A stretch of 64,000 bases of DNA from positions 23,015-87,014 of the forward strand of contig JAULBX010017970.1 of assembly GCA_032358255.1 (NCBI GenBank), read 5' to 3'. The notes beneath the pieces were generated by a model. That model was not told the DNA's origin. It saw only the letters and a list, made by a program, of their open reading frames with translations, and ran no database searches. How positions within the stretch are numbered: position 1 is the stretch's first letter; every line of letters starts with the position of its first letter. This document shows positions 1 through 64,000 of this stretch, piece by piece. The DNA comes from Heterotrichella gracilis (taxonomy: Eukaryota; Sar; Xanthophyceae; Tribonematales; Xanthonemataceae). The position numbers and the translations under genes were made by a program.

Positions 1-864
1 AAAAACAATGAACAATTTATTTGCCCTCCCCGTCCCCGGGGTCACACTCACCCCTCAATGCCACTTCAGGGCAAAGGGCTCGACCTGCCTCTCGAGCAGT
101 GGCAACCCATTCAGAATGGGCCATTCTGCAGGCACTTCACGTATACTTCTTGTTTTCAAGAGGGTCACTGGAATCAATAGGTGTATGTACAAGCCGACAA
201 CTGTCCCGGCATTTCCGCACATGCGGTGATTTCAATACCTCTCGGCACGTTCAACCCGCACGCTGCCCGGCAACCCAGCTTCAAACCCCTGCTCCACGCT
301 AGTATTCCTCCTGGTACAACCATTTTCTGAGCTTTCAGGAATTTTGGACTTCACGCTCGCGGTCGGTGGAATAAACACATAGTTTGTGCTGCGTCACCCA
401 CTACTGGCCAGCTCCTGTGTCGCCAACTGAAGGGTGCGAGGGTGGAAGGAATATCGTACTGGGTCAAGCCAAGCACTGACAAGAGGTAAGACCTAGGTCC
501 AATGCGACACCCAAAGCTATACAGTCGAATGGCTCTCGGAATATTGATATGCAGAGTGGCATGCATGCTGTCCTAGTCTGTGCATATAGCAGTGGATGGT
601 CATTTGACTATCCCCCGATGACAGTCCAAGATCTCGTGGTATGTATAGTAGGGGGGCAGGTGGTGCCTCCAACCAGCTGCCCTGTGCACTGGGCTCACAA
701 TGGCGTGCTGCTGAACGCTACTCACCCATGCATTAACCAGTGTGTGAATACGCTCCCACACTGCCCACGTGCCTGTCTTACAGGTCATCCAGATCCCATA
801 CACAAGCACGCCGCTTCATTGCCAGCTATCCCCACGCCACCCTACCTCCTACACCACTTCCCAC
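1..864. other. No gene recognised at the left edge
   Basis: Short open frames occur on both strands, but none shows a domain, paired splice sites or convincing codon bias. The stretch probably holds the upstream region of the methyltransferase gene that starts at 865 and perhaps the tail of a gene outside the window. I see nothing else. Confidence 0.5.
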
Positions 865-3567
865 ATGGAGCAAAACCCTAATAAGGGTTCTGACCAGGCC
901 CAGGCAGCCACAGGCGGTGCCAGCGGCGGCCATGGCCCATCCCATTTTGACAAGGCTGCCAATGTGTGGGATCAGAACCCACTGGTGCATGTGAGTGGCT
1001 GTGGCTAGGGCTATGAGAGTTTGGTTCTGCTTGCTGCCTTGGGATCGCAACAACATAGGCTTGCTTTTTGGGTGGTGTATAGAGGCATTGGGTGAGCGAC
1101 AATGCCCTCGCTGGCACTGCCATGCGTCAGGTAATCCGACCACTGGCAATGAACACCATACCCTTTTTTCAAAATGAAACTATGCATGCTTCCAGGAGCT
1201 AGCCGCGGCTGCAGGGGGCGCAATCAGCGCCGGCGCCACCCTGCGCCCCTCCTCAAATGTGATGGAGATGGGGTGCGGCACCGGGCTGCTGGGCCACCAG
1301 TTTGCGCCCCAGGCGGGGTTTGTGCTGGGGATTGACACCTCCGCGGGGATGGTGGACGCCTTCAACAAAAAGGCGCTCCATGCGGGGCTGGACAACGCCC
1401 ACGCAATCTGCCTGGAGCTCACATCTGCGGCAGATTTGGAGGGGGCGGCGAATACGGCTCGCGTCGCGGGGGGTAAAGTTTTCCCTACCCGCTTTTCCCT
1501 CGTATGCTCCCACATGACCTTCCACCACCTGGGTGACATCCCCTCTGTGGTGAAACTCCTCTCTTCCCTGCTGGAGCCCGGGGGCGAGCTGGTGGTGACA
1601 GATTATCTGAAATCCCCGTGGAGCCACAACTTCCATCCCAAGGAGATGGAGGACAGCGTTGTGCACCACAGCGGCTTCTCGGTGGAGGAGCTGCAGCAGG
1701 CATTCGAGGAGGCTGGCCTCCAGGTAAAGAACTCAAAGCCTTAAACCCTAAACATGGTTGTCAAGCAGTCATTAAATAGCTCCCTTGTGACAATTGATAC
1801 CAGCCAAATTAGCCCATTTTTTGCAAATCCCGGTGTTTCTGTTTCCTGGCAAGTACCCAAATTATTCGCAATGCATGGATGCTTTGTGAAGCTGCATTTG
1901 ACATTCCTCTTGTGCCCCCCCCTGCGCAGTTTCGCCTCCCCGACACACAGGAACCTCTAAACCCCAAACCCCAAACCCCAAACCTCTCAACCCCCTGACG
2001 GCCCCCCTCCCCTTCCAACACACAGGACGTGCACGGCAAGCCCATCCACAGCTTCAACAAGGGGGAAAACACTGACCAGCCCTACACCCTGATCATGGTC
2101 ACGGGGAGGAAACCCAGGGGCACCACCACCGCCAGCCGCCACCTGCACCACCCCACCCCCGCCCGCCAGCCCTTCAATCACGAGGCACCCACATGGGACT
2201 CTCGGCCACTCATGCGCGAGCTGGCTGGCGCAGCTGCTGCTGCCATTGGCTCCCGCTGTGCCCTCCCGCCAGGCGGGGATGTGATGGAGTTTGGGTGCGG
2301 GACGGGGCTGCTGAGCGAGCGCCTGCTTGGGGATGCCAGGTGAGTAAACTTGGATCTTATTGAAAGCCAAAATGGGATTCTCGGCCACCCATGTGGGAGC
2401 TGGCTGGCGCAGCGGCAGCTGCTGACATGGCCATTGGCCAATGGCTGCTGGCATGTCCATTGGCTCCCGCTGTGCCCTCTCGTCAGGCGGGGCTATGCAC
2501 CCCTTGCCACCACCCACCCCCCCTCATCCCTTAAACCCAGCGTCAACCCGTTTTGCAGGTTTGTGGTGGGCATTGACACCTCTGGGCCCATGGTAGAGGC
2601 CTTCAACACCAAGGCGCAAGCCCACGGCTGGACCAACATGCAAGGGGTGTGCATGGATCTGGAGTCACCCCAAGACTACGCAGCCCTGGCCACCACCCAG
2701 CCCTCCCTCCCCACCTCTTTTGACCTCATTGCCTGCCACATGACCTTCCACCACCTGCGGGATGTGGGTGCTGTGGTGGCTACCCTGGCGCAGCTTTTAA
2801 AGCCAGGGGGCTTGCTGGTGGGGACGGATTTGGAGAAGACGGAGGTCTCCCATAGGTGGGTGGTTTTGGACCCTTTTACTGCATTTAGGGTTTGTGTTCA
2901 GGGTATCTCACAAATGGAAATGTGTGCTTAGGGATTATTATTTTCCACGCATTGTGCCGCATTTCCTGCTTCCTGCAGGCGGGGCAGCACGTGTTTGCAG
3001 ACAGTACTTTGCTCTTTGTTGCTGTCGGCAGCGCTTTGTTGCTGTCGACAGCTATACTTATGTGCACTAATGCCAACAGCTAGGTATGAGCCCACACCTA
3101 GGTAGCTGTTGGCAAGTATGACGATTATACTGTTAGAGCAATGTTTTGGTGTGCCACATGCACACACACTCGCCTCGCATGCCTGGTATAGCCCTTAAGG
3201 GAACCCACCCAAGCTCATGACAATAGACCCACCTTGTGAAATTCTCATTACAATAAATCCACTTCGTTGCTTATGATCACCAACACCCCCCCTTGGTCCC
3301 AAACCACGTAGGTTCCACAAGCCCGACAAGCTGGACTGCGTGTTCCACAAGGGAGGCTTTGAGGCAGGCCAGCTGAAGCAAATCTTTGAGGACAATGGCT
3401 TGGAGGTGACTGTGGCAGAGAGGGTGCATGAGTTCCAGAAGCCAGCGATGGATGGTGGGGGTCAAGGGGAGGGGGATGTGGGTTGTGCGCAGCCTACTGG
3501 GGAGGGAATGCAGGGGGAGATGATGACACACGGCCTTCTGATGGTTGCGGGGGTGAAAAAATCGTAG
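865..3567 (+). CDS. Two-domain (tandem) class I SAM-dependent methyltransferase
   Basis: Five exons close in frame: 865-990, 1196-1723, 2026-2339, 2559-2855 and 3312-3567, giving 506 aa. Each half carries a Rossmann-type methyltransferase. Motif I is GCGTG at about residues 68-72 and again at 308-312. Each is followed by a GIDTS acidic loop, a CSHMTFHH/ACHMTFHH motif IV and an LxPGG motif (EPGGELVVTD, KPGGLLVGTD). The N-terminal leaders of both halves match too (FDKAANVWDQNPLV against FNHEAPTWDSRPLM), so the protein arose by internal duplication. The junction lies inside exon 3, with no stop between the halves. The family (methyltransferase type 11/12, UbiE-like) acts on small molecules; the substrate cannot be read from sequence. 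The ATG at 865 (context acATGG) is the first good start in frame. The end of the last exon is duplicated further right. Domain calls are firm; the function is general only. Confidence 0.82.
2371..2495 (+). repeat. Exon echo in methyltransferase intron 3
   Basis: This intronic segment is a degenerate direct copy of coding exon 3 (about 2189-2280). It keeps the stretches ctcggccac, gagctggctggcgcag and attggctcccgctgtgccct in the same order, with an extra internal duplication. It lies downstream of its source on the same strand. Confidence 0.8.
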
Positions 3568-3647
3568 TGTGTATAATCTGTAGATATCCATGGCCATTTG
3601 TGAGGTGGAGGAAAGTGGCCACCTTGCTTCTGTTCTCAACGAGTTTT

Positions 3648-3840
3648 CTGGAGGTGACTGTGCCGGAGAGGGTACACAGTGTCCAAAACTTCTGGAACTG
3701 TGACAGGCGATGGGTGCCCCATGGTGGGACCCTAGCTAGGGTGAGTGGGCAACGATTGGGCAGCATTGTTGAGAGGGATTACACGGGAGGTGGACCACCG
3801 GGTGACACATAACGTTCTGATGGTGGCGGTGGTGAAATTG
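3648..3840 (+). repeat. Degenerate internal repeat of the methyltransferase last exon
   Basis: The block opens with gaggtgactgtgccggagag, close to gaggtgactgtggcagagag at 3405. It ends with a ttctgatggtggcggtggtga-like segment matching the exon end near 3537. Reading frame and stop are lost. The same block recurs at about 6800-7000 in unit B, so this repeat predates the 3.1-kb duplication. Confidence 0.65.
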
Positions 3841-4520
3841 TGGGAGTTGCCTTTGTACGGCCCACTGCGAGCAAAGGTTCCACATGAAGCTGCTGCTTGC
3901 AAGACCAGCTTGAGTAGGGTACAAGGTCTGGCGCATGTTTTAGAGCACACTTCTGGACCGGTGGAATTGCAACCCACCCAGTAGGATCACAGAATGCCAT
4001 GCCAGCTGATTATACCCATGACAGAAGCTTCTAGCTTGAATGTAGCGCATGTTCATTTTTTCACATAGCGTTACATTTATTTTTGGCATTTGCATAGTCT
4101 ATAAATATACCTGCATCCCGCTGTTTAGGCCCATGGCCTGACAATGTGCATGTCAGACTGAGTTGCGTAAAATTATCAGGCACTTTACTGCTGTAATTCG
4201 AATATTCATATGTAAGTCGACATCCATATGGGCCTGCCAAACTGGCATTGAATGCCAATGCCTCTAGATTAGGACCTGACTATTAATACCTGCTTTCCAG
4301 CAATGCTTGTCACCAGCTTGTAACAAAAACTAATTTACTGTCACAACGATCACAGCATGCCTGTCATTGCAGTACGCAACACGTCCACAAGGCGAACGTT
4401 AAAAAGGTCCAGAACTCTTTCCTATAATCATTTTGTAAAAAAGAAAAGGCAGCATGGCAACTACGCATCACCGTATATAGCTAAAATGTCTGGTACAGCT
4501 GCTATGTTAACATTAAAGTA

Positions 4521-5746
4521 TCAGGGATCCTTGGGCAGGCGCTGTAAAGCCTGCCCCACAACTCCATAATTCACACCCAGATCCCAATCCAATCTGTATT
4601 CCCCATGTTCCCCCTTGATTCTGACTCCCTCACCGCATGTCGCTTTGCGAAACCCGCCAATTGGGACAATGCGCAGGTCGGGGTTGACCGGATGCGCCAG
4701 CTGCACGCCATGTCCACTCGCTAGCTCCAGCAGTGTGAGGTTGGGCATGACGGGAAGCACCATCACCTCTGCCAGGCCATGGGCCATGATCTGTTGGAGG
4801 TTGGTGAGGCTGGCCAAGGGCTGGCTCACGTGCTGTACGCCTATCCGTCCGCGCAGGCTGAGTGATGTGAGGTGGACAAGGCCCAGGAGAAGCCCCGCAG
4901 CGTGCACCTGAGATGCGCAGATTGAAGTGATGTCAAGGCTGCGTAACGACGTGGGGAAGCTACCGGGCTGGATGTGGATGGCTCCCCGCACTGTCAGGCT
5001 CTTCAGCTGGGTGAGCTGCCGCAAGGAGGTGTTTGCTGCGCTTCTGTGCGGAACAGATTCATCTTGCACAGTCAAGCTGGTGAGGGCAGGCTGATGGGCC
5101 AGCACTGGGACGTAGTCCACCCCGTTCGCTGCACTGTTGCCACCCTCAGCTTTGGGAGGCAAGGGAGCTCTGGCCACCAGTACTGGCCATCGTCCAAAGT
5201 TTTTTTTGAATCAAGCGCGAGGTGCTCCAGGTTGACCAGTGCTGCCATGGCAGGCATGAAGGGCGCCGCCTGCTCCGGCGTGCAGTACATGCCCAACTGC
5301 AAGTACGTCAGGGAGGTGAGGCGGAAGGTGGCCTCAAGCATCTGCCCAGAGTTGTGCCCATTGTATGCACAGCACCTGGTGATTAAGCGGGGGCCCAGTA
5401 GGAACAGGCTGGTGAGACAAACTGGGTTGAGGTTGTTGAGCACGCGAAGCGCGTCATGTGACTTGATATTGTACATAGTAAGGCACCGGGTAGCTCCCAG
5501 CCTGGAGCACAGCCAATCCAGCTGCGGCTTGTTGATGCATGGCCACCGCATACGCTCCCACGCCGCACTCGGGCCGGCGAGGGCCAGGCGCCAGCGCTTG
5601 CACACCAGCTGCAGCTGCCCTAGGCGCCTGGTCACCAACCCGTCATCCGACACCAGCTTCCCAACGATGCGCTGCAGCAGGTCGTCGGGGAGGGAGTGTA
5701 TGGGGCACCCCGCACATTGCTGAGCTAAAGCAGGGTTGCTGGCCAT
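4521..5746 (-). pseudogene. F-box/leucine-rich protein, copy 1, frameshifted
   Basis: The two overlapping frames (5746 down to about 5125, then about 5130 down to 4521) together match the intact paralogue at 7671-8963 from end to end. The N-terminal part has an F-box-like segment (CPIHSLPDDLLQRIVG) and LQLVCKRWRLAL. The rest is leucine-rich, ending in VGQALQRLPKDP as in copy 2. Aligning the two copies shows one base missing from copy 1 in 5121-5145 (cccgttcgctgcac against cccgttcaaccacac), and this alone breaks the frame. F-box proteins usually recruit substrates to SCF ubiquitin ligases. It is either a recent pseudogene or an assembly error; the long intact frames on both sides of the break favour a very young lesion or an error. 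Confidence 0.72.
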
Positions 5747-6378
5747 TGGTGTTGACTGATGGTTGATCCACGCTCCAGCTGGTAGGTGGGAAGGGTACAA
5801 CTTGTGGTGAGGCTGTTTCACACAGTGAGTCACACACCAGGCTAGGCCAAACTTTCAAGCTAGCAGGAGATCCACACTGTGTCGTTCTGTGCCTGTGTTG
5901 GTTTGGAGCGACCTGTGCCATAGAGCATGCAGACACTGGTTTGTGAAACCGGTTTTCACGAGTGGGCTCCACTGCCAACAGTGGGAGGGAGGGAGGGGGA
6001 AATTCCAAGCAAGTCACAGTAGTGGGTCACGTCAACGCGGCCATACCTCCGCACCCATGAAAGTGTTAACGCACATATGCATGCATGCACATCCCATTGT
6101 TCACCAACCACCCACATCCCGATTGTTGGTTAAGAAACCCACCTATACATGCACTCTGCAGACGAGTTGTAGCGAACTTTCGCCCCCACTTGTCTACTCG
6201 CTGTTTGAGCAGCTCTCAAAGATTTCGGTCGTACACAAAGGATTCACATGCTTGCAAAGCACAACCACGAGATAATAACTCTTCAGGCTGGGCTAAGCGG
6301 ACGAATAACGCAGAGGCAAACAAAGCGCCCAACCAACTTTTCAAGCGCAGGAACCGTTTCCCCTGGCAGACTTTTGCT

Positions 6379-6470
6379 ACCGAGGGTTCCATGTGTAACC
6401 CTTAGGGTCTCAGGAAATAGGTGGCTTTAAAGCTATTAACAGTGGCTTTTCTGTTTCACAAACTTTTGCT
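6379..6470. mobile_element. 92-nt insertion with a 9-nt direct repeat in unit A
   Basis: Unit A has acttttgct at 6370-6378 and again at 6462-6470. The sequence between them is absent from the matching place in unit B (about 9567-9575). This fits a short insertion with a target-site duplication, or a slippage duplication. No coding capacity and no clear terminal inverted repeats are visible. Confidence 0.4.
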
Positions 6471-6530
6471 GCCAGGTTGCTGCGGGAGGGAAAGTGGCAT
6501 TTTCCCATGGCATTTTCCCATTGGCATTGA

Positions 6531-6714
6531 CTTGGAGGTGATTGTGGCAGAGAGGGTGCACGACTTCCAGAAGCCAGCGATGGATGGTGGGGGTCTAGGG
6601 GAGGGGGATGTAGGTGGTGCGCAGCCTACTGGGGAGGGAATGCCGCCCCGGGGGGAGGTGGACCACCAGGTGACACATGACCTCTTGATGGTGGCGGGGG
6701 TGAAAAGATCATAG
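6531..6714 (+). pseudogene. Orphan 3' exon fragment of the methyltransferase
   Basis: It translates as LEVIVAERVHDFQKPAMDGG and onward, close to the last 60 residues of the gene at 865-3567 (LEVTVAERVHEFQKPAMDGG), including the ending LLMVAGVK-S and the stop. There is no upstream methyltransferase exon here. It was carried along by the segmental duplication and should be non-coding unless read as a 3' exon of something else. Confidence 0.8.
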
Positions 6715-7670
6715 TTGTATAGTATAATCCGTAGATACCCATGGCCGTTTGCAAGGTGGAGGAAAGTGGCCACTTTGCTCCTCTTCTCAACCACTTTTCT
6801 GAAGGTGACTGGTGCTGGAGAGGGTACACAGCTCCAGAACCTGCCAGAACATCTGGAACTGTGACCGGCGATGGGTGCCCCACGGTGGGACCCTAGCTAG
6901 ATAGGGGTGAGTGGGCAACGATTGGGCAGGCTGTTGGGGAGGGATTGCACGGGAGGTGGTGGCATAACCTCCTGATGGTGGCGGTGGTGAAATTGTGGGG
7001 GGTTAACTTTGCACGGCCCATTGGGAGCAAACTTTCCACGTGAAGCTGCTCCAGAAACTGGGACTGGTGGAATTGCACCCTGGGTAGGATCACAGCATGC
7101 TGGTTGTACCCATTGCGTGGACATCTGACATAAGCTTTCAAGCTTGAATGTAGCGCATGTTCAAGTTTTTTACATAGCGCTACATTTGATTAAGCTCTTG
7201 CATAGTCTATCGATATTATACCTATAATACCTGCGTCCCGACCGTTTAGGCCCATGGTCTAACAATGGCCTATAGATAGCTTAGCTAAGCTCAGCTACAC
7301 GTGCATGTCAGTGGCGTCATATTATCAAGCACTTGACTGCTGTTATTCGAATAATCGTATGTATATCGATTATCATATCCATATGGGCCTGCCAATGCCA
7401 ATGCCTAGGCTAGGACCTGACTATTGATACCTGCTTTCCAGCAATGCTTGTCACCAGCTTGCAACAAAAGAACTATTTACTGTCACAGTGGCAGCATGCC
7501 TGCCATTGCAGTACGCATCACTTCCAGAAGGCAAATGTTAGAAATTTTCTTTTAAAGCCCAGAATTATTTCCTAGAATCTTTTTGTACAAACCAAAAGGC
7601 AGCATGGCAACTGCGCATCACCCTATATAGCTAAAATGTCGGGTACAACTACTATGTTAGCAGCAAAGCA

Positions 7671-8963
7671 TCACGGATCCTTGGGCAGGCGCTGCAATGC
7701 CTGCCCCACAACGCCGCCATTTGCCCCCAGATCCCGATCCAGTCTGTACTCCCCATGATCCCCCTTGATTCTTACTCCCTCACCGCCTGTCGCTTTGCGA
7801 AACCCGCCAATTGGGACAATGCGCAGGTTGGGGTTGACCGGGTGCGCCAGCTGCACGCCATGTCCACGCGCTAGCTCCAACAGTGTGAGGCTGGGCATGA
7901 CGGGAAGCACCAACACCTCTGCCAGCCCATGGGCCACGATGTGTTGGAGGTTGGTGAGGCTGGCAAGGAGCTGGCTCACGTGCTGTACGCCTATCTGTCC
8001 GCCCAGGCGGAGTGATGTGAGGTGGATGAGGCCTGGGAGAAGCGCCGCGGCGTGCACCGTCCACGCATTGGAGGCAATCGAGATGTCGAGGCTTTGCAGG
8101 GACGTGGGGAGGCCGCGAGGCTGGATGTTTATTCCCCTCACTGACAGGCTCTTGAGCTGGGTGAGCTGCCGCAGGGAGGTGCCTGCTACACTTGCGCGTG
8201 CAGTGAATGGATAAACCACAGTCAAGCTGGTGAGTGCAGGCTGGTGGGCCACCTTTGGGATGCAATCCACCCCGTTCAACCACACCGTTGCCATCCCAAG
8301 CTTGGGGAGGCAAGGGATCTCTGGCCACCAGTGCTGGCCATCAGGGGAAGGACTGCTGACATAAAGGTGGAGTTCTTCTAAGTTGACCAGTGCTGACATG
8401 GCAGGCATGAAGGGCGCCGCCTGCTCGGGCGTGCAGTACATGCCCAGGCGCAAGTACGTCAGGGAGGTGAGGCGGAAGGTGGCCTCAAGCATCTGCCCTG
8501 CCCTGTGCCCATAGTATGCACAGCCATTGGTGGTATTCCAGGGGCCCCATAGGCACAGGTAGGTGAGACACGCTGGGTTGAGGCTGTTGAGCACGCGCAG
8601 CGTGTCGTTGGTTGGCTCGATACTGTAGGCACTGAGGGACCTGGTGGCTCCCAGCCTGGAGCATAGCCAATCGAGGCGCGGCTGTTTAATACTTAACAGG
8701 ACCATGTTTTCCCAAGCCGCACTCGGACCCACGAGGGCCAGGCGCCAGCGCTTGCACACCAGCTGCAGCTTCGCTTTGCGCTTGGTCACCTTAAGGTCAT
8801 CCTCCATCCAAATGATTGTCCCAGTGATGTGCTGCAGCAGGTGGTCAGGGAGGGAGTGTATGGGACACCCCGCACACTGCTGAGATAGAGGTTGCAGGCC
8901 ACTAATGTTGCTGACCACTGGTGTCGGCTGTGGACTGGCGTCGACTGAGATCCAGGCCCCCAT
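7671..8963 (-). CDS. F-box/leucine-rich protein, intact copy 2
   Basis: A single uninterrupted 430-aa frame with no introns, unlike nearly every other gene here. An F-box-like segment (CPIHSLPDHLLQHITG, about residues 35-50) is followed by LQLVCKRWRLALVGPSAAWE, typical of the end of an F-box. About ten leucine-rich strands follow (LTSLTYLRLGMYC, LPTSLQSLDISI, LTLLELARGHGV), as in FBXL proteins. The family role is substrate recognition for SCF ubiquitin ligases. The ATG at 8963 (MGAWIS) was chosen because the frame has no earlier ATG. The leucine-rich frame is conserved between the two duplicated copies, which argues that the protein was under selection. Substrate unknown. Confidence 0.72.
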   Translation of the reverse strand: MGAWISVDASPQPTPVVSNISGLQPLSQQCAGCPIHSLPDHLLQHITGTIIWMEDDLKVTKRKAKLQLVCKRWRLALVGPSAAWENMVLLSIKQPRLDWLCSRLGATRSLSAYSIEPTNDTLRVLNSLNPACLTYLCLWGPWNTTNGCAYYGHRAGQMLEATFRLTSLTYLRLGMYCTPEQAAPFMPAMSALVNLEELHLYVSSPSPDGQHWWPEIPCLPKLGMATVWLNGVDCIPKVAHQPALTSLTVVYPFTARASVAGTSLRQLTQLKSLSVRGINIQPRGLPTSLQSLDISIASNAWTVHAAALLPGLIHLTSLRLGGQIGVQHVSQLLASLTNLQHIVAHGLAEVLVLPVMPSLTLLELARGHGVQLAHPVNPNLRIVPIGGFRKATGGEGVRIKGDHGEYRLDRDLGANGGVVGQALQRLPKDP

Positions 8964-9605
8964 CTGGTCACACAACAAGCATTAATGGTTGATTGTTTGG
9001 TCAAGCTGTTTCACGCAGCTATTCACACCAGCTTGGGCCAAAACCTCCAAACTGCAGGCTTCCAATCTCATGTTCTGTTTCTAACGCAACCTAAGTAGCT
9101 GGAGCAACCCTATGGACAGCTTGCACACCCATCGTTTTGTGAACCGGGTTCCTAAACTTGCATTCCACTGCCAACAAATGGTTCATTGCAGAAGTATGGT
9201 GGGAAAGAAATTCTAAGCAGTTAAAAAAAGTCACGCCAACGCGGCCACCCATGAAAGTGTTAAGCCACCTGTCCATGCATATGCATGCATGCATATCCCA
9301 CAGTTCACCACACATCCGACTGTTAACTACGATACTCACCTTTAGAAGCACTCTGCAGACTCTTTAAAGCAACCCTTCGCCCCCACTTGTCCTAATCGCT
9401 GTTTAAGCAGCTTTCGCCGCTTTGGGTCGTACACAAGGGCATCACATGGTTGCAAGCACATTCACGAGGTAAATAACTCTTCAGGCTGGGCTTAGCGGAA
9501 GAATAATGCAGAGGCAAACAAAGCGCCCAACCAACTTTTCAAGCGCAGGAACCGTTTCCCCTGGCAGACTTTCTCCTGCCAGGTTGCTGCGCGGGAGGGA
9601 AAGTG

Positions 9606-10062
9606 CCCCAAGGGGGTGTACCTGCGTAGAGCTAGCTGCTCAGCAGTATCAAACTTTGACACACCATTGCTTCGAACCTGGCGCCCCATGTCTCCTTCTC
9701 AAGAGAAGCGCTATTGGACAACTGAAAGAACTAATTTCTTCCTGCGGGCCTTGATACCAACGTTTGAAGCTATGCTTGTACCTGTTGTTTGCTGCTCGCC
9801 AGTTCGCTGGTGTACGCTGTGCGCTGCTTCGTCTCCGGCTACCCAAAAGCAACCCACCTGACTCTCAGCTGCCCCAGACACTTGTTGAAGGTGGCTGTGT
9901 ACTGCAGGGATGGACTTTTGGCTAGTTGCAGTGTCCAGTTTGCTGTTGTTATCGTAGCATAGCTCCACCCATGCCACTTGACACGTTCTTGAACAGCTAT
10001 CAAACGGACGCCATGCTGGGATGAACCCGTAGGCAAGGAATTGCACCGCAGCAAGGTTTACC
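9606..10062. other. Intergenic, with a tRNA-like promoter fragment on the minus strand
   Basis: No gene is seen. The minus strand around 9660-9680 holds ggttcgaagc, like a tRNA B box, but no complete cloverleaf can be folded. The rest is unremarkable upstream sequence of the gene starting at 10063. Confidence 0.4.
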
Positions 10063-12781
10063 ATGAGTGCTCCTCCCACGGACAGCGAGCCTCCTGTCAG
10101 CAGTCGAGTGGGCGAACCTGGCTCGCCAGGTGGTGGCAGTGGTATGCCGACAAAGGTTGATAAGGCAACCCACGACCTGTCCACTCCTGCACTAGGTGGG
10201 GACAGCCTTTCCAGACAAGACACGGACCCCGTCTCTGACTCTGGCTCGGATTCGCGGACAGAGAACGACAACGGGCAGACGACGGATGACTCCAACAAGT
10301 CCAGTCGCATACGAGTGACGTTCAGGCGAGGGCGCAGGTGAGAGGCACCACCCCAGGCTGGCACTTGTGCCGGCTAGTATTGCACCGCATCGCACGCTGC
10401 CACCGGCAGCCATCACCATCGATTCGTGGGGATCGATGCACAGCTGGACCAGGTTCCTTAAATCTCATGGAATCTTCGAAAGTGCCCAACGCATGCATAT
10501 GCAGCTTCGGACCCGCACCCATTCCATGGGGTTTGACCTGCGGCTGACGGTGCAGGGTCCGCTTCGCTCCCGGGCCCCTCCGTGACAAGTACAACAGCCA
10601 CGACGGCCACCCCACCCACGAAGGCCAGATCGCCACCCAGAGACGGCAGGTGGGGTGCACCTGGACGCAAGACCTCACCCCTTCCTCTATCAAGGCGCTG
10701 GAAGAAGAGCTTGGGGAGGACTGCAGGCCGTCCCTCGACCGCCTGAAGCGAAGGTACGTACGGTGCCTCTGAACTCTGCACTTTGTGTCTCATTCTTTGT
10801 CGTTTGTATTGCCAATAGCAAACGGTACAGCCCCTTTTGTCAGACAGGCCCTGGCTCTTTGGGTGAGGCATACCCAGGCATGCTTATCTGGCTCAAAGTT
10901 TGGACTGCAGGTACATACTCACTTATAGCCCCATTTATTACAGAACTTGGTGACTTGCTTGTTACCTTGAGCCCACCGCTAATTGGCCTCCCTGACCCCA
11001 CTGTGTCTGCTCCCAGGGTTGGGCTCCTCCCGCCCATCAAGCGGCCCCGGATGTACGCCACCCCCCAGGCCACCACCAGCCAGAGGAGCCACGCCCTGCG
11101 GCAGCACTTTGCGGCAGCCTCCTCGGGCGCCCTGCAGCGGATGGCCCTCCAGCGCCTGGCAGGTAGGGCTTGGCATGCCTCACTGAACGACATCCCATGG
11201 TGATGCAGGAGTATGGTACTGAAATGGAAAGGGATTTTGGGTATTGTAAAGGAATAATCGTTGCCGCAGCAGCCACCTGGGGTGCTGTGTAGCGGAGCGC
11301 CTGGCGGGGCCAGCATATCACTAGGGCCCTCTTATCTTATTGAGAAGTTTGAACAGGGCTGAGTATAACCGCATCAGCACATCAATAGTGGAGCATGCGG
11401 TTTACTCATTTAAATATCGCATTTGATATCTGTACAGGCTTTACGTAGAGCCTGACTTTAATATCGCAAAAAAGATAGAAAGATAATATCCCAGCAGTGA
11501 TATTCATGGAGTGATATCACGATATTGGATATTATCATTGCAGTTAAAAGCAATGATATCATCATTGGTTCACTTTGGCTTTTCTACAAAAATACAAAAA
11601 TCATTAAAGCATTTTGCCTGGTGTGTTGGCGCAGTGCATGGCCTCCAGCTGCCCACTAGAGCACACAGCATCACAGTCAATATGATCACTTCTTGTGACT
11701 GGTGATGCACACAACCCTTCCTGTGATATCTGAATCACGGTCCCTTTTCCTGACGTTGGGCACGGTGACGTTTCCATTGTCATGAACGCATGTACCCTTG
11801 TTATTTAGAACACTTTTTTTGGGCGCAGGTCTGGCATCGAGCTGTTCACCCTCAAGCACGCCCGAGAAGCAGGCCGCGCACGCCGAGCTGCTCCAACAGT
11901 ATGCCCGCGGCGCGCCCCTGCCCCTGCCCCACCCACCCACATCCACCTCCCCAAGCCTGCTGGAGAGCAACCCCACCCTGGCTCTGGACACCACCAGCGG
12001 GCTGGATCAGCATTTCATGGGACACCCGGCAGACGCAGCCCTCATGACCCGCGGTTCCTCCAACGCCAAGCAGCACCCCTTTGGCAGCAGTCTGTCGCAC
12101 CCCATCGCGGACGCCGCGCTCAATGCGAGCAGCGCCCAGGCGCGGTGCGGGTCCCTGTACGATGCGCTGACCAGCAGGGTGCGGCCCCCTGCCCCGCTCT
12201 TCGTCCAGGCGCCGCAGCAGTCGGGGAAGAGGAAGCAGCGGGAGCCGGCCTCGGGGGGTCCATCAGATCCTGCCACCACCCAGCCCGACAGCATGCCGCC
12301 AGCCACCGCTGCTGGGGCGCTGCCTCCAGTGTCCAGGCTGTCTGTGGGCGCCTGCGCACCTGGCAGCTTGCTCCACCTGCTGCAGTCGCTACCCACCTCT
12401 GCGGCAGCCCACCCCACCCTCGCACCCCCCTCGCTCCCAGCCTCCACCGCCCCATCAACCATCACCTCGCTCATCCCCTGGAGGCCCCTCCACCCCTTGG
12501 TCGCGGTCTCCTCCCCGCCGGCGTCGTCGTGCCCCACCCCCCCTGGCTCCAGCGCCCTCACCACCAGGCACCAGCATGTGACTCTATCCCCAAACAAGCC
12601 TGTGCTCATCGTGCTCGCGCGTTCCGGGGGTGGACCCAATCCCGGGGGTCCCAGCGGGGGGGTGAGGATCAGCCAGGCGAGGCCACACCAGGGCTTGGGT
12701 GGGGTCGCAAGCTTGGGGGAGGAGGGCGGGGAAGGTGAGCAGGTCAACAAGAGGGCTCGGGCGGGTGCGGTTGCGCGGTGA
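10063..12781 (+). CDS. Ser/Pro-rich protein of unknown function
   Basis: Four exons close in frame: 10063-10337, 10556-10753, 11017-11162 and 11829-12781, about 523 aa. I do not recognise a domain. The N-terminus is acidic and Ser-rich, then turns basic (RIRVTFRRGRRVRFAPG). Exon 2 contains an acidic helix-like stretch (IKALEEELGEDCRPSLDRLK). Exon 3 is basic and Ala/Gln-rich (IKRPRMYATPQATTSQR). The long last exon is Pro/Ser/Ala-rich, with a KRKQRE patch and a C-terminus (NKRARAGAVAR) that could be nuclear-localisation signals. A nuclear, mostly disordered regulator is an inference only. The start has a fair context (ttaccATGAG). Intron 3 (11163-11828) contains an AT-rich block. Exons rest on splice sites and phase, not homology. 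Confidence 0.6.
11380..11610. other. AT-rich block in intron 3 of the unknown gene
   Basis: Base composition drops sharply here against its surroundings, with repeated gatatc/atatcg words (catttgatatc, gtgatatcacgatattgg, aatgatatcatcatt). No coding sign. It may be an old insertion or simply intronic drift. Confidence 0.4.
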
Positions 12782-14284
12782 AGGGGAGTGGTCTTTGGTT
12801 TTTTCTTCCAGCAAAATAACTACCATTTTTTGGGCTCTAGCTGGACCGCAAGAGGCTTTGTATACATGTATGAATATAGCGCGGAGGGTTTTTGTACCAC
12901 AGCAGCTGGGGCAATTTTACCTTAATCATAGCAATTTCTTCCCCTCTTGGCCTTGCAGCTACCTGTACAGCGCTGGGGCGATTTCAGCATGATCAATACG
13001 ATTCATCCCACAGCGTTTTCCATGGAACACATTCCGGCAACGGCCACATTCTTATGAAGGAACGCGCCATGGTTTAGCAGGGGCCCTGGGGGGCGTGTCA
13101 GTTACCCTTGTAGGGTGTGCAATTGTCAGCAATAACGGCTTGTTCACACAGGCTTTTGGCAAATGGATCCCAAGCCACCCACGGGTGGGCTCTGGGGACT
13201 GAATCAAATGCATGGCGTTTCTTCAATTTGCGTTTAAGCTGCAGTAGAGTAGGTTGTACCTGGCCCTAAGGCCATTTTCCGCCACAAGAATGACGGCCAA
13301 CAATCGACGTTAGCCAGAATGAGGCACATAGGGGCTTTGCTAGACTACTGAGTAGGATCCGCGTGCGTGTGAGCCCTCAATACAAGTAGGAAGCCCTTTT
13401 TAGTCGTTGGAATATGCTCGCAGTACTCCCAAGCCCGTTGCGTTACGCATGCAGCACTGCAGTCATCTCCAATGCACCGAACCGCCACGATGTACATAGT
13501 CAGTGGGACGCTTGACTGGCAAATTGAACGTTTTTCAGTCCTGACTCATTATGTGGTATACTTTATGTGGTATATCATACACGGCAATTTGTCGCCGTTT
13601 TGCGGGCGTGCAGTCTATCGCGTGCGCTCCATTCAATGCATGCAAGCAGCATTGTTCAGTTCCTGCTGTGCATTGCGTGCACTGGTGGTTATCTATGATG
13701 TCCAGCTGGTTCAAACAATCTATCACAAATTATTCAAGATTGATCTGGACGCATTCTGTCAATGATCCATCGGATTGAGTTACAATATTCCACCAACATT
13801 ATCCCTGGCCATTTGGCCTCTATAATAGCTGGAAAAGAACAATGGTGGATGTAGATATGTACATTGAATGTCATGACAGTGGCATGCCATGCGTTTTATT
13901 GCACTGACATTGATCATCCATGGATGTCATATGCGTAAGGCTTGATCACCTGGCTGTCGGCGATCTACTGGCCCCGACATATGCAATCAAATGAATGTTG
14001 CAATCATTGCTCCGGGAGCGTCATGCCACACTGTGTGCCCTGACAGTGTCTGCCTCTACAGTACTGGTGCAAGCCCATTGGCATTGCAGTGGCATGAACC
14101 GTTCCCAGCCCTGCCCCTCCCTCCTCCACAGCCCAAGCCTATGCCCCGCCCAGGGTGCCTATGGCAGGAATCTGGCGCCCCTTGGCCACTCGGCTGCCAG
14201 CAGCTGGAGCGCGCCAGGCCCTCCACACCTGCCACTGCCATCTCTGACACCCACTCCCCCATGGGTCTGATGATCACACCACCC
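12782..14284. other. Convergent intergenic region
   Basis: It lies between the 3' ends of the unknown gene (+) and the S28 peptidase (-), so it holds two 3' flanks. Short open frames lack splice pairing or domains. I see no RNA gene or mobile element. Confidence 0.5.
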
Positions 14285-17200
14285 CTAGATAGCCCCCCTT
14301 GCCCTGCCTCCCCTCCTGAGCCTCCTCACCGCCCAGGCCCATGTCCCGCCCAGGGTATCTAGGGCTGGCGCCTGGCGCTCCTTGTCTGCACGCCTGGCGG
14401 CGGTGCGCCTTGCCTCCACTGCCTGCTGCTTCTGCAGCACCCACTTGCGCATGTGGCGCCGCTGGAACTCGCGTGCGGCCCTGCGGGGAGGAAGGGGTCG
14501 CGGAGCTTGTTATTGCAGCTACAATATGCATTTCCCCATGATAATTTACCGCAAACCCCAATAGGATCAGGGGTGTATCCTAGCAAGGGAAGGGACCAAC
14601 ACATCCGCACCCTGAAAAATGCACTACAACAAACCCTGGCACATCAAAACCCTCAAATCCCCACCTCTGATACCGCGAAACCTTACCGCACTGATGGAGG
14701 ATCCAGTGGGTGGCAGGACATGAGGTCGGCGTGGTGTGCCCCCTCAGGAGTGACCACAGCCACCACGCCCTACCCCTTACAACCAATCAAGCCATTGGAA
14801 GTTTAGGGTTTACAACATCAGGCTGAAACCCTACCGCACTGATGGAGGGTCCAGTGGGTGGCAGAACACGAGGTCCAGGTGGTACGCACCCTCAGAAACA
14901 ACCACAGCTCAACAACAAAATCTGCACCCTGAAAGTGCACTTCAACACCAACCCTGACACTGCAAAACCCTGAAACCCAGAAACCCTACCGCACTGATGG
15001 TGGGTCAAGCGGATGGCTGAACATAAGGTCCAGGTGGTGCGCCCCCTCGGGAATGACCACCGCCACCACGCTGTCAGACACATCCTCCAGCACACCCCCA
15101 CCGCTCCAGGGGTCCAGCAGGCCGTTGGAGAACACAATGTTGGAGGCGGCCTGTGGTGGGTGGGTGGCTTAGGTGGTGGACGGGTGGGAGGTGGGTTTGT
15201 GTGGGGTGGGGTGGGGGACATGCATGTGCATGTATAGTTGTGGATGGCTGTGGCTGTATTATGGATGCGCGTGGTTGGTTGGATGCATGCACATGCTCTG
15301 TATGATTGACTCTGGCAAGCATTTCAACATTCTTTGTCACTTGTACCCTGTTGGAGGCGGCCTGTGGTGGGTGGGTGGGTGGGGATTGTTGTGGTGGGTG
15401 GGGGTTGTGGTTGTGGTTGTGGGGGCTGGTGAGTGATGGGTAGGTGGGGGGGCGTGTGCAAGCGGAGTGGGGGCTGTGGGTGTTTTACAGTTCTGTGGTG
15501 GGTTGTGAGGCCGCATGGGGTAGGGCATGTGATTGTTGACTCTGAAATAATCATCATCACAACGCGGAACTTGTGCCGATACACTACCACTCCTACCCAG
15601 TGGCACACACTAGAAACCCTAGCAAACCTAGCAACCCTAGCAACCCTAGCAACCTATGCCCCAAAACCCTAGAGACCCCAAACGCACCTGTATCCTCCTG
15701 CCACCCCAGTACTGCGTGGCCCACATGGGGCGCGGAATCACCCCCCACTGATCCTGGCAGGCATCGATAGATCCCTGCTCGTCAAAAGGCTGGTCCCAAA
15801 ACATGTCGTCATCTGCACAAAGCAAAAGCATTCACCCCCATGTTCCATGCGGCAATTTCCTCCCAGCAAAGCAGAAACCACACAAACATGCTGTCGACAG
15901 ACATGTCATACCTGGACTTTTATGGTGGCAAAGTTCCCTCCTGTACCCCGCTACAGATGTTTTACGCAGCAATTGGTGTGTTGGATACAGGTAATCTCAG
16001 TAGGCACACCAGTGATGCATTCACGACTCTTCACAAACCATAAATTCCAACCCGCTCACCACCACCCTTGCCAAAAGGCTGGAACTGGTCTGTACACCAC
16101 TGGAAGCCCCAGACCGCCCCATCCTCCTCAGTCTCTGGGTAAAACTAAATTGCCCCAACACCTCCCAAAGCTTTTCCAATTGAATCTGTGCACTCACAGG
16201 TCTACACCATCCCTAGGATGGGTATTGGTCGGGGCGGTGTGGCTTTCGTGGGAGTATTCACCCTCGCTTCTGTCACGCCATTTGGTGCGCATGTAATCAC
16301 TAATTAGTTGTATTAGTATTATTTTTATTGTTACTGGTTATAAATATTTGGTGTGCAGTGTGTGAAAAGGCCTGGGAGGAATACCTTGACAACACCATCA
16401 GAACCCCGATTCACGTACCTCCCCCCCTAGCAAAGGGCTGGAATTGCTCTGTGCACCACTGGAAGCCCCAGAATGCCCCGTCCTCCTCCGTCTCTGGGTT
16501 CACCCCTTGGAAGGGGTTGTAGCAGGGGAGGGCATTGGAGTAGTTGTAAAACACTCCCGCAGCACCTGGGTTGAGGAGAAAAAATAAATCCCTAAATAAG
16601 TTGAGGGTACATGGGAGTGGCAGTAGAATACCATGGCCACTACAAGGCTCCTAGGCGTCCCCTCTCCATCACACGAGTCCACATCCCCCCACACCCCACG
16701 CGCAGGCACATTCCCCACCCATCCCCTCCTCCAACCTCCCACATGGCTGCGCCAACCTCATCCCACCCCACTCCACCACTTCACCACCCACCACCCACCC
16801 TCCACCCCGCCACCCACCCGCTAGCGCCGCCAGCTGCTCCTCCCCTTGCATTCCCCCCTTGCCCATGTGGCTGCAGGCTGCCCGGACTGGGTAGGCGGGC
16901 AGCTGGCCTTGGCCGTTGAGGATGTAGGAGGAGGGGTAGGGGTAGTTGCCCATGGCCTGGGAAAAAAAATTAAAATTGATGTTGAAGTTAAGGGTGATAA
17001 TAGGAGTAATCATTGGGAGGGAGCAAGGCTGTGGCCGTTGAGGATGTAGGAGGAGGGGTAGGGGTAGTCGCCCATGGCCTGTGATATAGAATAAAACTGG
17101 ATTGATACAGGGATTTGGATGTGTGGTGATTGCCTGTTGCACCCCACGGGGTGCCATATTGAGCTGCTGGAGTGGGCGGTTGCTGGTTGCAACTATCGGA

Positions 17201-19591
17201 CAATGCCCTTTCCCCAACTTTCAAAAAAAACCCCTTTGGGAAGTTTCCAGGTGAAATCCCTTGAAGCAGGTATGCACCCAGGCGATGCATTCCCCAAACT
17301 CTCGTCCTCCTCCCCCGCACCATGTAATCAAAGGCGCTCTGCACCCACTCAGCCAACCACTCCACACTCCCCTCATCATCCAGCTCTACATCGTCGCATA
17401 TGCCCATGGCATCTTTTATTTTCTGCCTTCCCTCGGTGGTGCGTCCCCAGGCAAAGAGCTGGTCCCAGGCTGCACGCACGTTGGGGACGCATTCTGGGGA
17501 TGAGCCGCCCGCTGGGGATGCATCACTGGTGACCAGCTTGGAAAACGAAAAAGCGTCGTAGGGGGGGTCCTGTGGGGCGGATGCAGGATTTAGGGTTTTA
17601 GGGTTTGGGTTTGAAGGTGTAGGGTTAAAGTGGGGGTTTGGTGGGTGGGGTTAGAAGTGGGTGGTGCAGGCTTTGAGCTGGCTGTATGAGGTCCAAGTGT
17701 AGGGTTTAGGGTCAACAAATGTACGGTTCATACATCACCCCCTAGTAGGCCTATTGTAGGGTGTAGGGTCCGAGTTTAGGGTTCACGCACCTCCCCGTAG
17801 TAGGTCCAGATTGGTGCCGACCCTGCTATTGCCCCATCCAGTATGTGCGGGTACTTCATGCGCATCCATGAGGCCAGCATGCCGCCTGCAAATGCGCACA
17901 TTTATAAGGGGTTCGATGCTGCGCATGAGTGCATATCTTAGGCGGGGTGAGGCGATGCGCAGCAAGGGGTTAGGATGTACCAGATGTCCCTTAGACGACT
18001 GCCCACGCACCATGTTGGACAAAGATCGGGAAAAATAGGTGTGCTTACAAGCTAGTCGTCAAATGGGCCACGCGCCTCACGGTGAAACCCTCACCCACAT
18101 GTTGAACCCTGGGTTGAACCTTCAATCCCAAACCTAGAGCCCAAACCCACTCACCGTACGAACCCCCGAAGCCGATCACCGCGCTGTCACTGCATCCATA
18201 CTGCTCCTGCAGCTCCATCACAAGCTGCGCATAGTCAGCGCTGGCCTGCTCACTGGTCAAATAGGCCATGTGACTGGATGTTTGACCCTTGGGGAAGGGT
18301 TTTGACGCCCCATAATACCGGTGCTCGGCAAACACCAGCAGGGCGCCGAACTGGGGGGCCGACTCCCACATAAGACCAGTGGCGTTCAGGTACCTGCGAG
18401 GGTGTGGCGCGTCTGTTACTCAGTTACCATTCTTACAATTGTCGCAATATGCATTTCCACTAAATTTCGTAATTTGTACTCTTGATCTAGATGCATTCTA
18501 GCCCCAAGGGAGTGCTGCCGGGCAAATACCAGCAGGGGCACTAAAGCGGGGCACCGACTCCCACACATCAGACCAGTGGCGTGATAAACAGTTATAGAGC
18601 CGCAGGACTGGCATTGCATCATGCAGCACTGTGTACGCACCACACCTGTGCATGGTGCAGGCTCTGCACACAGCACGTGCAACCCCATGCACTAGTGCAA
18701 CGTTATGGGAGGCAGCATGGTTTCAGGGGTGCATAATTGTGTGCACTCACAGGGTGACATCAGCTTCGTTCCCCACGTAGAAGAAGATTGGCCCCCTTGA
18801 CCCGTCCTGGTTGGTGGCCCAGTGCCTGTCGCACAGGAAGTAGCGCTGGGGGAAGGTGGAGACACCCTCGGGGGGGTCCTCCTGGGTAGCGGGGATGGTG
18901 TTGGGGTTCAGTGGTGGTGGTGGTGGTGGTGGTGGGTGTTGGGAGGTGTGTGGTGGTACCCTTAGAGCAGGGGATCAGGGGGAGGGGAGGGGGTGGGGAT
19001 GGGAATGGGAAGAGGCGGGTGGGGATATAGGAAACCCAGTGCTACTTGCACAGGGAGTAGCGTTGGGGGAAGATGATGCCTGGGCCTCCTTTAGGGGTGG
19101 TGGGTGGGGTGTTTTGCCACAAAACTTTTGCGCACTCGAGCGGTGGTATTGCAGGTGGTTGTGGTGCTGGTTTATGTATGTGGTTGTGGGGGGGGCGGTG
19201 GGGAATGGTCAGTTGTGCCTTTCATGTGGCTACCGACTGTTCAGTCAAAGAGAATCTAAACAGGAAGTTGGAAGGGTTTTAATCAGTCTATGACAGGAAA
19301 GGGTGGGGAGGGAGGTGCCATGCAAAACCCTAACTGGTTTCGTACATAGTGGAAGTGGTCCAGCGTGGCATTCCTCCACATCTCCTTGCACTCCTTGATG
19401 GGCTCGAAGTCCAGACCAAACTCCTTGAAGTTGGCGCAAACATGGGAGCTGGGCGCGTATCTGTGCGCGTCGTGGAAGACATCCCTGGGTGCATGCCGAG
19501 GCCTGCCGGGTCGTGGAGATGGTTTGATGGCGGAGCAAAGGATGGCGAGGGAGAAAAACAGGGTGAGTCGGAGGCTGGGGCGAAGGTTCAT
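14285..19591 (-). CDS. Serine carboxypeptidase S28 family (lysosomal Pro-Xaa carboxypeptidase/DPP7-like)
   Basis: Ten exons, in transcript order: 19591-19346, 18881-18751, 18393-18155, 17885-17791, 17569-17321, 16956-16818, 16565-16419, 15812-15688, 15150-14990 and 14480-14285. All phases close, giving 575 aa. A signal peptide ([20 protein letters not shown]) is followed by the S28 hallmarks: [22 protein letters not shown] and AEHRYYG. The nucleophile motif GGSYGG has Ser at about 204, [11 protein letters not shown] has Asp at about 470, and EGAHHLDL has His at about 495-496. These form the Ser-Asp-His triad. The C-terminal [11 protein letters not shown] helix is also typical. The enzyme cleaves after proline near peptide termini in acidic compartments or outside the cell. 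Seven or more intronic copies of its own exons surround the true ones; the chosen copies are those that keep frame and motifs. Confidence 0.9.
14690..14905 (-). repeat. Two tandem exon echoes of S28 exon 9
   Basis: Segments 14690-14765 and 14825-14905 each repeat the end of exon 9 plus its donor (on the plus strand, taccgcactgatgg, then gtgggtggca and cacc/ccctcag). The intervening caccctgaaa, gcact and aaaccctg sequence also repeats, showing a tandem array of about 140-160 nt units. Both lie downstream of the real exon in transcript orientation. Confidence 0.85.
15338..15376 (-). repeat. Upstream exon echo of S28 exon 9 start
   Basis: The string gttggaggcggcctgtggtg followed by ggtgggtgg copies the acceptor and first codons of exon 9 (15139-15170). 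It sits in the preceding intron, upstream in transcript orientation. Confidence 0.8.
16062..16146 (-). repeat. Downstream exon echo of S28 exon 7
   Basis: It matches 16425-16505 closely (caccactggaagccccaga shared exactly). It lies about 360 nt downstream in transcript orientation, in intron 7. The copied frame is degraded. Confidence 0.85.
17028..17088 (-). repeat. Upstream exon echo of S28 exon 6
   Basis: On the minus strand it reads [15 protein letters not shown] after an acceptor-like ag, against [15 protein letters not shown] in the real exon 6 (16956-16818). It then diverges. It is an intron 5 copy of the exon 5' end. Confidence 0.88.
18503..18594 (-). repeat. Upstream exon echo of S28 exon 3
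   Basis: It is a degenerate copy of 18320-18393. The minus strand encodes cactggtctgatgtgtgggagtcgg-like sequence against cactggtcttatgtgggagtcgg. It lies in intron 2. Confidence 0.75.
18911..18934. repeat. (GGT)n microsatellite in S28 intron 1
   Basis: About eight GGT units in an intron. Confidence 0.9.
19028..19080 (-). repeat. Upstream exon echo of S28 exon 2
   Basis: The segment cccagtgctacttgcacagg followed by gagtagcgttgggggaag resembles 18819-18868 of exon 2. It lies upstream in transcript orientation, in intron 1. Confidence 0.75.
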
Positions 19592-20711
19592 CGTTGCTGC
19601 TGTGTGGTGTGGGGTTAGGCTAGTTGTTAAGGCGTGTGTGTACCCGCATCGGGATGATGCATGCACATATGGTCTACATATGGTCTACTATGACTGAAGT
19701 GTTGGGCAGGGTTTTCTAAATCACAGGTGGTGAGGCGTCCGTTTAGAATCCCTGTGGACCAACCGGAAGCTCACGCATGTTGTTCAACTGATGTTGAGCA
19801 CTGGGGTTTTGGCGGGAATCAGATGAGAAGAGACCTTTTTGGTGCAGTAAGTTTCCGCATCCCCCCAAAACTTTACTGTACCGGGGCCACTCCAGTGGCC
19901 CAGTTAGGGTCGAATTAGGGTTTTCAAAAAAACAAATCAATTAAATTAAATGATTTGAAAGCCACAACAGCTACAGTTCAAAACCTATAGATTGTTCAAA
20001 ACATACAGCGATTCAACCCCCAATCTTGGTTGATACTTAGGTGGCTGTTTTCAACCTTGCCGTTCCTGTGCGTGTCGTCACACGTCTCATAGTGACCTTT
20101 ATACCACCCACCAATAGGGGCTGGCGTTTTATACCCTCGACCTCACCGGAGCACTGTCCCGTCTGCCTATCCCTTCGTCTCTCTGGGGCTGTGTCGTGTT
20201 TTCATATCCTTACATATACCTCTCTGGGCTTTCGTTTGTCGTTCCACTGGCCTGTGTATAGGTTTCTTGTGTATGCATGCATGAGCCACACCACACCTAC
20301 TCAGCAAACCTTACCACAGAAACACCCACAGCAACCACGGTGTCTTAGTCTCTATTCCCTAAGATTTTTTCGTCAGTGAGTGTGTGTCGTGTGGCCGACC
20401 ACAGCATAGATAGCAGTGGCCACTTTTCTTGTGACACTCCACACAGATGGGTGCAGCCATGCTGTGCGTTTCTTTCAGGGTTTGAGCTCACTCAGCAGCA
20501 AATTGAGTGGTACAGCTACTCGCACCGTACTTCACCACCACCACTGGGCTACTCTACCACACCTTGAACAGCACTCACACCACCATCCAGGCCCCCAGTG
20601 CCACACAGCAGCACCAACACCATGACAAGCCAACAGCACTTCCATGCGCCCTCGTCTCCCCAGCTATTTACCCATACCTTCCCCACCTTGTGAACCCAAG
20701 GTGGTACCACC
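19592..20711. other. Divergent promoter region between S28 (-) and SNO (+)
   Basis: This stretch of about 1.1 kb separates two start codons that face away from each other. It has C/A-rich runs on the plus strand toward SNO (20520-20690). I see no gene; the open frame at 20041-20379 has no recognisable features. Confidence 0.55.
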
Positions 20712-23700
20712 ATGGCACGAATAACAAACGTGAACGGTGCCATGGTTGTGAACCCTCACGACAAGGACGTGGGTGGGGATGAAAGCATCTCGGAGGCGGT
20801 CAGCAAAAACGTGTTTTCAGTCTACCGCTGCACCTCGGTGGAAGGGGGGAGGCCTCACCCGGGAGACATTGCGGAGCCCAGCAGCTTAAGGTGAGGGGGT
20901 GGAGATGGAAACCCTAACACATACCCTACAAGGTTAAGATAAAACCCATAAAAGGCATGATCTAGGGTCTCGCCCTTGTGCTGCCCTGCTTGGTCATGGG
21001 TGTCCCATGTGGGTGCCTCATGTTGAATTTCAGCAGTGTAGTATCCAGTAACATACTGGCACTTCCAGCAGCTGGAGTAAACAGCCCACTCCCCTGCCAA
21101 GACAAACCCTTCACCCTCTCCGCCGCCAAACCCTACTCCCTCTGTCGCCGCGCGGTACCCCAAATCCTCTTCACCGCCATGTCAAAGCCCTCAACCCACT
21201 CCATCACCATGCCCATGCTCTCCCCTAATCTGCATCGCACAGTTATGCAAAAGACATCCACCCTGTCTCCTCACCAAGTGCCCACCCCCATGCAGCGCCA
21301 TCCGCCTGCCCCCCACCACCTACCCCCTGTGGGACGCCCTGCCTACCGCGCTGGTGCAAGGGGGAGGGTTGAGTGAGCTGCAACTAGAGGGGGTGTTATA
21401 CGCATGCACCAAGCACCAGGAGTGGCTACCCAGTGGCGAACGTGCGTGAGAAAACCCTAGGAACCCTAGCACCTGCATCCCAAACCCTAGCAATGAACAT
21501 GTGGCTGCGGGGCACAGCAACCCTTACCCAAGCCATTCAATTTTGTTGAAAACGCAATAATGCATGTACCTTGTTCCCACCAGTGTATTTACGCAGTGTT
21601 TACAGCTCCCACCTGGGGAAGGCTTATGGTGCTTTTTTTATGGTTCTTTAGACTAGAATATATAGAGCAAAGTAACCCCCTCCCTCACCCCCACAGGCGC
21701 CGGCTTCTTTATCGGCGACGGCGCGGGGGTGGGCAAGGGGCGGCAGGTGGCAGGGGTGATACTCGACAACTATGCGCGGGGGAGGCGGCGCCACGTGTGG
21801 GTGTCATCATCCGCTGACCTGCACCTCGAGGCCCAGCGGGATCTGAAGGATCTGGGGTGCCACGTCAGCGTGATCAATGGCTGCGCCACGCTGGACAGGG
21901 AGCAGCGCGCGGTGGGGCTGGCCAAGGACTTCCAGGAGGGGGTGCTATTCCTGTGAGTCTTGGAAAACCCTAAAACCAACATTAGACCTTGGACCCTACA
22001 CCCTAAACCTGCACCGGGAGGCTCATGGGGGGTTTGGAGGAAATGGGGTGCCATAATGGGGTGGTTCATGGATGTGCCACGCTAGACAGGGAGCAGCACG
22101 CGGTGGGGGGCTGGCCAAGGACTTCCAGGAGGGCGTGCTGTTCCTGTGCGTGAGAAACCCTGCAAAACCCTAAACACTGGACTCTGCCCTCTACACCTTG
22201 AGGGGCAGCGGAAGCAGGGGGTGGTGGGGCTGTTGCACGATTTGCAAACTTCATTCAATACTACCAAACGTGCTAAACAGGACCCACTTGTCGTTGACAT
22301 ATAATTGGAAATAGATAATACAGTACATTATGAACAGCTCGCTGCAGTTTGGTGTTTGAAAGGATTGTCATGAACCCCCCTCCCCGTTTCATGCAGTACC
22401 TACTCCACCCTGGTGTCGGCTGGCAAGGGGGGCAAGACGAGGCTGCAGCAGGTGCTGGAGTGGGTGGGTGGGGGCGGGGAGTTTGAGGGCTGCATTGTGT
22501 TTGACGAGTGCCACAAGGCCAAGAATTACGTCCCCGGGAAGGAGGCGCAGAGCACCAAGGTAAGGGAGGGGACTGGAGGGAAATTTCTTGTTTTATTTAT
22601 GCCTGCAAATGCTTACCTCAACTCCAGCGCATGCTGACAAATGGCCTTGGCCTTGTACGCAATGCACATGATTTGAATATGATTGTTAGTATGAACTCAA
22701 TATAATTTGTTCTGAGGATCGTCAACAGTAGTACAGTACCCACACCCAACTCAGCGTTTACATGCGGGTCCGAGGTCATACCACCACCAATTCCACAACA
22801 CCAACCACAAAAGCCACACCATTTCCCGTCAACAACTTACCTGCGCCCCCATCTGGCTCCAGGTGGCGACATGCGTGCTGGAGCTGCAGCGCCAGCTGCC
22901 CAAGGCACGCGTGGTGTACTGCAGCGCCACAGGGGTGTCAGAGGTTGGCAACATGGCGTACATGACCCGCCTGGGGCTGTGGGGACCGGGGTCGGCCTTT
23001 GTGGATTTCGAGGCCTTTTTGGACTCCATGAAAAAGCGGGGCATGTCCTTCATGGAGATGCTTGCCATGGAGATGAAATCGGAGGGGTTCTACGTGGCGC
23101 GGGGGCTGTCGTTTGCGTGCGTTGACAACCCTACTGAAACCCTCAGAACCTTGGGGTCCACTATCGTTCTAGGACTGTTCTTTGCGTTTAAGATCCTTAA
23201 TAGGACTATTATGCCAGTGGTGCGGTTCATATGGTGCTCGTTATGCAGATGGTACTTCATGGCACAGGGCTATCATTCATGTGGATGATCGTGATACCTT
23301 CCAGTTATTGAATACAATTAATGATAATTGATCTAAAGTACAATTTTCCAATGTGCAGGGATGCGGAGTTCACCCAGCTTGAGTGCCCCCTGACCCGTGA
23401 GCAGGTGCAGATGTACGATGCAGCGGTGGACGTGTGGCAGGTGAGGGGAAACCCTAACACGAACCCCTAAACCTTTAACAGCATGATGCGGCGGCGGTGG
23501 AGGTGTGGCAGGAATACCCCACGGCCAGGGTTTTGCGCTGCTAAAACCTATGCAAGACCGTACCTTAGGGTGTGAACGCTAGGAACCCCTGTGCCAAGGT
23601 CAGGATTTACAGTGCATACCCTATGCAAATCCCTACCCTAGGGTATCTCAATGCGCACTTTTGCATAGCACCCTGGCATCCAGCAATGCATTCTAAGGCA

Positions 23701-26700
23701 TGCATGATGATCACGCCACTGCCATGCATCTGTCCACATGAAGCAGCTGCTCCACCTCCAGCGTCCCCTCTCGCACCCCTCCTCCCGTACGTCATTACCA
23801 CCGTTGTGTGCCCCCCACCCCCACCCCCACCCCCTCTCCAACCCCTGTCCCCCACCCCTGCAGCGCATCCGCCACGGCCTTGCCCAGGCCATCGAGCTGA
23901 CTGCCTCCAAGGGTGATGCGTGGAAGCCCTTCTGGGCGGCGCAGCAGCGGTTCTTCAAGCTTCTGTGCATCTCAATCAAGGTGCGCACTGTTTGGGGTTT
24001 CTGGCGTGCTGGTATAGGGTTTTGAACGCCCTGCAGCAACTCGCCAAGGTGCCGTGCATCTCAAGTAAGGTGCACAGAAATGGGTCGAGGGTGTGGGTTG
24101 AGGGATGCAGGATTGCTGTGGGGTCGAGAGGTGTGCGCATGGTCTGTATTTTCCGGCCAAAAGTCATGAAGAGCCAGTATGGATTGTCAGCATTGTATCT
24201 TCAATCTTGATCAGCCCTTTGCTGGTAATTCGCTTTGCTGGTAATTAAGAGGTGTAGGGTATCATCCTGGCTGATGAACGTACACATTGCCCGCTCCCTT
24301 TCCACCCCTACATTCCCCTCCCTCCTTCCCCCTCCACACCACACAAACACACTCCCACCATCTCACAAGCACACTCTCACCCCCTCACACGCAGATCCCC
24401 ACGGTGGTTGCGGAGGCCAAGGCTGCCCTGGCCTCGGGCCACGCAGTCATAGTAGGACTACAGACCACAGGCGAGGCAGCTGCAGAGTACCTCAAGCTGG
24501 AACCAGGGGCCTCCTGCGGGTGGGTGAGCGTGGTTCGTGAGATCCTGCTGAGGCTACTGGAGCAGCACTTCCCGGTCAGGAAGGAGGTGCCACCGCCAGG
24601 CAAGTAGAGGGATTTAAGCAGGATTTTTGTGTTTTTTTTAGATTTTTGTGTGTAGTCAGAGTTTTTTTTGTGGAGCCGGGGGCTTCCTGCGGGTGGGTGA
24701 GGGCGGTGCGCCAGATCCTGCTGAGGCTGCTGGGGGCAGCATTTTCCAGTCAGAAAGGAGGTGCCACCGCCGGGTGAGTAGGGGTCAGGGGCTGAGGTGT
24801 AGGGGTTGGCGGTATGGTTTGGATCAGGGTTCTGCTGAGGCTGCTGGAGCAGCACTTCCCGGTCAGGAAGGAGGTGCCGCCGCCAGGTGAGAAGGGCTTT
24901 CTAGGGTTTAGGGTTTACGGATTAGGGTTTTGTGGTAGGGGTTGGATCATTTTATCTTTTGTGGGTTTCTTCAGAGTTTGTTTGGTGGGGCCGGTGAGTG
25001 TGGCGCGTGGGATTCTTAGGTTCACAAACGGCAAATGAACTGACAATTACACCCCTTCGTTATCCCCAGATTCCCGCCCAGGGTCCATCCCCACCACCGT
25101 CTCCATCCCGGAATCAGTTGCAATCAGGAACGAGCTGCAGGAGGCAGTGGAGTCATTACTCCTGCCTCCCAATTTCCTTGATCAGCTGATCGACGAGTTG
25201 GGGGGGCCATCCAAGGTGGCGGAGATGACGGGAAGGAAGTGAGTAGGAGGGAAATTGGAGCCTTGGCAAACCCTAAAACAGGTTCAAACCTTTAAGCCTT
25301 AAACCCTAGCCATGGTGACGCAGATGCCAGAAAGGAAGTGAGTGGTAAGCACTTGGTGTGAACGCAACAGATATTCAAACCCTGAATCAAAGTGTTCATT
25401 ACAGTCATTATAACCCTTACCTGCTGTTTATTACCCTAGCTCCGGTAGTACAGCTAGATGAGCAGCACCATCGCATAGCTGGGGTTGTATCAAACAGCCC
25501 TCGCAATGTGTGTGCAGGGGTAGGGTTGTGCACGATGCTCTCCCAATGTGTGTGCAGGGCGAAGGTTGTGCACGATGCATGCGGGAGGGCGGTGGTCGAG
25601 TTGCGAGCTACCCTAAACCCTAGACCCTGGACCTCAACCCTATAATACATGTGTTTTCAGGGGGAGGGTAGTGCGTGATGCGCGCGGGAGGGTGGTGTTT
25701 GAGCTGCGCGCCAAGCCCGACTCAAGTGAGATGGACTCGCTCAACGTGAAGGAGAAGGATGGCTTCATGAAGGTGAGAGGGGGGAACACAAACCCTCACA
25801 AAACCCTGGTAAAACCCTAGCCCTAGGAGTGGCATCTGACTGCACGCATCCACAGCTCCTTTCTGTACCACCACCCGCCACCACCACCCACCTCAACTGC
25901 CCCTTCGTGTACCAATACCCACCACCACCACCCACCTCAATTGCCTATGCCCCACAACCAATCCCCCCTCCTACTGCCCCATTATTCCAACCCCCCACCC
26001 CCAACTCACCACATTTCCACAACCCCACAGGGCAACAAGCTGGTGGCAAGTGTCTCCGGTGCCGCCAGACTGGCATCTCCCTGCATGCACCTGTCGCCCC
26101 CTCCTGTACCATTCCCTACTACAATCACCCGTCTCAGTCCCCAACTCCGCACTCATTCCCCCCCCCATCTTGAACCCCCTTCCCCACCCCAACAGGGCAA
26201 CAAGTTGGTAGCGATTGTCTCGGATGCAGCCAGCACTGGCATCTCCCTACACGCATCCGCCGCCCCCTCATGCACCAACCGCCGCCGCCGCATGCACCTG
26301 ACTATCGAGCTGCCCTGGTCTGCTGACAAGGCGATCCAGCAGCTGGGGCGCTCGCACAGGTCAAACCAGGTGCGTGGGAATCAGATGCATTCACTTACAA
26401 CCAGGATCTAGTCAGCCTCAAATCAAATATAATCAGGTATAAACGGGTACACTTGGCCAAAAAATGGTTAAACACAAGAAAAAGAAAAAAGCATTAGGTC
26501 TGCTCAGTGAGAAGCAAGTGTGCATTTCTCACCCCTCCCCCACCCCACCCCACCCGCAGGTGACAGGCCCCATGTACCGCCTAGTGACCACCAATATAGG
26601 TGGGGAGCAGCGATTTGCATCAGCGGTGGCACGTCGCCTGCAGTCACTGGGGGCGCTGACCAGGGGGGACAGGAGGGCTGCGTCGGGGGTGGACCTGTCG

Positions 26701-29700
26701 GAGTCGAACTTTGACTCCCCACTGGGGCGCAAGTCGCTGAGGTGGGTGCAGGGGAGGGACCTGCCATTGGGTAGGATTTCACGTTGTGCAAGGTTTCATG
26801 GTGTCGAGGGTTATTGTTTCCTAGGCTAATGTGTTGTTAGGGTTCTTTCAGTCCCTGGGAGCGCTGACCAGGGGGGACAGGCGGGCCGCATCCGGGGTGG
26901 ACCTGTCGGAGTCAAAATTTGACTCCCCACTGGGGCGCAAGTCGCTGAGGTGGGTATGGGGGAGCAATTTGCTGTTCAGGTCTTGCGGTGATGAGGGTTT
27001 CAGGTTTGAAGGCTTGTTTTGTTGCTAGGGTTTTTTCACTGCCGGGGGCCGTAACAGGAGGGATAGGAGGGCCGTGTCTGGAGGGGATGCTGTTGTTTAG
27101 GTTTCTGAGGTGCTGTTTAGGGTTGCTTATTGTACGTTTTGTGGGCATGCAATTATCTCTTCGTGACGCCACTGCACATGATATACGGTACCTGCGCTAA
27201 AGGTCCGCGCCCTTCCCAGACAATTGGTCATCAATCATGAACCTTCATTTTCGCCCCCCTTTGCAATGCAGGCGCATCTACGATTGCATCGTCCTGGAAA
27301 GCGAGTTCCTTCCCTCAGGGGTGTCGCTCCCCATGGTGCTGAAAGGCCTCGGGGGGGACATCCTGGAAGAAATCCTGCCAAATTTCAGGGGGGGCCAGCT
27401 AACATCCGTGGAATTGATGGGGGCCACCAAGCGCCTGCACGTGTGCCTGCGGGGATGCGTGGGGCTGATGGGGATTGGGATTGGGCTGCCCAGGGGGGAT
27501 ACCGTCACTGAAGAGGGGGGGACCAGCGCGGGGGGGAGCTCGACGAAGGACCTTGGGGACGTGCGGTGCGTGGGGTGGGGATTGCGGGTGGTGGGTGTAG
27601 GGGGGTCTAATGACCGAGGTGATTGCTACACAAACTAATGATTTGACTCAGCACCTAAAACTGGCGTCAGCACACTGTTTTGTATCCTGCGTGTTAATTT
27701 GGTGGCATGATGCCACTGCTGTGAATGGTGCACATTCTACATATGGTGAAGTGGAACAAACTACCTACACCAGCCTCATGTGAAGTTTACTCATTCCGCC
27801 TGGGCAAGCTGAATCCAACCAACCTATTGGTGCACCATTGGGAGCCATTGGGCACCATAGGCTGTCACCCACCACCCACCACCCACCACACCATTTCCCC
27901 CTTGCAGCCGCTTCCTCAACCGCCTGCTGGGCATCCCCGTCACCCGCCAGAACCTCCTCTTCAACTATTTTACGCTCACCCTGGCGGCAGAAATCAGGGC
28001 GGAGAAGGCGGAAGGGAGGTATTTCGAGGGGGTGTCAGATTTGCCCGCATCTGACGTCAGCCGGGCGGGGGCCCCCCAGGTCCTGTGGGTTGACCCCCTG
28101 TCTGGGCTGCAGACGCTGAGGAATGACCTGTCGGTGGATCGGGGGCTGTCGTTTGAGGTGCGATAGCTGCGCGTCTGGAATGAAACCCTGCAAAACCCTA
28201 AATGCAAGGGCAAACACAGCAACTGCACTGACAAACTGTATTGTCGTTTCAATAAAAAGTAGATAAACAAGTGATTGATGATACAGTCATACCACCCCTT
28301 GGGCTGGTAACAGTTAGGGCTGGTAACACTTATACCACCCCTTGCATTGCAGGCTGCCTGTGCGCGGCTGGAGCATGAGCGCACCCCTGGCGACTCCAGC
28401 GGGTTCAGGCGCTCGCGTCGGCCCATGTTTGGTCGCACCATGGTCATCCTGGCGCTGCAGAAGCCCGGCCAGGGGGGGCTGTTTGCAATCGTGAGGCCAA
28501 ACACAGGTGGGTGGGGAGGGGAGGAGGTGGTGATGGCTGTGGGTTGTAAGGGTTTGAGGCTAGTTGTGGGGCTCCGTTCCCCTACTTTTTGTTGGAATAT
28601 TGGGCTGCATCTTGCCCCACCAGCGGTCCCAAACCACACATGATCTCATTGAAAAATAAATGAGTGATGAAAGCACAAGACCCCCTGCATTCTGCTTTGC
28701 CCTCAAAAGGCCACATGTGCCGACTCTGCCTCCTGCTCTCCACTGAAAATGGGCACATTCCTTGCCCCCTTGTGCAGGCCCCTCATTTTTCGACATGGAG
28801 GTGAGCGAGCTGAACCAGAAATATGCCCCCCTCTCCCCCGAGGATGCCAAGGAGGGGTGGGAGGAGGTGTATGAGGGAGCGCTCAAGGGCTGCATGCACG
28901 GGGTCAACTGCCAGATGGGGCCAGAGTGCCAGGTAAGGCCTAGGGTTTGTGAGTAGGGTTTTGTGGGTAGAATTAGTGTATTTCCAGTGTTCGCTGTGTG
29001 TAGGGTCTTGGGCGGAGTGCTTCAGTATAGGGATTGATGGATGAGGCGGCGCTCAAGGGTTGCATGCAAGGGGTCAACTGCCAGATGGGGCCAGAATGCC
29101 AGGAAAGGTCCGGGGTGTCTGGACCACTTGTGCCAACAACATGCCCCTTCATTAAATTCCCGTAATCTCCAGAAGTTATTTGTGATCTGTTTCAAGCTTT
29201 TTCCAATCCCCGTTAACCCACTTGTCCCCATCCCCAGGTTGGCATGCGAGTGGCCACAGTGACCATCCTATCGGGGTCCATCGTGCGCATCTGGGGAACC
29301 CTAGAGGGGACCCTGGCCAAGTACGAGGGCATGCTGAGCCGATCAGACAGGACTATGCGCATTGTGAGGGTGGAGTTCCCCGATGGAACAAGCCTCATAG
29401 GTGCGCTGGGAAACCCTACAACCCTACACCATGCGTTTCTTTGGGGTTGTGTTCCCCAATAAGACGAGCTTCATCGGTGCGCTGGGAAACCCTAAAACTC
29501 TACACCATAAAAACCCAAAACCCTAAGCCTGACCATGCGCATGAAACCCTAACACCTGAAGGCATACAACATGATGTGGAAGTTCGTCGCAAATAAAACC
29601 CTTTCCAGACCCCTACCATGCACGCGTGTGCTACCCCGTCCACTTGCTGCCAGACTAGTGGCCACACTGCACAGCCTGCACCGAGCAACCACTGCAGAGA

Positions 29701-31066
29701 AAACCCATCCAAACCCTAACTGACCCTACCCACGCAGGCGTGCGTTACCCGGTCCACCTCCTCTCAGAGGTGGTGGCCACACTCCACAGCCTGCAGCAGT
29801 TGATCGGTGTTGGGCAGGCAATCGGAGCAGCGATCGGAGCCAACCAGGGGGCCAATGGGGCTGGTGGTGGTGGTGGTGGGGCCGACATGCGGGCGGTGGT
29901 GGCGGCGGCTGCGGGTGGTGTGGGCCGTGCGAGGAGGGTGGAGCCACCCACACCTGTGGACCCCAAGTCTCTGGCAAAAGCCCTACGGTAGGTTTTTTGC
30001 CCACACTGGTGGTCATTTTGCTGCAAATTCAACCGGCAATCAAAAGGTACCCTGGCAGGCGCACTGGGTTTTCCTACCCTGATACGGTAGTCAGGTCCCT
30101 TGTGTATTGGGTTGTGAATCACATGCCCTCCAGCACTGCTGGACCAGCAGTACGGCCCCCTGTGCCACCAAATCATCAGCTGTAGGGTTTATATTTGAGA
30201 ATTTAGGGTTTGTTTTTAAGCTGCTGCGTGCCTAGGTTTGAAATTAGGGTGCTGCTGCATGAGCTGAGCTGCTGCCTGTTCCTGAAACATGCAGGCCGCC
30301 AAAGACAGTCCTGGATTTCTTCAAACCCAAGGCGGCAGCCGGCGAATCCCCACAAGCCTCTACGTCTCAACAACCAGCCGGCCCGTCCCAGAAAGTCTCC
30401 CCTCCCCACATCTCCGCATCTGCACCCTCCCTGGGGGCTTTGGACGCCAAAACCTGCGGCTGTTTGGCGGAGGTGGATGTGAACGCCAGTACCCCACGAG
30501 GTGGCGCCAAAACCCTAAGGGCTGGGGCCAAAACCCTAAAGCCTGAGGCGAAGCCTGGGTCATGGTTTACGCAGGCGCTGCGGCGGGGGGATGGCGGTGG
30601 TTTGGGGAGTCAGAAGGCGGGGAGGAGGCAAAGGGGGAAGGGGGGCGTGTGCGTAGACTTGACTGGGGAGGAGAATGGGCAGGGTGGTGGTGGTGGCGTG
30701 GGTGCAAGGGGGGGAGAAAATGACATCCAGGACGGGGAGGCTGAGCCCACGCATGCACCGGCAGCAGCGCCAGATGATGCGATTGGGGTCCTACGATCAA
30801 ATGGGACGAGCGAAGGCGCACGCTCCCCCGCCTCCGACGCCCTCCCCCTCCACCCACCCCTCGCCAACCCCCCACCCGCCAAGCGCCCCGCCGCCCCCCC
30901 CGCCCCCACACCAGCCACCTTCAAGCGCCCCAAGTCGCCAACCTCCGAGGAGGCTGTGGGTGTGCTGGTGGGCATGGGGTTCACCCGCGCACAGGCGGAG
31001 AGGGCGCTCAAAGTGACGGGGGGGCAGGTGGAGCGGGCTGCCAACTGGCTGCTGACCACTGCCTAG
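20712..31066 (+). CDS. SNO: Strawberry notch-type helicase-like protein with a C-terminal UBA
   Basis: Nineteen exons close in frame to 1358 aa: 20712-20890, 21296-21441, 21697-21952, 22397-22559, 22863-23116, 23359-23440, 23864-23980, 24395-24599, 25070-25238, 25661-25772, 26196-26369, 26560-26741, 27272-27565, 27908-28157, 28353-28506, 28778-28932, 29238-29400, 29738-29987 and 30295-31066. The N-terminal NTPase domain has Walker [10 protein letters not shown] (about 115-123), DECHKAKN (about 230) and CSAT. The helicase C half has [11 protein letters not shown] and [11 protein letters not shown] (about 609-619). The family acts in the nucleus in transcription, chromatin or nucleosome control (metazoan SNO, Arabidopsis FORGETTER1). 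No PHD finger is seen. The last exon encodes a disordered tail with [18 protein letters not shown] and a UBA (about 1319-1356). The start has a strong context (accaccATGG). Exon 8 needs a GC donor. Confidence 0.9.
22068..22152 (+). repeat. Exon echo of SNO exon 3 end
   Basis: It copies 21885-21955. The words cacgctagacagggagcagc and gacttccaggagggcgtgct are near-identical, including a donor-like gtgcgtgag. It is followed directly by ccctgcaaaaccctaaacac. Confidence 0.88.
23481..23514 (+). repeat. Exon echo of SNO exon 6 end
   Basis: The string atgcggcggcggtggaggtg-tggcagg mirrors atgcagcggtggacgtgtggcagg at 23417-23441. It follows telomere-like aaccctaac and ccctaaacc. Confidence 0.75.
24034..24075 (+). 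repeat. Exon echo of SNO exon 7 end
   Basis: The segment ctgtgcatctcaatcaaggtgc at 23961-23983 recurs as ccgtgcatctcaagtaaggtgc, including the donor. Confidence 0.75.
24668..24895 (+). repeat. Two exon echoes of SNO exon 8 end
   Basis: Copies at about 24672-24778 and 24826-24891 repeat ctgctgaggct, gctgg, cagca and ggaggtgcc-ccgcc. The second is almost exact. Each copy ends in a GT donor (gGTGAGTA, gGTGAGAA), whereas the source exon ends in GCAAGT. Confidence 0.88.
25495..25612 (+). repeat. Two upstream exon echoes of SNO exon 10 start
   Basis: Copies at 25505-25550 and 25552-25612 resemble gtagtgcgtgatgcgcgcggg at the real exon start (25668 on). The second still reads gcgggagggcggtggtcgag. 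Both keep a gtgtgtgcagg acceptor. Confidence 0.8.
26021..26112 (+). repeat. Upstream exon echo of SNO exon 11
   Basis: After accccacag it reads ggcaacaagctggtggcaag and so on, matching exon 11 at 26196. The frame then drifts and the helicase motif is lost, so the downstream copy at 26196 is taken as the functional exon. Confidence 0.85.
26848..27098 (+). repeat. Two exon echoes of SNO exon 12 in a three-unit tandem array
   Basis: Unit 2 (26848-26960) is about 93% like 26640-26750 by eye and is still open ([20 protein letters not shown]), with both an acceptor and a donor. Unit 3 (about 27034-27098) is strongly decayed. The linkers also match (gttgttagggttctttcag against gttgctagggttttttcac), so the period is about 200 nt. 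Confidence 0.9.
29034..29107 (+). repeat. Exon echo of SNO exon 16 end
   Basis: The stretches gcgctcaaggg, tgcatgca and ggggtcaactgccagatggg match 28878-28932 nearly base for base. The donor is degraded to ggaaagg. Confidence 0.9.
29436..29486 (+). repeat. Exon echo of SNO exon 17 end
   Basis: The segment ttccccaataagacgagctt then catcggtgcgctggg copies ttccccgatggaacaagcct then cataggtgcgctggg, donor included. It is followed by aaaccctaaaac. Confidence 0.85.
29603..29700 (+). repeat. Upstream exon echo of SNO exon 18 start
   Basis: It is a degenerate copy of 29724-29805 (ctaccca, cgc, gtgcg/ctacc, gtccac, ctgc, tggccacactgcacagcctg). It is an acceptor-side copy in the preceding intron. Confidence 0.85.
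30503..30548 (+). repeat. Telomere-like repeat inside SNO coding sequence
   Basis: Two near-identical units, gccaaaaccctaa-ggctgggg and gccaaaaccctaaagcctgag, are translated as [17 protein letters not shown] in the last exon. The core aaaaccctaa is the same word found in the introns. Confidence 0.8.
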
Positions 31067-31763
31067 GGTCTTTAGGGTTTCGGGGCTGGGGTGGGGTGGG
31101 GTGGAGGGTGGAGCGGGGCGCCACCTGGCTGCTGGCGTCTGTCTAGGGTTTAGGGTAAGTGTGAAACAATAAGCGGCATGATTCGGGCATGTGGGACAAC
31201 TATATATACTGCTACCTGTTCTGCCACTATTGTGGCTGGGCATATTTCCTTTGATTCCACCTTTCATTTCACTTTTGGTGCGAAAACGCCGAGGCCCTTG
31301 TGAAGCAGTGTGGCCTTGACTGTGCTGCCCAACCAAGGCTCGAGGGTTAGACTCCACGACTTTGGGCGCCAGCATGGCCATTCAACACAATATATTGCCA
31401 GACTGGCTTGGGGCCGGCCCACTTCCAGATATGTTATCCAGACTCTGTTGGCAACATCTGGTGGTCCACCTTCAAGACCACCACCACCACCACACATGGT
31501 TGCCTCTTGTGCGTACCACCTAGTGGCCAGAATTTCAAAATACTTTGTGTTTTTCAAATCGCCCAAACTTCGTTGCCAGCCCTGGTGTGCAAAAACAAAG
31601 CTCACCTCCTAATCTAGGGTTATGGCTTCCTGAGCTAACCCTTCTAATGCCCTCCTTAGCTAGCTTTCCTGTCATTTTCCTACCAGTGCTCCTAGGCTAG
31701 GGCAGTAGCTGTTATGTGTGCAAAGCCAGCTCATGGCGCCCATGGTTCTGGGCCAAACTTGAC
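31067..31763. other. Intergenic between SNO and the GT92-like gene
   Basis: Apart from the SNO echo it holds a tRNA-like fragment around 31290-31355 (a gggttagactcc B-box-like string). No complete tRNA and no gene are seen. Confidence 0.45.
31098..31160 (+). repeat. Echo of the SNO 3' end
   Basis: Downstream of the stop, gtggagggtggagcggggcg, ccacctggctgctg and tctagggtttagggt repeat the final coding words and the tail (ggtggagcgggctgcc, aactggctgctg, cctagggtctttagggt). Confidence 0.8.
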
Positions 31764-33729
31764 ATGCCAACCCCGCTGTTGGTCCTCGCCTCCCGTGTTA
31801 CTTGTTGCTGGGTATTCCACGTGTTCGCAGCCCACTTGGTCGCCACGGCGGCCACCGCCCTTGCGCCTTCCCTCGTCCCCGAAGCCCTGGGGCTGGTCCA
31901 CCTGCAGATCCCAGGGTCTGATAGCAACACAGCAGGCGTCCTACACGTGTTTTGCAAGCTCACTCGCGAAGGTAACCACATCCAGTTCCACGGGGCAGTG
32001 TTTCTGGAGAAGGTGGTGCAAGCCTTGGGTGAAGGTGAAGGGGGGCAGTATGCTACGAGCAAGGAGTTTGCTGCCAGCCCGCCTGCGCTGACCCTTCGCC
32101 CCCTGTACCGTGATGTGGACGGTAACGCCACGCACAAGGTGGAGTACTACAACAGCGCCCCGGAGGTGCACGCGCCCAAAACCTTCCACGCAGCTTTCAC
32201 CGTACTGCCCGCCGGCCTTGCGCTGTTTGAGCTGTGCGTGGAGGGCTTTTCGAGGTCTGCTTACCTGATGATAAGAACAAGCAGACGACGCGGCCAAGGA
32301 CCTGCTTCCACCGGGGCTGTACGGCGTGTTCAGGCCTCCCTACGTCGCCAGCAAGCGGCATGACGACCTCATGCGGGTAAGCAACCTGCAGCGCTCCCTG
32401 ATAGGTTACATTCTGACCGGGTGCATCATATGCATGCATCAATATGCATGCATGTGACTCATTCGAGATGCAGGCCCTACATGCATATACGGTTTACCTT
32501 GGTGGAATAAGCTTCAGCAATAGTGATTACCAACATTGAGTATTGTTATACACACCTGGATGCGTTCGAGGGTGTTACAACTCATGGCTTGTGCACCAGC
32601 AAAACCCTTAAGGGTTTTCAGGAGTTAGGCAAGCTTGGCTTACAAACCCCTCATATTGTTCTCTCCTCAGGATATCCTCCTAATGTCATTTGCAAAATTT
32701 TCAGCTATCATCATATCTCAAGATGTAGCTCGAACATCCTTCTATTCCCTGTGTATGTATCGCACATCTTGCTTCATACATGACCCCCTCCACTGGCAAA
32801 TTTCCCTGACTTTACAAGGGAGCAATGCGTTATTGCTATGCCATGTCAGGCACGCCTTTAACGTCTGTTTATTCCCTTCTTCCTGTTTTCATTCACGCCA
32901 CAGGTTGTGTTATCTGACCCTTCCCCTTGGTTTCCCACAGGCGTTACAAGTGGTGGCACTCAACGTGGAGCACCACGTGCGTGCATGGAACTACACGGGG
33001 TGCCTGCTGTACATACAGCCTGCCCAAGCTGACCTCATCCTCCACCACCCCTCCATCGCTCACCTGGTGCGCCAACGCCAGCTGTTGCTAGTCCCATGGC
33101 TGCCTCTCCACCTCTCAGGCCCAACCAAGCACGACAGCCTGGTCGAAAAAGACCCGTGGCGGATGGTGGGGCAGCACCTGCACACCGTCTTCGACCAGCT
33201 GCTCATATACGCGCACGCAGCCGCCATGGTCTATGGCCGAGGGGTGCGCCTATCCCTCCATCATACAGACGAGTTCCTGGTGGCAGACAGTGTGGACTGC
33301 CAAGGGAGGGTGGCGGTGCAGCACGCAGAGGTCATGGCGCGCGCCCCAGTGCTGCATTTTGCGCGCTACAACGTCGCTCGCCAGGACGCATCTTCCGACA
33401 CCAACCCCGATGTGGTGATGTTCACATCCGCCCCCAACCCCCTGGCTATGTACAGCCTCCGCACCAGGGACCCTCATGCCAATGGCAAGGTGTGGGCGTG
33501 GCCGGACAAGGTGGCGGGCATCGGAGTCCACAATGCCCACCCCACCACCAGCGGCCCCCCAGGGACCCTCAAGGATACGTCTTGTGTGTATTTCATCCAC
33601 CTCGTTGACTTGTGGCGCTGGCGGTCCAGTGATGCTGCCATCAACGGGGCGCCATGGGATGCATCGGCCCTGGTACCCTACACCGCTTGGCACTGGCAGG
33701 CGCTGCCTATCGTGCTGCCTACTTTGTAG
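31764..33729 (+). CDS. Putative glycosyltransferase, GT92/DUF23-like
   Basis: Proposed coding parts are 31764-32279, 32281-32376 and 32941-33729, about 466 aa. The N-terminus (MPTPLLVLASRVTCCWVFHVFAAHL) looks like a signal anchor, as for a Golgi enzyme. The C-terminal part has NVEHHVRAWNYTGCLLYIQP and HTVFDQLLIYAHAAAMVYGRG, followed by HHTDEFLV. This layout resembles the nucleotide-sugar part of GT92-like proteins with a DEFL acidic motif; the match is from memory and moderate. The frame changes by one base near 32258-32281. Either there is a one-base error, or an intron of about 30 nt; neither is resolved, because no donor/acceptor pair there restores phase. The junction 32376/32941 (gg|gtaag, cccacag|gcg) is clean. 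The ATG at 31764 is the first in frame. Confidence 0.5.
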
Positions 33730-35505
33730 GAAGGACATTTTTTTTATGGCATACGGTGCACCAATTTTGCCAAATACACTCAGCTACCCTAGCAGGCTCT
33801 CCTATTTCCCCACTTTCTCTGGCTTTCCACACATGCGTTCCAATTATTTCTCTTTTTTCAGCAAAGGCTGCAGGTTGGCTCCTTTAGCTTGTTAGGGTTC
33901 CCATTGCGGCATGGATGTTGCATCGCTTGCAAGCGGTGCAAATCAGGCGCCAGCCTGAGGGTAGCGACGAGGGTGGAGCACGCTCGAGGCATGCGGCACG
34001 CTTGCGGCGTGCGCCACCTCTGCAAGTATATTTTCCAGTTCAATATCATAAGCCATTGCATTTCTTAAAGTCGTCTTTCCTCCATGTTCCAATATTGTTT
34101 GGCTACTGTGTGCTTTTGCCTAGGCCTGATAGCATCATGCGGCCTTGTGACCCCACGCTTTTTAAAATTTGGGCCAGGTGGGACACACCAGAGTGTTGTC
34201 CTGTGTTGCATCCCCTTCCTTTCTTTCTCAAGAGTAATGTTTCATTTGGAAATGCGGAGGCAAGCAAGGCCAGCTGAGCCAAGGTCCCCTATCACAGGCT
34301 GGTGTGCGTGGCGCGCCCCGGTGTGGGGGTTTTGTTTATTTCTTTCTTAGGCCCCCGCATCACTGGGGTCATGACTCGGCATTTCTTGGCCATGCACCCG
34401 CCCACTGTCCGTTGTCTGGACTGCTATCCAGTGATTGGCTTACCAATTAAGCCAGGGTTTAATTCAACCAGGGTTAGGGACGTGATCCCTGGGATTTGGG
34501 ACGGCAAACAACCTCAAAGCTGAACAGCAAAACACGTGAGTCGGACTCAACAGCACCCAGGTAAAAACGCCTAGGATACGGACCGACAACACGAGTACTC
34601 TGTTGCAGTGGTAAGACCAGCATTACAGCCTGGTTTCTGGCGTTGCTAGTTCGTTTCTGGGGTTTGGGGACCTGTACTTGCCAAGGCGCAGCCCTTTGGG
34701 ACACATGCATGCATGCATGTGCGCAAACTGACAGCCACTTTGGGGCACTTTGGGGAGGAGAGGGAGCGGGGGATCACTCACACACTTCCGTAGCTTACTT
34801 GCTGCCACGGGCACAGGGCGTATCATACCCAAGGTACGTGGTTCGAAGCCGCGTGGCCGTACTAACTAGGTATCCAGTGCCGGTGGGCGTCAAGGCAGGC
34901 CCATGTTTGAAAGGTTTTGCGCCAGGTGCTTGCAGCGCGGTGGGTTTCCCTCGAAGGTGAAAGCATCCCAGAACTGCACTGGCGGCCTCCCTGCCCAGCA
35001 TCCACTCTTTTGTGACAACCACATGCCAGCTGTGCGGCCTTCTACGTACGACATCCCAGCACTAGTGATCCACCTCCCCCATCACGCACTGTTCCCGCAC
35101 TGCAACGCGCAGCTACCACAGGGTATCACCAGGGTTTTTTCACTGCAACGCGTGGGTAGTAGTGCGGGTAGTGGTTGTTGGCACGCTCCCTCTTTTGGCA
35201 CACCTAGCCAAAGGTATCCTTGCAGTACCAGCTCAGAACTGACCCACTGTAAGGCAGTACATCACCACCTCACTTTGCCACAAGCACATGAAGGACGGTC
35301 GTCTCTACTGATTCTGCTGGGTACTTGCCTAAATGCTGCACATGCTTTGTGCTCAATTCAATTCAATTACACAAAGAAACCACGAGTTGAGCTGTGATGG
35401 GTGTACGTAGCTGCACCGTGACACCGCCTAAACCCAGGAGTGCGTACATGTGCGTGTGCAGGCACACTTCCCCTTCAGCTTCCCGTGATGGTACTCCACA
35501 GTGGC
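33730..35505. other. Intergenic region with degenerate tRNA-like sequences
   Basis: No gene is recognised over 1.8 kb. Around 34785-34860 the sequence tagcttacttg, then cacgggca, then gtggttcgaagccgcg follows the order of tRNA A box, anticodon arm and B box, but acceptor-stem pairing is absent. A second weaker tRNA-like stretch lies at about 34590-34670. An alternating atgc tract is at 34704-34719. Telomere-like tagggtttagggttt is at 35700, just inside expansin intron 1. Confidence 0.4.
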
Positions 35506-38500
35506 ATGACGCTCCGGCTAGCGATTACCCTAGTAGGGTTGATGGCCACCTGGGCGGGCTTTGGTAGGTGGCACCAGAGAAGTTTGCCCTAGAGGGTTTT
35601 TTGTGGCAGGGAGACATATGCAAACTTTTGATGCCTGAGGGTCTTGCTGCATGTCATTCTGACACCCTAGCATAAAGCTGCCCGGTTCCCAACGCCCTAG
35701 GGTTTAGGGTTTGACGGCATGTGTTCGATATTTTTGAAATGTTTCTCCGCAGGGTTGGCAGCGCCCTGGGACAAGGTCAAGCCTGGGGGTTGGCGCCAGG
35801 GGAGGGCAACCTTCTATGACTCAGCCAAGTATTTTTCAAATGTGCGCGTCGCCATGACTCCACCACACCCTATGCATCCCGTTTTGCTTCCAACCGCCAT
35901 GGCCACATGCTGTGGCAAGATATGAGCATTTGTGGGTGTCCCTTTGTGTAGTTGAAATAGCACATGCAGCAAGTTATCTGCCCAAAATCAGCCTCTGTCC
36001 GTACACATGCCCGGCCCCACCAGGCTGCAAGGGATGAATTAAATCAACAAGCTCCCTCGGCTCCTCCTTGATAATCTTGAAAATTGTCTTGCTGCAAATC
36101 ACGGGTAACATGTTAGATTTGGGTATTCTTTATAAATACATTATCTACCACAGTAATCTTATACCTTCCCCTTTTGCAGGCTGTGCAGGGCTCCAAGTTC
36201 AACTTTGGCACCATCAACTACGGCAGCTGCCAGTACTACACAAAGCCAGACGGAACATCCAAGTCGCAGGTGTTCCCTAAGGACGCGGTGGCGGCGCTGT
36301 CTGATGCGGTGCCGGACTTCCCTGGTAAGCACAAGCCAAAACCCTAAAGAAACCCTACCGCAGTGGCGGCGCTGTCAGATGCCGTGCCAGACTTCCCTGA
36401 TGAGCGCAAGCCAAAACCCTAAACGAACCCTCAAACCTAGGCCTGAAGGGGCTATTGCCCTGACATTCAAGTCCCTAATTGCTGTGGCGGCGCTGTCTGA
36501 TGCGGTGCCACACTCCTCCGGTGAGCGGCCAAAGCCCTAAGGAAACCCTAGCCCTAGCTTAGCCACCCAATACCGCAACCACCCTGATACCTAAAACCCT
36601 GATGCCGTTACGGTAGTGTAAAAATGGTCGGCCCCCGGCCCCCCTCCCCATGCAGCTGCAGGCGCTGCTACGAGATCAAGTGCCATCCCATCGCCAAGGA
36701 AATAACGCTAACACCCCACTTGAATGAAATTTAAATCCCTAACCACTACCCCCACCATGACAGGATGCCCACCCCACCTGCAATTGCCTTTCATTGTCCT
36801 AAAAAAAACGCGTATCCCCCTTGTTTCCCAGGCAGCTGCGGGCGCTGCTACGAGATCAAGTGCCGCGACGGGGCTGTCCTCAAGGGGAATAACCAGCCTG
36901 TGAAGCTGAGCAAGGTGCCGGGGGGGAACAAATTCAAGATTCCGCCCACGCTCAAGGACGAGTTTGGGAGGTAGGGGGAGGGTGGAGGGTTGACATCTCA
37001 TAAATGGGGTTGTAAAAGTGGCCATCTGGGGAGGGTTGACCCAGGCATCACTCAGAATAAAAATGATGACTCTGTAGGCAGTTGTGGGCCCGTTTGGGAA
37101 GGGCATGCTATGTGTGGGTGGGTCCTGGCACATACCCTGACATTCACGAGTCCAGATTGAGATCCGCAAAGGGAGCTGGGAACACCTTCAAGCAACAAGA
37201 AAAATCCTCCCAGAGCTCCACCATCAACCCCTTCTTACAGGAAGTCCCCCGGCAACACCCTCAAATCTAAGGATGAGCTGGGCGTGAAGTGCTGGAAGGG
37301 CAGCACAGTCATTCGCATCGCCGACACCTGCCCCTGCTCTGCCAACAAGCTGTGGTGCTGCGGGGATCAGTACCACTTTGACCTGTCATTCTGGGCGTTC
37401 CAGAAGCTGGCGCACCCCCTGTATGGCGTCCAGATGCTTGACTTTGTGAGTGGCAAAACCCTAATAATTTACCCTTACAAAGCCCTAATCAGGATTGCCC
37501 CAGCTAAGGCCTTCTGGAAGCTTGTGTACCCCTGTACGGTGTCCAGATGCTCAACTTCGTGAGTGGCAAATCCCTGTCACTTCCCCTTTCAAAAACCCTG
37601 ATTATGAAAACCCTTTCAAAAATCCTGATTATGAAAACCCTAGCCTTGCCTTGCACAAGCAGCAACCTGTTGACTGCCTCACAGGACCCTCAGCGTCGAC
37701 CCATCTCACCTTTTCAAACCCCAATCAACGAAATCCCTGGCCAGACCCCTTGCCAACCCAACGAAAAATGACCCTGAAAAATACCCTACCCGGACCCTAG
37801 AGAAAATAGCTGAATAGGACCCTAACCCAAAACCTCTTGCCTCCCGCAGCGCCCCGTGGACTGCCTGACCCACAGGACCCTCAGCTTCAACCCAGGCCAC
37901 ATGTCCCAGACCCTGTACAGCAACGGGGTGCAGTCGGGGTGGGCCTGGAACTGGTACAACCAGTACAAGGCCCAGTGGGCGGTGTCTGCGGGGGCGCCCA
38001 AGGGGAAGAAATCAATGTGCATGGGGCTGAGCCCGGGTGGCGGGGTGAATTTCGCCTGCCGGGGGTGCTACAAGTCTGGGTACCGGCCCTTCACAAAGAG
38101 CGGGAGTGTCAAGTTCTGGATGAAAGGTGGGTTTATTAAAGAGGAATGAACATTTTTACAATATTTAAAATTTACAGTCATATCATAATATTCATCAATA
38201 TAAAGATGGGTGTTAAATTGAGTGGTAACCGGGCGTTCACCAAGAGCGAGAGCGTCAAAGTTCTGAATGACTGGTGGGTTTATAAATAATTCATAAACAA
38301 GAACACTATTATCTTTCATCTATTAAATTTAATGTAGAAACAACATTGTATTGTATACCTCAAAAGCTGGGTATTGTATAGTCAGTCGATTGTTTCGAAC
38401 GCCACACCTGCTGCTGCAGGCTCCTCCGACATCAAAGTAGGGCTGTCGCAATCAGAAGGCCAGAAGTACTGCGCATTTTACGCCCTCTCCCAGTTCAGCC

Positions 38501-39017
38501 CCACAAGCACCGCCGGTGGCGGGTGGAAGCACTATTCCATCCCACTGTCTAGGTTCGGGTGAGTGCAAAACCCTTGTGTAGGGTTCAACTAGTAGGGCTG
38601 TGGCTGTGGCTACGCATGCATGTGATGGCGATTGTTAGAGACCACTTGCACTGTGCATGACCCATGCACACTCATGCCCGCGCCCCACATTGTAAAAACA
38701 CACCCCACAAGCGCGCCCCCCATTAATTGCGTGATAGCGTGACACGTGATTTTAGCTGCCTTGCCACATGTATCAATCACTCCTCCCCTTGGCCTGCAGG
38801 TGCGGCTCCATTCATCTTTGGTCATCGTTGATCATCTGTCATCCATCACCCATTTCATTCTGATCATCATTTATCACCTTTATCTTTATTGTTTCCTTAT
38901 TTCGCCCCCTGCAGGTGCGGCTCCATAGGTGGCCTGGGTCAGGTAGATGTGCTGGCATTCCCCAATGACTCTGGAAGGAACCAGGACTTCTGCTTGACGG
39001 ACGTGCAGCTGGCGTGA
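35506..39017 (+). CDS. Expansin (DPBB domain plus CBM63-type C-domain), secreted
   Basis: Eight exons close in frame to 384 aa: 35506-35563, 35753-35841, 36180-36324, 36832-36970, 37241-37445, 37850-38126, 38420-38558 and 38915-39017. A short signal peptide (MTLRLAITLVGLMATWAGFG) precedes GGWRQGRATFYDSAKYF, the usual expansin opening. The double-psi barrel shows GSCGRCYEIKC, VIRIADTCPC and the diagnostic HFDLSFWAF (HFD at about 189-191). The second half has the YNQYKAQWAV and VNFACRGCYKSGYRPF region and a typical beta-sandwich ending in DFCLTDVQLA. Expansins loosen polysaccharide walls without hydrolysis. Exon 5 opens with SPGNTLKSKDELG, which resembles the end of exon 4 (GGNKFKIPPTLKDEFG), a trace of exon duplication kept in the protein. 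An in-frame ATG at 35488 is an alternative start. Confidence 0.85.
36350..36535 (+). repeat. Two exon echoes of expansin exon 3 end
   Basis: The string gtggcggcgctgtc-gatgc followed by gtgcc recurs at 36362-36392 and 36483-36512 after the real one at 36288-36313. Each is followed by a donor-like gatgagc or ggtgagc and by ccctaa words. Confidence 0.9.
36648..36700 (+). repeat. Upstream exon echo of expansin exon 4 start
   Basis: The segments gcgctgctacgagatcaagt and gcc are identical to the real exon 4 at 36841-36863. The preceding atgcagctgcag gives an acceptor. Confidence 0.9.
37496..37572 (+). repeat. Exon echo of expansin exon 5 end
   Basis: It copies 37390-37456: ttctgg, aagct, cccctgta-cgg-gtccagatgct, then cttcgtgagtggcaaa against ctttgtgagtggcaaa. 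It is followed by AAACCCTGATTATG tandem units. Confidence 0.9.
37658..37704 (+). repeat. Upstream exon echo of expansin exon 6 start
   Basis: The string ttgactgcctcacaggaccctcagc parallels gtggactgcctgacccacag then gaccctcagc at 37856-37885. Confidence 0.85.
38214..38286 (+). repeat. Exon echo of expansin exon 6 end
   Basis: The segments gtaaccgggcgttcaccaag, agcg and gtcaaagttctg-atga followed by ggtgggttta copy 38078-38133 with donor. It lies in an AT-rich intron. Confidence 0.85.
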
Positions 39018-39035
39018 TCCTGGCCCCTAAGCCCT

Positions 39036-39078
39036 AAAGCAGGGCTTCTGCATCTCTGATGTGCAGTTGGGGTGAGGA
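39036..39078 (+). repeat. Echo of the expansin 3' end
   Basis: Downstream of the stop, cagggcttctgcatctctga then tgtgcagttggggtga repeats the last codons (caggacttctgcttgacgga then cgtgcagctggcgtga). Confidence 0.8.
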
Positions 39079-40276
39079 CCCTGAGTTGAATGGAGTGGGA
39101 GTAGGTCTTCAGTAGGGACAATCCGGTATTTTTTTAGCTAGAACTGAATACTGGCATTCTTTGCTCCTGAGAGCATGGCTTGTATGAGAATTGCTATTTG
39201 GAACAACTCAGTCACACTGAAATAGGAGGCCTCAAATCTGTTGCATTCTCTAGAGCAGCTGTGTGTTGCATGTCTGTTCAGACCCCGTAAATGTTGCTAT
39301 TTTCGTACATATTCTTGCAAATTCGAGGCGATTGCTGGTTGTTCAATGCCAACAACCGCAACTCTGCGAATTTGCTTGATACCCACCACACTGATGAGCC
39401 CAATCAAACTCCTTACAGCGTCACATTTTGGAACCAGTGCGCATGTATGACCATTGCTTTGCATTTTCCTCTGATCCGGTTGTCCATGTCGTGTGGCATT
39501 GCATTTTTATCAGTGACGGCGGGAGGCATACTTGCGCTTCTTAACGCTTGTACGCTGTTGGCATATTGCTTGCAATGCAAGTCGGTTTGCCTCGCCGGGG
39601 TTGAGTGTTTCCATTATGATATGTTTCCATTATAACAAATGTTTTGCAATTGCAATGTAAATTGTGTTGTGTGTGTACACTTGAAGCAAGGGTAACTATT
39701 TCTGATGGCAAATGCCGCGGCAGATTCTGCAGGCACCTTTAACTCTTTCAAAGCTTCGAGGCCATCGCAAGTGCACTAACGGGTGGCCACAGTGCATCAA
39801 CTGCAAACTTTGCAGCACTATTCACGCATTGACCGATGGTCAGTTGCAACTGCAAGGCGGCACATTGCATACCCAATTAAGTTCCAGTGCTTATGTAAAC
39901 AGTAAGCTGACTTTAAAAAGACATGCTTTGTCACTGCGCAGACGTAGATGTTATTTTCTTTTCTGAGGAAAGTTATTTTCCTCTGTTGTTTGAGCAGTAC
40001 ACCAAAATAGACGCTTTATTTTTGCACTGGAAGTACCCCTTCATGAAGTTCAGACCATATATTTAAGCTGGTGTGCAAGGTTGGCTGTTTTCACCGACTT
40101 CTTCACTTGTAGCTGTAGCTTCTGATGTCCTTTCATACGCTGTTCAGCGTTGGTCCCGGAAACTGCTAAGATACATTACATGGCACGTCGCATGCATGCA
40201 TAGTGATACAAGGCCAATAGCGTAGACCACTCTATCCTGTCTCTACTACCAACCGCCCAGCAAGCTCTGTCCCCCG
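39079..40276. other. Intergenic, nothing recognised
   Basis: About 1.2 kb of AT-richer sequence between expansin and the WW-domain gene. Open frames are short and featureless. It should contain the expansin 3' UTR and the next promoter. Confidence 0.5.
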
Positions 40277-40935
40277 ATGTTGGCTAGAAACCAACGACCA
40301 ATTCACCTTTTGGTGCAACAGTATCGTGCATTTGCTCGAGGCTCCAAAAGCAGTAGTGTGCCAAAGCCCACACCCAACAGCGTAGCGAGACAACAGGACA
40401 GCGGCAGCCTGGTGCCGAAGGGTGAAAAGTGGACAGAGGTCGTACACCAAGAGACCAACTCGGTGTACTACTGGAATGAACGCACAGGTGTGTGCAGCCA
40501 GGAAAACAGACCAATGGGTGCTATCGATAAGGCGCTGTGGTCCTGGGAGGTGAAGTGTGTACACGAGTCTGTAAGACAAGAACACTGCTGTAATAGAAAA
40601 AAAAGTGGGAAAGTACCCCCCACTAAATGAGGGTTTGTCACCATTACCGCCACCTGGGGCTGCTCAACTGAAACAAAACCAATAAATGAAAAACCAATGT
40701 CTGAGGCAACCGCAGTCTGGCAATGCTTTATTGTGACACACACAACCACACAGGGTTGCCAAGACCTTCCTCCCCTCCAGGTGAAACCACAGCACTAGGC
40801 GAGCCCAAACCAGGTGCTGCCGGCAGGCAGCCAGTGCGTCCCCCACTTGCGCCACTGGGTTCCTCCCTGGTCAGCATGGTGGCAGCAGGTGCCGGCATTG
40901 GACTGGTGTTCGGCGTGTTCCGGAACATCTTTTAG
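40277..40935 (+). CDS. Small WW-domain protein with a C-terminal membrane segment
   Basis: Two exons, 40277-40487 and 40781-40935, encode 121 aa. The N-terminus (MLARNQRPIHLLVQQYRAFA) is basic and amphipathic, like a mitochondrial presequence. A WW domain spans about residues 51-79: KWTEVVHQETNSVYYWN followed by ERTGETTALGEPKP. The first Trp, the YYW block, TGETT and the final Pro are present, but the usual second Trp is Ala. The intron falls inside TG|ETT, so the domain only appears after splicing. A C-terminal glycine-rich hydrophobic segment (LVSMVAAGAGIGLVFGVF, about 101-118) should span a membrane. A tail-anchored or inner-membrane mitochondrial protein is an inference. WW domains bind proline-rich ligands; without the second Trp, canonical binding may be lost. 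Confidence 0.7.
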
Positions 40936-41320
40936 TGGCTGCTTGGGCAAAAGCCTGGCAAGGCAGTGTGATGGCGACCTGCAGGAGGGGCGGGCTCCTG
41001 GGCTGTGGCTGCAAAGGATCGACGGTGCACTGTACCACCAGCTCGTGTAGCCTGGAGTTAGCTGCACAAATGACTTGCACTGTTCCAGATGGGACCATGC
41101 ATCGCCGTGTGGGTGTGTTTAGTTTGTTGCTGTCCAGCAACATGTGTGGTGGCACACTTGAAAACCACTGGCAAGGTGCTCGCTGCATGGTTAGCCACCG
41201 CCTTTGCTCTACCATGCTGACCGCCTTCTGGGGCTGCGCTGACGCAAACACAGTGCCTGTATGCCAGTATCTGCTTGCAGTGGTGTTGTGCCAACTAGTC
41301 TCTCATGAAGTCCACCTTCA
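40936..41320. other. Convergent 3' region
   Basis: It lies between the stop codons of the WW gene (+) and the SHIPPO gene (-). No feature is recognised. Confidence 0.5.
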
Positions 41321-42818
41321 TCAACTCCGGGAGGTGCCCTGCCCAAAGTTGTAGGCTGGCTGGCGCCTCCTGGTGGGCGCAACATCCGGCACATACTCCC
41401 CGGGTCCCGGCTGCTGTGCTGTGCTGGGCTGTGGTTGGTGCCGCGCCTGTATGGAGTATGCGGGCCCGCTCCGTGCTCTGATGCGGGTTGTATTGGAGAC
41501 CTCATAAGCTGCACAGACTGCACAAGTATATTACATGCAATCAAGCAATATGACCAGATTATCTGTGTACCCCCAGGTTTTTTGTTTCCCAGGCAAGACC
41601 TGTAACATGCTGTACAGCTTTGTATGTGTCATCACATGCACCATGCAAGACACTTTTTCCTGCTCAGCACAGTGTGTTGCAAACCGAAGGTGCCCATTAA
41701 CAGTGGGCATGTTTTGTGGCACATTACTATCAAGCAGGGATGTCATACTTTGCGGCCCAGGTGTTGCGTCTGTGCCCCTAAAGCTTGTAGGTTTGCTTTC
41801 TATGGTGTACGCAGGTGGGTTAGCCCCCTTGGTGACGCGCGCGCTGCACCTTGGCTGGTGGTATGCCCCCGGACCAGGCACAGCCACCTGGTGAGAGGTA
41901 TGCTGGGGCTTCCCAGCCAGGGTCCACGTGGGTTGGGAAGTGCTCACGACTTCTGGGTCATATTCTCCCGGCCCAGGGGTCTGCTTGACTGCAACAGTGT
42001 AGCAACCGTTTAGGGTTTAGGGTCTCAATTCCCAATCCGGTTAGGGTTTCGCTTGCCTTCTTTACAATGGCAAAACGCAACCCCTAAACATACCAAGGTT
42101 CTGCAAGGAAGGGCATAATTGGCCTTAACCGAGTTTCAAACGGGATGGTAGACTGCTGCAGTGCGCGCATGACCGCTCTCTATCCGGCTCATTGCGGAAT
42201 GGCAGATATATTGTTGGTGAGCTCATATGAGAGGATACTGCTGGGGACTGATATGTTCTGGCAGTAGTCCTTTGGGCTTGCAGACAAGCACTTACTGATA
42301 GGTATTTGCCTGTCCACTGTGAACCCAACAGTGGGGATTGTGAGGTGCTCCGACGAGACAGTTGCTGATGGATTGTATGTGCCGGGACCAGGTGCACCAG
42401 AACCTAAAGCAGCAGAAATACAGCTTTTTATGATCTGTCATATAGTCTCTGATACAGACAACGCCTTTAAAAACAACATGCACAAGTGGTTGACTCATAT
42501 GGGTCACTCAGACTTTGTCATAGATCTAGATGGTCGAAAGTCATCCAACTCTAAAAATGTGAACAACTCACCACTTTGTATTTGTTGAGTATATTACGTT
42601 GCCCAAGTGCCACGCCCAACTCAGTCATCGTCTTTAACCACACCGAGATCTGATAAGTGTTAAGCACTGGTCTGAGATTTACGGCATGCTGCACATGTGC
42701 ACTTTTTCTAGTGTGCAATACCTTTGTCCTGCAGCGCAGAACTTCTTCCAAAAGAAAAGGAAGGTGCCCGTCTTCTCACAACGTCAGCGTTGCTATTCAT
42801 GTTCTCCTGGCCGCCCAT
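41321..42818 (-). CDS. SHIPPO-repeat (ODF3/CIMAP-like) ciliary microtubule-associated protein
   Basis: Four exons, in transcript order: 42818-42722, 42403-42296, 41988-41749 and 41508-41321, closing in frame to 210 aa. Five SHIPPO motifs appear: PGPGTY, PGPGEY, PGPGAY, PGPQTY and PGPGEY. They are spaced by AYSFG-like segments: APSFSFGR, PPAYTIESK, GPAYSIQ and QPAYNFGQG. This matches outer dense fibre 3/CIMAP proteins, which line the lumen or seams of ciliary microtubules. Its presence suggests an organism with a motile cilium at some stage. The N-terminus MGGQENMNSN gives a clean ATG and the final exon ends in a TGA. It is transcribed divergently from CstF-77, about 530 nt away. The repeat assignment is strong; the exact orthologue is not decided. 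Confidence 0.82.
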
Positions 42819-43349
42819 ATTGGCTAGGTTGGCGGATATTCTCGTTGGCCACAGACGTGAGACTGCGCCACAGGACAGAACCACAAAGGCTGCAAAGGCT
42901 GGTTCGGTTGCATATTGAAAGCAGTACTCCCAGACTAAAAGCCTCAGATCCTGTTGTGACTTTCGCCCAAATCCATAGCATGCAAAATGGGAGGTATATA
43001 AAGTTTTCCTCCCCGTTTCTCGGTAACTGCGGCAAACATCATCAGGTGCCGTTTAATCTTTGGCAAAGGCTTTGTTGGTGCTCTGACAGACCATGTTCCT
43101 TACAAGCACTGAAAAGCTGCCAGAGACAGCGTCCTGCTTAGTTTCTGCCTGAAGCTCAGTACTGCATCCGCACAAATCCAGCGATGTGACACCCATGCCT
43201 TTTGCTCAACAGGATGCTTTGTCCAAGCTTCTTAATATGAATATTGTCCAGCACGAGAACTGTTGAACTCCTTTTGCCTTCTTAAGGCCGCATCCCTGGA
43301 CGCTTCACCTGTGCATGCATCTGATCACCTCCTCGAGAAGTTTTCAACG
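42819..43349. promoter_or_regulatory. Divergent promoter region, SHIPPO (-) and CstF-77 (+)
   Basis: About 530 nt separate the two start codons. No TATA-type or other specific element can be assigned by eye. Confidence 0.45.
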
Positions 43350-46300
43350 ATGGAGGGCTGGTCTTTGCAGTCCGGCTTGGACATCACAGGCCTCAAAGTA
43401 TCTCAAAAAGTGAAGGATAAGGTGTGGCTTGCATCGAAGGGAATACCTCTTGAAGGGTCCTGCATCCTTGACCTGCACAGTTGGGCATACATGCATGCTG
43501 ATGTGGTTTGGTGTCTTGCAGCTCACTGGGCTGTATGGTAGGATAGCCATCGACACGTACGACACTGAAGCCTGGGAGCAGCTGCTGGAGGAGTTGAAAC
43601 GGCATCCAGAGCCTGAGGTGCAAGAAGAGCTCCGGAAGGCGTATGAGGACTTCTTTGTTAGGTTTCCCACAGCGGTGTGTGTAGAAAGACTCGTTAGGCA
43701 GTGTACACTGTACACACTTGACTTCTTTGGACTGGCCACCTGTAACCTTTTGCACCCACCTGGCAGCGCACGGTTGTGTTGTGTCACAGGCCCATCAGGG
43801 CCTTGCCGATGCGGGCATGGACTGGGCAGACTGCCCGCTATTTCAGCTGTGCTTCAGCCTCATTGCTGAAGGAGCAGCCATTGCATACCCACCTGCAGCC
43901 CTGCACCAAATTATTGATGCAAGTTACCCATACTGCTGCACTGCCATCATGCAACGTGACCCATACTGCCATGCCCGGCCATACGCCATCCGCGTTCAAA
44001 CCAGCTGCGCCCCATCCACACCCAACGCCTGCCACGCCTTAGGCTGCAACTTACCTGGCACCGCCTGAGCTGCAAGCTGCTACCTGTGCTTGTGTGCCTA
44101 CCCTGGCCTGCACCATGCCCCGTCAGCGCCTGCCAACAAGCACCTTACGCTGCACACTGTCCCGGCAACCTCTCGCCCACGTTTGTCTCCTGGGGCCGCT
44201 GTGCAGGCGCACCACTGGCAGGCGTATGCAGAGGCCGAGCTTGCTGCAGGCAACTACCAGGGTGCCAAGCAGGTGTTCAGCCGATGCCTGCTCAACTGCA
44301 TGAGCATCGACCTGTGGCGCTCCTACCTACACCTCATCAGACAGGTGAATACCCTGGGCAGCACTGGCTGCAAGCTTACCCCAACTGCCCCTTTCTGGGT
44401 ACACATGCGTCTTGTCACACTGCATCCAGCCCACAACGGCACTTGTCAAAGCGTGAGCTTGGGTCCTACAGCTCACTGTGTGGCGCACCCAACCAGCAGC
44501 AGCAGCAGTTGTTAGCGTGTCTCAAGTTTGCTTGGACTCCATCATGCCCACCCCATGCACTCCTGTCGTTCACAAGCCGGTGTCAAGTGCCAGCCCCATA
44601 GCAGCAGCACCGTCTCCCCACCTTGCCCCAACTGGCCCTCCTGCAAGCACAATGCCTGGTGTCCCGTTGCGCGCCTGCATTACAAAGAGCATTAGGTCAT
44701 TAGCGCCATGTGCTTGGTTGGACGCTTGTAACGGGTCATCATGTTGAGGTCAGAAGTTGCACCGGGCTGTGACATTGCACCAGGCATAGCAGCCAGTCAT
44801 ATTCATCATTTTGTCCTGGCTGAACCATTAAATAGGTACTTTTTTCTATCATTTATTTTCACATCAACCCGGTCCTCTGGTGCCTGCAGCTGAACGAGAG
44901 CAAGGGTGCCGAGGGTTTGATGGAAGTGAAGAAGGCATATGAGTACACACTCGACCGCATCGGCCAGGATGTGCACGCGGGGGTACTGTGGCAGGACTTC
45001 ATCCACTTCCTGCAAAGCCCTCGGCCAGGGTCTGAGGCCTTCTTTGCACTGTATGGGGGCAACCCGGGGCAGGAGGAGACCAACAGGATCACCACCATCA
45101 GGTACGCACCACCCAAGTCCTGCCTAGGCTGTAGGGTTAAAGTGTGGTCAGAGGCCCTGTTTTGCATTGCATGGGGAATTTGGGGCACGAGGAGACCAAC
45201 AGGGCCACGCCGATCAGGTACTGAAACCCTAAACCTGAACCCTGGGTCAGCAAGGAAATGCAACCTCTTACAGCAATGGTACCTTGGGTGCACGCACGCA
45301 CACTATCCACACATGCCCCGCCCCACCTTTACCACCCATCAAACCCCACATGCACATCCCCCACCGCCCCTCACCCCCCCCCCCCCACCCGCAGGCGCCA
45401 GTACCACCGGGCGGTGGTGGTGCCCAGCCCCAGCGGCGAAGCCCTGTGGCGCGCGTATGAGGCTTTTGAGGGCGCGCTGGGAAACAAGCAGCTGCAGCGG
45501 CGCATGCTGGACGAGTGGCGACCCAGGCACCAGGCGGCGCGTGCGGTGCTGCGTGACCGCATCCGCGCCCTTGAGGGGGTCAACACGCAGCTGCTGGCCA
45601 TCCCACCAGGTGCGTGGCCGCGGGGGTTGAAAATCAATATACTAGGAATAATGCTGGTTCCTTTCCCAGCTGGCCGGCGGCGTTCTGGGGGTGGGGTGTG
45701 CGGGTGGATGCATGCGCACATGCTGATCATCTCACAAGCTGCATGGTGGCGCTGATTCAACCTATTAATGAGCGCCACTTCATTCATATGTATTTGTATA
45801 ATATATTTGCAGGTAATGTTTAGCATATGTTTCTTTTACTACAATAAATGCATGGGACCATGCTTCATCCCCGCTAGGTGATCCTCCCCACCCTACCACA
45901 CTCCCCACCTCCTTGCAGGCATGGGCGGTCCCTACCAGGAGCAGCAAGCGCGCATATGGAAGGAGTATGTAGCCTTTGAGCGGGCAAACACGCAGCGCCT
46001 GGAGCCGCAGCTGCTGGCGCAGCGCATGTGCCTGGCCTACGACCAGGCGCTGGCATTCCTGTTCCATTACCCAGAGGTGGGCACTGAAACCTTAAAATGA
46101 ACATCTCAGAACCCTAGGGCCAGAGATACTAGCGAGGCACATGTGCGTTCCTGTTCCACTACCCAGAGGTGGGCACTGAAATATAAAACCCTTGCAACTT
46201 GATATTGATCCCCCTCCTCCCCTCCCAGGTGTGGTACGACTATGCGCGGTGGCACCTGGAGTCGGGCAACGAGGCAGCAGCCCTTTCTACCCTGCACCGC

Positions 46301-49300
46301 GCGCGCCGCGCCCTCCCATCTTGCCTGCTCCTGCACTTTGCTGTGGCTGACCTTGAGGAGGGCAGGGGCAACATGGACAAGGCCAAGGAGCTGTATGAGG
46401 AGCTGGCAGGGGGGATGGTGGCGGCGGAGGAGGGCGGGGCGGAAGGGGAGGGTGCCGGGGAGGAGGGGGGGAGGAAGCGGCATGTGCAGGTTCAGGGCGA
46501 GGCAGGCAGCCTGGTGTGGATCCAGTACATGCGGTTTGCACGCAGGGCGGAGGGCGTGCAGGCGTCGCGCAAGGTGGGTGTGGGTTTGGAGGGAAGTGCC
46601 CTCATGAATGCACCCCCGGACCCTTGGATTTCGTGCACGCATGCGAGTGGCCGACCCTTCAATTCACCAAAACTGTAAGATCATGAAATTCCCTCCTGCA
46701 TGCAATTATCCATGCGCGCTGGGAAGTGGCCCGATTGCGGTTGGCAGGTGTACATGCCCTCTGCCCTCATGGAGTGGAACCTAACCCAGCCACTCATCAC
46801 CACTAATGCCACCACAGGCGCTCGCCCGCTTGCACAAGTGGCCAAATAATATATTTCACTATATAGAGAACTTACTGGCCCCCCCACTATTGCAGGTGTT
46901 CATGCGTGCGCGCAAGTGGCCCGACTGCGGTTGGCAGGTGTATGTGTCCTCCGCCCTCATGGAGTGGAACCACGACAGGGTGGACAAGGTGCCCAGGAAC
47001 ATATTTGAGCTAGGGCTCAAGCTGTTTCTGGCCGAGCCGCAGTTTGTGCTGCAGTACGTAACCTTCCTGCAAGGTGGGTGGCGGCGGCGGTGGTGGTGGG
47101 TGGCGGCAATGGTGGTAGTGGGTGGCGGTGGTGGTGGTGGTTGGTGGCGGGTGTTCCTTGGCGCGCATGCGGTTTGATGCCACTCTTCCAAAGACTTCCT
47201 TCCTACATCCAAGTAATGCCATGCATTGGAATGTCACAAATCCAACCCCTTGATGATGTCTTCAAGGTGTCCAGGTGCAGTGATTTGAACATATGTACAA
47301 TGTGACCAGATATCTGCACGTTAATTCTGGTGACGAGTATGGTAAATCATTTATCGTTAATGTGCCCTGCTTCAGTCTCATCCCCCCACTGACCCCCCGT
47401 TCCTCACTTCACCTCCACCCAGGTCTTGGCGACGTGACCAACGCCCGCGCTCTGTTCGAGCGCGCCCTGCACGCCACCCCCGCGGCCTCCGCCCAGCCCC
47501 TGTGGGACGCCTACCTGCGCTTTGAATACCAGCTGGGGTCATTGGAGGCTGCAAGGGGGGCGGAGCAGCGGCGGGCGGAGGCGCTCGGGGAGGGGGACAG
47601 GATGAAGGTGGGTGGTGGCGGGATGTGGTCTGTGGGGTGGGTGGGATGGGTTGTGGGGGACAGGTGTGAGGGCGGCGGGGAGGGAGGTGCTTGTGCATTG
47701 CCAACTATATCAGGTATGTTCACCAGGCCTATACACTCACAGTATCCCCAAGCTAAGTATAAGTAACCAATAACAAGCTTTCATGGTACTATTTTACTTA
47801 TTATAAAATGTATGGGGTGCATTTTCAAATGTACTGCGCGCTTGTCCCCAAGCGTGTGCGTCGGTGCAGTACAATCATGCCATCACAAGTGCACCCACCC
47901 ACCCACTCGTGCAGGATGGAGCCGCCCTGCTGCTTCTCAAGTACACCAGCCAGTCCATCTGGCCATGCAACGCCACACACAAGGCACACCTGGAGCACCT
48001 AGTGGCGGGTGGAGGGGGCGAGGGGGCCCCGGCTGGTGGGCAGGGTGGGGGGTGGGGGGCGCCGCCCAGCGTGGAGCTGGAGGTGCCTGTGGGGCCCAGT
48101 GGAGGGGGGGAGGAGGCGCAGCGGAGGTGGGTGGGGGAATGAGAACGCTGTGCATGCTTTTTAATGACATACCAGACCAGAGTCTGATACGCAGGACGGG
48201 CTGCAGGAATGCATGCAGTTCTGTCATCAATTGATGACAATCGGATGTGTGCTGACATGGCAAAAGTGCCGCATACCCTTCCATCACTCCTGCTTAGCAC
48301 AAACACCCATCACACCAGCACCCCCTCTACACGAAGCACTACCACACTGCCCCCACTTCCCCCACATCTTCACCCCACTTCCTCTCCCACCGCAGCACAC
48401 CCCTCCGCACCGGCCCCAGCCCCTCCTACCGCCCCGGCCCGGGCCCCTCCCCCCCTCCCCCCCACCACCACGAAGCACACCCGCCACTCCAAGACAACAG
48501 GCGGGACCCCTTGAGGCGCAAGCGCGAGCGGAAGCCCAAGGCCCCACCCCCCTTGGTCACTATCGAGCATGGTCCAATCAGGCAGCTACCGGCACAGCTA
48601 GGCAATCTGGTCAACAGCCTGCCTCCGCCCATGGTGCGTAGACAGGGCGTATGGATTGGATACCTCTGTTCAATTGCCTGCGGTTGTTATTCTGCACAAG
48701 CTTTTATGTAAAATTAAGTATTTGACTGCACAGTTAACAGCCTGCCGCAGCCGCTGGCACGGGTTTAGGGCTGCTGCTTTGAAAACCCCTCGTTGTTTAC
48801 AATTCCTGCACAACAGTTAACATATGTCCATCCCCGCCTCTCTCACGTGCGCCCTTACCTGTCCCTGCGCGTCACCCCCTTGTTGTCCACGCATAGTAGC
48901 CCCCCTGTCCCACCCACACCACCCACACCGCAGGCTGTCGAGGGCCCCATCCCCTCAGTGGATATGGTCATTGAGGTACTCATGAGCACCGATGTGGAGG
49001 CCATGCGGGGACCGGTGGGGGGTGGGGCGGGGCCGGGGCCGCCAGACCCCCACCACCCCTACCACCCACAATACCCCCCACACCAGCAGCAGCCAGGCGA
49101 GATGCCCCCGCCTGGCCCCGACCCAGGAATGGGGGGTGGGGAGTACATGGGGTTGGGTGGTGGGGGGCCGCCGCCGCCACCTCAGCAGATGGGGAATTAC
49201 CCTGATGCGGGGGTGCAAGGGGGTTACGGAGATGGGGGAGCAGCGGCATTTGGAGGGGGGTATCAAGGCGGGGCGCAGATGCAGCAAGGTGGGTTGGGTG

Positions 49301-49844
49301 TGAGGAAGGGGAATGCGCTGGGTTGCTTGCACATGCGCCTGATGTTGGCTGTGCATGCCTGCCTGACCATGTACTATGGAACACAGCATACGCCATGGCA
49401 ATCAAGCAGAAGAATGCCTTGTGGCCATGGCAGATACCCATACCCATGTCTGTTGGGATATACCAAAGCCATGAACCCTCACCAAGTACCCCAACATGTA
49501 CCCTGACCATTTACCCCAACATGTACCTAATGTGTACTTGTCCCATTGCAGGCTACCCACCAGGTCCACCTCAACCCCCCATGGGCGGGCCAATGGCAGG
49601 CGACGGGGGTTATGCACCGGCGGCGGGTGATGGCGGGTATGCACTGGTGGGGGGCGGGGGGGGGTACCCACCAGCAGGGGCCGGTGGCGGGGGATACGCG
49701 CCGCCCATGGGCCAGCAGGGTAGGCCGCAGAAGCGCAAGGGGGGTGGTGGGGATGACGAGGAGGGGGAGGGCGGGGGGCAATATGCCAGTGCGGCTGACA
49801 GCGATGTGTTCCGGATGCGCCAGCGGAAGCAGCGGGCGCGGTAG
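43350..49844 (+). CDS. CSTF3: Cleavage stimulation factor subunit 3 (CstF-77/Rna14 family)
   Basis: Thirteen exons: 43350-43421 (least certain), 43522-43674, 44207-44344, 44890-45101, 45395-45609, 45919-46076, 46229-46573, 46896-47073, 47423-47607, 47915-48126, 48396-48633, 48934-49288 and 49552-49844, about 917 aa. HAT repeats run through the first 550 residues: DTYDTEAWEQLLEE, HHWQAYAEAELAAGNYQGAK, IDLWRSYLHLIR, VWYDYARWHLESGN and ARALFERALH. This is the Suf domain that scaffolds pre-mRNA 3'-end cleavage in the nucleus. The C-terminus has the LPPP-VEGP-PSVDMVIEVL segment that follows the HAT domain in CstF-77, then a Gly/Tyr/Pro-rich stretch. It ends in DVFRMRQRKQRAR, like the family's terminal DIYRARQQKRIR. 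Exon 11 is placed at the strong acceptor before 48396; a later acceptor at 48500 would shorten it by 35 codons. Confidence 0.87.
45120..45226 (+). repeat. Exon echo of CstF-77 exon 4 end
   Basis: The words gtctgaggcc, ttgca and tggggg, then aggagaccaacagg and atcaggtac of 45028-45106 recur as gtcagaggcc, ttgca and tgggg, then aggagaccaacagg and atcaggtac. A donor is kept and cctaaacc follows. Confidence 0.85.
46124..46184 (+). repeat. Exon echo of CstF-77 exon 6 end
   Basis: The string ttcctgttcca-tacccagag then gtgggcactgaaa is repeated with one to two differences from 46055-46089. The preceding gcatgtgc is kept. Confidence 0.88.
46708..46790 (+). repeat. Upstream exon echo of CstF-77 exon 8 start
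   Basis: The segments cgcgctgggaagtggcccga and tgcggttggcaggtgta, then ccctcatggagtggaac, match 46910-46972 closely. The mid part is degraded. Confidence 0.88.
47074..47160. repeat. Gly-codon-like (GGTGGC/GGTGGT) tract in CstF-77 intron
   Basis: A purine/GT-rich low-complexity tract starts at the donor of exon 8. Confidence 0.75.
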
Positions 49845-50957
49845 GGTTTGTTGGTTTGGGATTAGGGTTGACTGCGGCGTAGTCTGCATGCGCCACCCAA
49901 AGCAGCGGACTTAGAAGGGTTTGGGGTTTGACAGTGTTGTGTCCAGCGTGGGCCAGCAGAGGCAACGGGGCTCTGTAGCGCACAGGGGCAGGGGCCGCAC
50001 CTGGCGGGATTTGCCACGTTGGGATTTGGGGCAGAGTTGACCACTTGACCGCCCAGAGAATGCGCTGTGCACGGCACCGCCTGTGGCTGTGACAACCGTC
50101 TCCAGGCCATTGGCACTGCTTGGCACATGCTGGCATTGCATACCCCCATTTTATGGGCTGCCAGCTGGGTCCAGAGATGCCCACTGAGTGATGCTGAGCT
50201 TGGCATGGCCACGTTGCCAATTTTGCTGCCTTCCTATTCGTTGCGTATGTACTGTCGTCTTGACCAGAACTTGGATGGCATGATGTCATATCATTGATTA
50301 GCATCCATGCCGTGGCCGCGATGTCTTTCTCGAGTTGACAGTGAGCACAAGGTTTCGTTATATGAAACACAACCACCATGATAATTATTGGCCCCTGGGG
50401 CCAACAGTTTGAGATGGGCCATCTCAAACTTCCATAAATTGTTACACACTTTGTGCGACCTGTCAGTGCCTCAAGAGTTTACTTTAAAGATTTCTTGCAG
50501 CCACTGGGCCAGTCCTCGCTCCCTAATCTGTGTCAAGCCTTTGCATACGCATGCATGCTTCACTCGAGTCAACTTGTTTGGAGATCACAGCCGATGTAAG
50601 AAGAAAGACCACTATGCCGCACATCCCAATTGGATTGGATCCCAGATTGAATTTAGCAGCATGCCAATCGGGCCACGCCAGGACCCCCCCCTAGGGCCTC
50701 ACATGGGTATCAGTCACGCACACGAGGACCTCCGCACGTGGCGGTCCGCCCAAGGCGCGTGCCTAACCTGCCCTGAAAATCCGATTTGCAACCCACACAG
50801 CAAGACTATCCCCCACTAATACTTAAAATAGACCAGCCCACGTGCCTCCCACCAAACCCATTTCGTCAATACATAGTATATACCCAACCCAAGAGGGTCC
50901 GCATGTGCACAAATTGCACCATGATGACCCCTCACACATGTGCACCATGGTGCTCCC
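49845..50957. other. Convergent intergenic region
   Basis: It starts with an echo of the CstF-77 3' end: after ggattagggttgactgcggc comes gcgccacccaaagcagcgg, resembling gcgccagcggaagcagcggg. The rest, to the stop codon of the CBM20-SAP gene (-), shows no gene. Confidence 0.5.
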
Positions 50958-52305
50958 TCACACCCCCGTGTGGCTCCGCCCCAGCGCATGCCTGACCCGC
51001 TCCACCAGGTCCAGCTTGCGCCCACCCAGGGGTAGCCGCTTGGCACGTAGGATTTCCTTCAGCTGAGGCACAGTCAGCGACTCCACCTCCCGCCCCTCCA
51101 ATACCCTATCCAAGGGTATTTCCCCACCACCCGTGCCCTGCCCGTTGTCAGCCAACGATGCGCCCCCCTCTCCCTCCCCACCTGAGGACACCTCAGATTC
51201 TGGCGCATCCCCATACTGGTGTTCAAACCCCGAGTCGAACAGCGAATCCCCAGGCTTGCGCAGATCCTCGGCGAACGACGCGCTTTCCAGCTCACCGATG
51301 ACCACCGCCAGGTCATCATCAAGAGAATCCGCTGACTCTGCCACGTGGCTTTTCTCCCCCCAGGCTTGCGGGGTGCTGTCACTGAATGATGTGGGTCCCT
51401 GGATGATGTGTGGTTCGGGGGCGAGCCAGTCGTCCTGGACCACCAAGGGGTGGGAGGGGGTGCGGGGGTGGGAGGGGAGGGGGAGCTTGCGGTTGAGGCC
51501 CGGCTGCCACTCTGCTACTTCACCTTCTCGGGTGAGGACCACGTACTTGTACTCCAATACTCCCCTGGTGCAAGGGAAATGGGGTGTGGTCATTACCACT
51601 ATGTGTTGCGTACCAGTGGCAAACCCTAAAACCCAGTTGGTTCCACCCATTTTGCTGTAATAAAGCGTATGTGGCCCATGCCCCAAGTGCTCCTAGACGT
51701 GTGCATACACAACAACTGAGGCTGTGCAGGCACAACTGGAGGAGTGGCAGGACCCTGCAATTGCCGACCCCAGTCTGCCATAAAGTAGGCATGCCAGGGT
51801 TCTCAGTCAAGTGGCGTTGTGGCAGCAACATCAATGTGAGTGGGTGGTGCACACATGCGTACCCTCGCTTGGGGCCCAGAGTCCAGTTGTGGCCTAGATC
51901 CTAAACCCTAAATCCTAACCCATAATATCCTCAGGGTGCACACACACGTACCCTGGCGGCACCTCACAGGAGGCCGTCCAGTTGTGCCCCTCCCCCCAGC
52001 TCATCTTGGTGGCGCAGGCGGGGTCCCAGGCGCCCAGGCAGTCGTCTCCGATGATGGCGATGCTCTGACCATACTCCACCTGCTTGGGGACGGTATATAT
52101 TTGTGCCAATAAAATAACAAAGGCTATAAAATATGCTGTAAAAACATGAAAGAAACGCAGCGAAGGATGAACATAGGGGACACTAACGAAGATTAAAGTA
52201 AATGATGCATCACAATGCACTGCTCCTACTGCGCCGTGGCCATGCGCTGCCCGTACTGCACCTGCTTGGGGAGGATGAACTTGACTGTGAGCTGCCCCCC
52301 CTTGG
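50958..52305 (-). CDS. Starch-binding CBM20 domain fused to a C-terminal SAP domain (5' end unresolved)
   Basis: Three exons are clear, in transcript order: 52305-52262, 52079-51952 and 51564-50958; earlier exons lie further right and were not found. The joined protein begins LTVKFILPKQVEYGQSIAIIGD and continues LGAWDP, MSWGEGHNW, VLEYKYVVL and VAEWQPGLNRKLPLP. This is a full CBM20 with both tryptophan sites and the terminal WxPGxNR. About 120 acidic Ser/Gly-rich residues follow. The C-terminus is a SAP motif, LTVPQLKEILRAKRLPLGG then RKLDLVERVRHAL, a helix-turn-helix that binds DNA in other proteins. CBM20 binds starch granules or glucans, so a plastid location is inferred. No catalytic domain is present in the visible part. 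Confidence 0.78.
51846..51895 (-). repeat. Downstream exon echo of the CBM20 exon end
   Basis: On the minus strand, ccacaactggac then gagggtacgcatgtg mirrors gcacaactggac then cagggtacgtgtgtg of the real exon end and donor. Confidence 0.7.
52206..52261 (-). repeat. Echo of the CBM20 exon start, directly after the upstream donor
   Basis: The minus strand reads gtgcagtacgggcagcgcat then ggcc, against gtggagtatggtcagagcat then cgcc of the real exon at 52079. Both follow ccccaagcag, so the splice junction itself lies in a duplicated block. Confidence 0.8.
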
Positions 52306-52440
52306 CTGAACAGGCTAACAATACCCTCGATGACCTGGAGTGGAGAATGCCAATGGTTCTGCCAAAAGGCTGTCCCAGCCTCGTTGTGCAGCTCCCTGAG
52401 AGATGTGGCAACCTCATCATGGCGGTGTATGGGTGGCGTT

Positions 52441-52465
52441 GGGGTGGGGTGGGGTGGGGTGGGGT
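52441..52465. repeat. (GGGGT)5 microsatellite
   Basis: Five GGGGT units in tandem in probable intron or 5' sequence of the CBM20-SAP gene. Confidence 0.9.
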
Positions 52466-52817
52466 GAGGCTAGCTGCTATAGGACACTGGGTGTTATTCC
52501 TGAGGCGTCATGATCCCTTGGGCTGCCGGTACGCTGGGGTGCAGGACGGTTTCAAACATCCTGCGCAGTTCACAGGTGTTGAGGTAGCTTCATATGGGGC
52601 TGGGGTAAATGTCACTAGTGGGTCTCCCTGTTAGCATGGCACTGGTGTGTGTCACCATGCATTTCTCGCGTGCTTAGTGTATACCAGATGCAGGCAGGTC
52701 TTAAACGGGAACACCTGCTTAGCATGCACCTCAGGCTAGCAGCAGCAACATACGTGTTGTGCAACCAGGTGTTCCCTTGGCTATGATGTCCATCAAGGCA
52801 CTCGCGCCATCTCAAGA

Positions 52818-53039
52818 ATGCCGCCAGCCAAAACACCTTTCAACCCTCTGGGGTCCATTGCCTGGTCTACTGAGCTTTCACAGAAGCAATTCAGCGTTGC
52901 TTACCTCCATCGCCCACGTTTCAAGAAGTCAGACGCTTTTGAAGTCTTGTTGCAGCGTCAATTGGAAAACCCTATACTAGACGTAATGGGGAATGGGGAC
53001 AACCGAGCTCGCTGGAGAAACTGGGCGACCAGTGTTTAG
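52818..53039 (+). CDS. Possible small protein, 73 aa, unknown
   Basis: A single open frame starts MPPAKTPFNPLGSIAWSTEL and ends NRARWRNWATSV. Its composition is ordinary and not low-complexity, and it is charged toward the C-terminus (RPRFKKSDAFEVLLQRQLEN). No domain is recognised. It lies on the plus strand where the first exons of the minus-strand CBM20-SAP gene might be expected, so it could overlap an intron of that gene or be a chance frame. Confidence 0.35.
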   Translation: MPPAKTPFNPLGSIAWSTELSQKQFSVAYLHRPRFKKSDAFEVLLQRQLENPILDVMGNGDNRARWRNWATSV

Positions 53040-53587
53040 TTGATATTCAACGAAATGCAGCGACCTGTCTTGGTGCAGGAGGTTCAACCGCTATATGTCA
53101 GATCAAAATCTGTGATCTTGATGTCAAGTGATTGGGTGTTGCATGCAGGGTGACGATTCCCCTCAGTGCTTGCAGCCAACCGAAAGCAAATAACTATTCG
53201 GTAGCCCTTGCATGCAGTACTGGGGGTAAGCTGTCTACACCAGGCTTTCAAGCTTGCGCCAGCGGTTTAGCCTAAACACGTAGGCTGCTTGAAACCCCAG
53301 TACTAAAACGTTTGGCAGTGGAGTTGGGTGAAGTGGAGTTTTGAATGCACCACGCCTATATCCGTATGCGCTCTGGTGCACGTCAACCCCTGTTGTCAAA
53401 CTTGGATTGTTGTAAAAACAACGAGGTTTCCTCTCAACCACCTGCCGCTGGTAAAATCTGTAAATTTGTTGGGCGAGTTATGTGCATGCATTGCTAACAC
53501 CTTCCGACCCTCGCGCTGTGGCGATTCCCCTGCCTTTTTGGGCTGTGAACAGCCCTTTTGTTCGTGAGCTTGTGCATTGTCTTCACT
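53040..53587. other. Region upstream of VTI1
   Basis: It probably contains the VTI1 promoter and possibly the unresolved first exon or exons of the CBM20-SAP gene on the minus strand. A minus frame of about 50-70 codons at 53235-53441 lacks an ATG. Confidence 0.4.
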
Positions 53588-55168
53588 ATGGCGGATGGAG
53601 GGCTGTTTACGCAGTATGAGAACGAGTACTGCAACAAGAGCACTGACGTTTCGAGGAAAATCCAAGTGTTGGCAACGTTGAACGGAGGTAGGTTCCCGTA
53701 ATTCAGCACCATGACCCTCGTGGGCGAGCGTCGAGGTGATAGAAATGCGTTTTGTGTGTGTGGGTGAGTGCTAAAAAGGACTATGACAATGAATATGTTG
53801 GCTGACATGGGTGTTTGGTGTTCAGAGCAAAGGCGGACGCATGTCAAGCAACTGGAAGCAGACGTCAAGGAGGCTGAACAAATCGTAAGGGCACTTTGTA
53901 CTTCAGCTCTATATGCTTTTTGCTAAGCTGGGCTGCTGTTATGTCACTCTTTGCAGCTCTATGGCATACATGTGCATGTATTGTGCGATGGTTTGAGCCA
54001 CCCATTGCACCCTCTCTGCTCACCCTCCTGCTGAGCTGGGCTGCTGTATTGTCACTCTGTGCAGCTGCATGGCTTCCATGTCATGGTGCATGTATGGTGC
54101 ATGGTTTGAGCCACCCACTGCATCCTTTCTGCATGGTTTCAGCCTCCTGCCAACACTGCACCTGCTGCCTCCCAGATCCAGCGCATGGACATGGAGGCCC
54201 GCAGCCTGCCCCAAGACAGGTCCAGGCCCCTGTTGCAAAAGGTGAAGGACTACAAGGCAGACCTGAACAAGCTCAAGGAGGACACCCGGGCGGCCTCCTC
54301 AGCCATCCCCGGTGGGGCTGCTGCGCGTGCTGAGCTGGGACTGAGGGACGAGTACTACGACACAAACGCGGGGCAGCGTGAGAAGCTGCTCAAGTCCACC
54401 GACCGGTTGCAGAAGACCTCGGACCGGATACAGCAGGGGCGCCAGCAGCTCATGGAGACGGAGGTAAGAATAAGGATACAATACGAGTGTACCCGTCTCG
54501 CCTCATAGAGACATAGACTGCATTGGGTGGGCACCTGTTTGCTTCCCAAGCCAATCATGCTTGCTTGCATGCATTCCAGCGATACAGGCAGAGTAGCAGC
54601 CACTCTTGCACTTGCGGTGCCAAGCAGTATGGTCCTGGCACTCCTTCTACTTTCTTGTTCATCGTGCATTGTCCTGCTGGAGTCAGCCCATGTGGCCCCG
54701 CGTCCGCTCCTGCATACCACTATAATAGTGCACCACATTTTGGAGCTATTTACAATGAGGGTCTGCAGGCCATCGGTGCCAGCATCCTCCAGAGCCTGCA
54801 AGGCCAGCGGGAGACCATCCTGCGCACCTCCAGCAAGGTCAAGGAGAGCCAGGACAGCCTGAAACAAAGCGCGCAAATCCTGCGCAAGATGTGACGAAAC
54901 CCTAAGGGTTTGGCGCTGCGCTGACCTTGCTGCACCTGCTGTCCAGGAACTGGGGGTGACCATCCTTCAAGACCTGCACCGGCAGCGGGAAACCATCTTG
55001 CACACCAGGGACACCCTGCACGGCGCGGACGACAACATTGCCAAGGCCAGGCGAGTCCTTGCCTCCATGTCCCGGCGAGTGACCACCAACAAGCTGATCA
55101 TGTATGGCATCATCTCGCTGGTGCTGGGCAGCATCGGCCTGATCATCTATTTCAAATTCATCAAGTAG
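53588..55168 (+). CDS. VTI1: VTI1-type Qb-SNARE
   Basis: Four exons, 53588-53687, 53826-53884, 54176-54463 and 54947-55168, encode 222 aa, the usual VTI1 length. The N-terminal three-helix part starts MADGGLFTQYENEYCNKSTD and contains HVKQLEADVKEAEQIIQRMD, as in v-SNARE N-domains of this family. The SNARE motif runs from LLKSTDRLQKTSDRIQQGRQ through ELGVTILQDLHRQRETILHT, with an acidic ADDN at the central layer. A basic SRRVTTNK precedes the C-terminal anchor (LIMYGIISLVLGSIGLIIYF). VTI1 proteins mediate fusion among Golgi, trans-Golgi, endosome and vacuole membranes. Another exon copy at 54769-54894 competes for the same upstream donor. The family call is strong. Confidence 0.9.
53889..54130 (+). 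repeat. Two tandem copies of a 115-nt block in VTI1 intron 2
   Basis: Copies at about 53920-54017 and 54028-54131 share gctgggctgctgt, gtcactct, tgcagct, catggc and catgt, then atggtttgagccacccatt/act and gca. A tandem duplication that is purely intronic. Confidence 0.85.
54769..54894 (+). CDS. Alternative or relic VTI1 SNARE exon without membrane anchor
   Basis: After gtctgcag it reads AIGASILQSLQGQRETILRT, then SSKVKESQDSLKQSAQILRK, then M and stop. It aligns with ELGVTILQDLHRQRETILHT and the rest of the canonical exon at 54947. Phase is compatible with the donor at 54463. If spliced, it gives a complete-looking SNARE motif that ends before the transmembrane anchor. About half of the aligned residues differ, yet there is no internal stop, which favours retained function; this is inference. 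Confidence 0.6.
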   Translation, partial: AIGASILQSLQGQRETILRTSSKVKESQDSLKQSAQILRKM

Positions 55169-55639
55169 GCAGTGCGACTGTATTTTTGGAGCCAGTTTAC
55201 GTGCGTTGTCAACCGCTGTGGGTGCGTTCAGCATTTGGTGCGGCTCAGAAGTGCCTGCTGGGCTTCCAGCAGGACCTAGATGCCAGAATTTTGTGCTACG
55301 GATGGGGTGGTGCTTTTATCGTCGGGGAGTTTGGAAGGTGTTGGTTGGTGGATAGGCCAGCGTAGGCCATTGTCCGGCGCTGTATACATGCGGGACGCCT
55401 GGGGGTTTGCAACCATTTTCTTAAGAAACTTTTACCATTTGATTTATCCCCCAAGGACAGTTCATTTGTGAACATTAGCTCTTGATATTGCACATATGTG
55501 GTGCTCTGAAAAGGTCATAATTTGTGTATTGCTGCCACGCAGCCCTGCTTTGGTCCCTTCTAGTGTGAGGAGGGTGCATTTGGCTGCAGCCACTGTGTAC
55601 ATCACTGAGTACCATGCTTTTAAATGACATTGATTTCAC

Positions 55640-56321
55640 TCAGTCTGGTAAAACATGGTATCGACACATCCTACCTGATTGTTGTTGATAGCGAGGTTGC
55701 GGCGCTTGTTCAGAGGCAAGGGGACAACATAGCTGGTCTTCAACAGTTTCGGTTTCTGTAACATTACAAGTTTCCTGCAAGCCATGTCACTACTAGCAAG
55801 GTGACAGGCAGTTGACTGCACTTGGGTCCCATTTTTTTAAAAATGGTGAGCATGCAAGGGAGAAATCGTATGAAATTGTCAGGGGAGGACAACGTTTGAA
55901 TGCATGCATCTGCTTGTGAAACCTCAGCTAAACACCCTCTACGCCACTTCAGGAGTGATATCCATTCGCAGTATATGGTGCCGAGCAGAAATGCGTGTCA
56001 GATAACCGAAGCAGTGCGTTGTGAGCAGGACACCATAAAGTGTGGCCAGTGCATGCATGTGCCTCAAGGGCGACAAGCCAGCGTAACACACAGCCGCTGT
56101 TGCACGATTGAAGACGCAATTTAGATAGTGCCATTTCTCAGCCAGAGCACATATACCTGGCCGCACCAGCGGTCATGGGTGGCATTTGATGCACTTGCAC
56201 CTAGGACATTGAACCAGCGGATGTGCGACCACAAAGGAGCAGTACACGTATACAGAAGCTTACCCGCTGAAAAAGGGCTAGTTAATGTGCCAATGCCAGC
56301 TGCCCACTGAGCTCGCAGCAT
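55640..56321 (-). CDS. Possible small minus-strand gene, unresolved
   Basis: Two to three exon-like blocks are visible. At 56321 a frame starts MLRAQWAAGIGTLTSPFSAG, resembling a mitochondrial targeting peptide. It runs to RWCGQ followed by a donor (gtatatg) at about 56153, with a possible internal intron (gcgg|gtaagc). At about 55782 an acceptor (cttgcag) opens a block ending cag|gtaggat near 55673. It reads either KLVMLQKPKLLKTSYVVPLP and onward or, in the phase-0 frame, ETCNVTETETVEDQ. The terminal exon and the frame choice are not resolved, and no family is recognised. Confidence 0.3.
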
Positions 56322-56347
56322 TGGAGCACCACCATTCCCCGTGAAGG

Positions 56348-58672
56348 ATGGGTGTCAGACAGTAAGTGGTTCCAGCCAGTCTGCACAAACTCCACACTAC
56401 CCCCTTGCATCTTCACGCCCTTTACGCTTATGTCTTGTCACTTACCTGTATAGCTTTACAAGCAGCTTTAGTCAGAGCCCATTGTGCTGCTGCAGGCTGC
56501 TTATGTGGCAGCAGAGCGGCAACATAGCCTACGGGCGCCAGGTCTTTGACTCCATCACGGGCGCCTTTGAGACGCTCAACTGCACGGGGCGCAGGAACTG
56601 GACCACAACCTGCGTGGCGCTCAAACACAATGAGGTACGCTTTGCTGCATACACGGTGGTTGCGGTATGGCTTCTTGCAAGGTGCGTAAAGAAACCGCTA
56701 ACCTGATGGGGTCTGCAGGATGGGCGGGGAAGCAGAGTCACGCAGGTTGCATGGTGTATGTTACAACCTTCCCTGGGGCATATATAGTTAGTTACATGCA
56801 TTCCAGCAACACAGCCAGATTAGAAATCAGTCTTGCACATGCGGCGCCACCCAGCTCTTTTCTGGCACTGTTTGAACCACTTATTGATCCCACGCGAGTT
56901 GAGGTCCTGCTGAAGTATATATATTGTAGTGTTACACGTGGGCAGGGCCCCATCTAGTGGTTGTTGTGCAGGCGACAGCTGCACGGGATGGAGCTGCTTC
57001 CAAGGACCTGTACAGCGTGGCCTTTGGGGACAAGGCAGACATGCTGTACTTTGTTGCAAGGTGAGCAACCCATGGGAAGCTTAGCAACCATTTGAGAAGC
57101 TTAGCGCCCATTTGGCGAGTGCAATTGCCCATATTGGTGACTCCCTGCTTAGTTGTGTTCCTTCACGAGGGGGGGCCTTGCTGCACCCAGTGAGATGCTG
57201 TGTTTTGTTGCCAGGTGAGCAGCCCATGCTGTGCTTTGTCGCCAGGTCAGCAGCCCATGCTGTGTTTTTTTGCAAGATAGGCAACCCACGCCCGTTTGGA
57301 AAACCTTTGTTGCCCATTTGTGACTCCCTGCTTTGTAGTATTCCATCACAACAGTGGGCCTTGCACTGGGCTTCAGGTTTTACGCATTCCCTCAGGACGG
57401 TGTTGACTGCTTGAACCTTTGTTTGCAGGCACGAGAAGGAGGTGATTGAAGCGGATAAGTCGCTGCACCAGGTGCTGGACAGGCTCAACCTGTTCAAGCC
57501 GCGAATAACGCTATATTTCGAGGTGAGCTACCCTTGCGAAGCACTTACTTTTAGTGAATTAATTGCAATTCAAATAAAATTCAAGAGGTGGTGCCCGTGG
57601 CTTGAGAAGGGACCCCTTTCAGCCATTTGCATCACTTGTTGAGGCGAGCTGCTTGAAATTTACATGACGGGAACCCTGCTACAAATGCTAGCACACCACA
57701 TGGAATCCTGGCCCCTGTCCACCGCTGTTATTTCCCCATTCCTGGCGCTCTGCACATGTGGATTGCAATGGGTTGGGACGCGGATGTCCTAGACTAAGGT
57801 TGACTTGGCCACTCGCTGTGCCAGGGCTGGCTATACACCATGGGCGACTTCCATGTGAAGATAGGCAGGGTGGTCCAGAAGCCCAATGGCGAGTACCGGG
57901 GGGTGGTTGTGGAGGCTGAGTACCTGCCGGTGACCGACGTCAAAGCTGCACAGCCTATCCTGGAGGTGCGCTGATAGTTATAACTCCATTCTGCAAGTTG
58001 GGTGCACACAACTACCTCTGCTACAAGCCAATGAAAGATTTTATTGTCCTGACCTGGTTGCAAGCTGTCTAAGAGGCTACATCGGGGCTTTGAGAATGAT
58101 TTCCGTGCAGCACATCTGCCTGCAAGCCACTGCGCAGGAGGTTGTGTGCCTGTTGTTGCGCAGATGCTCAAGTCCTACTATAAATGATGCCCTCCAACAG
58201 GGGCAGTTATTGCACAGCCTGCGCCAAGCAGTCCTGCCCTGGCAATCCCAAACCCTAAACCCTAGAAGCTGCCCACCCTATGATGGACAGACGCTGCTGG
58301 CCTGGCATGGCTCCACTGAGGCTTTGAATTACACGAAAAGACCACCCAACCCTAAACCCTAAATCCTAAACCCTATTTCACAAACGACCACCCAAAACCT
58401 GTTGGCACCCTCGGCAAAGTCTTGCATGCCTATGCAGTCACCAAGCTCAGGGCAGGCAAAAATGCTGGGCAGAAGTGCATTTGACTTTTTGAATATCCTC
58501 GCAGGACTTGGTGAGCATGTTTCAGAGCATGACTTCCACAGCGCAGGGGAAGCTGGTCCCGCTGGAGCTTGCGTTTGACCAGTACGCGCTGCCGCCAAAG
58601 TACTCCCACCTGCATGCCGCGGTGCAGTACATGGCGATGTGTGGCGCCCTTCTGGCACAGAACGTGCGCTGA
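56348..58672 (+). CDS. MED20: Mediator complex subunit 20
   Basis: Six exons, 56348-56361, 56496-56634, 56972-57060, 57429-57522, 57825-57965 and 58505-58672, encode 214 aa, close to the usual MED20 length. The tiny first exon gives MGV-RQ, the same MGV opening as animal MED20. Family landmarks are MLYFVAR, a KSLHQVLDRL region, and YTMGDFHVKIGRVV followed by RGVVVEAEYLP. The C-terminal part is HAAVQYM. MED20 sits in the head module of Mediator and bridges activators to RNA polymerase II in the nucleus. Phases close exactly across all introns. The 14-nt coding first exon and the MGV start are inferred from phase and family knowledge. Confidence 0.88.
57183..57292 (+). repeat. Three tandem echoes of the MED20 exon 3 donor
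   Basis: The source catgctgtactttgttgcaag followed by gtgagcaaccca (57039-57072) recurs as gatgctgtgttttgttgccag then gtgagcagccca, then catgctgtgctttgtcgccag then gtcagcagccca, and catgctgtgtttttttgcaag then ataggcaaccca. The donor decays stepwise with distance: gtgagc, gtcagc, ataggc. Confidence 0.92.
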
Positions 58673-59735
58673 CAGGCTGGTAAGTCGAGCCCAAACTATC
58701 ACATGCACGGGTGTTAGCGTGCAGTTTTGGAGGCACAATTGTGATATTGAGCAAATTAAGCTATTGATTTGCTTCCATGGACCAAAACCTGTATTCTGCT
58801 TGCTGGGGCAAGTGCAGCAATGCGGATTGAAATCCATATGAATAACTAATTTTTGCTGCGTGGCGCGCTGCTGGTCCAGGGCGTGCGTTGACAAGCTGGT
58901 TTCATGGGCGTGACCCACTGGCAGCTAGAATCAACTAGAATTTTTGAGACACAAAGGGCAAATTCAGCTGTGCTTAACTTCCACAGAGTACATTGTACAT
59001 TGTCTGCTTGCTGGGTCGAATGCAGCGGTGAAAATTATTACAGTGAAATTACGTTATGTAAATGCGCTGCTGGCTGAGCCAGCAGCCTCAGGACATGCGC
59101 TGCGGAGCCTGGCTGAGCCTCAGGACATGCGCTGCGGAGGCAGGCATTTATGCCGTTGCAACCAACCTCCTTTCTGCCTTTTGCTTCCAAATCGAGTGTT
59201 CATGTTACAGAAACGTATGTTTTCAAGCTAAAGACCGGCACACCGATTGACGGTGCAGCAAGAGTATGCATGGCAACCTGAAGTGAATAAACTGACGTGC
59301 CCACACCCAATAAACTGACGTGCACACAGCCCACAGCCTTCACATTAGTACAACTAGACACAACGAGCGTAGCAAGACTGAGGTCGTCAATGGTTTTATT
59401 CCATACAGAAAGGGCTGGGCTTACTAGGGCTGCAGAATATGCAGCACTGCTGAATAAATCGTGAAACATTTAGGTTGGCAAAGTGGGGTCAAGGCAAGGC
59501 GAAACGAGGAAGGGGTTGCAGGAGACTGATTACCCCTTGTCGGTGTGCAAAAAAGAAACCTGAGCTGTTACCGCAAGGCGCATCAGTGAAACCAAATGGG
59601 CGAGTAAAATCTACGATCTCCTAAGGCTGAACAATCAAATAGGTGCATAGGTAAAGTTCCCAACTCTGACCCGTTGGGATAGCAAGGAAAGCCCATTTAT
59701 CTAGCTAGATATATGCCAACAACATTTTAACAGCT
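58673..59735. other. Intergenic between MED20 (+) and histidine phosphatase (-), convergent
   Basis: No gene is seen. It has short tandem duplications (ctggctgagcc, caggacatgcgctgcggag at 59070-59140; aataaactgacgtgc-cacac at 59286-59325) and a MED20 3'-end echo near 58855-58895 (tgcgtggcgcgctgctggtc then ggcgtgcgttgac against tgtggcgcccttctggcac then aacgtgcgctgac). Confidence 0.5.
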
Positions 59736-60778
59736 TCATCGGCAAAACAGTGCTTGGACGCTGTTGAAGGTCACGCCTTCGCAGGGTACTGCGCTGTCCA
59801 ATTTCCATTTGCCCCACACCTCATCTGCACCTGACTCCCGCACTAGGGTGATGAATGCACCTGCAACCCAGAAAAGCCATGGATCAGCAAATGAGCGAGA
59901 TATTCAAGTAAACAACTGCCTGCACATACTGGAATCATAGGAAGGAGAGGTATGAGTGCACACAAGGGTAGTGCGCGACAAGGGTTGCCAACCAAAGCAA
60001 ACCCTAGACGTGGGCACCAACACATGCCATTGAGGGGAGATTACCCTAGCCCATGGACTGCAAACCATGACCCCACCACCCAACATGTGATGGCCTGCCA
60101 GGCAAGTCGAAGCAATGCAATGCACAGGGTTGGGTGAGGGAGGTGCATATGGAGGGATGGGTGGGTGGGCCCACAGCCCTTACCTGGCTGGACCTGGGTG
60201 ATGACAGTGGTAGAGTCCAGACCCATGAGCAGACCCACGATGGCAGCCGCGTGGGTGACGACCAGTATGTTCTTGGTCTGATTGCTGGCCACCAGGCTCG
60301 ACACCGCCTGACACAGCCTCGCCTCGCCCTCCTGAATCGTCTCGGGGTACTCAGGCCACTGGCCCGATGTGGTGTTGCACGAGATGCTCTCCAGCTCGGC
60401 GTTACGAAGCTTCCTCCAGTCCTTGTGCCACCACCACCGCTTGAGGTGCTGCCAGGTGGTCGGGCTCTTGTTCTTGTACAGGTAGAGGCGCGCATGGACC
60501 TCAGCTAGCTGCTTATCCACAATAACCTTGCTTGGCCTCGCACTGAGCAGCTGGAGCAAGACGCTGGAGGTTTGGAGGCACCTCAAAAAGGGGGAGCACG
60601 CCAGCAGGTCGAAGTTGGCAAAGCTGTTGAGCTTGTCTGCCACCTGCTGCAGCTCCTTGACGCCTCGGTCGGAGATCGGGGGGTCGAACGGGATGCCATT
60701 GCGCTGGTCGAGATGCCACTGGGGATGGTCACTGTCAAGACGCCGAGCGTGGCGAAGCACCACCACCGTCTGCTTCAT
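59736..60778 (-). CDS. Histidine phosphatase superfamily (phosphoglycerate mutase-like) protein
   Basis: Two exons, 60778-60184 and 59860-59736, encode 239 aa. The N-terminal catalytic motif is VVVLRHARRLD (His at about 10; Ala replaces the usual Gly of RHG). It is followed by PPISDRGVKELQQVADKL, SPFLRCLQT with the conserved Arg, and VVTHAAAIVGLLMGL with the second catalytic His. This is the branch 1 histidine phosphatase fold. Members such as UBASH3/TULA-like and plant PGM-like proteins are phosphatases on varied substrates; glycolytic mutase activity is not implied. No signal peptide or membrane segment is seen. Divergent from the SAYSvFN gene, 463 nt away. Confidence 0.83.
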
Positions 60779-61241
60779 GATCCCTCACACAGCCAGATCC
60801 AGTGGGTTTCGTCAACCTGGGTGGTGGCGCAGTGGTGGGTTTGCGTTTTGTGGAGCAGGATATATTCGAGTTCAAACAAGGCCAACGGAGTTTAGTCAGT
60901 GGGTGAGTATCCAAGTTGGTATCCACATAGTGGCTGCTCCTCAAGGAAGAGAAACAAGGACCGCCCAACAGACCGTATCGACGTCAAGGATACCTGTGAC
61001 TCATTGAACAACAGTTGCGCCCTTGGCCTGGAGAGATACTGGACTTTTTGTTCAGAATGCATGCATGCATCTTTGCTGGGCAGTGATGGGGACGCCTTTT
61101 TCTTGTTGAGACAGCGGCTCGGGCTACTGCTGGAGTGCGAAGTGCGGTGTCTGGCACACCACGCACCTTTTCCGCTGCTTGAGGCATAGCACTGTGAAGG
61201 CCTCGCGGGTACTGCCCTTTTTGTGACGAAAAGGGAAGGCA
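60779..61241. promoter_or_regulatory. Divergent promoter region, phosphatase (-) and SAYSvFN gene (+)
   Basis: A compact region of about 460 nt between two start codons; no specific element is assigned. Confidence 0.45.
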
Positions 61242-63397
61242 ATGCATGTCTACATCCAAACAGTTGTTGGGAAGAAATACACCCTGGAGCTACATGAGCT
61301 CACACTGTCGGTAAGCTACAGCCTTAGCCACTTTGCGTCCTCCACACTCGCTGTTTTCAAACCCACGGGCTCAACATGCATTACACACAGTCATATTGGG
61401 TGCCCTCCAAACTCAGACTTCTGAGCCAGAGCCTCTCTCACAACGCCCTAGGGGTACCTAGGACAAGCCGGGTAATGAAGGTATAGTTAACCACTTGCAG
61501 GTGACATCGTTGCGGGCACTGGTTGCGCGTGAAACCAAGCTGCCAGCGACCCGGCTGAAGCTTGTGCACCAGGGCAGTACCTTACCAGCAGACGACCAAG
61601 CGCAAGTCCACCTGAGCCCCGGAGGTGATACACCCTGCACTTGCTGCCTCCCGCCAGTGCTTCACATGTTGACTGCCAGTGCAGCAGCTGGGCGCTGACA
61701 TATACCTTTGCACTGAGCAACAAAATGCATACACCAGCTGGCCAACTCAGCCACGATCCCGCGCCACCTGATCACTACACCCAACCAAAACCACCACCAC
61801 TGCCAGTGGCTTCCACCTCCCCTCTCACACCCCACCCATCACCCACCACCACCCACCACCCTCCCCAGACACCCTCCTGGCGGTGGTGGCCCCCCAGCCC
61901 CCACCCGAGGAGGTCCACTTGGCTCACGAGGCACAGCAGGCACGGCAGCGGGGGTATCATAGTGAAGAGGAGGAGGAGGAGCCAAACCCCCTGCACTTCA
62001 GGTACTGAGCTGCAACTCGCAGCATGCCATATGTGGGCTGTTGTAAGGGTTCTATTTCTCTCATTTGGACTTTGGGACTTATGTTGCATGCCTCTCGGGG
62101 ACGGCTTCGCCCCGGAGCGGCCCATGAGTTTATGTCTTTTCCCTGTTGCTCTATCATCATGTTCTGCCACCTTCAGGATGTAAGTCCCGAAAACTTTGCC
62201 CGGAAACAGTTTTTTAATATTAAAATATTCGAGGGGGGTCTCGCAAATGTGCAACATTTTCGGGATGTTGACGGAGCAGAATTAGGTCCCGTGACCAAAC
62301 GCACCCATAACTTCAGCTTGTCCGACCGCAACACCCAAGTCGATATATAGCGACCGACTCTCCCGCGCGCGCACTGCTACCTCTGCCCCGAGGTTTATCC
62401 CCCTTGTGAAAACAAACGGGGAGGACCCCAGGCGGGCCATTAAAATACAATATTTTAATGTGCACGAAGAGGCAGTAGTAGGGGAAAAAGGATGTAGAGT
62501 AAACATGCATCATTTTAATAACAAAATTTCCTAGTTTACTATGTATTATTCATGCAATATTCAACCAATTGACTCTGTCCCTTTCAGGCTTCGACCCAAC
62601 GCCACCCGCATGGAGCGCCGCCTAGCGCACCACCTCCAGCACACCCTCCACCTGCCCCAGGTGGTGCTGGTGGTGCTGTTTGGGGTGCGGCCAAGGGTGT
62701 GGCTGTGGCTGGCGGTGTGGCTGGTGGGCGCGCATGGAGCCACACGATTGGAGGTGGGTGGCGAGATACAATTAGACAAACCAAGATATTGCATGATGAT
62801 AATCATGATGATTACATGATACTGTTAGAATTGCATGCGGAATGCATCCAGACAGTCATGCCCCAGGTGGGATGCACCCACAGCTGTCACATGTGCCCAG
62901 GTACAGTTCCCGGTTACAGTGAAGATGTGATGCAAGGCGTTTCTGCATTGCTATGAGCAGGTGTGGATCCATCCCATCTGGGACACGCTAACTAAATGTA
63001 CAAATAAATACGCCTGGAATCTTCTGGAAAAGGCCTCTGCACAGGTACCACTGTAAGCCTCTCTAGCAATAATTCATTCACAGCAAGTGCATCCACACCT
63101 GGTGGCATAGTTGCACCTACTAGCTCCATGTGTGTGCCGCAGGTTTTCTAGAATGGTGCATTCACAGCGGGTGCATCCCCACCTCTGTCACAGTAACTGC
63201 AGTTACCAGCTCCATGCGTGCCGCAGGTTGGCAGCGTGTACGTGCTGTTGAGCATGGTGGTGCTCATTTTCATTAACCTGGGCACTCGAAAGCCTGGCGA
63301 GGCCAGCGCCTACTCCATATTCAACAACTTCCAGGCGCTGCCAGGGCAGCTGACAGCGGATGAGCTGGACCGGCAGCTGCGGCAGGGGAACATGTGA
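61242..63397 (+). CDS. Ubiquitin-like domain plus SAYSvFN domain membrane protein (SAYSD1-like)
   Basis: Five exons, 61242-61310, 61501-61624, 61869-62001, 62588-62753 and 63227-63397, encode 220 aa. The N-terminal 70 residues are ubiquitin-like (MHVYIQTVVGKKYTLEL, VTSLRALVARETKLPATRLK, LVHQGSTLPADD). A Glu-rich linker follows (HSEEEEEEPNPLHF). Hydrophobic segments are WLWLAVWLVGAHG and VGSVYVLLSMVVLIFINLG. The signature LGTRKPGEASAYSIFN (SAYSIFN at about 191-197) defines the SAYSvFN domain. Animal SAYSD1 is an ER membrane protein linked to the translocon and UFM1-dependent clearance of stalled secretory chains; here the role is inferred. The ubiquitin-like N-terminus is an addition relative to human SAYSD1 as I recall it. 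Phases close exactly. Confidence 0.85.
62160..62570. other. AT-rich, palindrome-bearing block in the SAYSvFN gene intron 3
   Basis: Base composition and word use differ from other introns. It has the perfect palindrome ttttaatattaaaa (about 62211-62224) and the inverted repeat cattaaaataca-atattttaatg (about 62438-62460). No echo or telomere-like word is seen. It may be an inserted element; no ends were defined. Confidence 0.45.
63072..63152 (+). repeat. Upstream exon echo/tandem repeat at SAYSvFN exon 5 acceptor
   Basis: The string attcacagcaagtgcatccac then agctccatgtgtgtgccgcaggtt repeats as attcacagcgggtgcatccc then agctccatgcgtgccgcaggtt before the real exon at 63227. Acceptor copied; the coding part decays at once. 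Confidence 0.85.
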
Positions 63398-64000
63398 CGC
63401 CGCTTGGGCCCAGACCCTAGGGGGTTTGGTGGGTGGGCGTGTAGCGGTGTGCCACAGTGGTGCGCATGTGCTGGGAAGGCGCTGGTATCAAAGGCTGTCA
63501 ACCTAGATACCAGTGGAATTGTGAGGCCAGGGCACAGGTTACTCCGTTGCCATCCGTGTGGGGCCGTGCAGACGAGACCTCGAATGGAGCAGTGCATGGA
63601 TGCCACAGTAGAATCCTGTGAAATATAATTGTCAAGGCATTGCATCAGGTTCAACTGTGCATGCGCATTTGGCTTGGTTGAGTGGGCGATGCTTTGCTGA
63701 TGCTTTTTAAACAGTTCGGATGTACATGCGACTGCACCCTGGCTGGGCCTGGTTCAGTACCATATTATTAATAAGCAAAACTGGCGTTATTTGTTAGAAG
63801 ATGTAGCAATTTACGACATTGTCAAGCTGATTCTGAGTCTTTCGGCATCTAGCTAATGGGATGGCATCACGAGGATCGCGATTGAAACATACAGTTTATT
63901 GACACTAAGCATTCATTCTGTCTGGTGGCAACAGCGCTTTCTCAGGTGTTTGTGATTTTTCAAAAGTGGGGTTTACTAGTTAGCGTCCCTAAGACCAAGA
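63398..64000. other. Right-edge 3' flank
   Basis: It opens with accctagggggtttggtgggtg. No gene is recognised to the window end. Confidence 0.5.

Follow-up and report, generated by a model that had tools for sequence, protein, structure and literature searches.

How introns originate and lengthen is an old question whose answer is often credited to mobile elements. A 64,000-nucleotide stretch of the genome of the alga Heterotrichella gracilis (herein referred to as the window) raises the question of what its introns are made of, and points to exon edges as a visible source, with each copied piece having its template nearby and its own decay as a clock.

Exon-edge copies in the window and beyond

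We compared exon ends with adjacent introns in 14 gene models containing 64 introns (with best-frame internal stops left in the models: four each in Fbox1 and U7, one each in MED20 and UBL), using a score cut-off of 36. Same-strand matches between an intron and its own exon ends were found in 23 of 128 comparisons, as against 0/1280 after shuffling, the direct same-gene excess for which the preliminary description had proposed such a check; inverted matches were absent (0/128 at the same score), and exons of other genes matched window introns in only 4/2560 comparisons. Self-comparison of the window at 40 bits or more returned 52 direct and 3 inverted pairs, and at spacings of 0–500 bp all 38 pairs were direct. 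Following the removal of low-complexity matches (applied equally to the pair list and replication from other loci), the window holds 33 copies, comprising 18 of upstream exons, 11 of downstream exons and four beyond the last modelled exon. The 29 intron copies fall in 20 of the 64 introns and in six genes; BLAST pairs add MED20 and a CBM20/SAP gene, such that the initial figures, about 35 copies and eight or more genes, hold good if weak copies are included.

In this alga, which the analysis treated as a trebouxiophyte green alga, the pattern was replicated in 20 other loci, where exon boundaries are predictions: exon-only detection gave direct matches at 49/296 boundaries and none in any control (inverted 0/296, other-gene exons 0/1480, shuffled 0/296), and 13 of the 20 loci carry at least one copy. 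Locus L015, in which a 99% identical copy pair flanking an N gap is probably an assembly artefact, was left out of this replication, the block-end analysis and the telomere-word tests on other loci, and was kept in the pair list of other loci, the codon-position analysis and the adjacency count of pairs at 88% identity or above; L017 was likewise left out of the replication, the block-end analysis and the telomere-word tests on other loci. Roughly a quarter to a third of examined introns bear copies. We regard exon-edge copies in introns as confirmed, being both real and replicated. The preliminary description of same-strand, gene-specific partial copies in graded decay across unrelated genes is upheld: most copies reach the splice signal, decay is graded, and the pairs listed span 67–99% identity. 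No earlier account of such a pattern was recognised in the literature searched, which had most subscription journals outside its reach.

In the SBNO gene (forward strand), donor ends are the templates in introns 3 (copy 22007–22145 of 21817–21952, with the intron start duplicated too), 8 (24671–24771 and 24832–24886, both of 24498–24599), 12 (26849–26964 of 26641–26756, with a faint third copy at 27036–27087) and 16 (29038–29116 of 28868–28946, the spacer being unduplicated), and acceptor ends in introns 9 (25558–25608 of 25661–25711) and 10 (26031–26111 of 26196–26277, with a weaker copy at 25819–25885). Intron 17 contains both a copy that spans the donor site (29444–29508 of 29368–29432; detected by BLAST, its exon part being below the exon-only test length) and one of the acceptor end (29624–29680 of 29738–29795). 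A further copy, at 31098–31156, runs across the stop codon (template 31018–31078). The intron 12 copy, initially put at 93% identity, measures 90.5% over 116 bp and 92% in its exon part.

In the S28 peptidase gene (reverse strand), two copies at 14687–14768 and 14835–14908 derive from the donor end of exon 14990–15150, with a partly duplicated spacer, and 16062–16140 copies donor end 16422–16499 across an unduplicated 278-bp spacer. The acceptor end 16910–16956 recurs at 17032–17078 with 46/47 bp identical and no significant spacer duplication; other copies lie at 19035–19075 (template 18818–18858) and, beyond the last modelled exon, at 14131–14263 (template 14331–14453). The barely visible copy formerly placed near 18503 is located at 18521–18582 (81% identity to 18327–18385).

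The remaining copies are all on the forward strand. Intron 3 of a methyltransferase gene holds two copies of upstream exon 2193–2278 that do not reach the splice site (2372–2422 and 2444–2492) and one of the downstream exon interior (2493–2525 of 2676–2709), and two more follow its stop codon (3649–3688 of 3401–3440; 3803–3837 of 3524–3558). In a DPBB/expansin-like gene, intron 3 has two copies from the donor end of exon 36180–36324 (36359–36399 and 36472–36509) and one of acceptor end 36832–36864 (36652–36684; 32/33 bp identical, spacer unduplicated), intron 5 has one of donor end 37394–37444 (37508–37557) and one of acceptor end 37853–37894 (37666–37703), and intron 6 has one of donor end 38079–38123 (38224–38270). 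A Suf-family gene carries donor-end copies in introns 3 (45146–45217 of 45029–45101) and 5 (46135–46181 of 46045–46089) and an acceptor-end copy in intron 6 (46711–46781 of 46901–46971, spacer unduplicated). Intron 2 of a v-SNARE gene has a copy that stops short of the splice site (54961–55006 of 54783–54828), intron 2 of MED20 has two weak copies of donor end 57038–57074 (57192–57259; 42–46 bits), and another weak copy lies 3' of the MED20 stop codon (58857–58900 of 58638–58681; 40 bits).

Splicing and decay of the copies

Alignment with homologues indicates that the SBNO protein omits the copies and that the outer splice sites are used, the intron 8 junction lying in a variable region. Copies as real exons are ruled out for SBNO by this alignment and more generally by frameshifts, as 39 of the 42 gaps in window copies shift the frame. 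Several copies were called exons by a crude gene predictor. In the gene tested, the protein is still made with the outer splice sites, so that the copy belongs to the intron and its drift is nearly neutral. The splice signals within copies are often still present (GT in 11/13 donor copies, AG in 4/7 acceptor copies), and such intact-looking sites inside introns offer a ready-made experiment on how the splicing machinery passes over decoys.

Across 64 pairs of other loci (nine loci left out, L015 kept), divergence at the three codon positions is 0.110, 0.089 and 0.201, and 0.166 in the non-exon part, a pattern that agrees with one copy being free and the other constrained. That the copies themselves are under coding constraint was suspected from the window, where the third-position ratio of 2.60 (interval 2.04–3.31) exceeds the value of about 2 that marks the simple neutral limit; in the other loci the ratio is 2.01 (1.72–2.40) and no constraint is seen. 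Only 3/58 events with at least six mismatches in other loci are individually significant, against 2.9 expected. Intron copies drift nearly neutrally. As for the suggestion that introns are lengthened, a trend is all that is found (median 384 versus 306 bp, p = 0.18).

Copied blocks, spacers and competing explanations

A copied block measures from a few tens of bp to roughly 150 bp, begins within an exon and usually stops somewhere from 8 bp short of the exon boundary to 40 bp beyond it, with a median of about 70 bp (70.5) separating template and copy. Of 104 pairs, 72 have this block end close to the boundary (21 expected at random placement), and of 24 young pairs 20 do (4.9 expected); it sits a few bp beyond donors or ahead of acceptors. 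The other end is within the same exon in 100/104 pairs and at the opposite exon end in just one of the 104, which is not what duplication of whole exons would leave. Other sequence lies between the copy and its nearby template, as in repair-mediated duplication.

We favour a local, repair-type process that copies exon edges into introns on the same strand, a reading to which we give about an even chance and whose mechanism is inferred. Introns would be repeatedly seeded with short same-strand copies of the adjacent exon edge, arising from DNA as repair-mediated duplications when repair or replication switches template locally; the break or the point of switching would lie near the splice signal, often beside telomere-like words, and selection would purge copies landing in exons and let those in introns persist. 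For this reading speak the direct-only, gene-specific matches in the window and 20 other loci, the absence of the copies from the SBNO protein, their frameshifts and their decay as one free and one constrained copy. The spacer is mostly unduplicated, even in a 99% identical pair with unlike introns, and block ends fall at the boundary, whereas simulated purging of copies from exons yields boundary clustering of only 0.28–0.29. Against it stand the window's third-position ratio above about 2, the duplicated spacers considered below, and the orientation of the copies, known repair duplications occurring in both orientations and these in almost only one; the block ends could also have been clipped by fast noncoding decay. 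Copies also follow stop codons (31098–31156 and, weakly, 58857–58900), contrary to the initial restriction to splice junctions, and the edge of the coding sequence, not the splice site alone, may therefore matter.

The best surviving alternative, which we consider unlikely though by no means negligible, is that plain small tandem duplications of a whole period arise at random across the genome and that those spanning an exon–intron or coding–UTR edge are tolerated; conservation of one copy would keep these recognisable for longest, with intron sequence decaying at double the rate. Indeed, the DPBB/expansin-like copy at 36359–36399 is a true tandem copy with a period of 75 in a clean tandem stretch (36284–36431), 7 of 20 testable window copies fit a simulation of tandem duplication and decay, and 9/20 show significant spacer duplication; the copies crossing stop codons and the neutral codon-position rates of other loci fit as well. 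However, the simulation predicts significant duplication in 19.2 of the 20 spacers, and 13/20 fall below its 5% bound, having diverged far beyond it. Copies are adjacent in only 1/33 pairs at 88% identity or above, and exons are contained in 33 of 39 window BLAST pairs (at least 40 bits, a 3.1 kb pair left out) as against a simulated 0.27–0.28, with block ends clustering at boundaries. As worded in the preliminary description, the proposal of tandem duplication across splice junctions is not supported; it is right in part only.

Gene conversion, in which old tandem duplications keep their exon part alike by conversion from the exon while intron parts drift with indels in both copies, seems improbable. 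It would make identity date the last conversion rather than the duplication. In its favour, spacer similarity is significant yet too weak for the exon identity in no fewer than four events of the window (S28 intron 9, SBNO introns 8 and 12, Suf gene intron 5); many blocks, however, measure just 30–60 bp, which is short for gene conversion, and the process should pull the third-position ratio towards 1, where 2.0–2.6 is observed. An RNA template is highly improbable: pieces of pre-mRNA that have yet to be spliced, and that end where splice sites are bound, would undergo reverse transcription and be taken up at breaks within that intron, consistent with the exclusively sense orientation (0/424 inverted, window and other loci) and with block ends just past donors and before acceptors, yet no spliced copy was noticed, the far end remains in the same exon in nearly every pair, and copies past stop codons would require a separate reason. 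The chance is slimmer still that the copies came from a diverged homologue (through hybrid ancestry and unequal exchange of homeologous chromosomes), in which case their divergence would have been coding-like, and their introns different, from the start. A related alga is known to form allodiploid hybrids, according to the available text of PMC12636532, and the window's third-position excess and introns that are unlike beyond about 15 bp would fit; a second haplotype is nonetheless absent for two tested segments, other loci lack the excess, and the 99% pair already has unlike introns. Assembly artefact, for which the L015 pair at its N gap speaks, is scarcely credible in view of pairs graded from 67 to 99% identity and copies in 13 of 20 other loci.

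Relation to known systems and to telomere-like words

Introners are families common to different genes, and the copies resemble them as a genome-wide source of intron sequence. Here each copy is instead specific to its own gene. Exons of other genes give next to no matches in both the window and the other loci, and two tested spacers each occur once in the 68.5 Mb assembly (a claim confined to those two, since very common words are passed over when the genome is searched), which rules out an introner or transposon family and agrees with the preliminary distinction from introner elements. Non-local matches in the sampled DNA were found for 9 of 82 spacers, the matches listed being 20–42 bp long.

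Closer likenesses come from repair. In the accessible text of PMC2671141, repair-mediated duplication captures proximal chromosomal DNA (median 147 bp, within a few kb), and its donors include intron splice sites and partial exons (partial exon/intron donors in 4/824, with one inverted exon copy). The present copies are likewise short and local, differing from what that text describes in that exon edges dominate and exon–intron copies are direct only. The CST complex is otherwise known from telomeres. As far as the available text of PMC8355091 goes, CST-guided fill-in by Pol alpha-primase makes small direct tandem duplications at breaks, sharing with our case the small direct duplications and a telomere-linked complex but predicting adjacent copies where ours are mostly spaced. 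Intron gain through tandem duplication, as set out in the part of PMC4974935 available (which cites Gao and Lynch 2009, Rogers 1989 and Hellsten 2011), also copies an exon–intron boundary with its splice signals and makes a new intron. Its AGGT model places that intron between the copies with one splice site from each, whereas here existing introns receive copies and SBNO keeps its outer sites, genes other than SBNO being judged by gene models only.

Telomere-like words fill the introns of this alga, which are where they peak. As in telomere-repeat insertions and plant telo boxes, short telomere words occur within genes; the telo boxes of Arabidopsis and rice peak instead in 5' UTRs, with introns slightly below the genome mean (available text of PMC3022908), and the available text of PMC2246262 gives flank duplication at telomere-repeat insertions in 6/130 rodent and 4/25 primate cases. 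In the 20 other loci such words lie within 45 bp of 22/49 echoed boundaries versus 48/247 others; a test within 60 bp with aligned blocks masked was null. Telomere words as junction filler are unsupported, their rate at the copy's inner edge (19/95) being close to the spacer average of 0.16. We advance only tentatively the wider idea that a process acting across the genome in this algal lineage copies exon edges in sense orientation into the neighbouring intron, with the splice signal as the point of cutting, and is linked to end processing of the telomere type where breaks occur near splice sites; introns would thereby grow as patchworks of telomere words and exon ends in decay. The stopping of copies near splice sites hints at a little-known route of intron growth and, if mechanistic, would tie DNA repair to gene structure. 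One stretch, at locus L025, has a second match on another contig (85%), mainly over its telomere-like spacer.

Exon echoes in the window and elsewhere in the assembly

The window lies on contig C181 of an assembly of 68.5 Mb and 903 contigs. Gene models came from a home-made predictor and were then curated by eye. The families recognized are methyltransferase, Peptidase_S28, strawberry notch (SBNO), DPBB/expansin-like, Suf, CBM20/SAP, v-SNARE, MED20, and SAYSvFN; two further labels, F-box/LRR and phosphoglycerate-mutase-like, are ones that we take to apply to window genes. Because the SBNO gene is nearest to that of Myrmecia bisecta (67%) and then Trebouxia (65%), we read the DNA as that of a trebouxiophyte green alga. 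Larger duplications also occur: a 3.1 kb tandem duplication (3393-6374 and 6525-9572; 75%) contains a methyltransferase gene tail and a minus-strand F-box/LRR-like gene, and a methyltransferase domain is repeated within a single gene (1257-1604 and 2279-2830; three direct matches approximately 1 kb apart).

Self-comparison of the window yielded 52 direct versus 3 inverted pairs, and 38 versus 0 at a spacing of 0-500 bp. A comparison of exon ends with introns (score 36), which the preliminary description had proposed with shuffled introns as the control, gave direct matches to the adjacent intron for 23/128 exon ends, versus 0/128 inverted, 0/1280 against shuffled introns and 4/2560 for exons of other genes, and so upholds its claim that introns carry same-strand partial copies of the adjacent exon (herein referred to as echoes). 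Its count of some 35 copies in at least eight genes stands provided that weak copies are included: 33 were recovered here, 29 of them intronic (in 20/64 introns of six genes) and 4/33 past the last modelled exon, with weaker copies in two further genes added by BLAST. Over the window and other loci, the spacing between template and copy seems to have two peaks, near 80-120 bp and 180-220 bp, and rarely exceeds 260 bp. By eye, an apparent echo of the end of the expansin-like gene, including its stop codon, lies directly behind that gene (39043-39071), where the predictor called an exon. The donor of SBNO intron 8 is modelled as GC (GCAAGT, 24600-24605) and both echoes behind it have GT donors (24774-24779 and 24887-24892).

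In 29 other stretches of the assembly, near pairs were again mostly direct (108 direct, 20 inverted). Four of these stretches (L001, L010, L018, and L019; GC 28-42%) contain neither echoes nor predicted exons and, judging from base composition, are probably not algal, the assembly probably including DNA of other organisms or organelles. In an exon-only test of 296 predicted exon boundaries from 20 loci, 49 matched directly, with 0 inverted matches, 0/1480 to other loci and 0/296 to shuffled sequence, and 13/20 loci had at least one echo. Given this replication, the pattern is widespread in the genome, as had been supposed. One sampled stretch has a 99% duplication on either side of a 100-base N gap (L015:4893-5419), probably an artefact of assembly; in another, an intron (L025:3467-3800) is mosaic-like, with a telomere-like stretch followed by a 92-bp upstream-exon echo and then a downstream-exon echo.

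Origin and decay of the copies

The best reading is that echoes arise by template switching during repair or replication, which would copy the edge of an exon locally, on the same strand, into the neighbouring intron; the inserted echo would then decay nearly neutrally. The closest described process is vertebrate repair-mediated duplication, in which partial exon/intron donors account for 4/824 (PMC2671141), and intron gain by tandem duplication creates new introns (PMC4974935), whereas here copies enter existing ones.

Tandem duplication across splice junctions, the process originally proposed, accounts for only part of the data. If a whole period were duplicated, the stretch from exon to copy should reappear beyond the copy. 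True tandem copies do occur in the window (e.g., 36284-36431), and 7/20 events fit a simulation run at the divergence of the individual pair and the indel rate observed; however, 13/20 fall under the simulated 5% bound, with spacer duplication detectable in 9/20 events (10/20 by a less strict local test) versus 19.2/20 predicted. Approximately 15 bp into the intron, the mean match of the 20 events is near the shuffled level (0.64 vs. 0.59 at 15-30 bp). Copies are adjacent in just 1/33 pairs of at least 88% identity (three of the 33 from the doubtful L015), and for the youngest clean pair (L025:3378-3469 and 3512-3603; 99% identity over 92 bp), no counterpart of the 42-bp spacer was found.

Survivorship, simulated as random copying followed by loss of copies landing in exons, does not by itself reproduce where the blocks end. 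Of the 104 pairs in which one copy includes an exon, 72 have the copy-facing end of the copied block within an interval from 8 bp inside the exon boundary to 40 bp beyond it, versus 21 (sd 3.9) expected under random placement, although decay of noncoding sequence can clip block ends. The corresponding figures are 20/24 versus 4.9 for pairs of at least 88% identity and, with each boundary counted once, 66/87 overall and 20/23 for young pairs. Survivorship alone gives a block-end share of 0.28-0.29, and an exon-in-template share of 0.27-0.28 versus 33/39 window pairs. The far block end falls within the exon in 100/104 pairs; in 1/104 it is at the other extremity of that exon. Copies past stop codons exist, and therefore the edge of the coding sequence, besides the splice site, may matter.

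That the copies are coding sequence is ruled out by alignment of the SBNO protein, minus echoes, with five homologues, in which no insertion appears at echo-bearing junctions (one of which lies in a variable region), and by alignment gaps, 39/42 of which are not a multiple of three. A freely drifting copy paired with a constrained exon should give a mismatch ratio (third codon position against the other two) of at most approximately 2, and the non-exon rate should be approximately double the rate at position 2. The pairs from other loci agree with this expectation (64 pairs; 147/1333, 119/1336, and 266/1325 mismatches at codon positions 1, 2, and 3; ratio 2.01, interval 1.72-2.40; 435/2623 for the non-exon part of these alignments), and the window ratio is somewhat too high (71/659, 53/662, and 159/652; ratio 2.60, interval 2.04-3.31).

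Telomere-like words near echoed boundaries

The assembly contains 7154 occurrences of AAACCCTAAACCCT over both strands, and 4 of its backward word. Telomere-like words are strongly concentrated in window introns, where AAACCCT on either strand was counted 78 times across 22.6 kb, as against 4 for the 19.6 kb of exons and 16 for the 21.9 kb of intergenic DNA.

An association with echoed boundaries is suggestive only. Word density is higher in echo-bearing introns (5.84 vs. 2.26 per kb, p=0.004), and a word lies within 45 bp of 9/13 echoed versus 16/51 other donors and 4/10 echoed versus 3/54 other acceptors in the window. In other loci, with exon-only detection, the figures near boundaries are 22/49 versus 48/247 (locus-stratified p=0.0012), with a smaller difference for words anywhere in the intron (33/49 vs. 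134/247, p=0.11). When words inside aligned blocks are masked, at a 60-bp reach, the difference vanishes (6/28 vs. 24/103; 16/57 vs. 62/288). Nor is the inner edge of the copy clearly enriched in words relative to the spacer at large (19/95 vs. 0.16).

Several known systems bear on these words. Fill-in by CST and Pol alpha-primase yields small direct duplications (PMC8355091) and would suit telomere words, but it predicts adjacent copies. Telomere-repeat insertion at breaks sometimes duplicates the flank (6/130 rodent and 4/25 primate cases; PMC2246262). For plant telo boxes, it has been suggested that telomerase acts at free ends linked to transcription; in Arabidopsis and rice their favoured site is the 5' UTR rather than the intron (PMC3022908), whereas here telomere-like words peak in introns.
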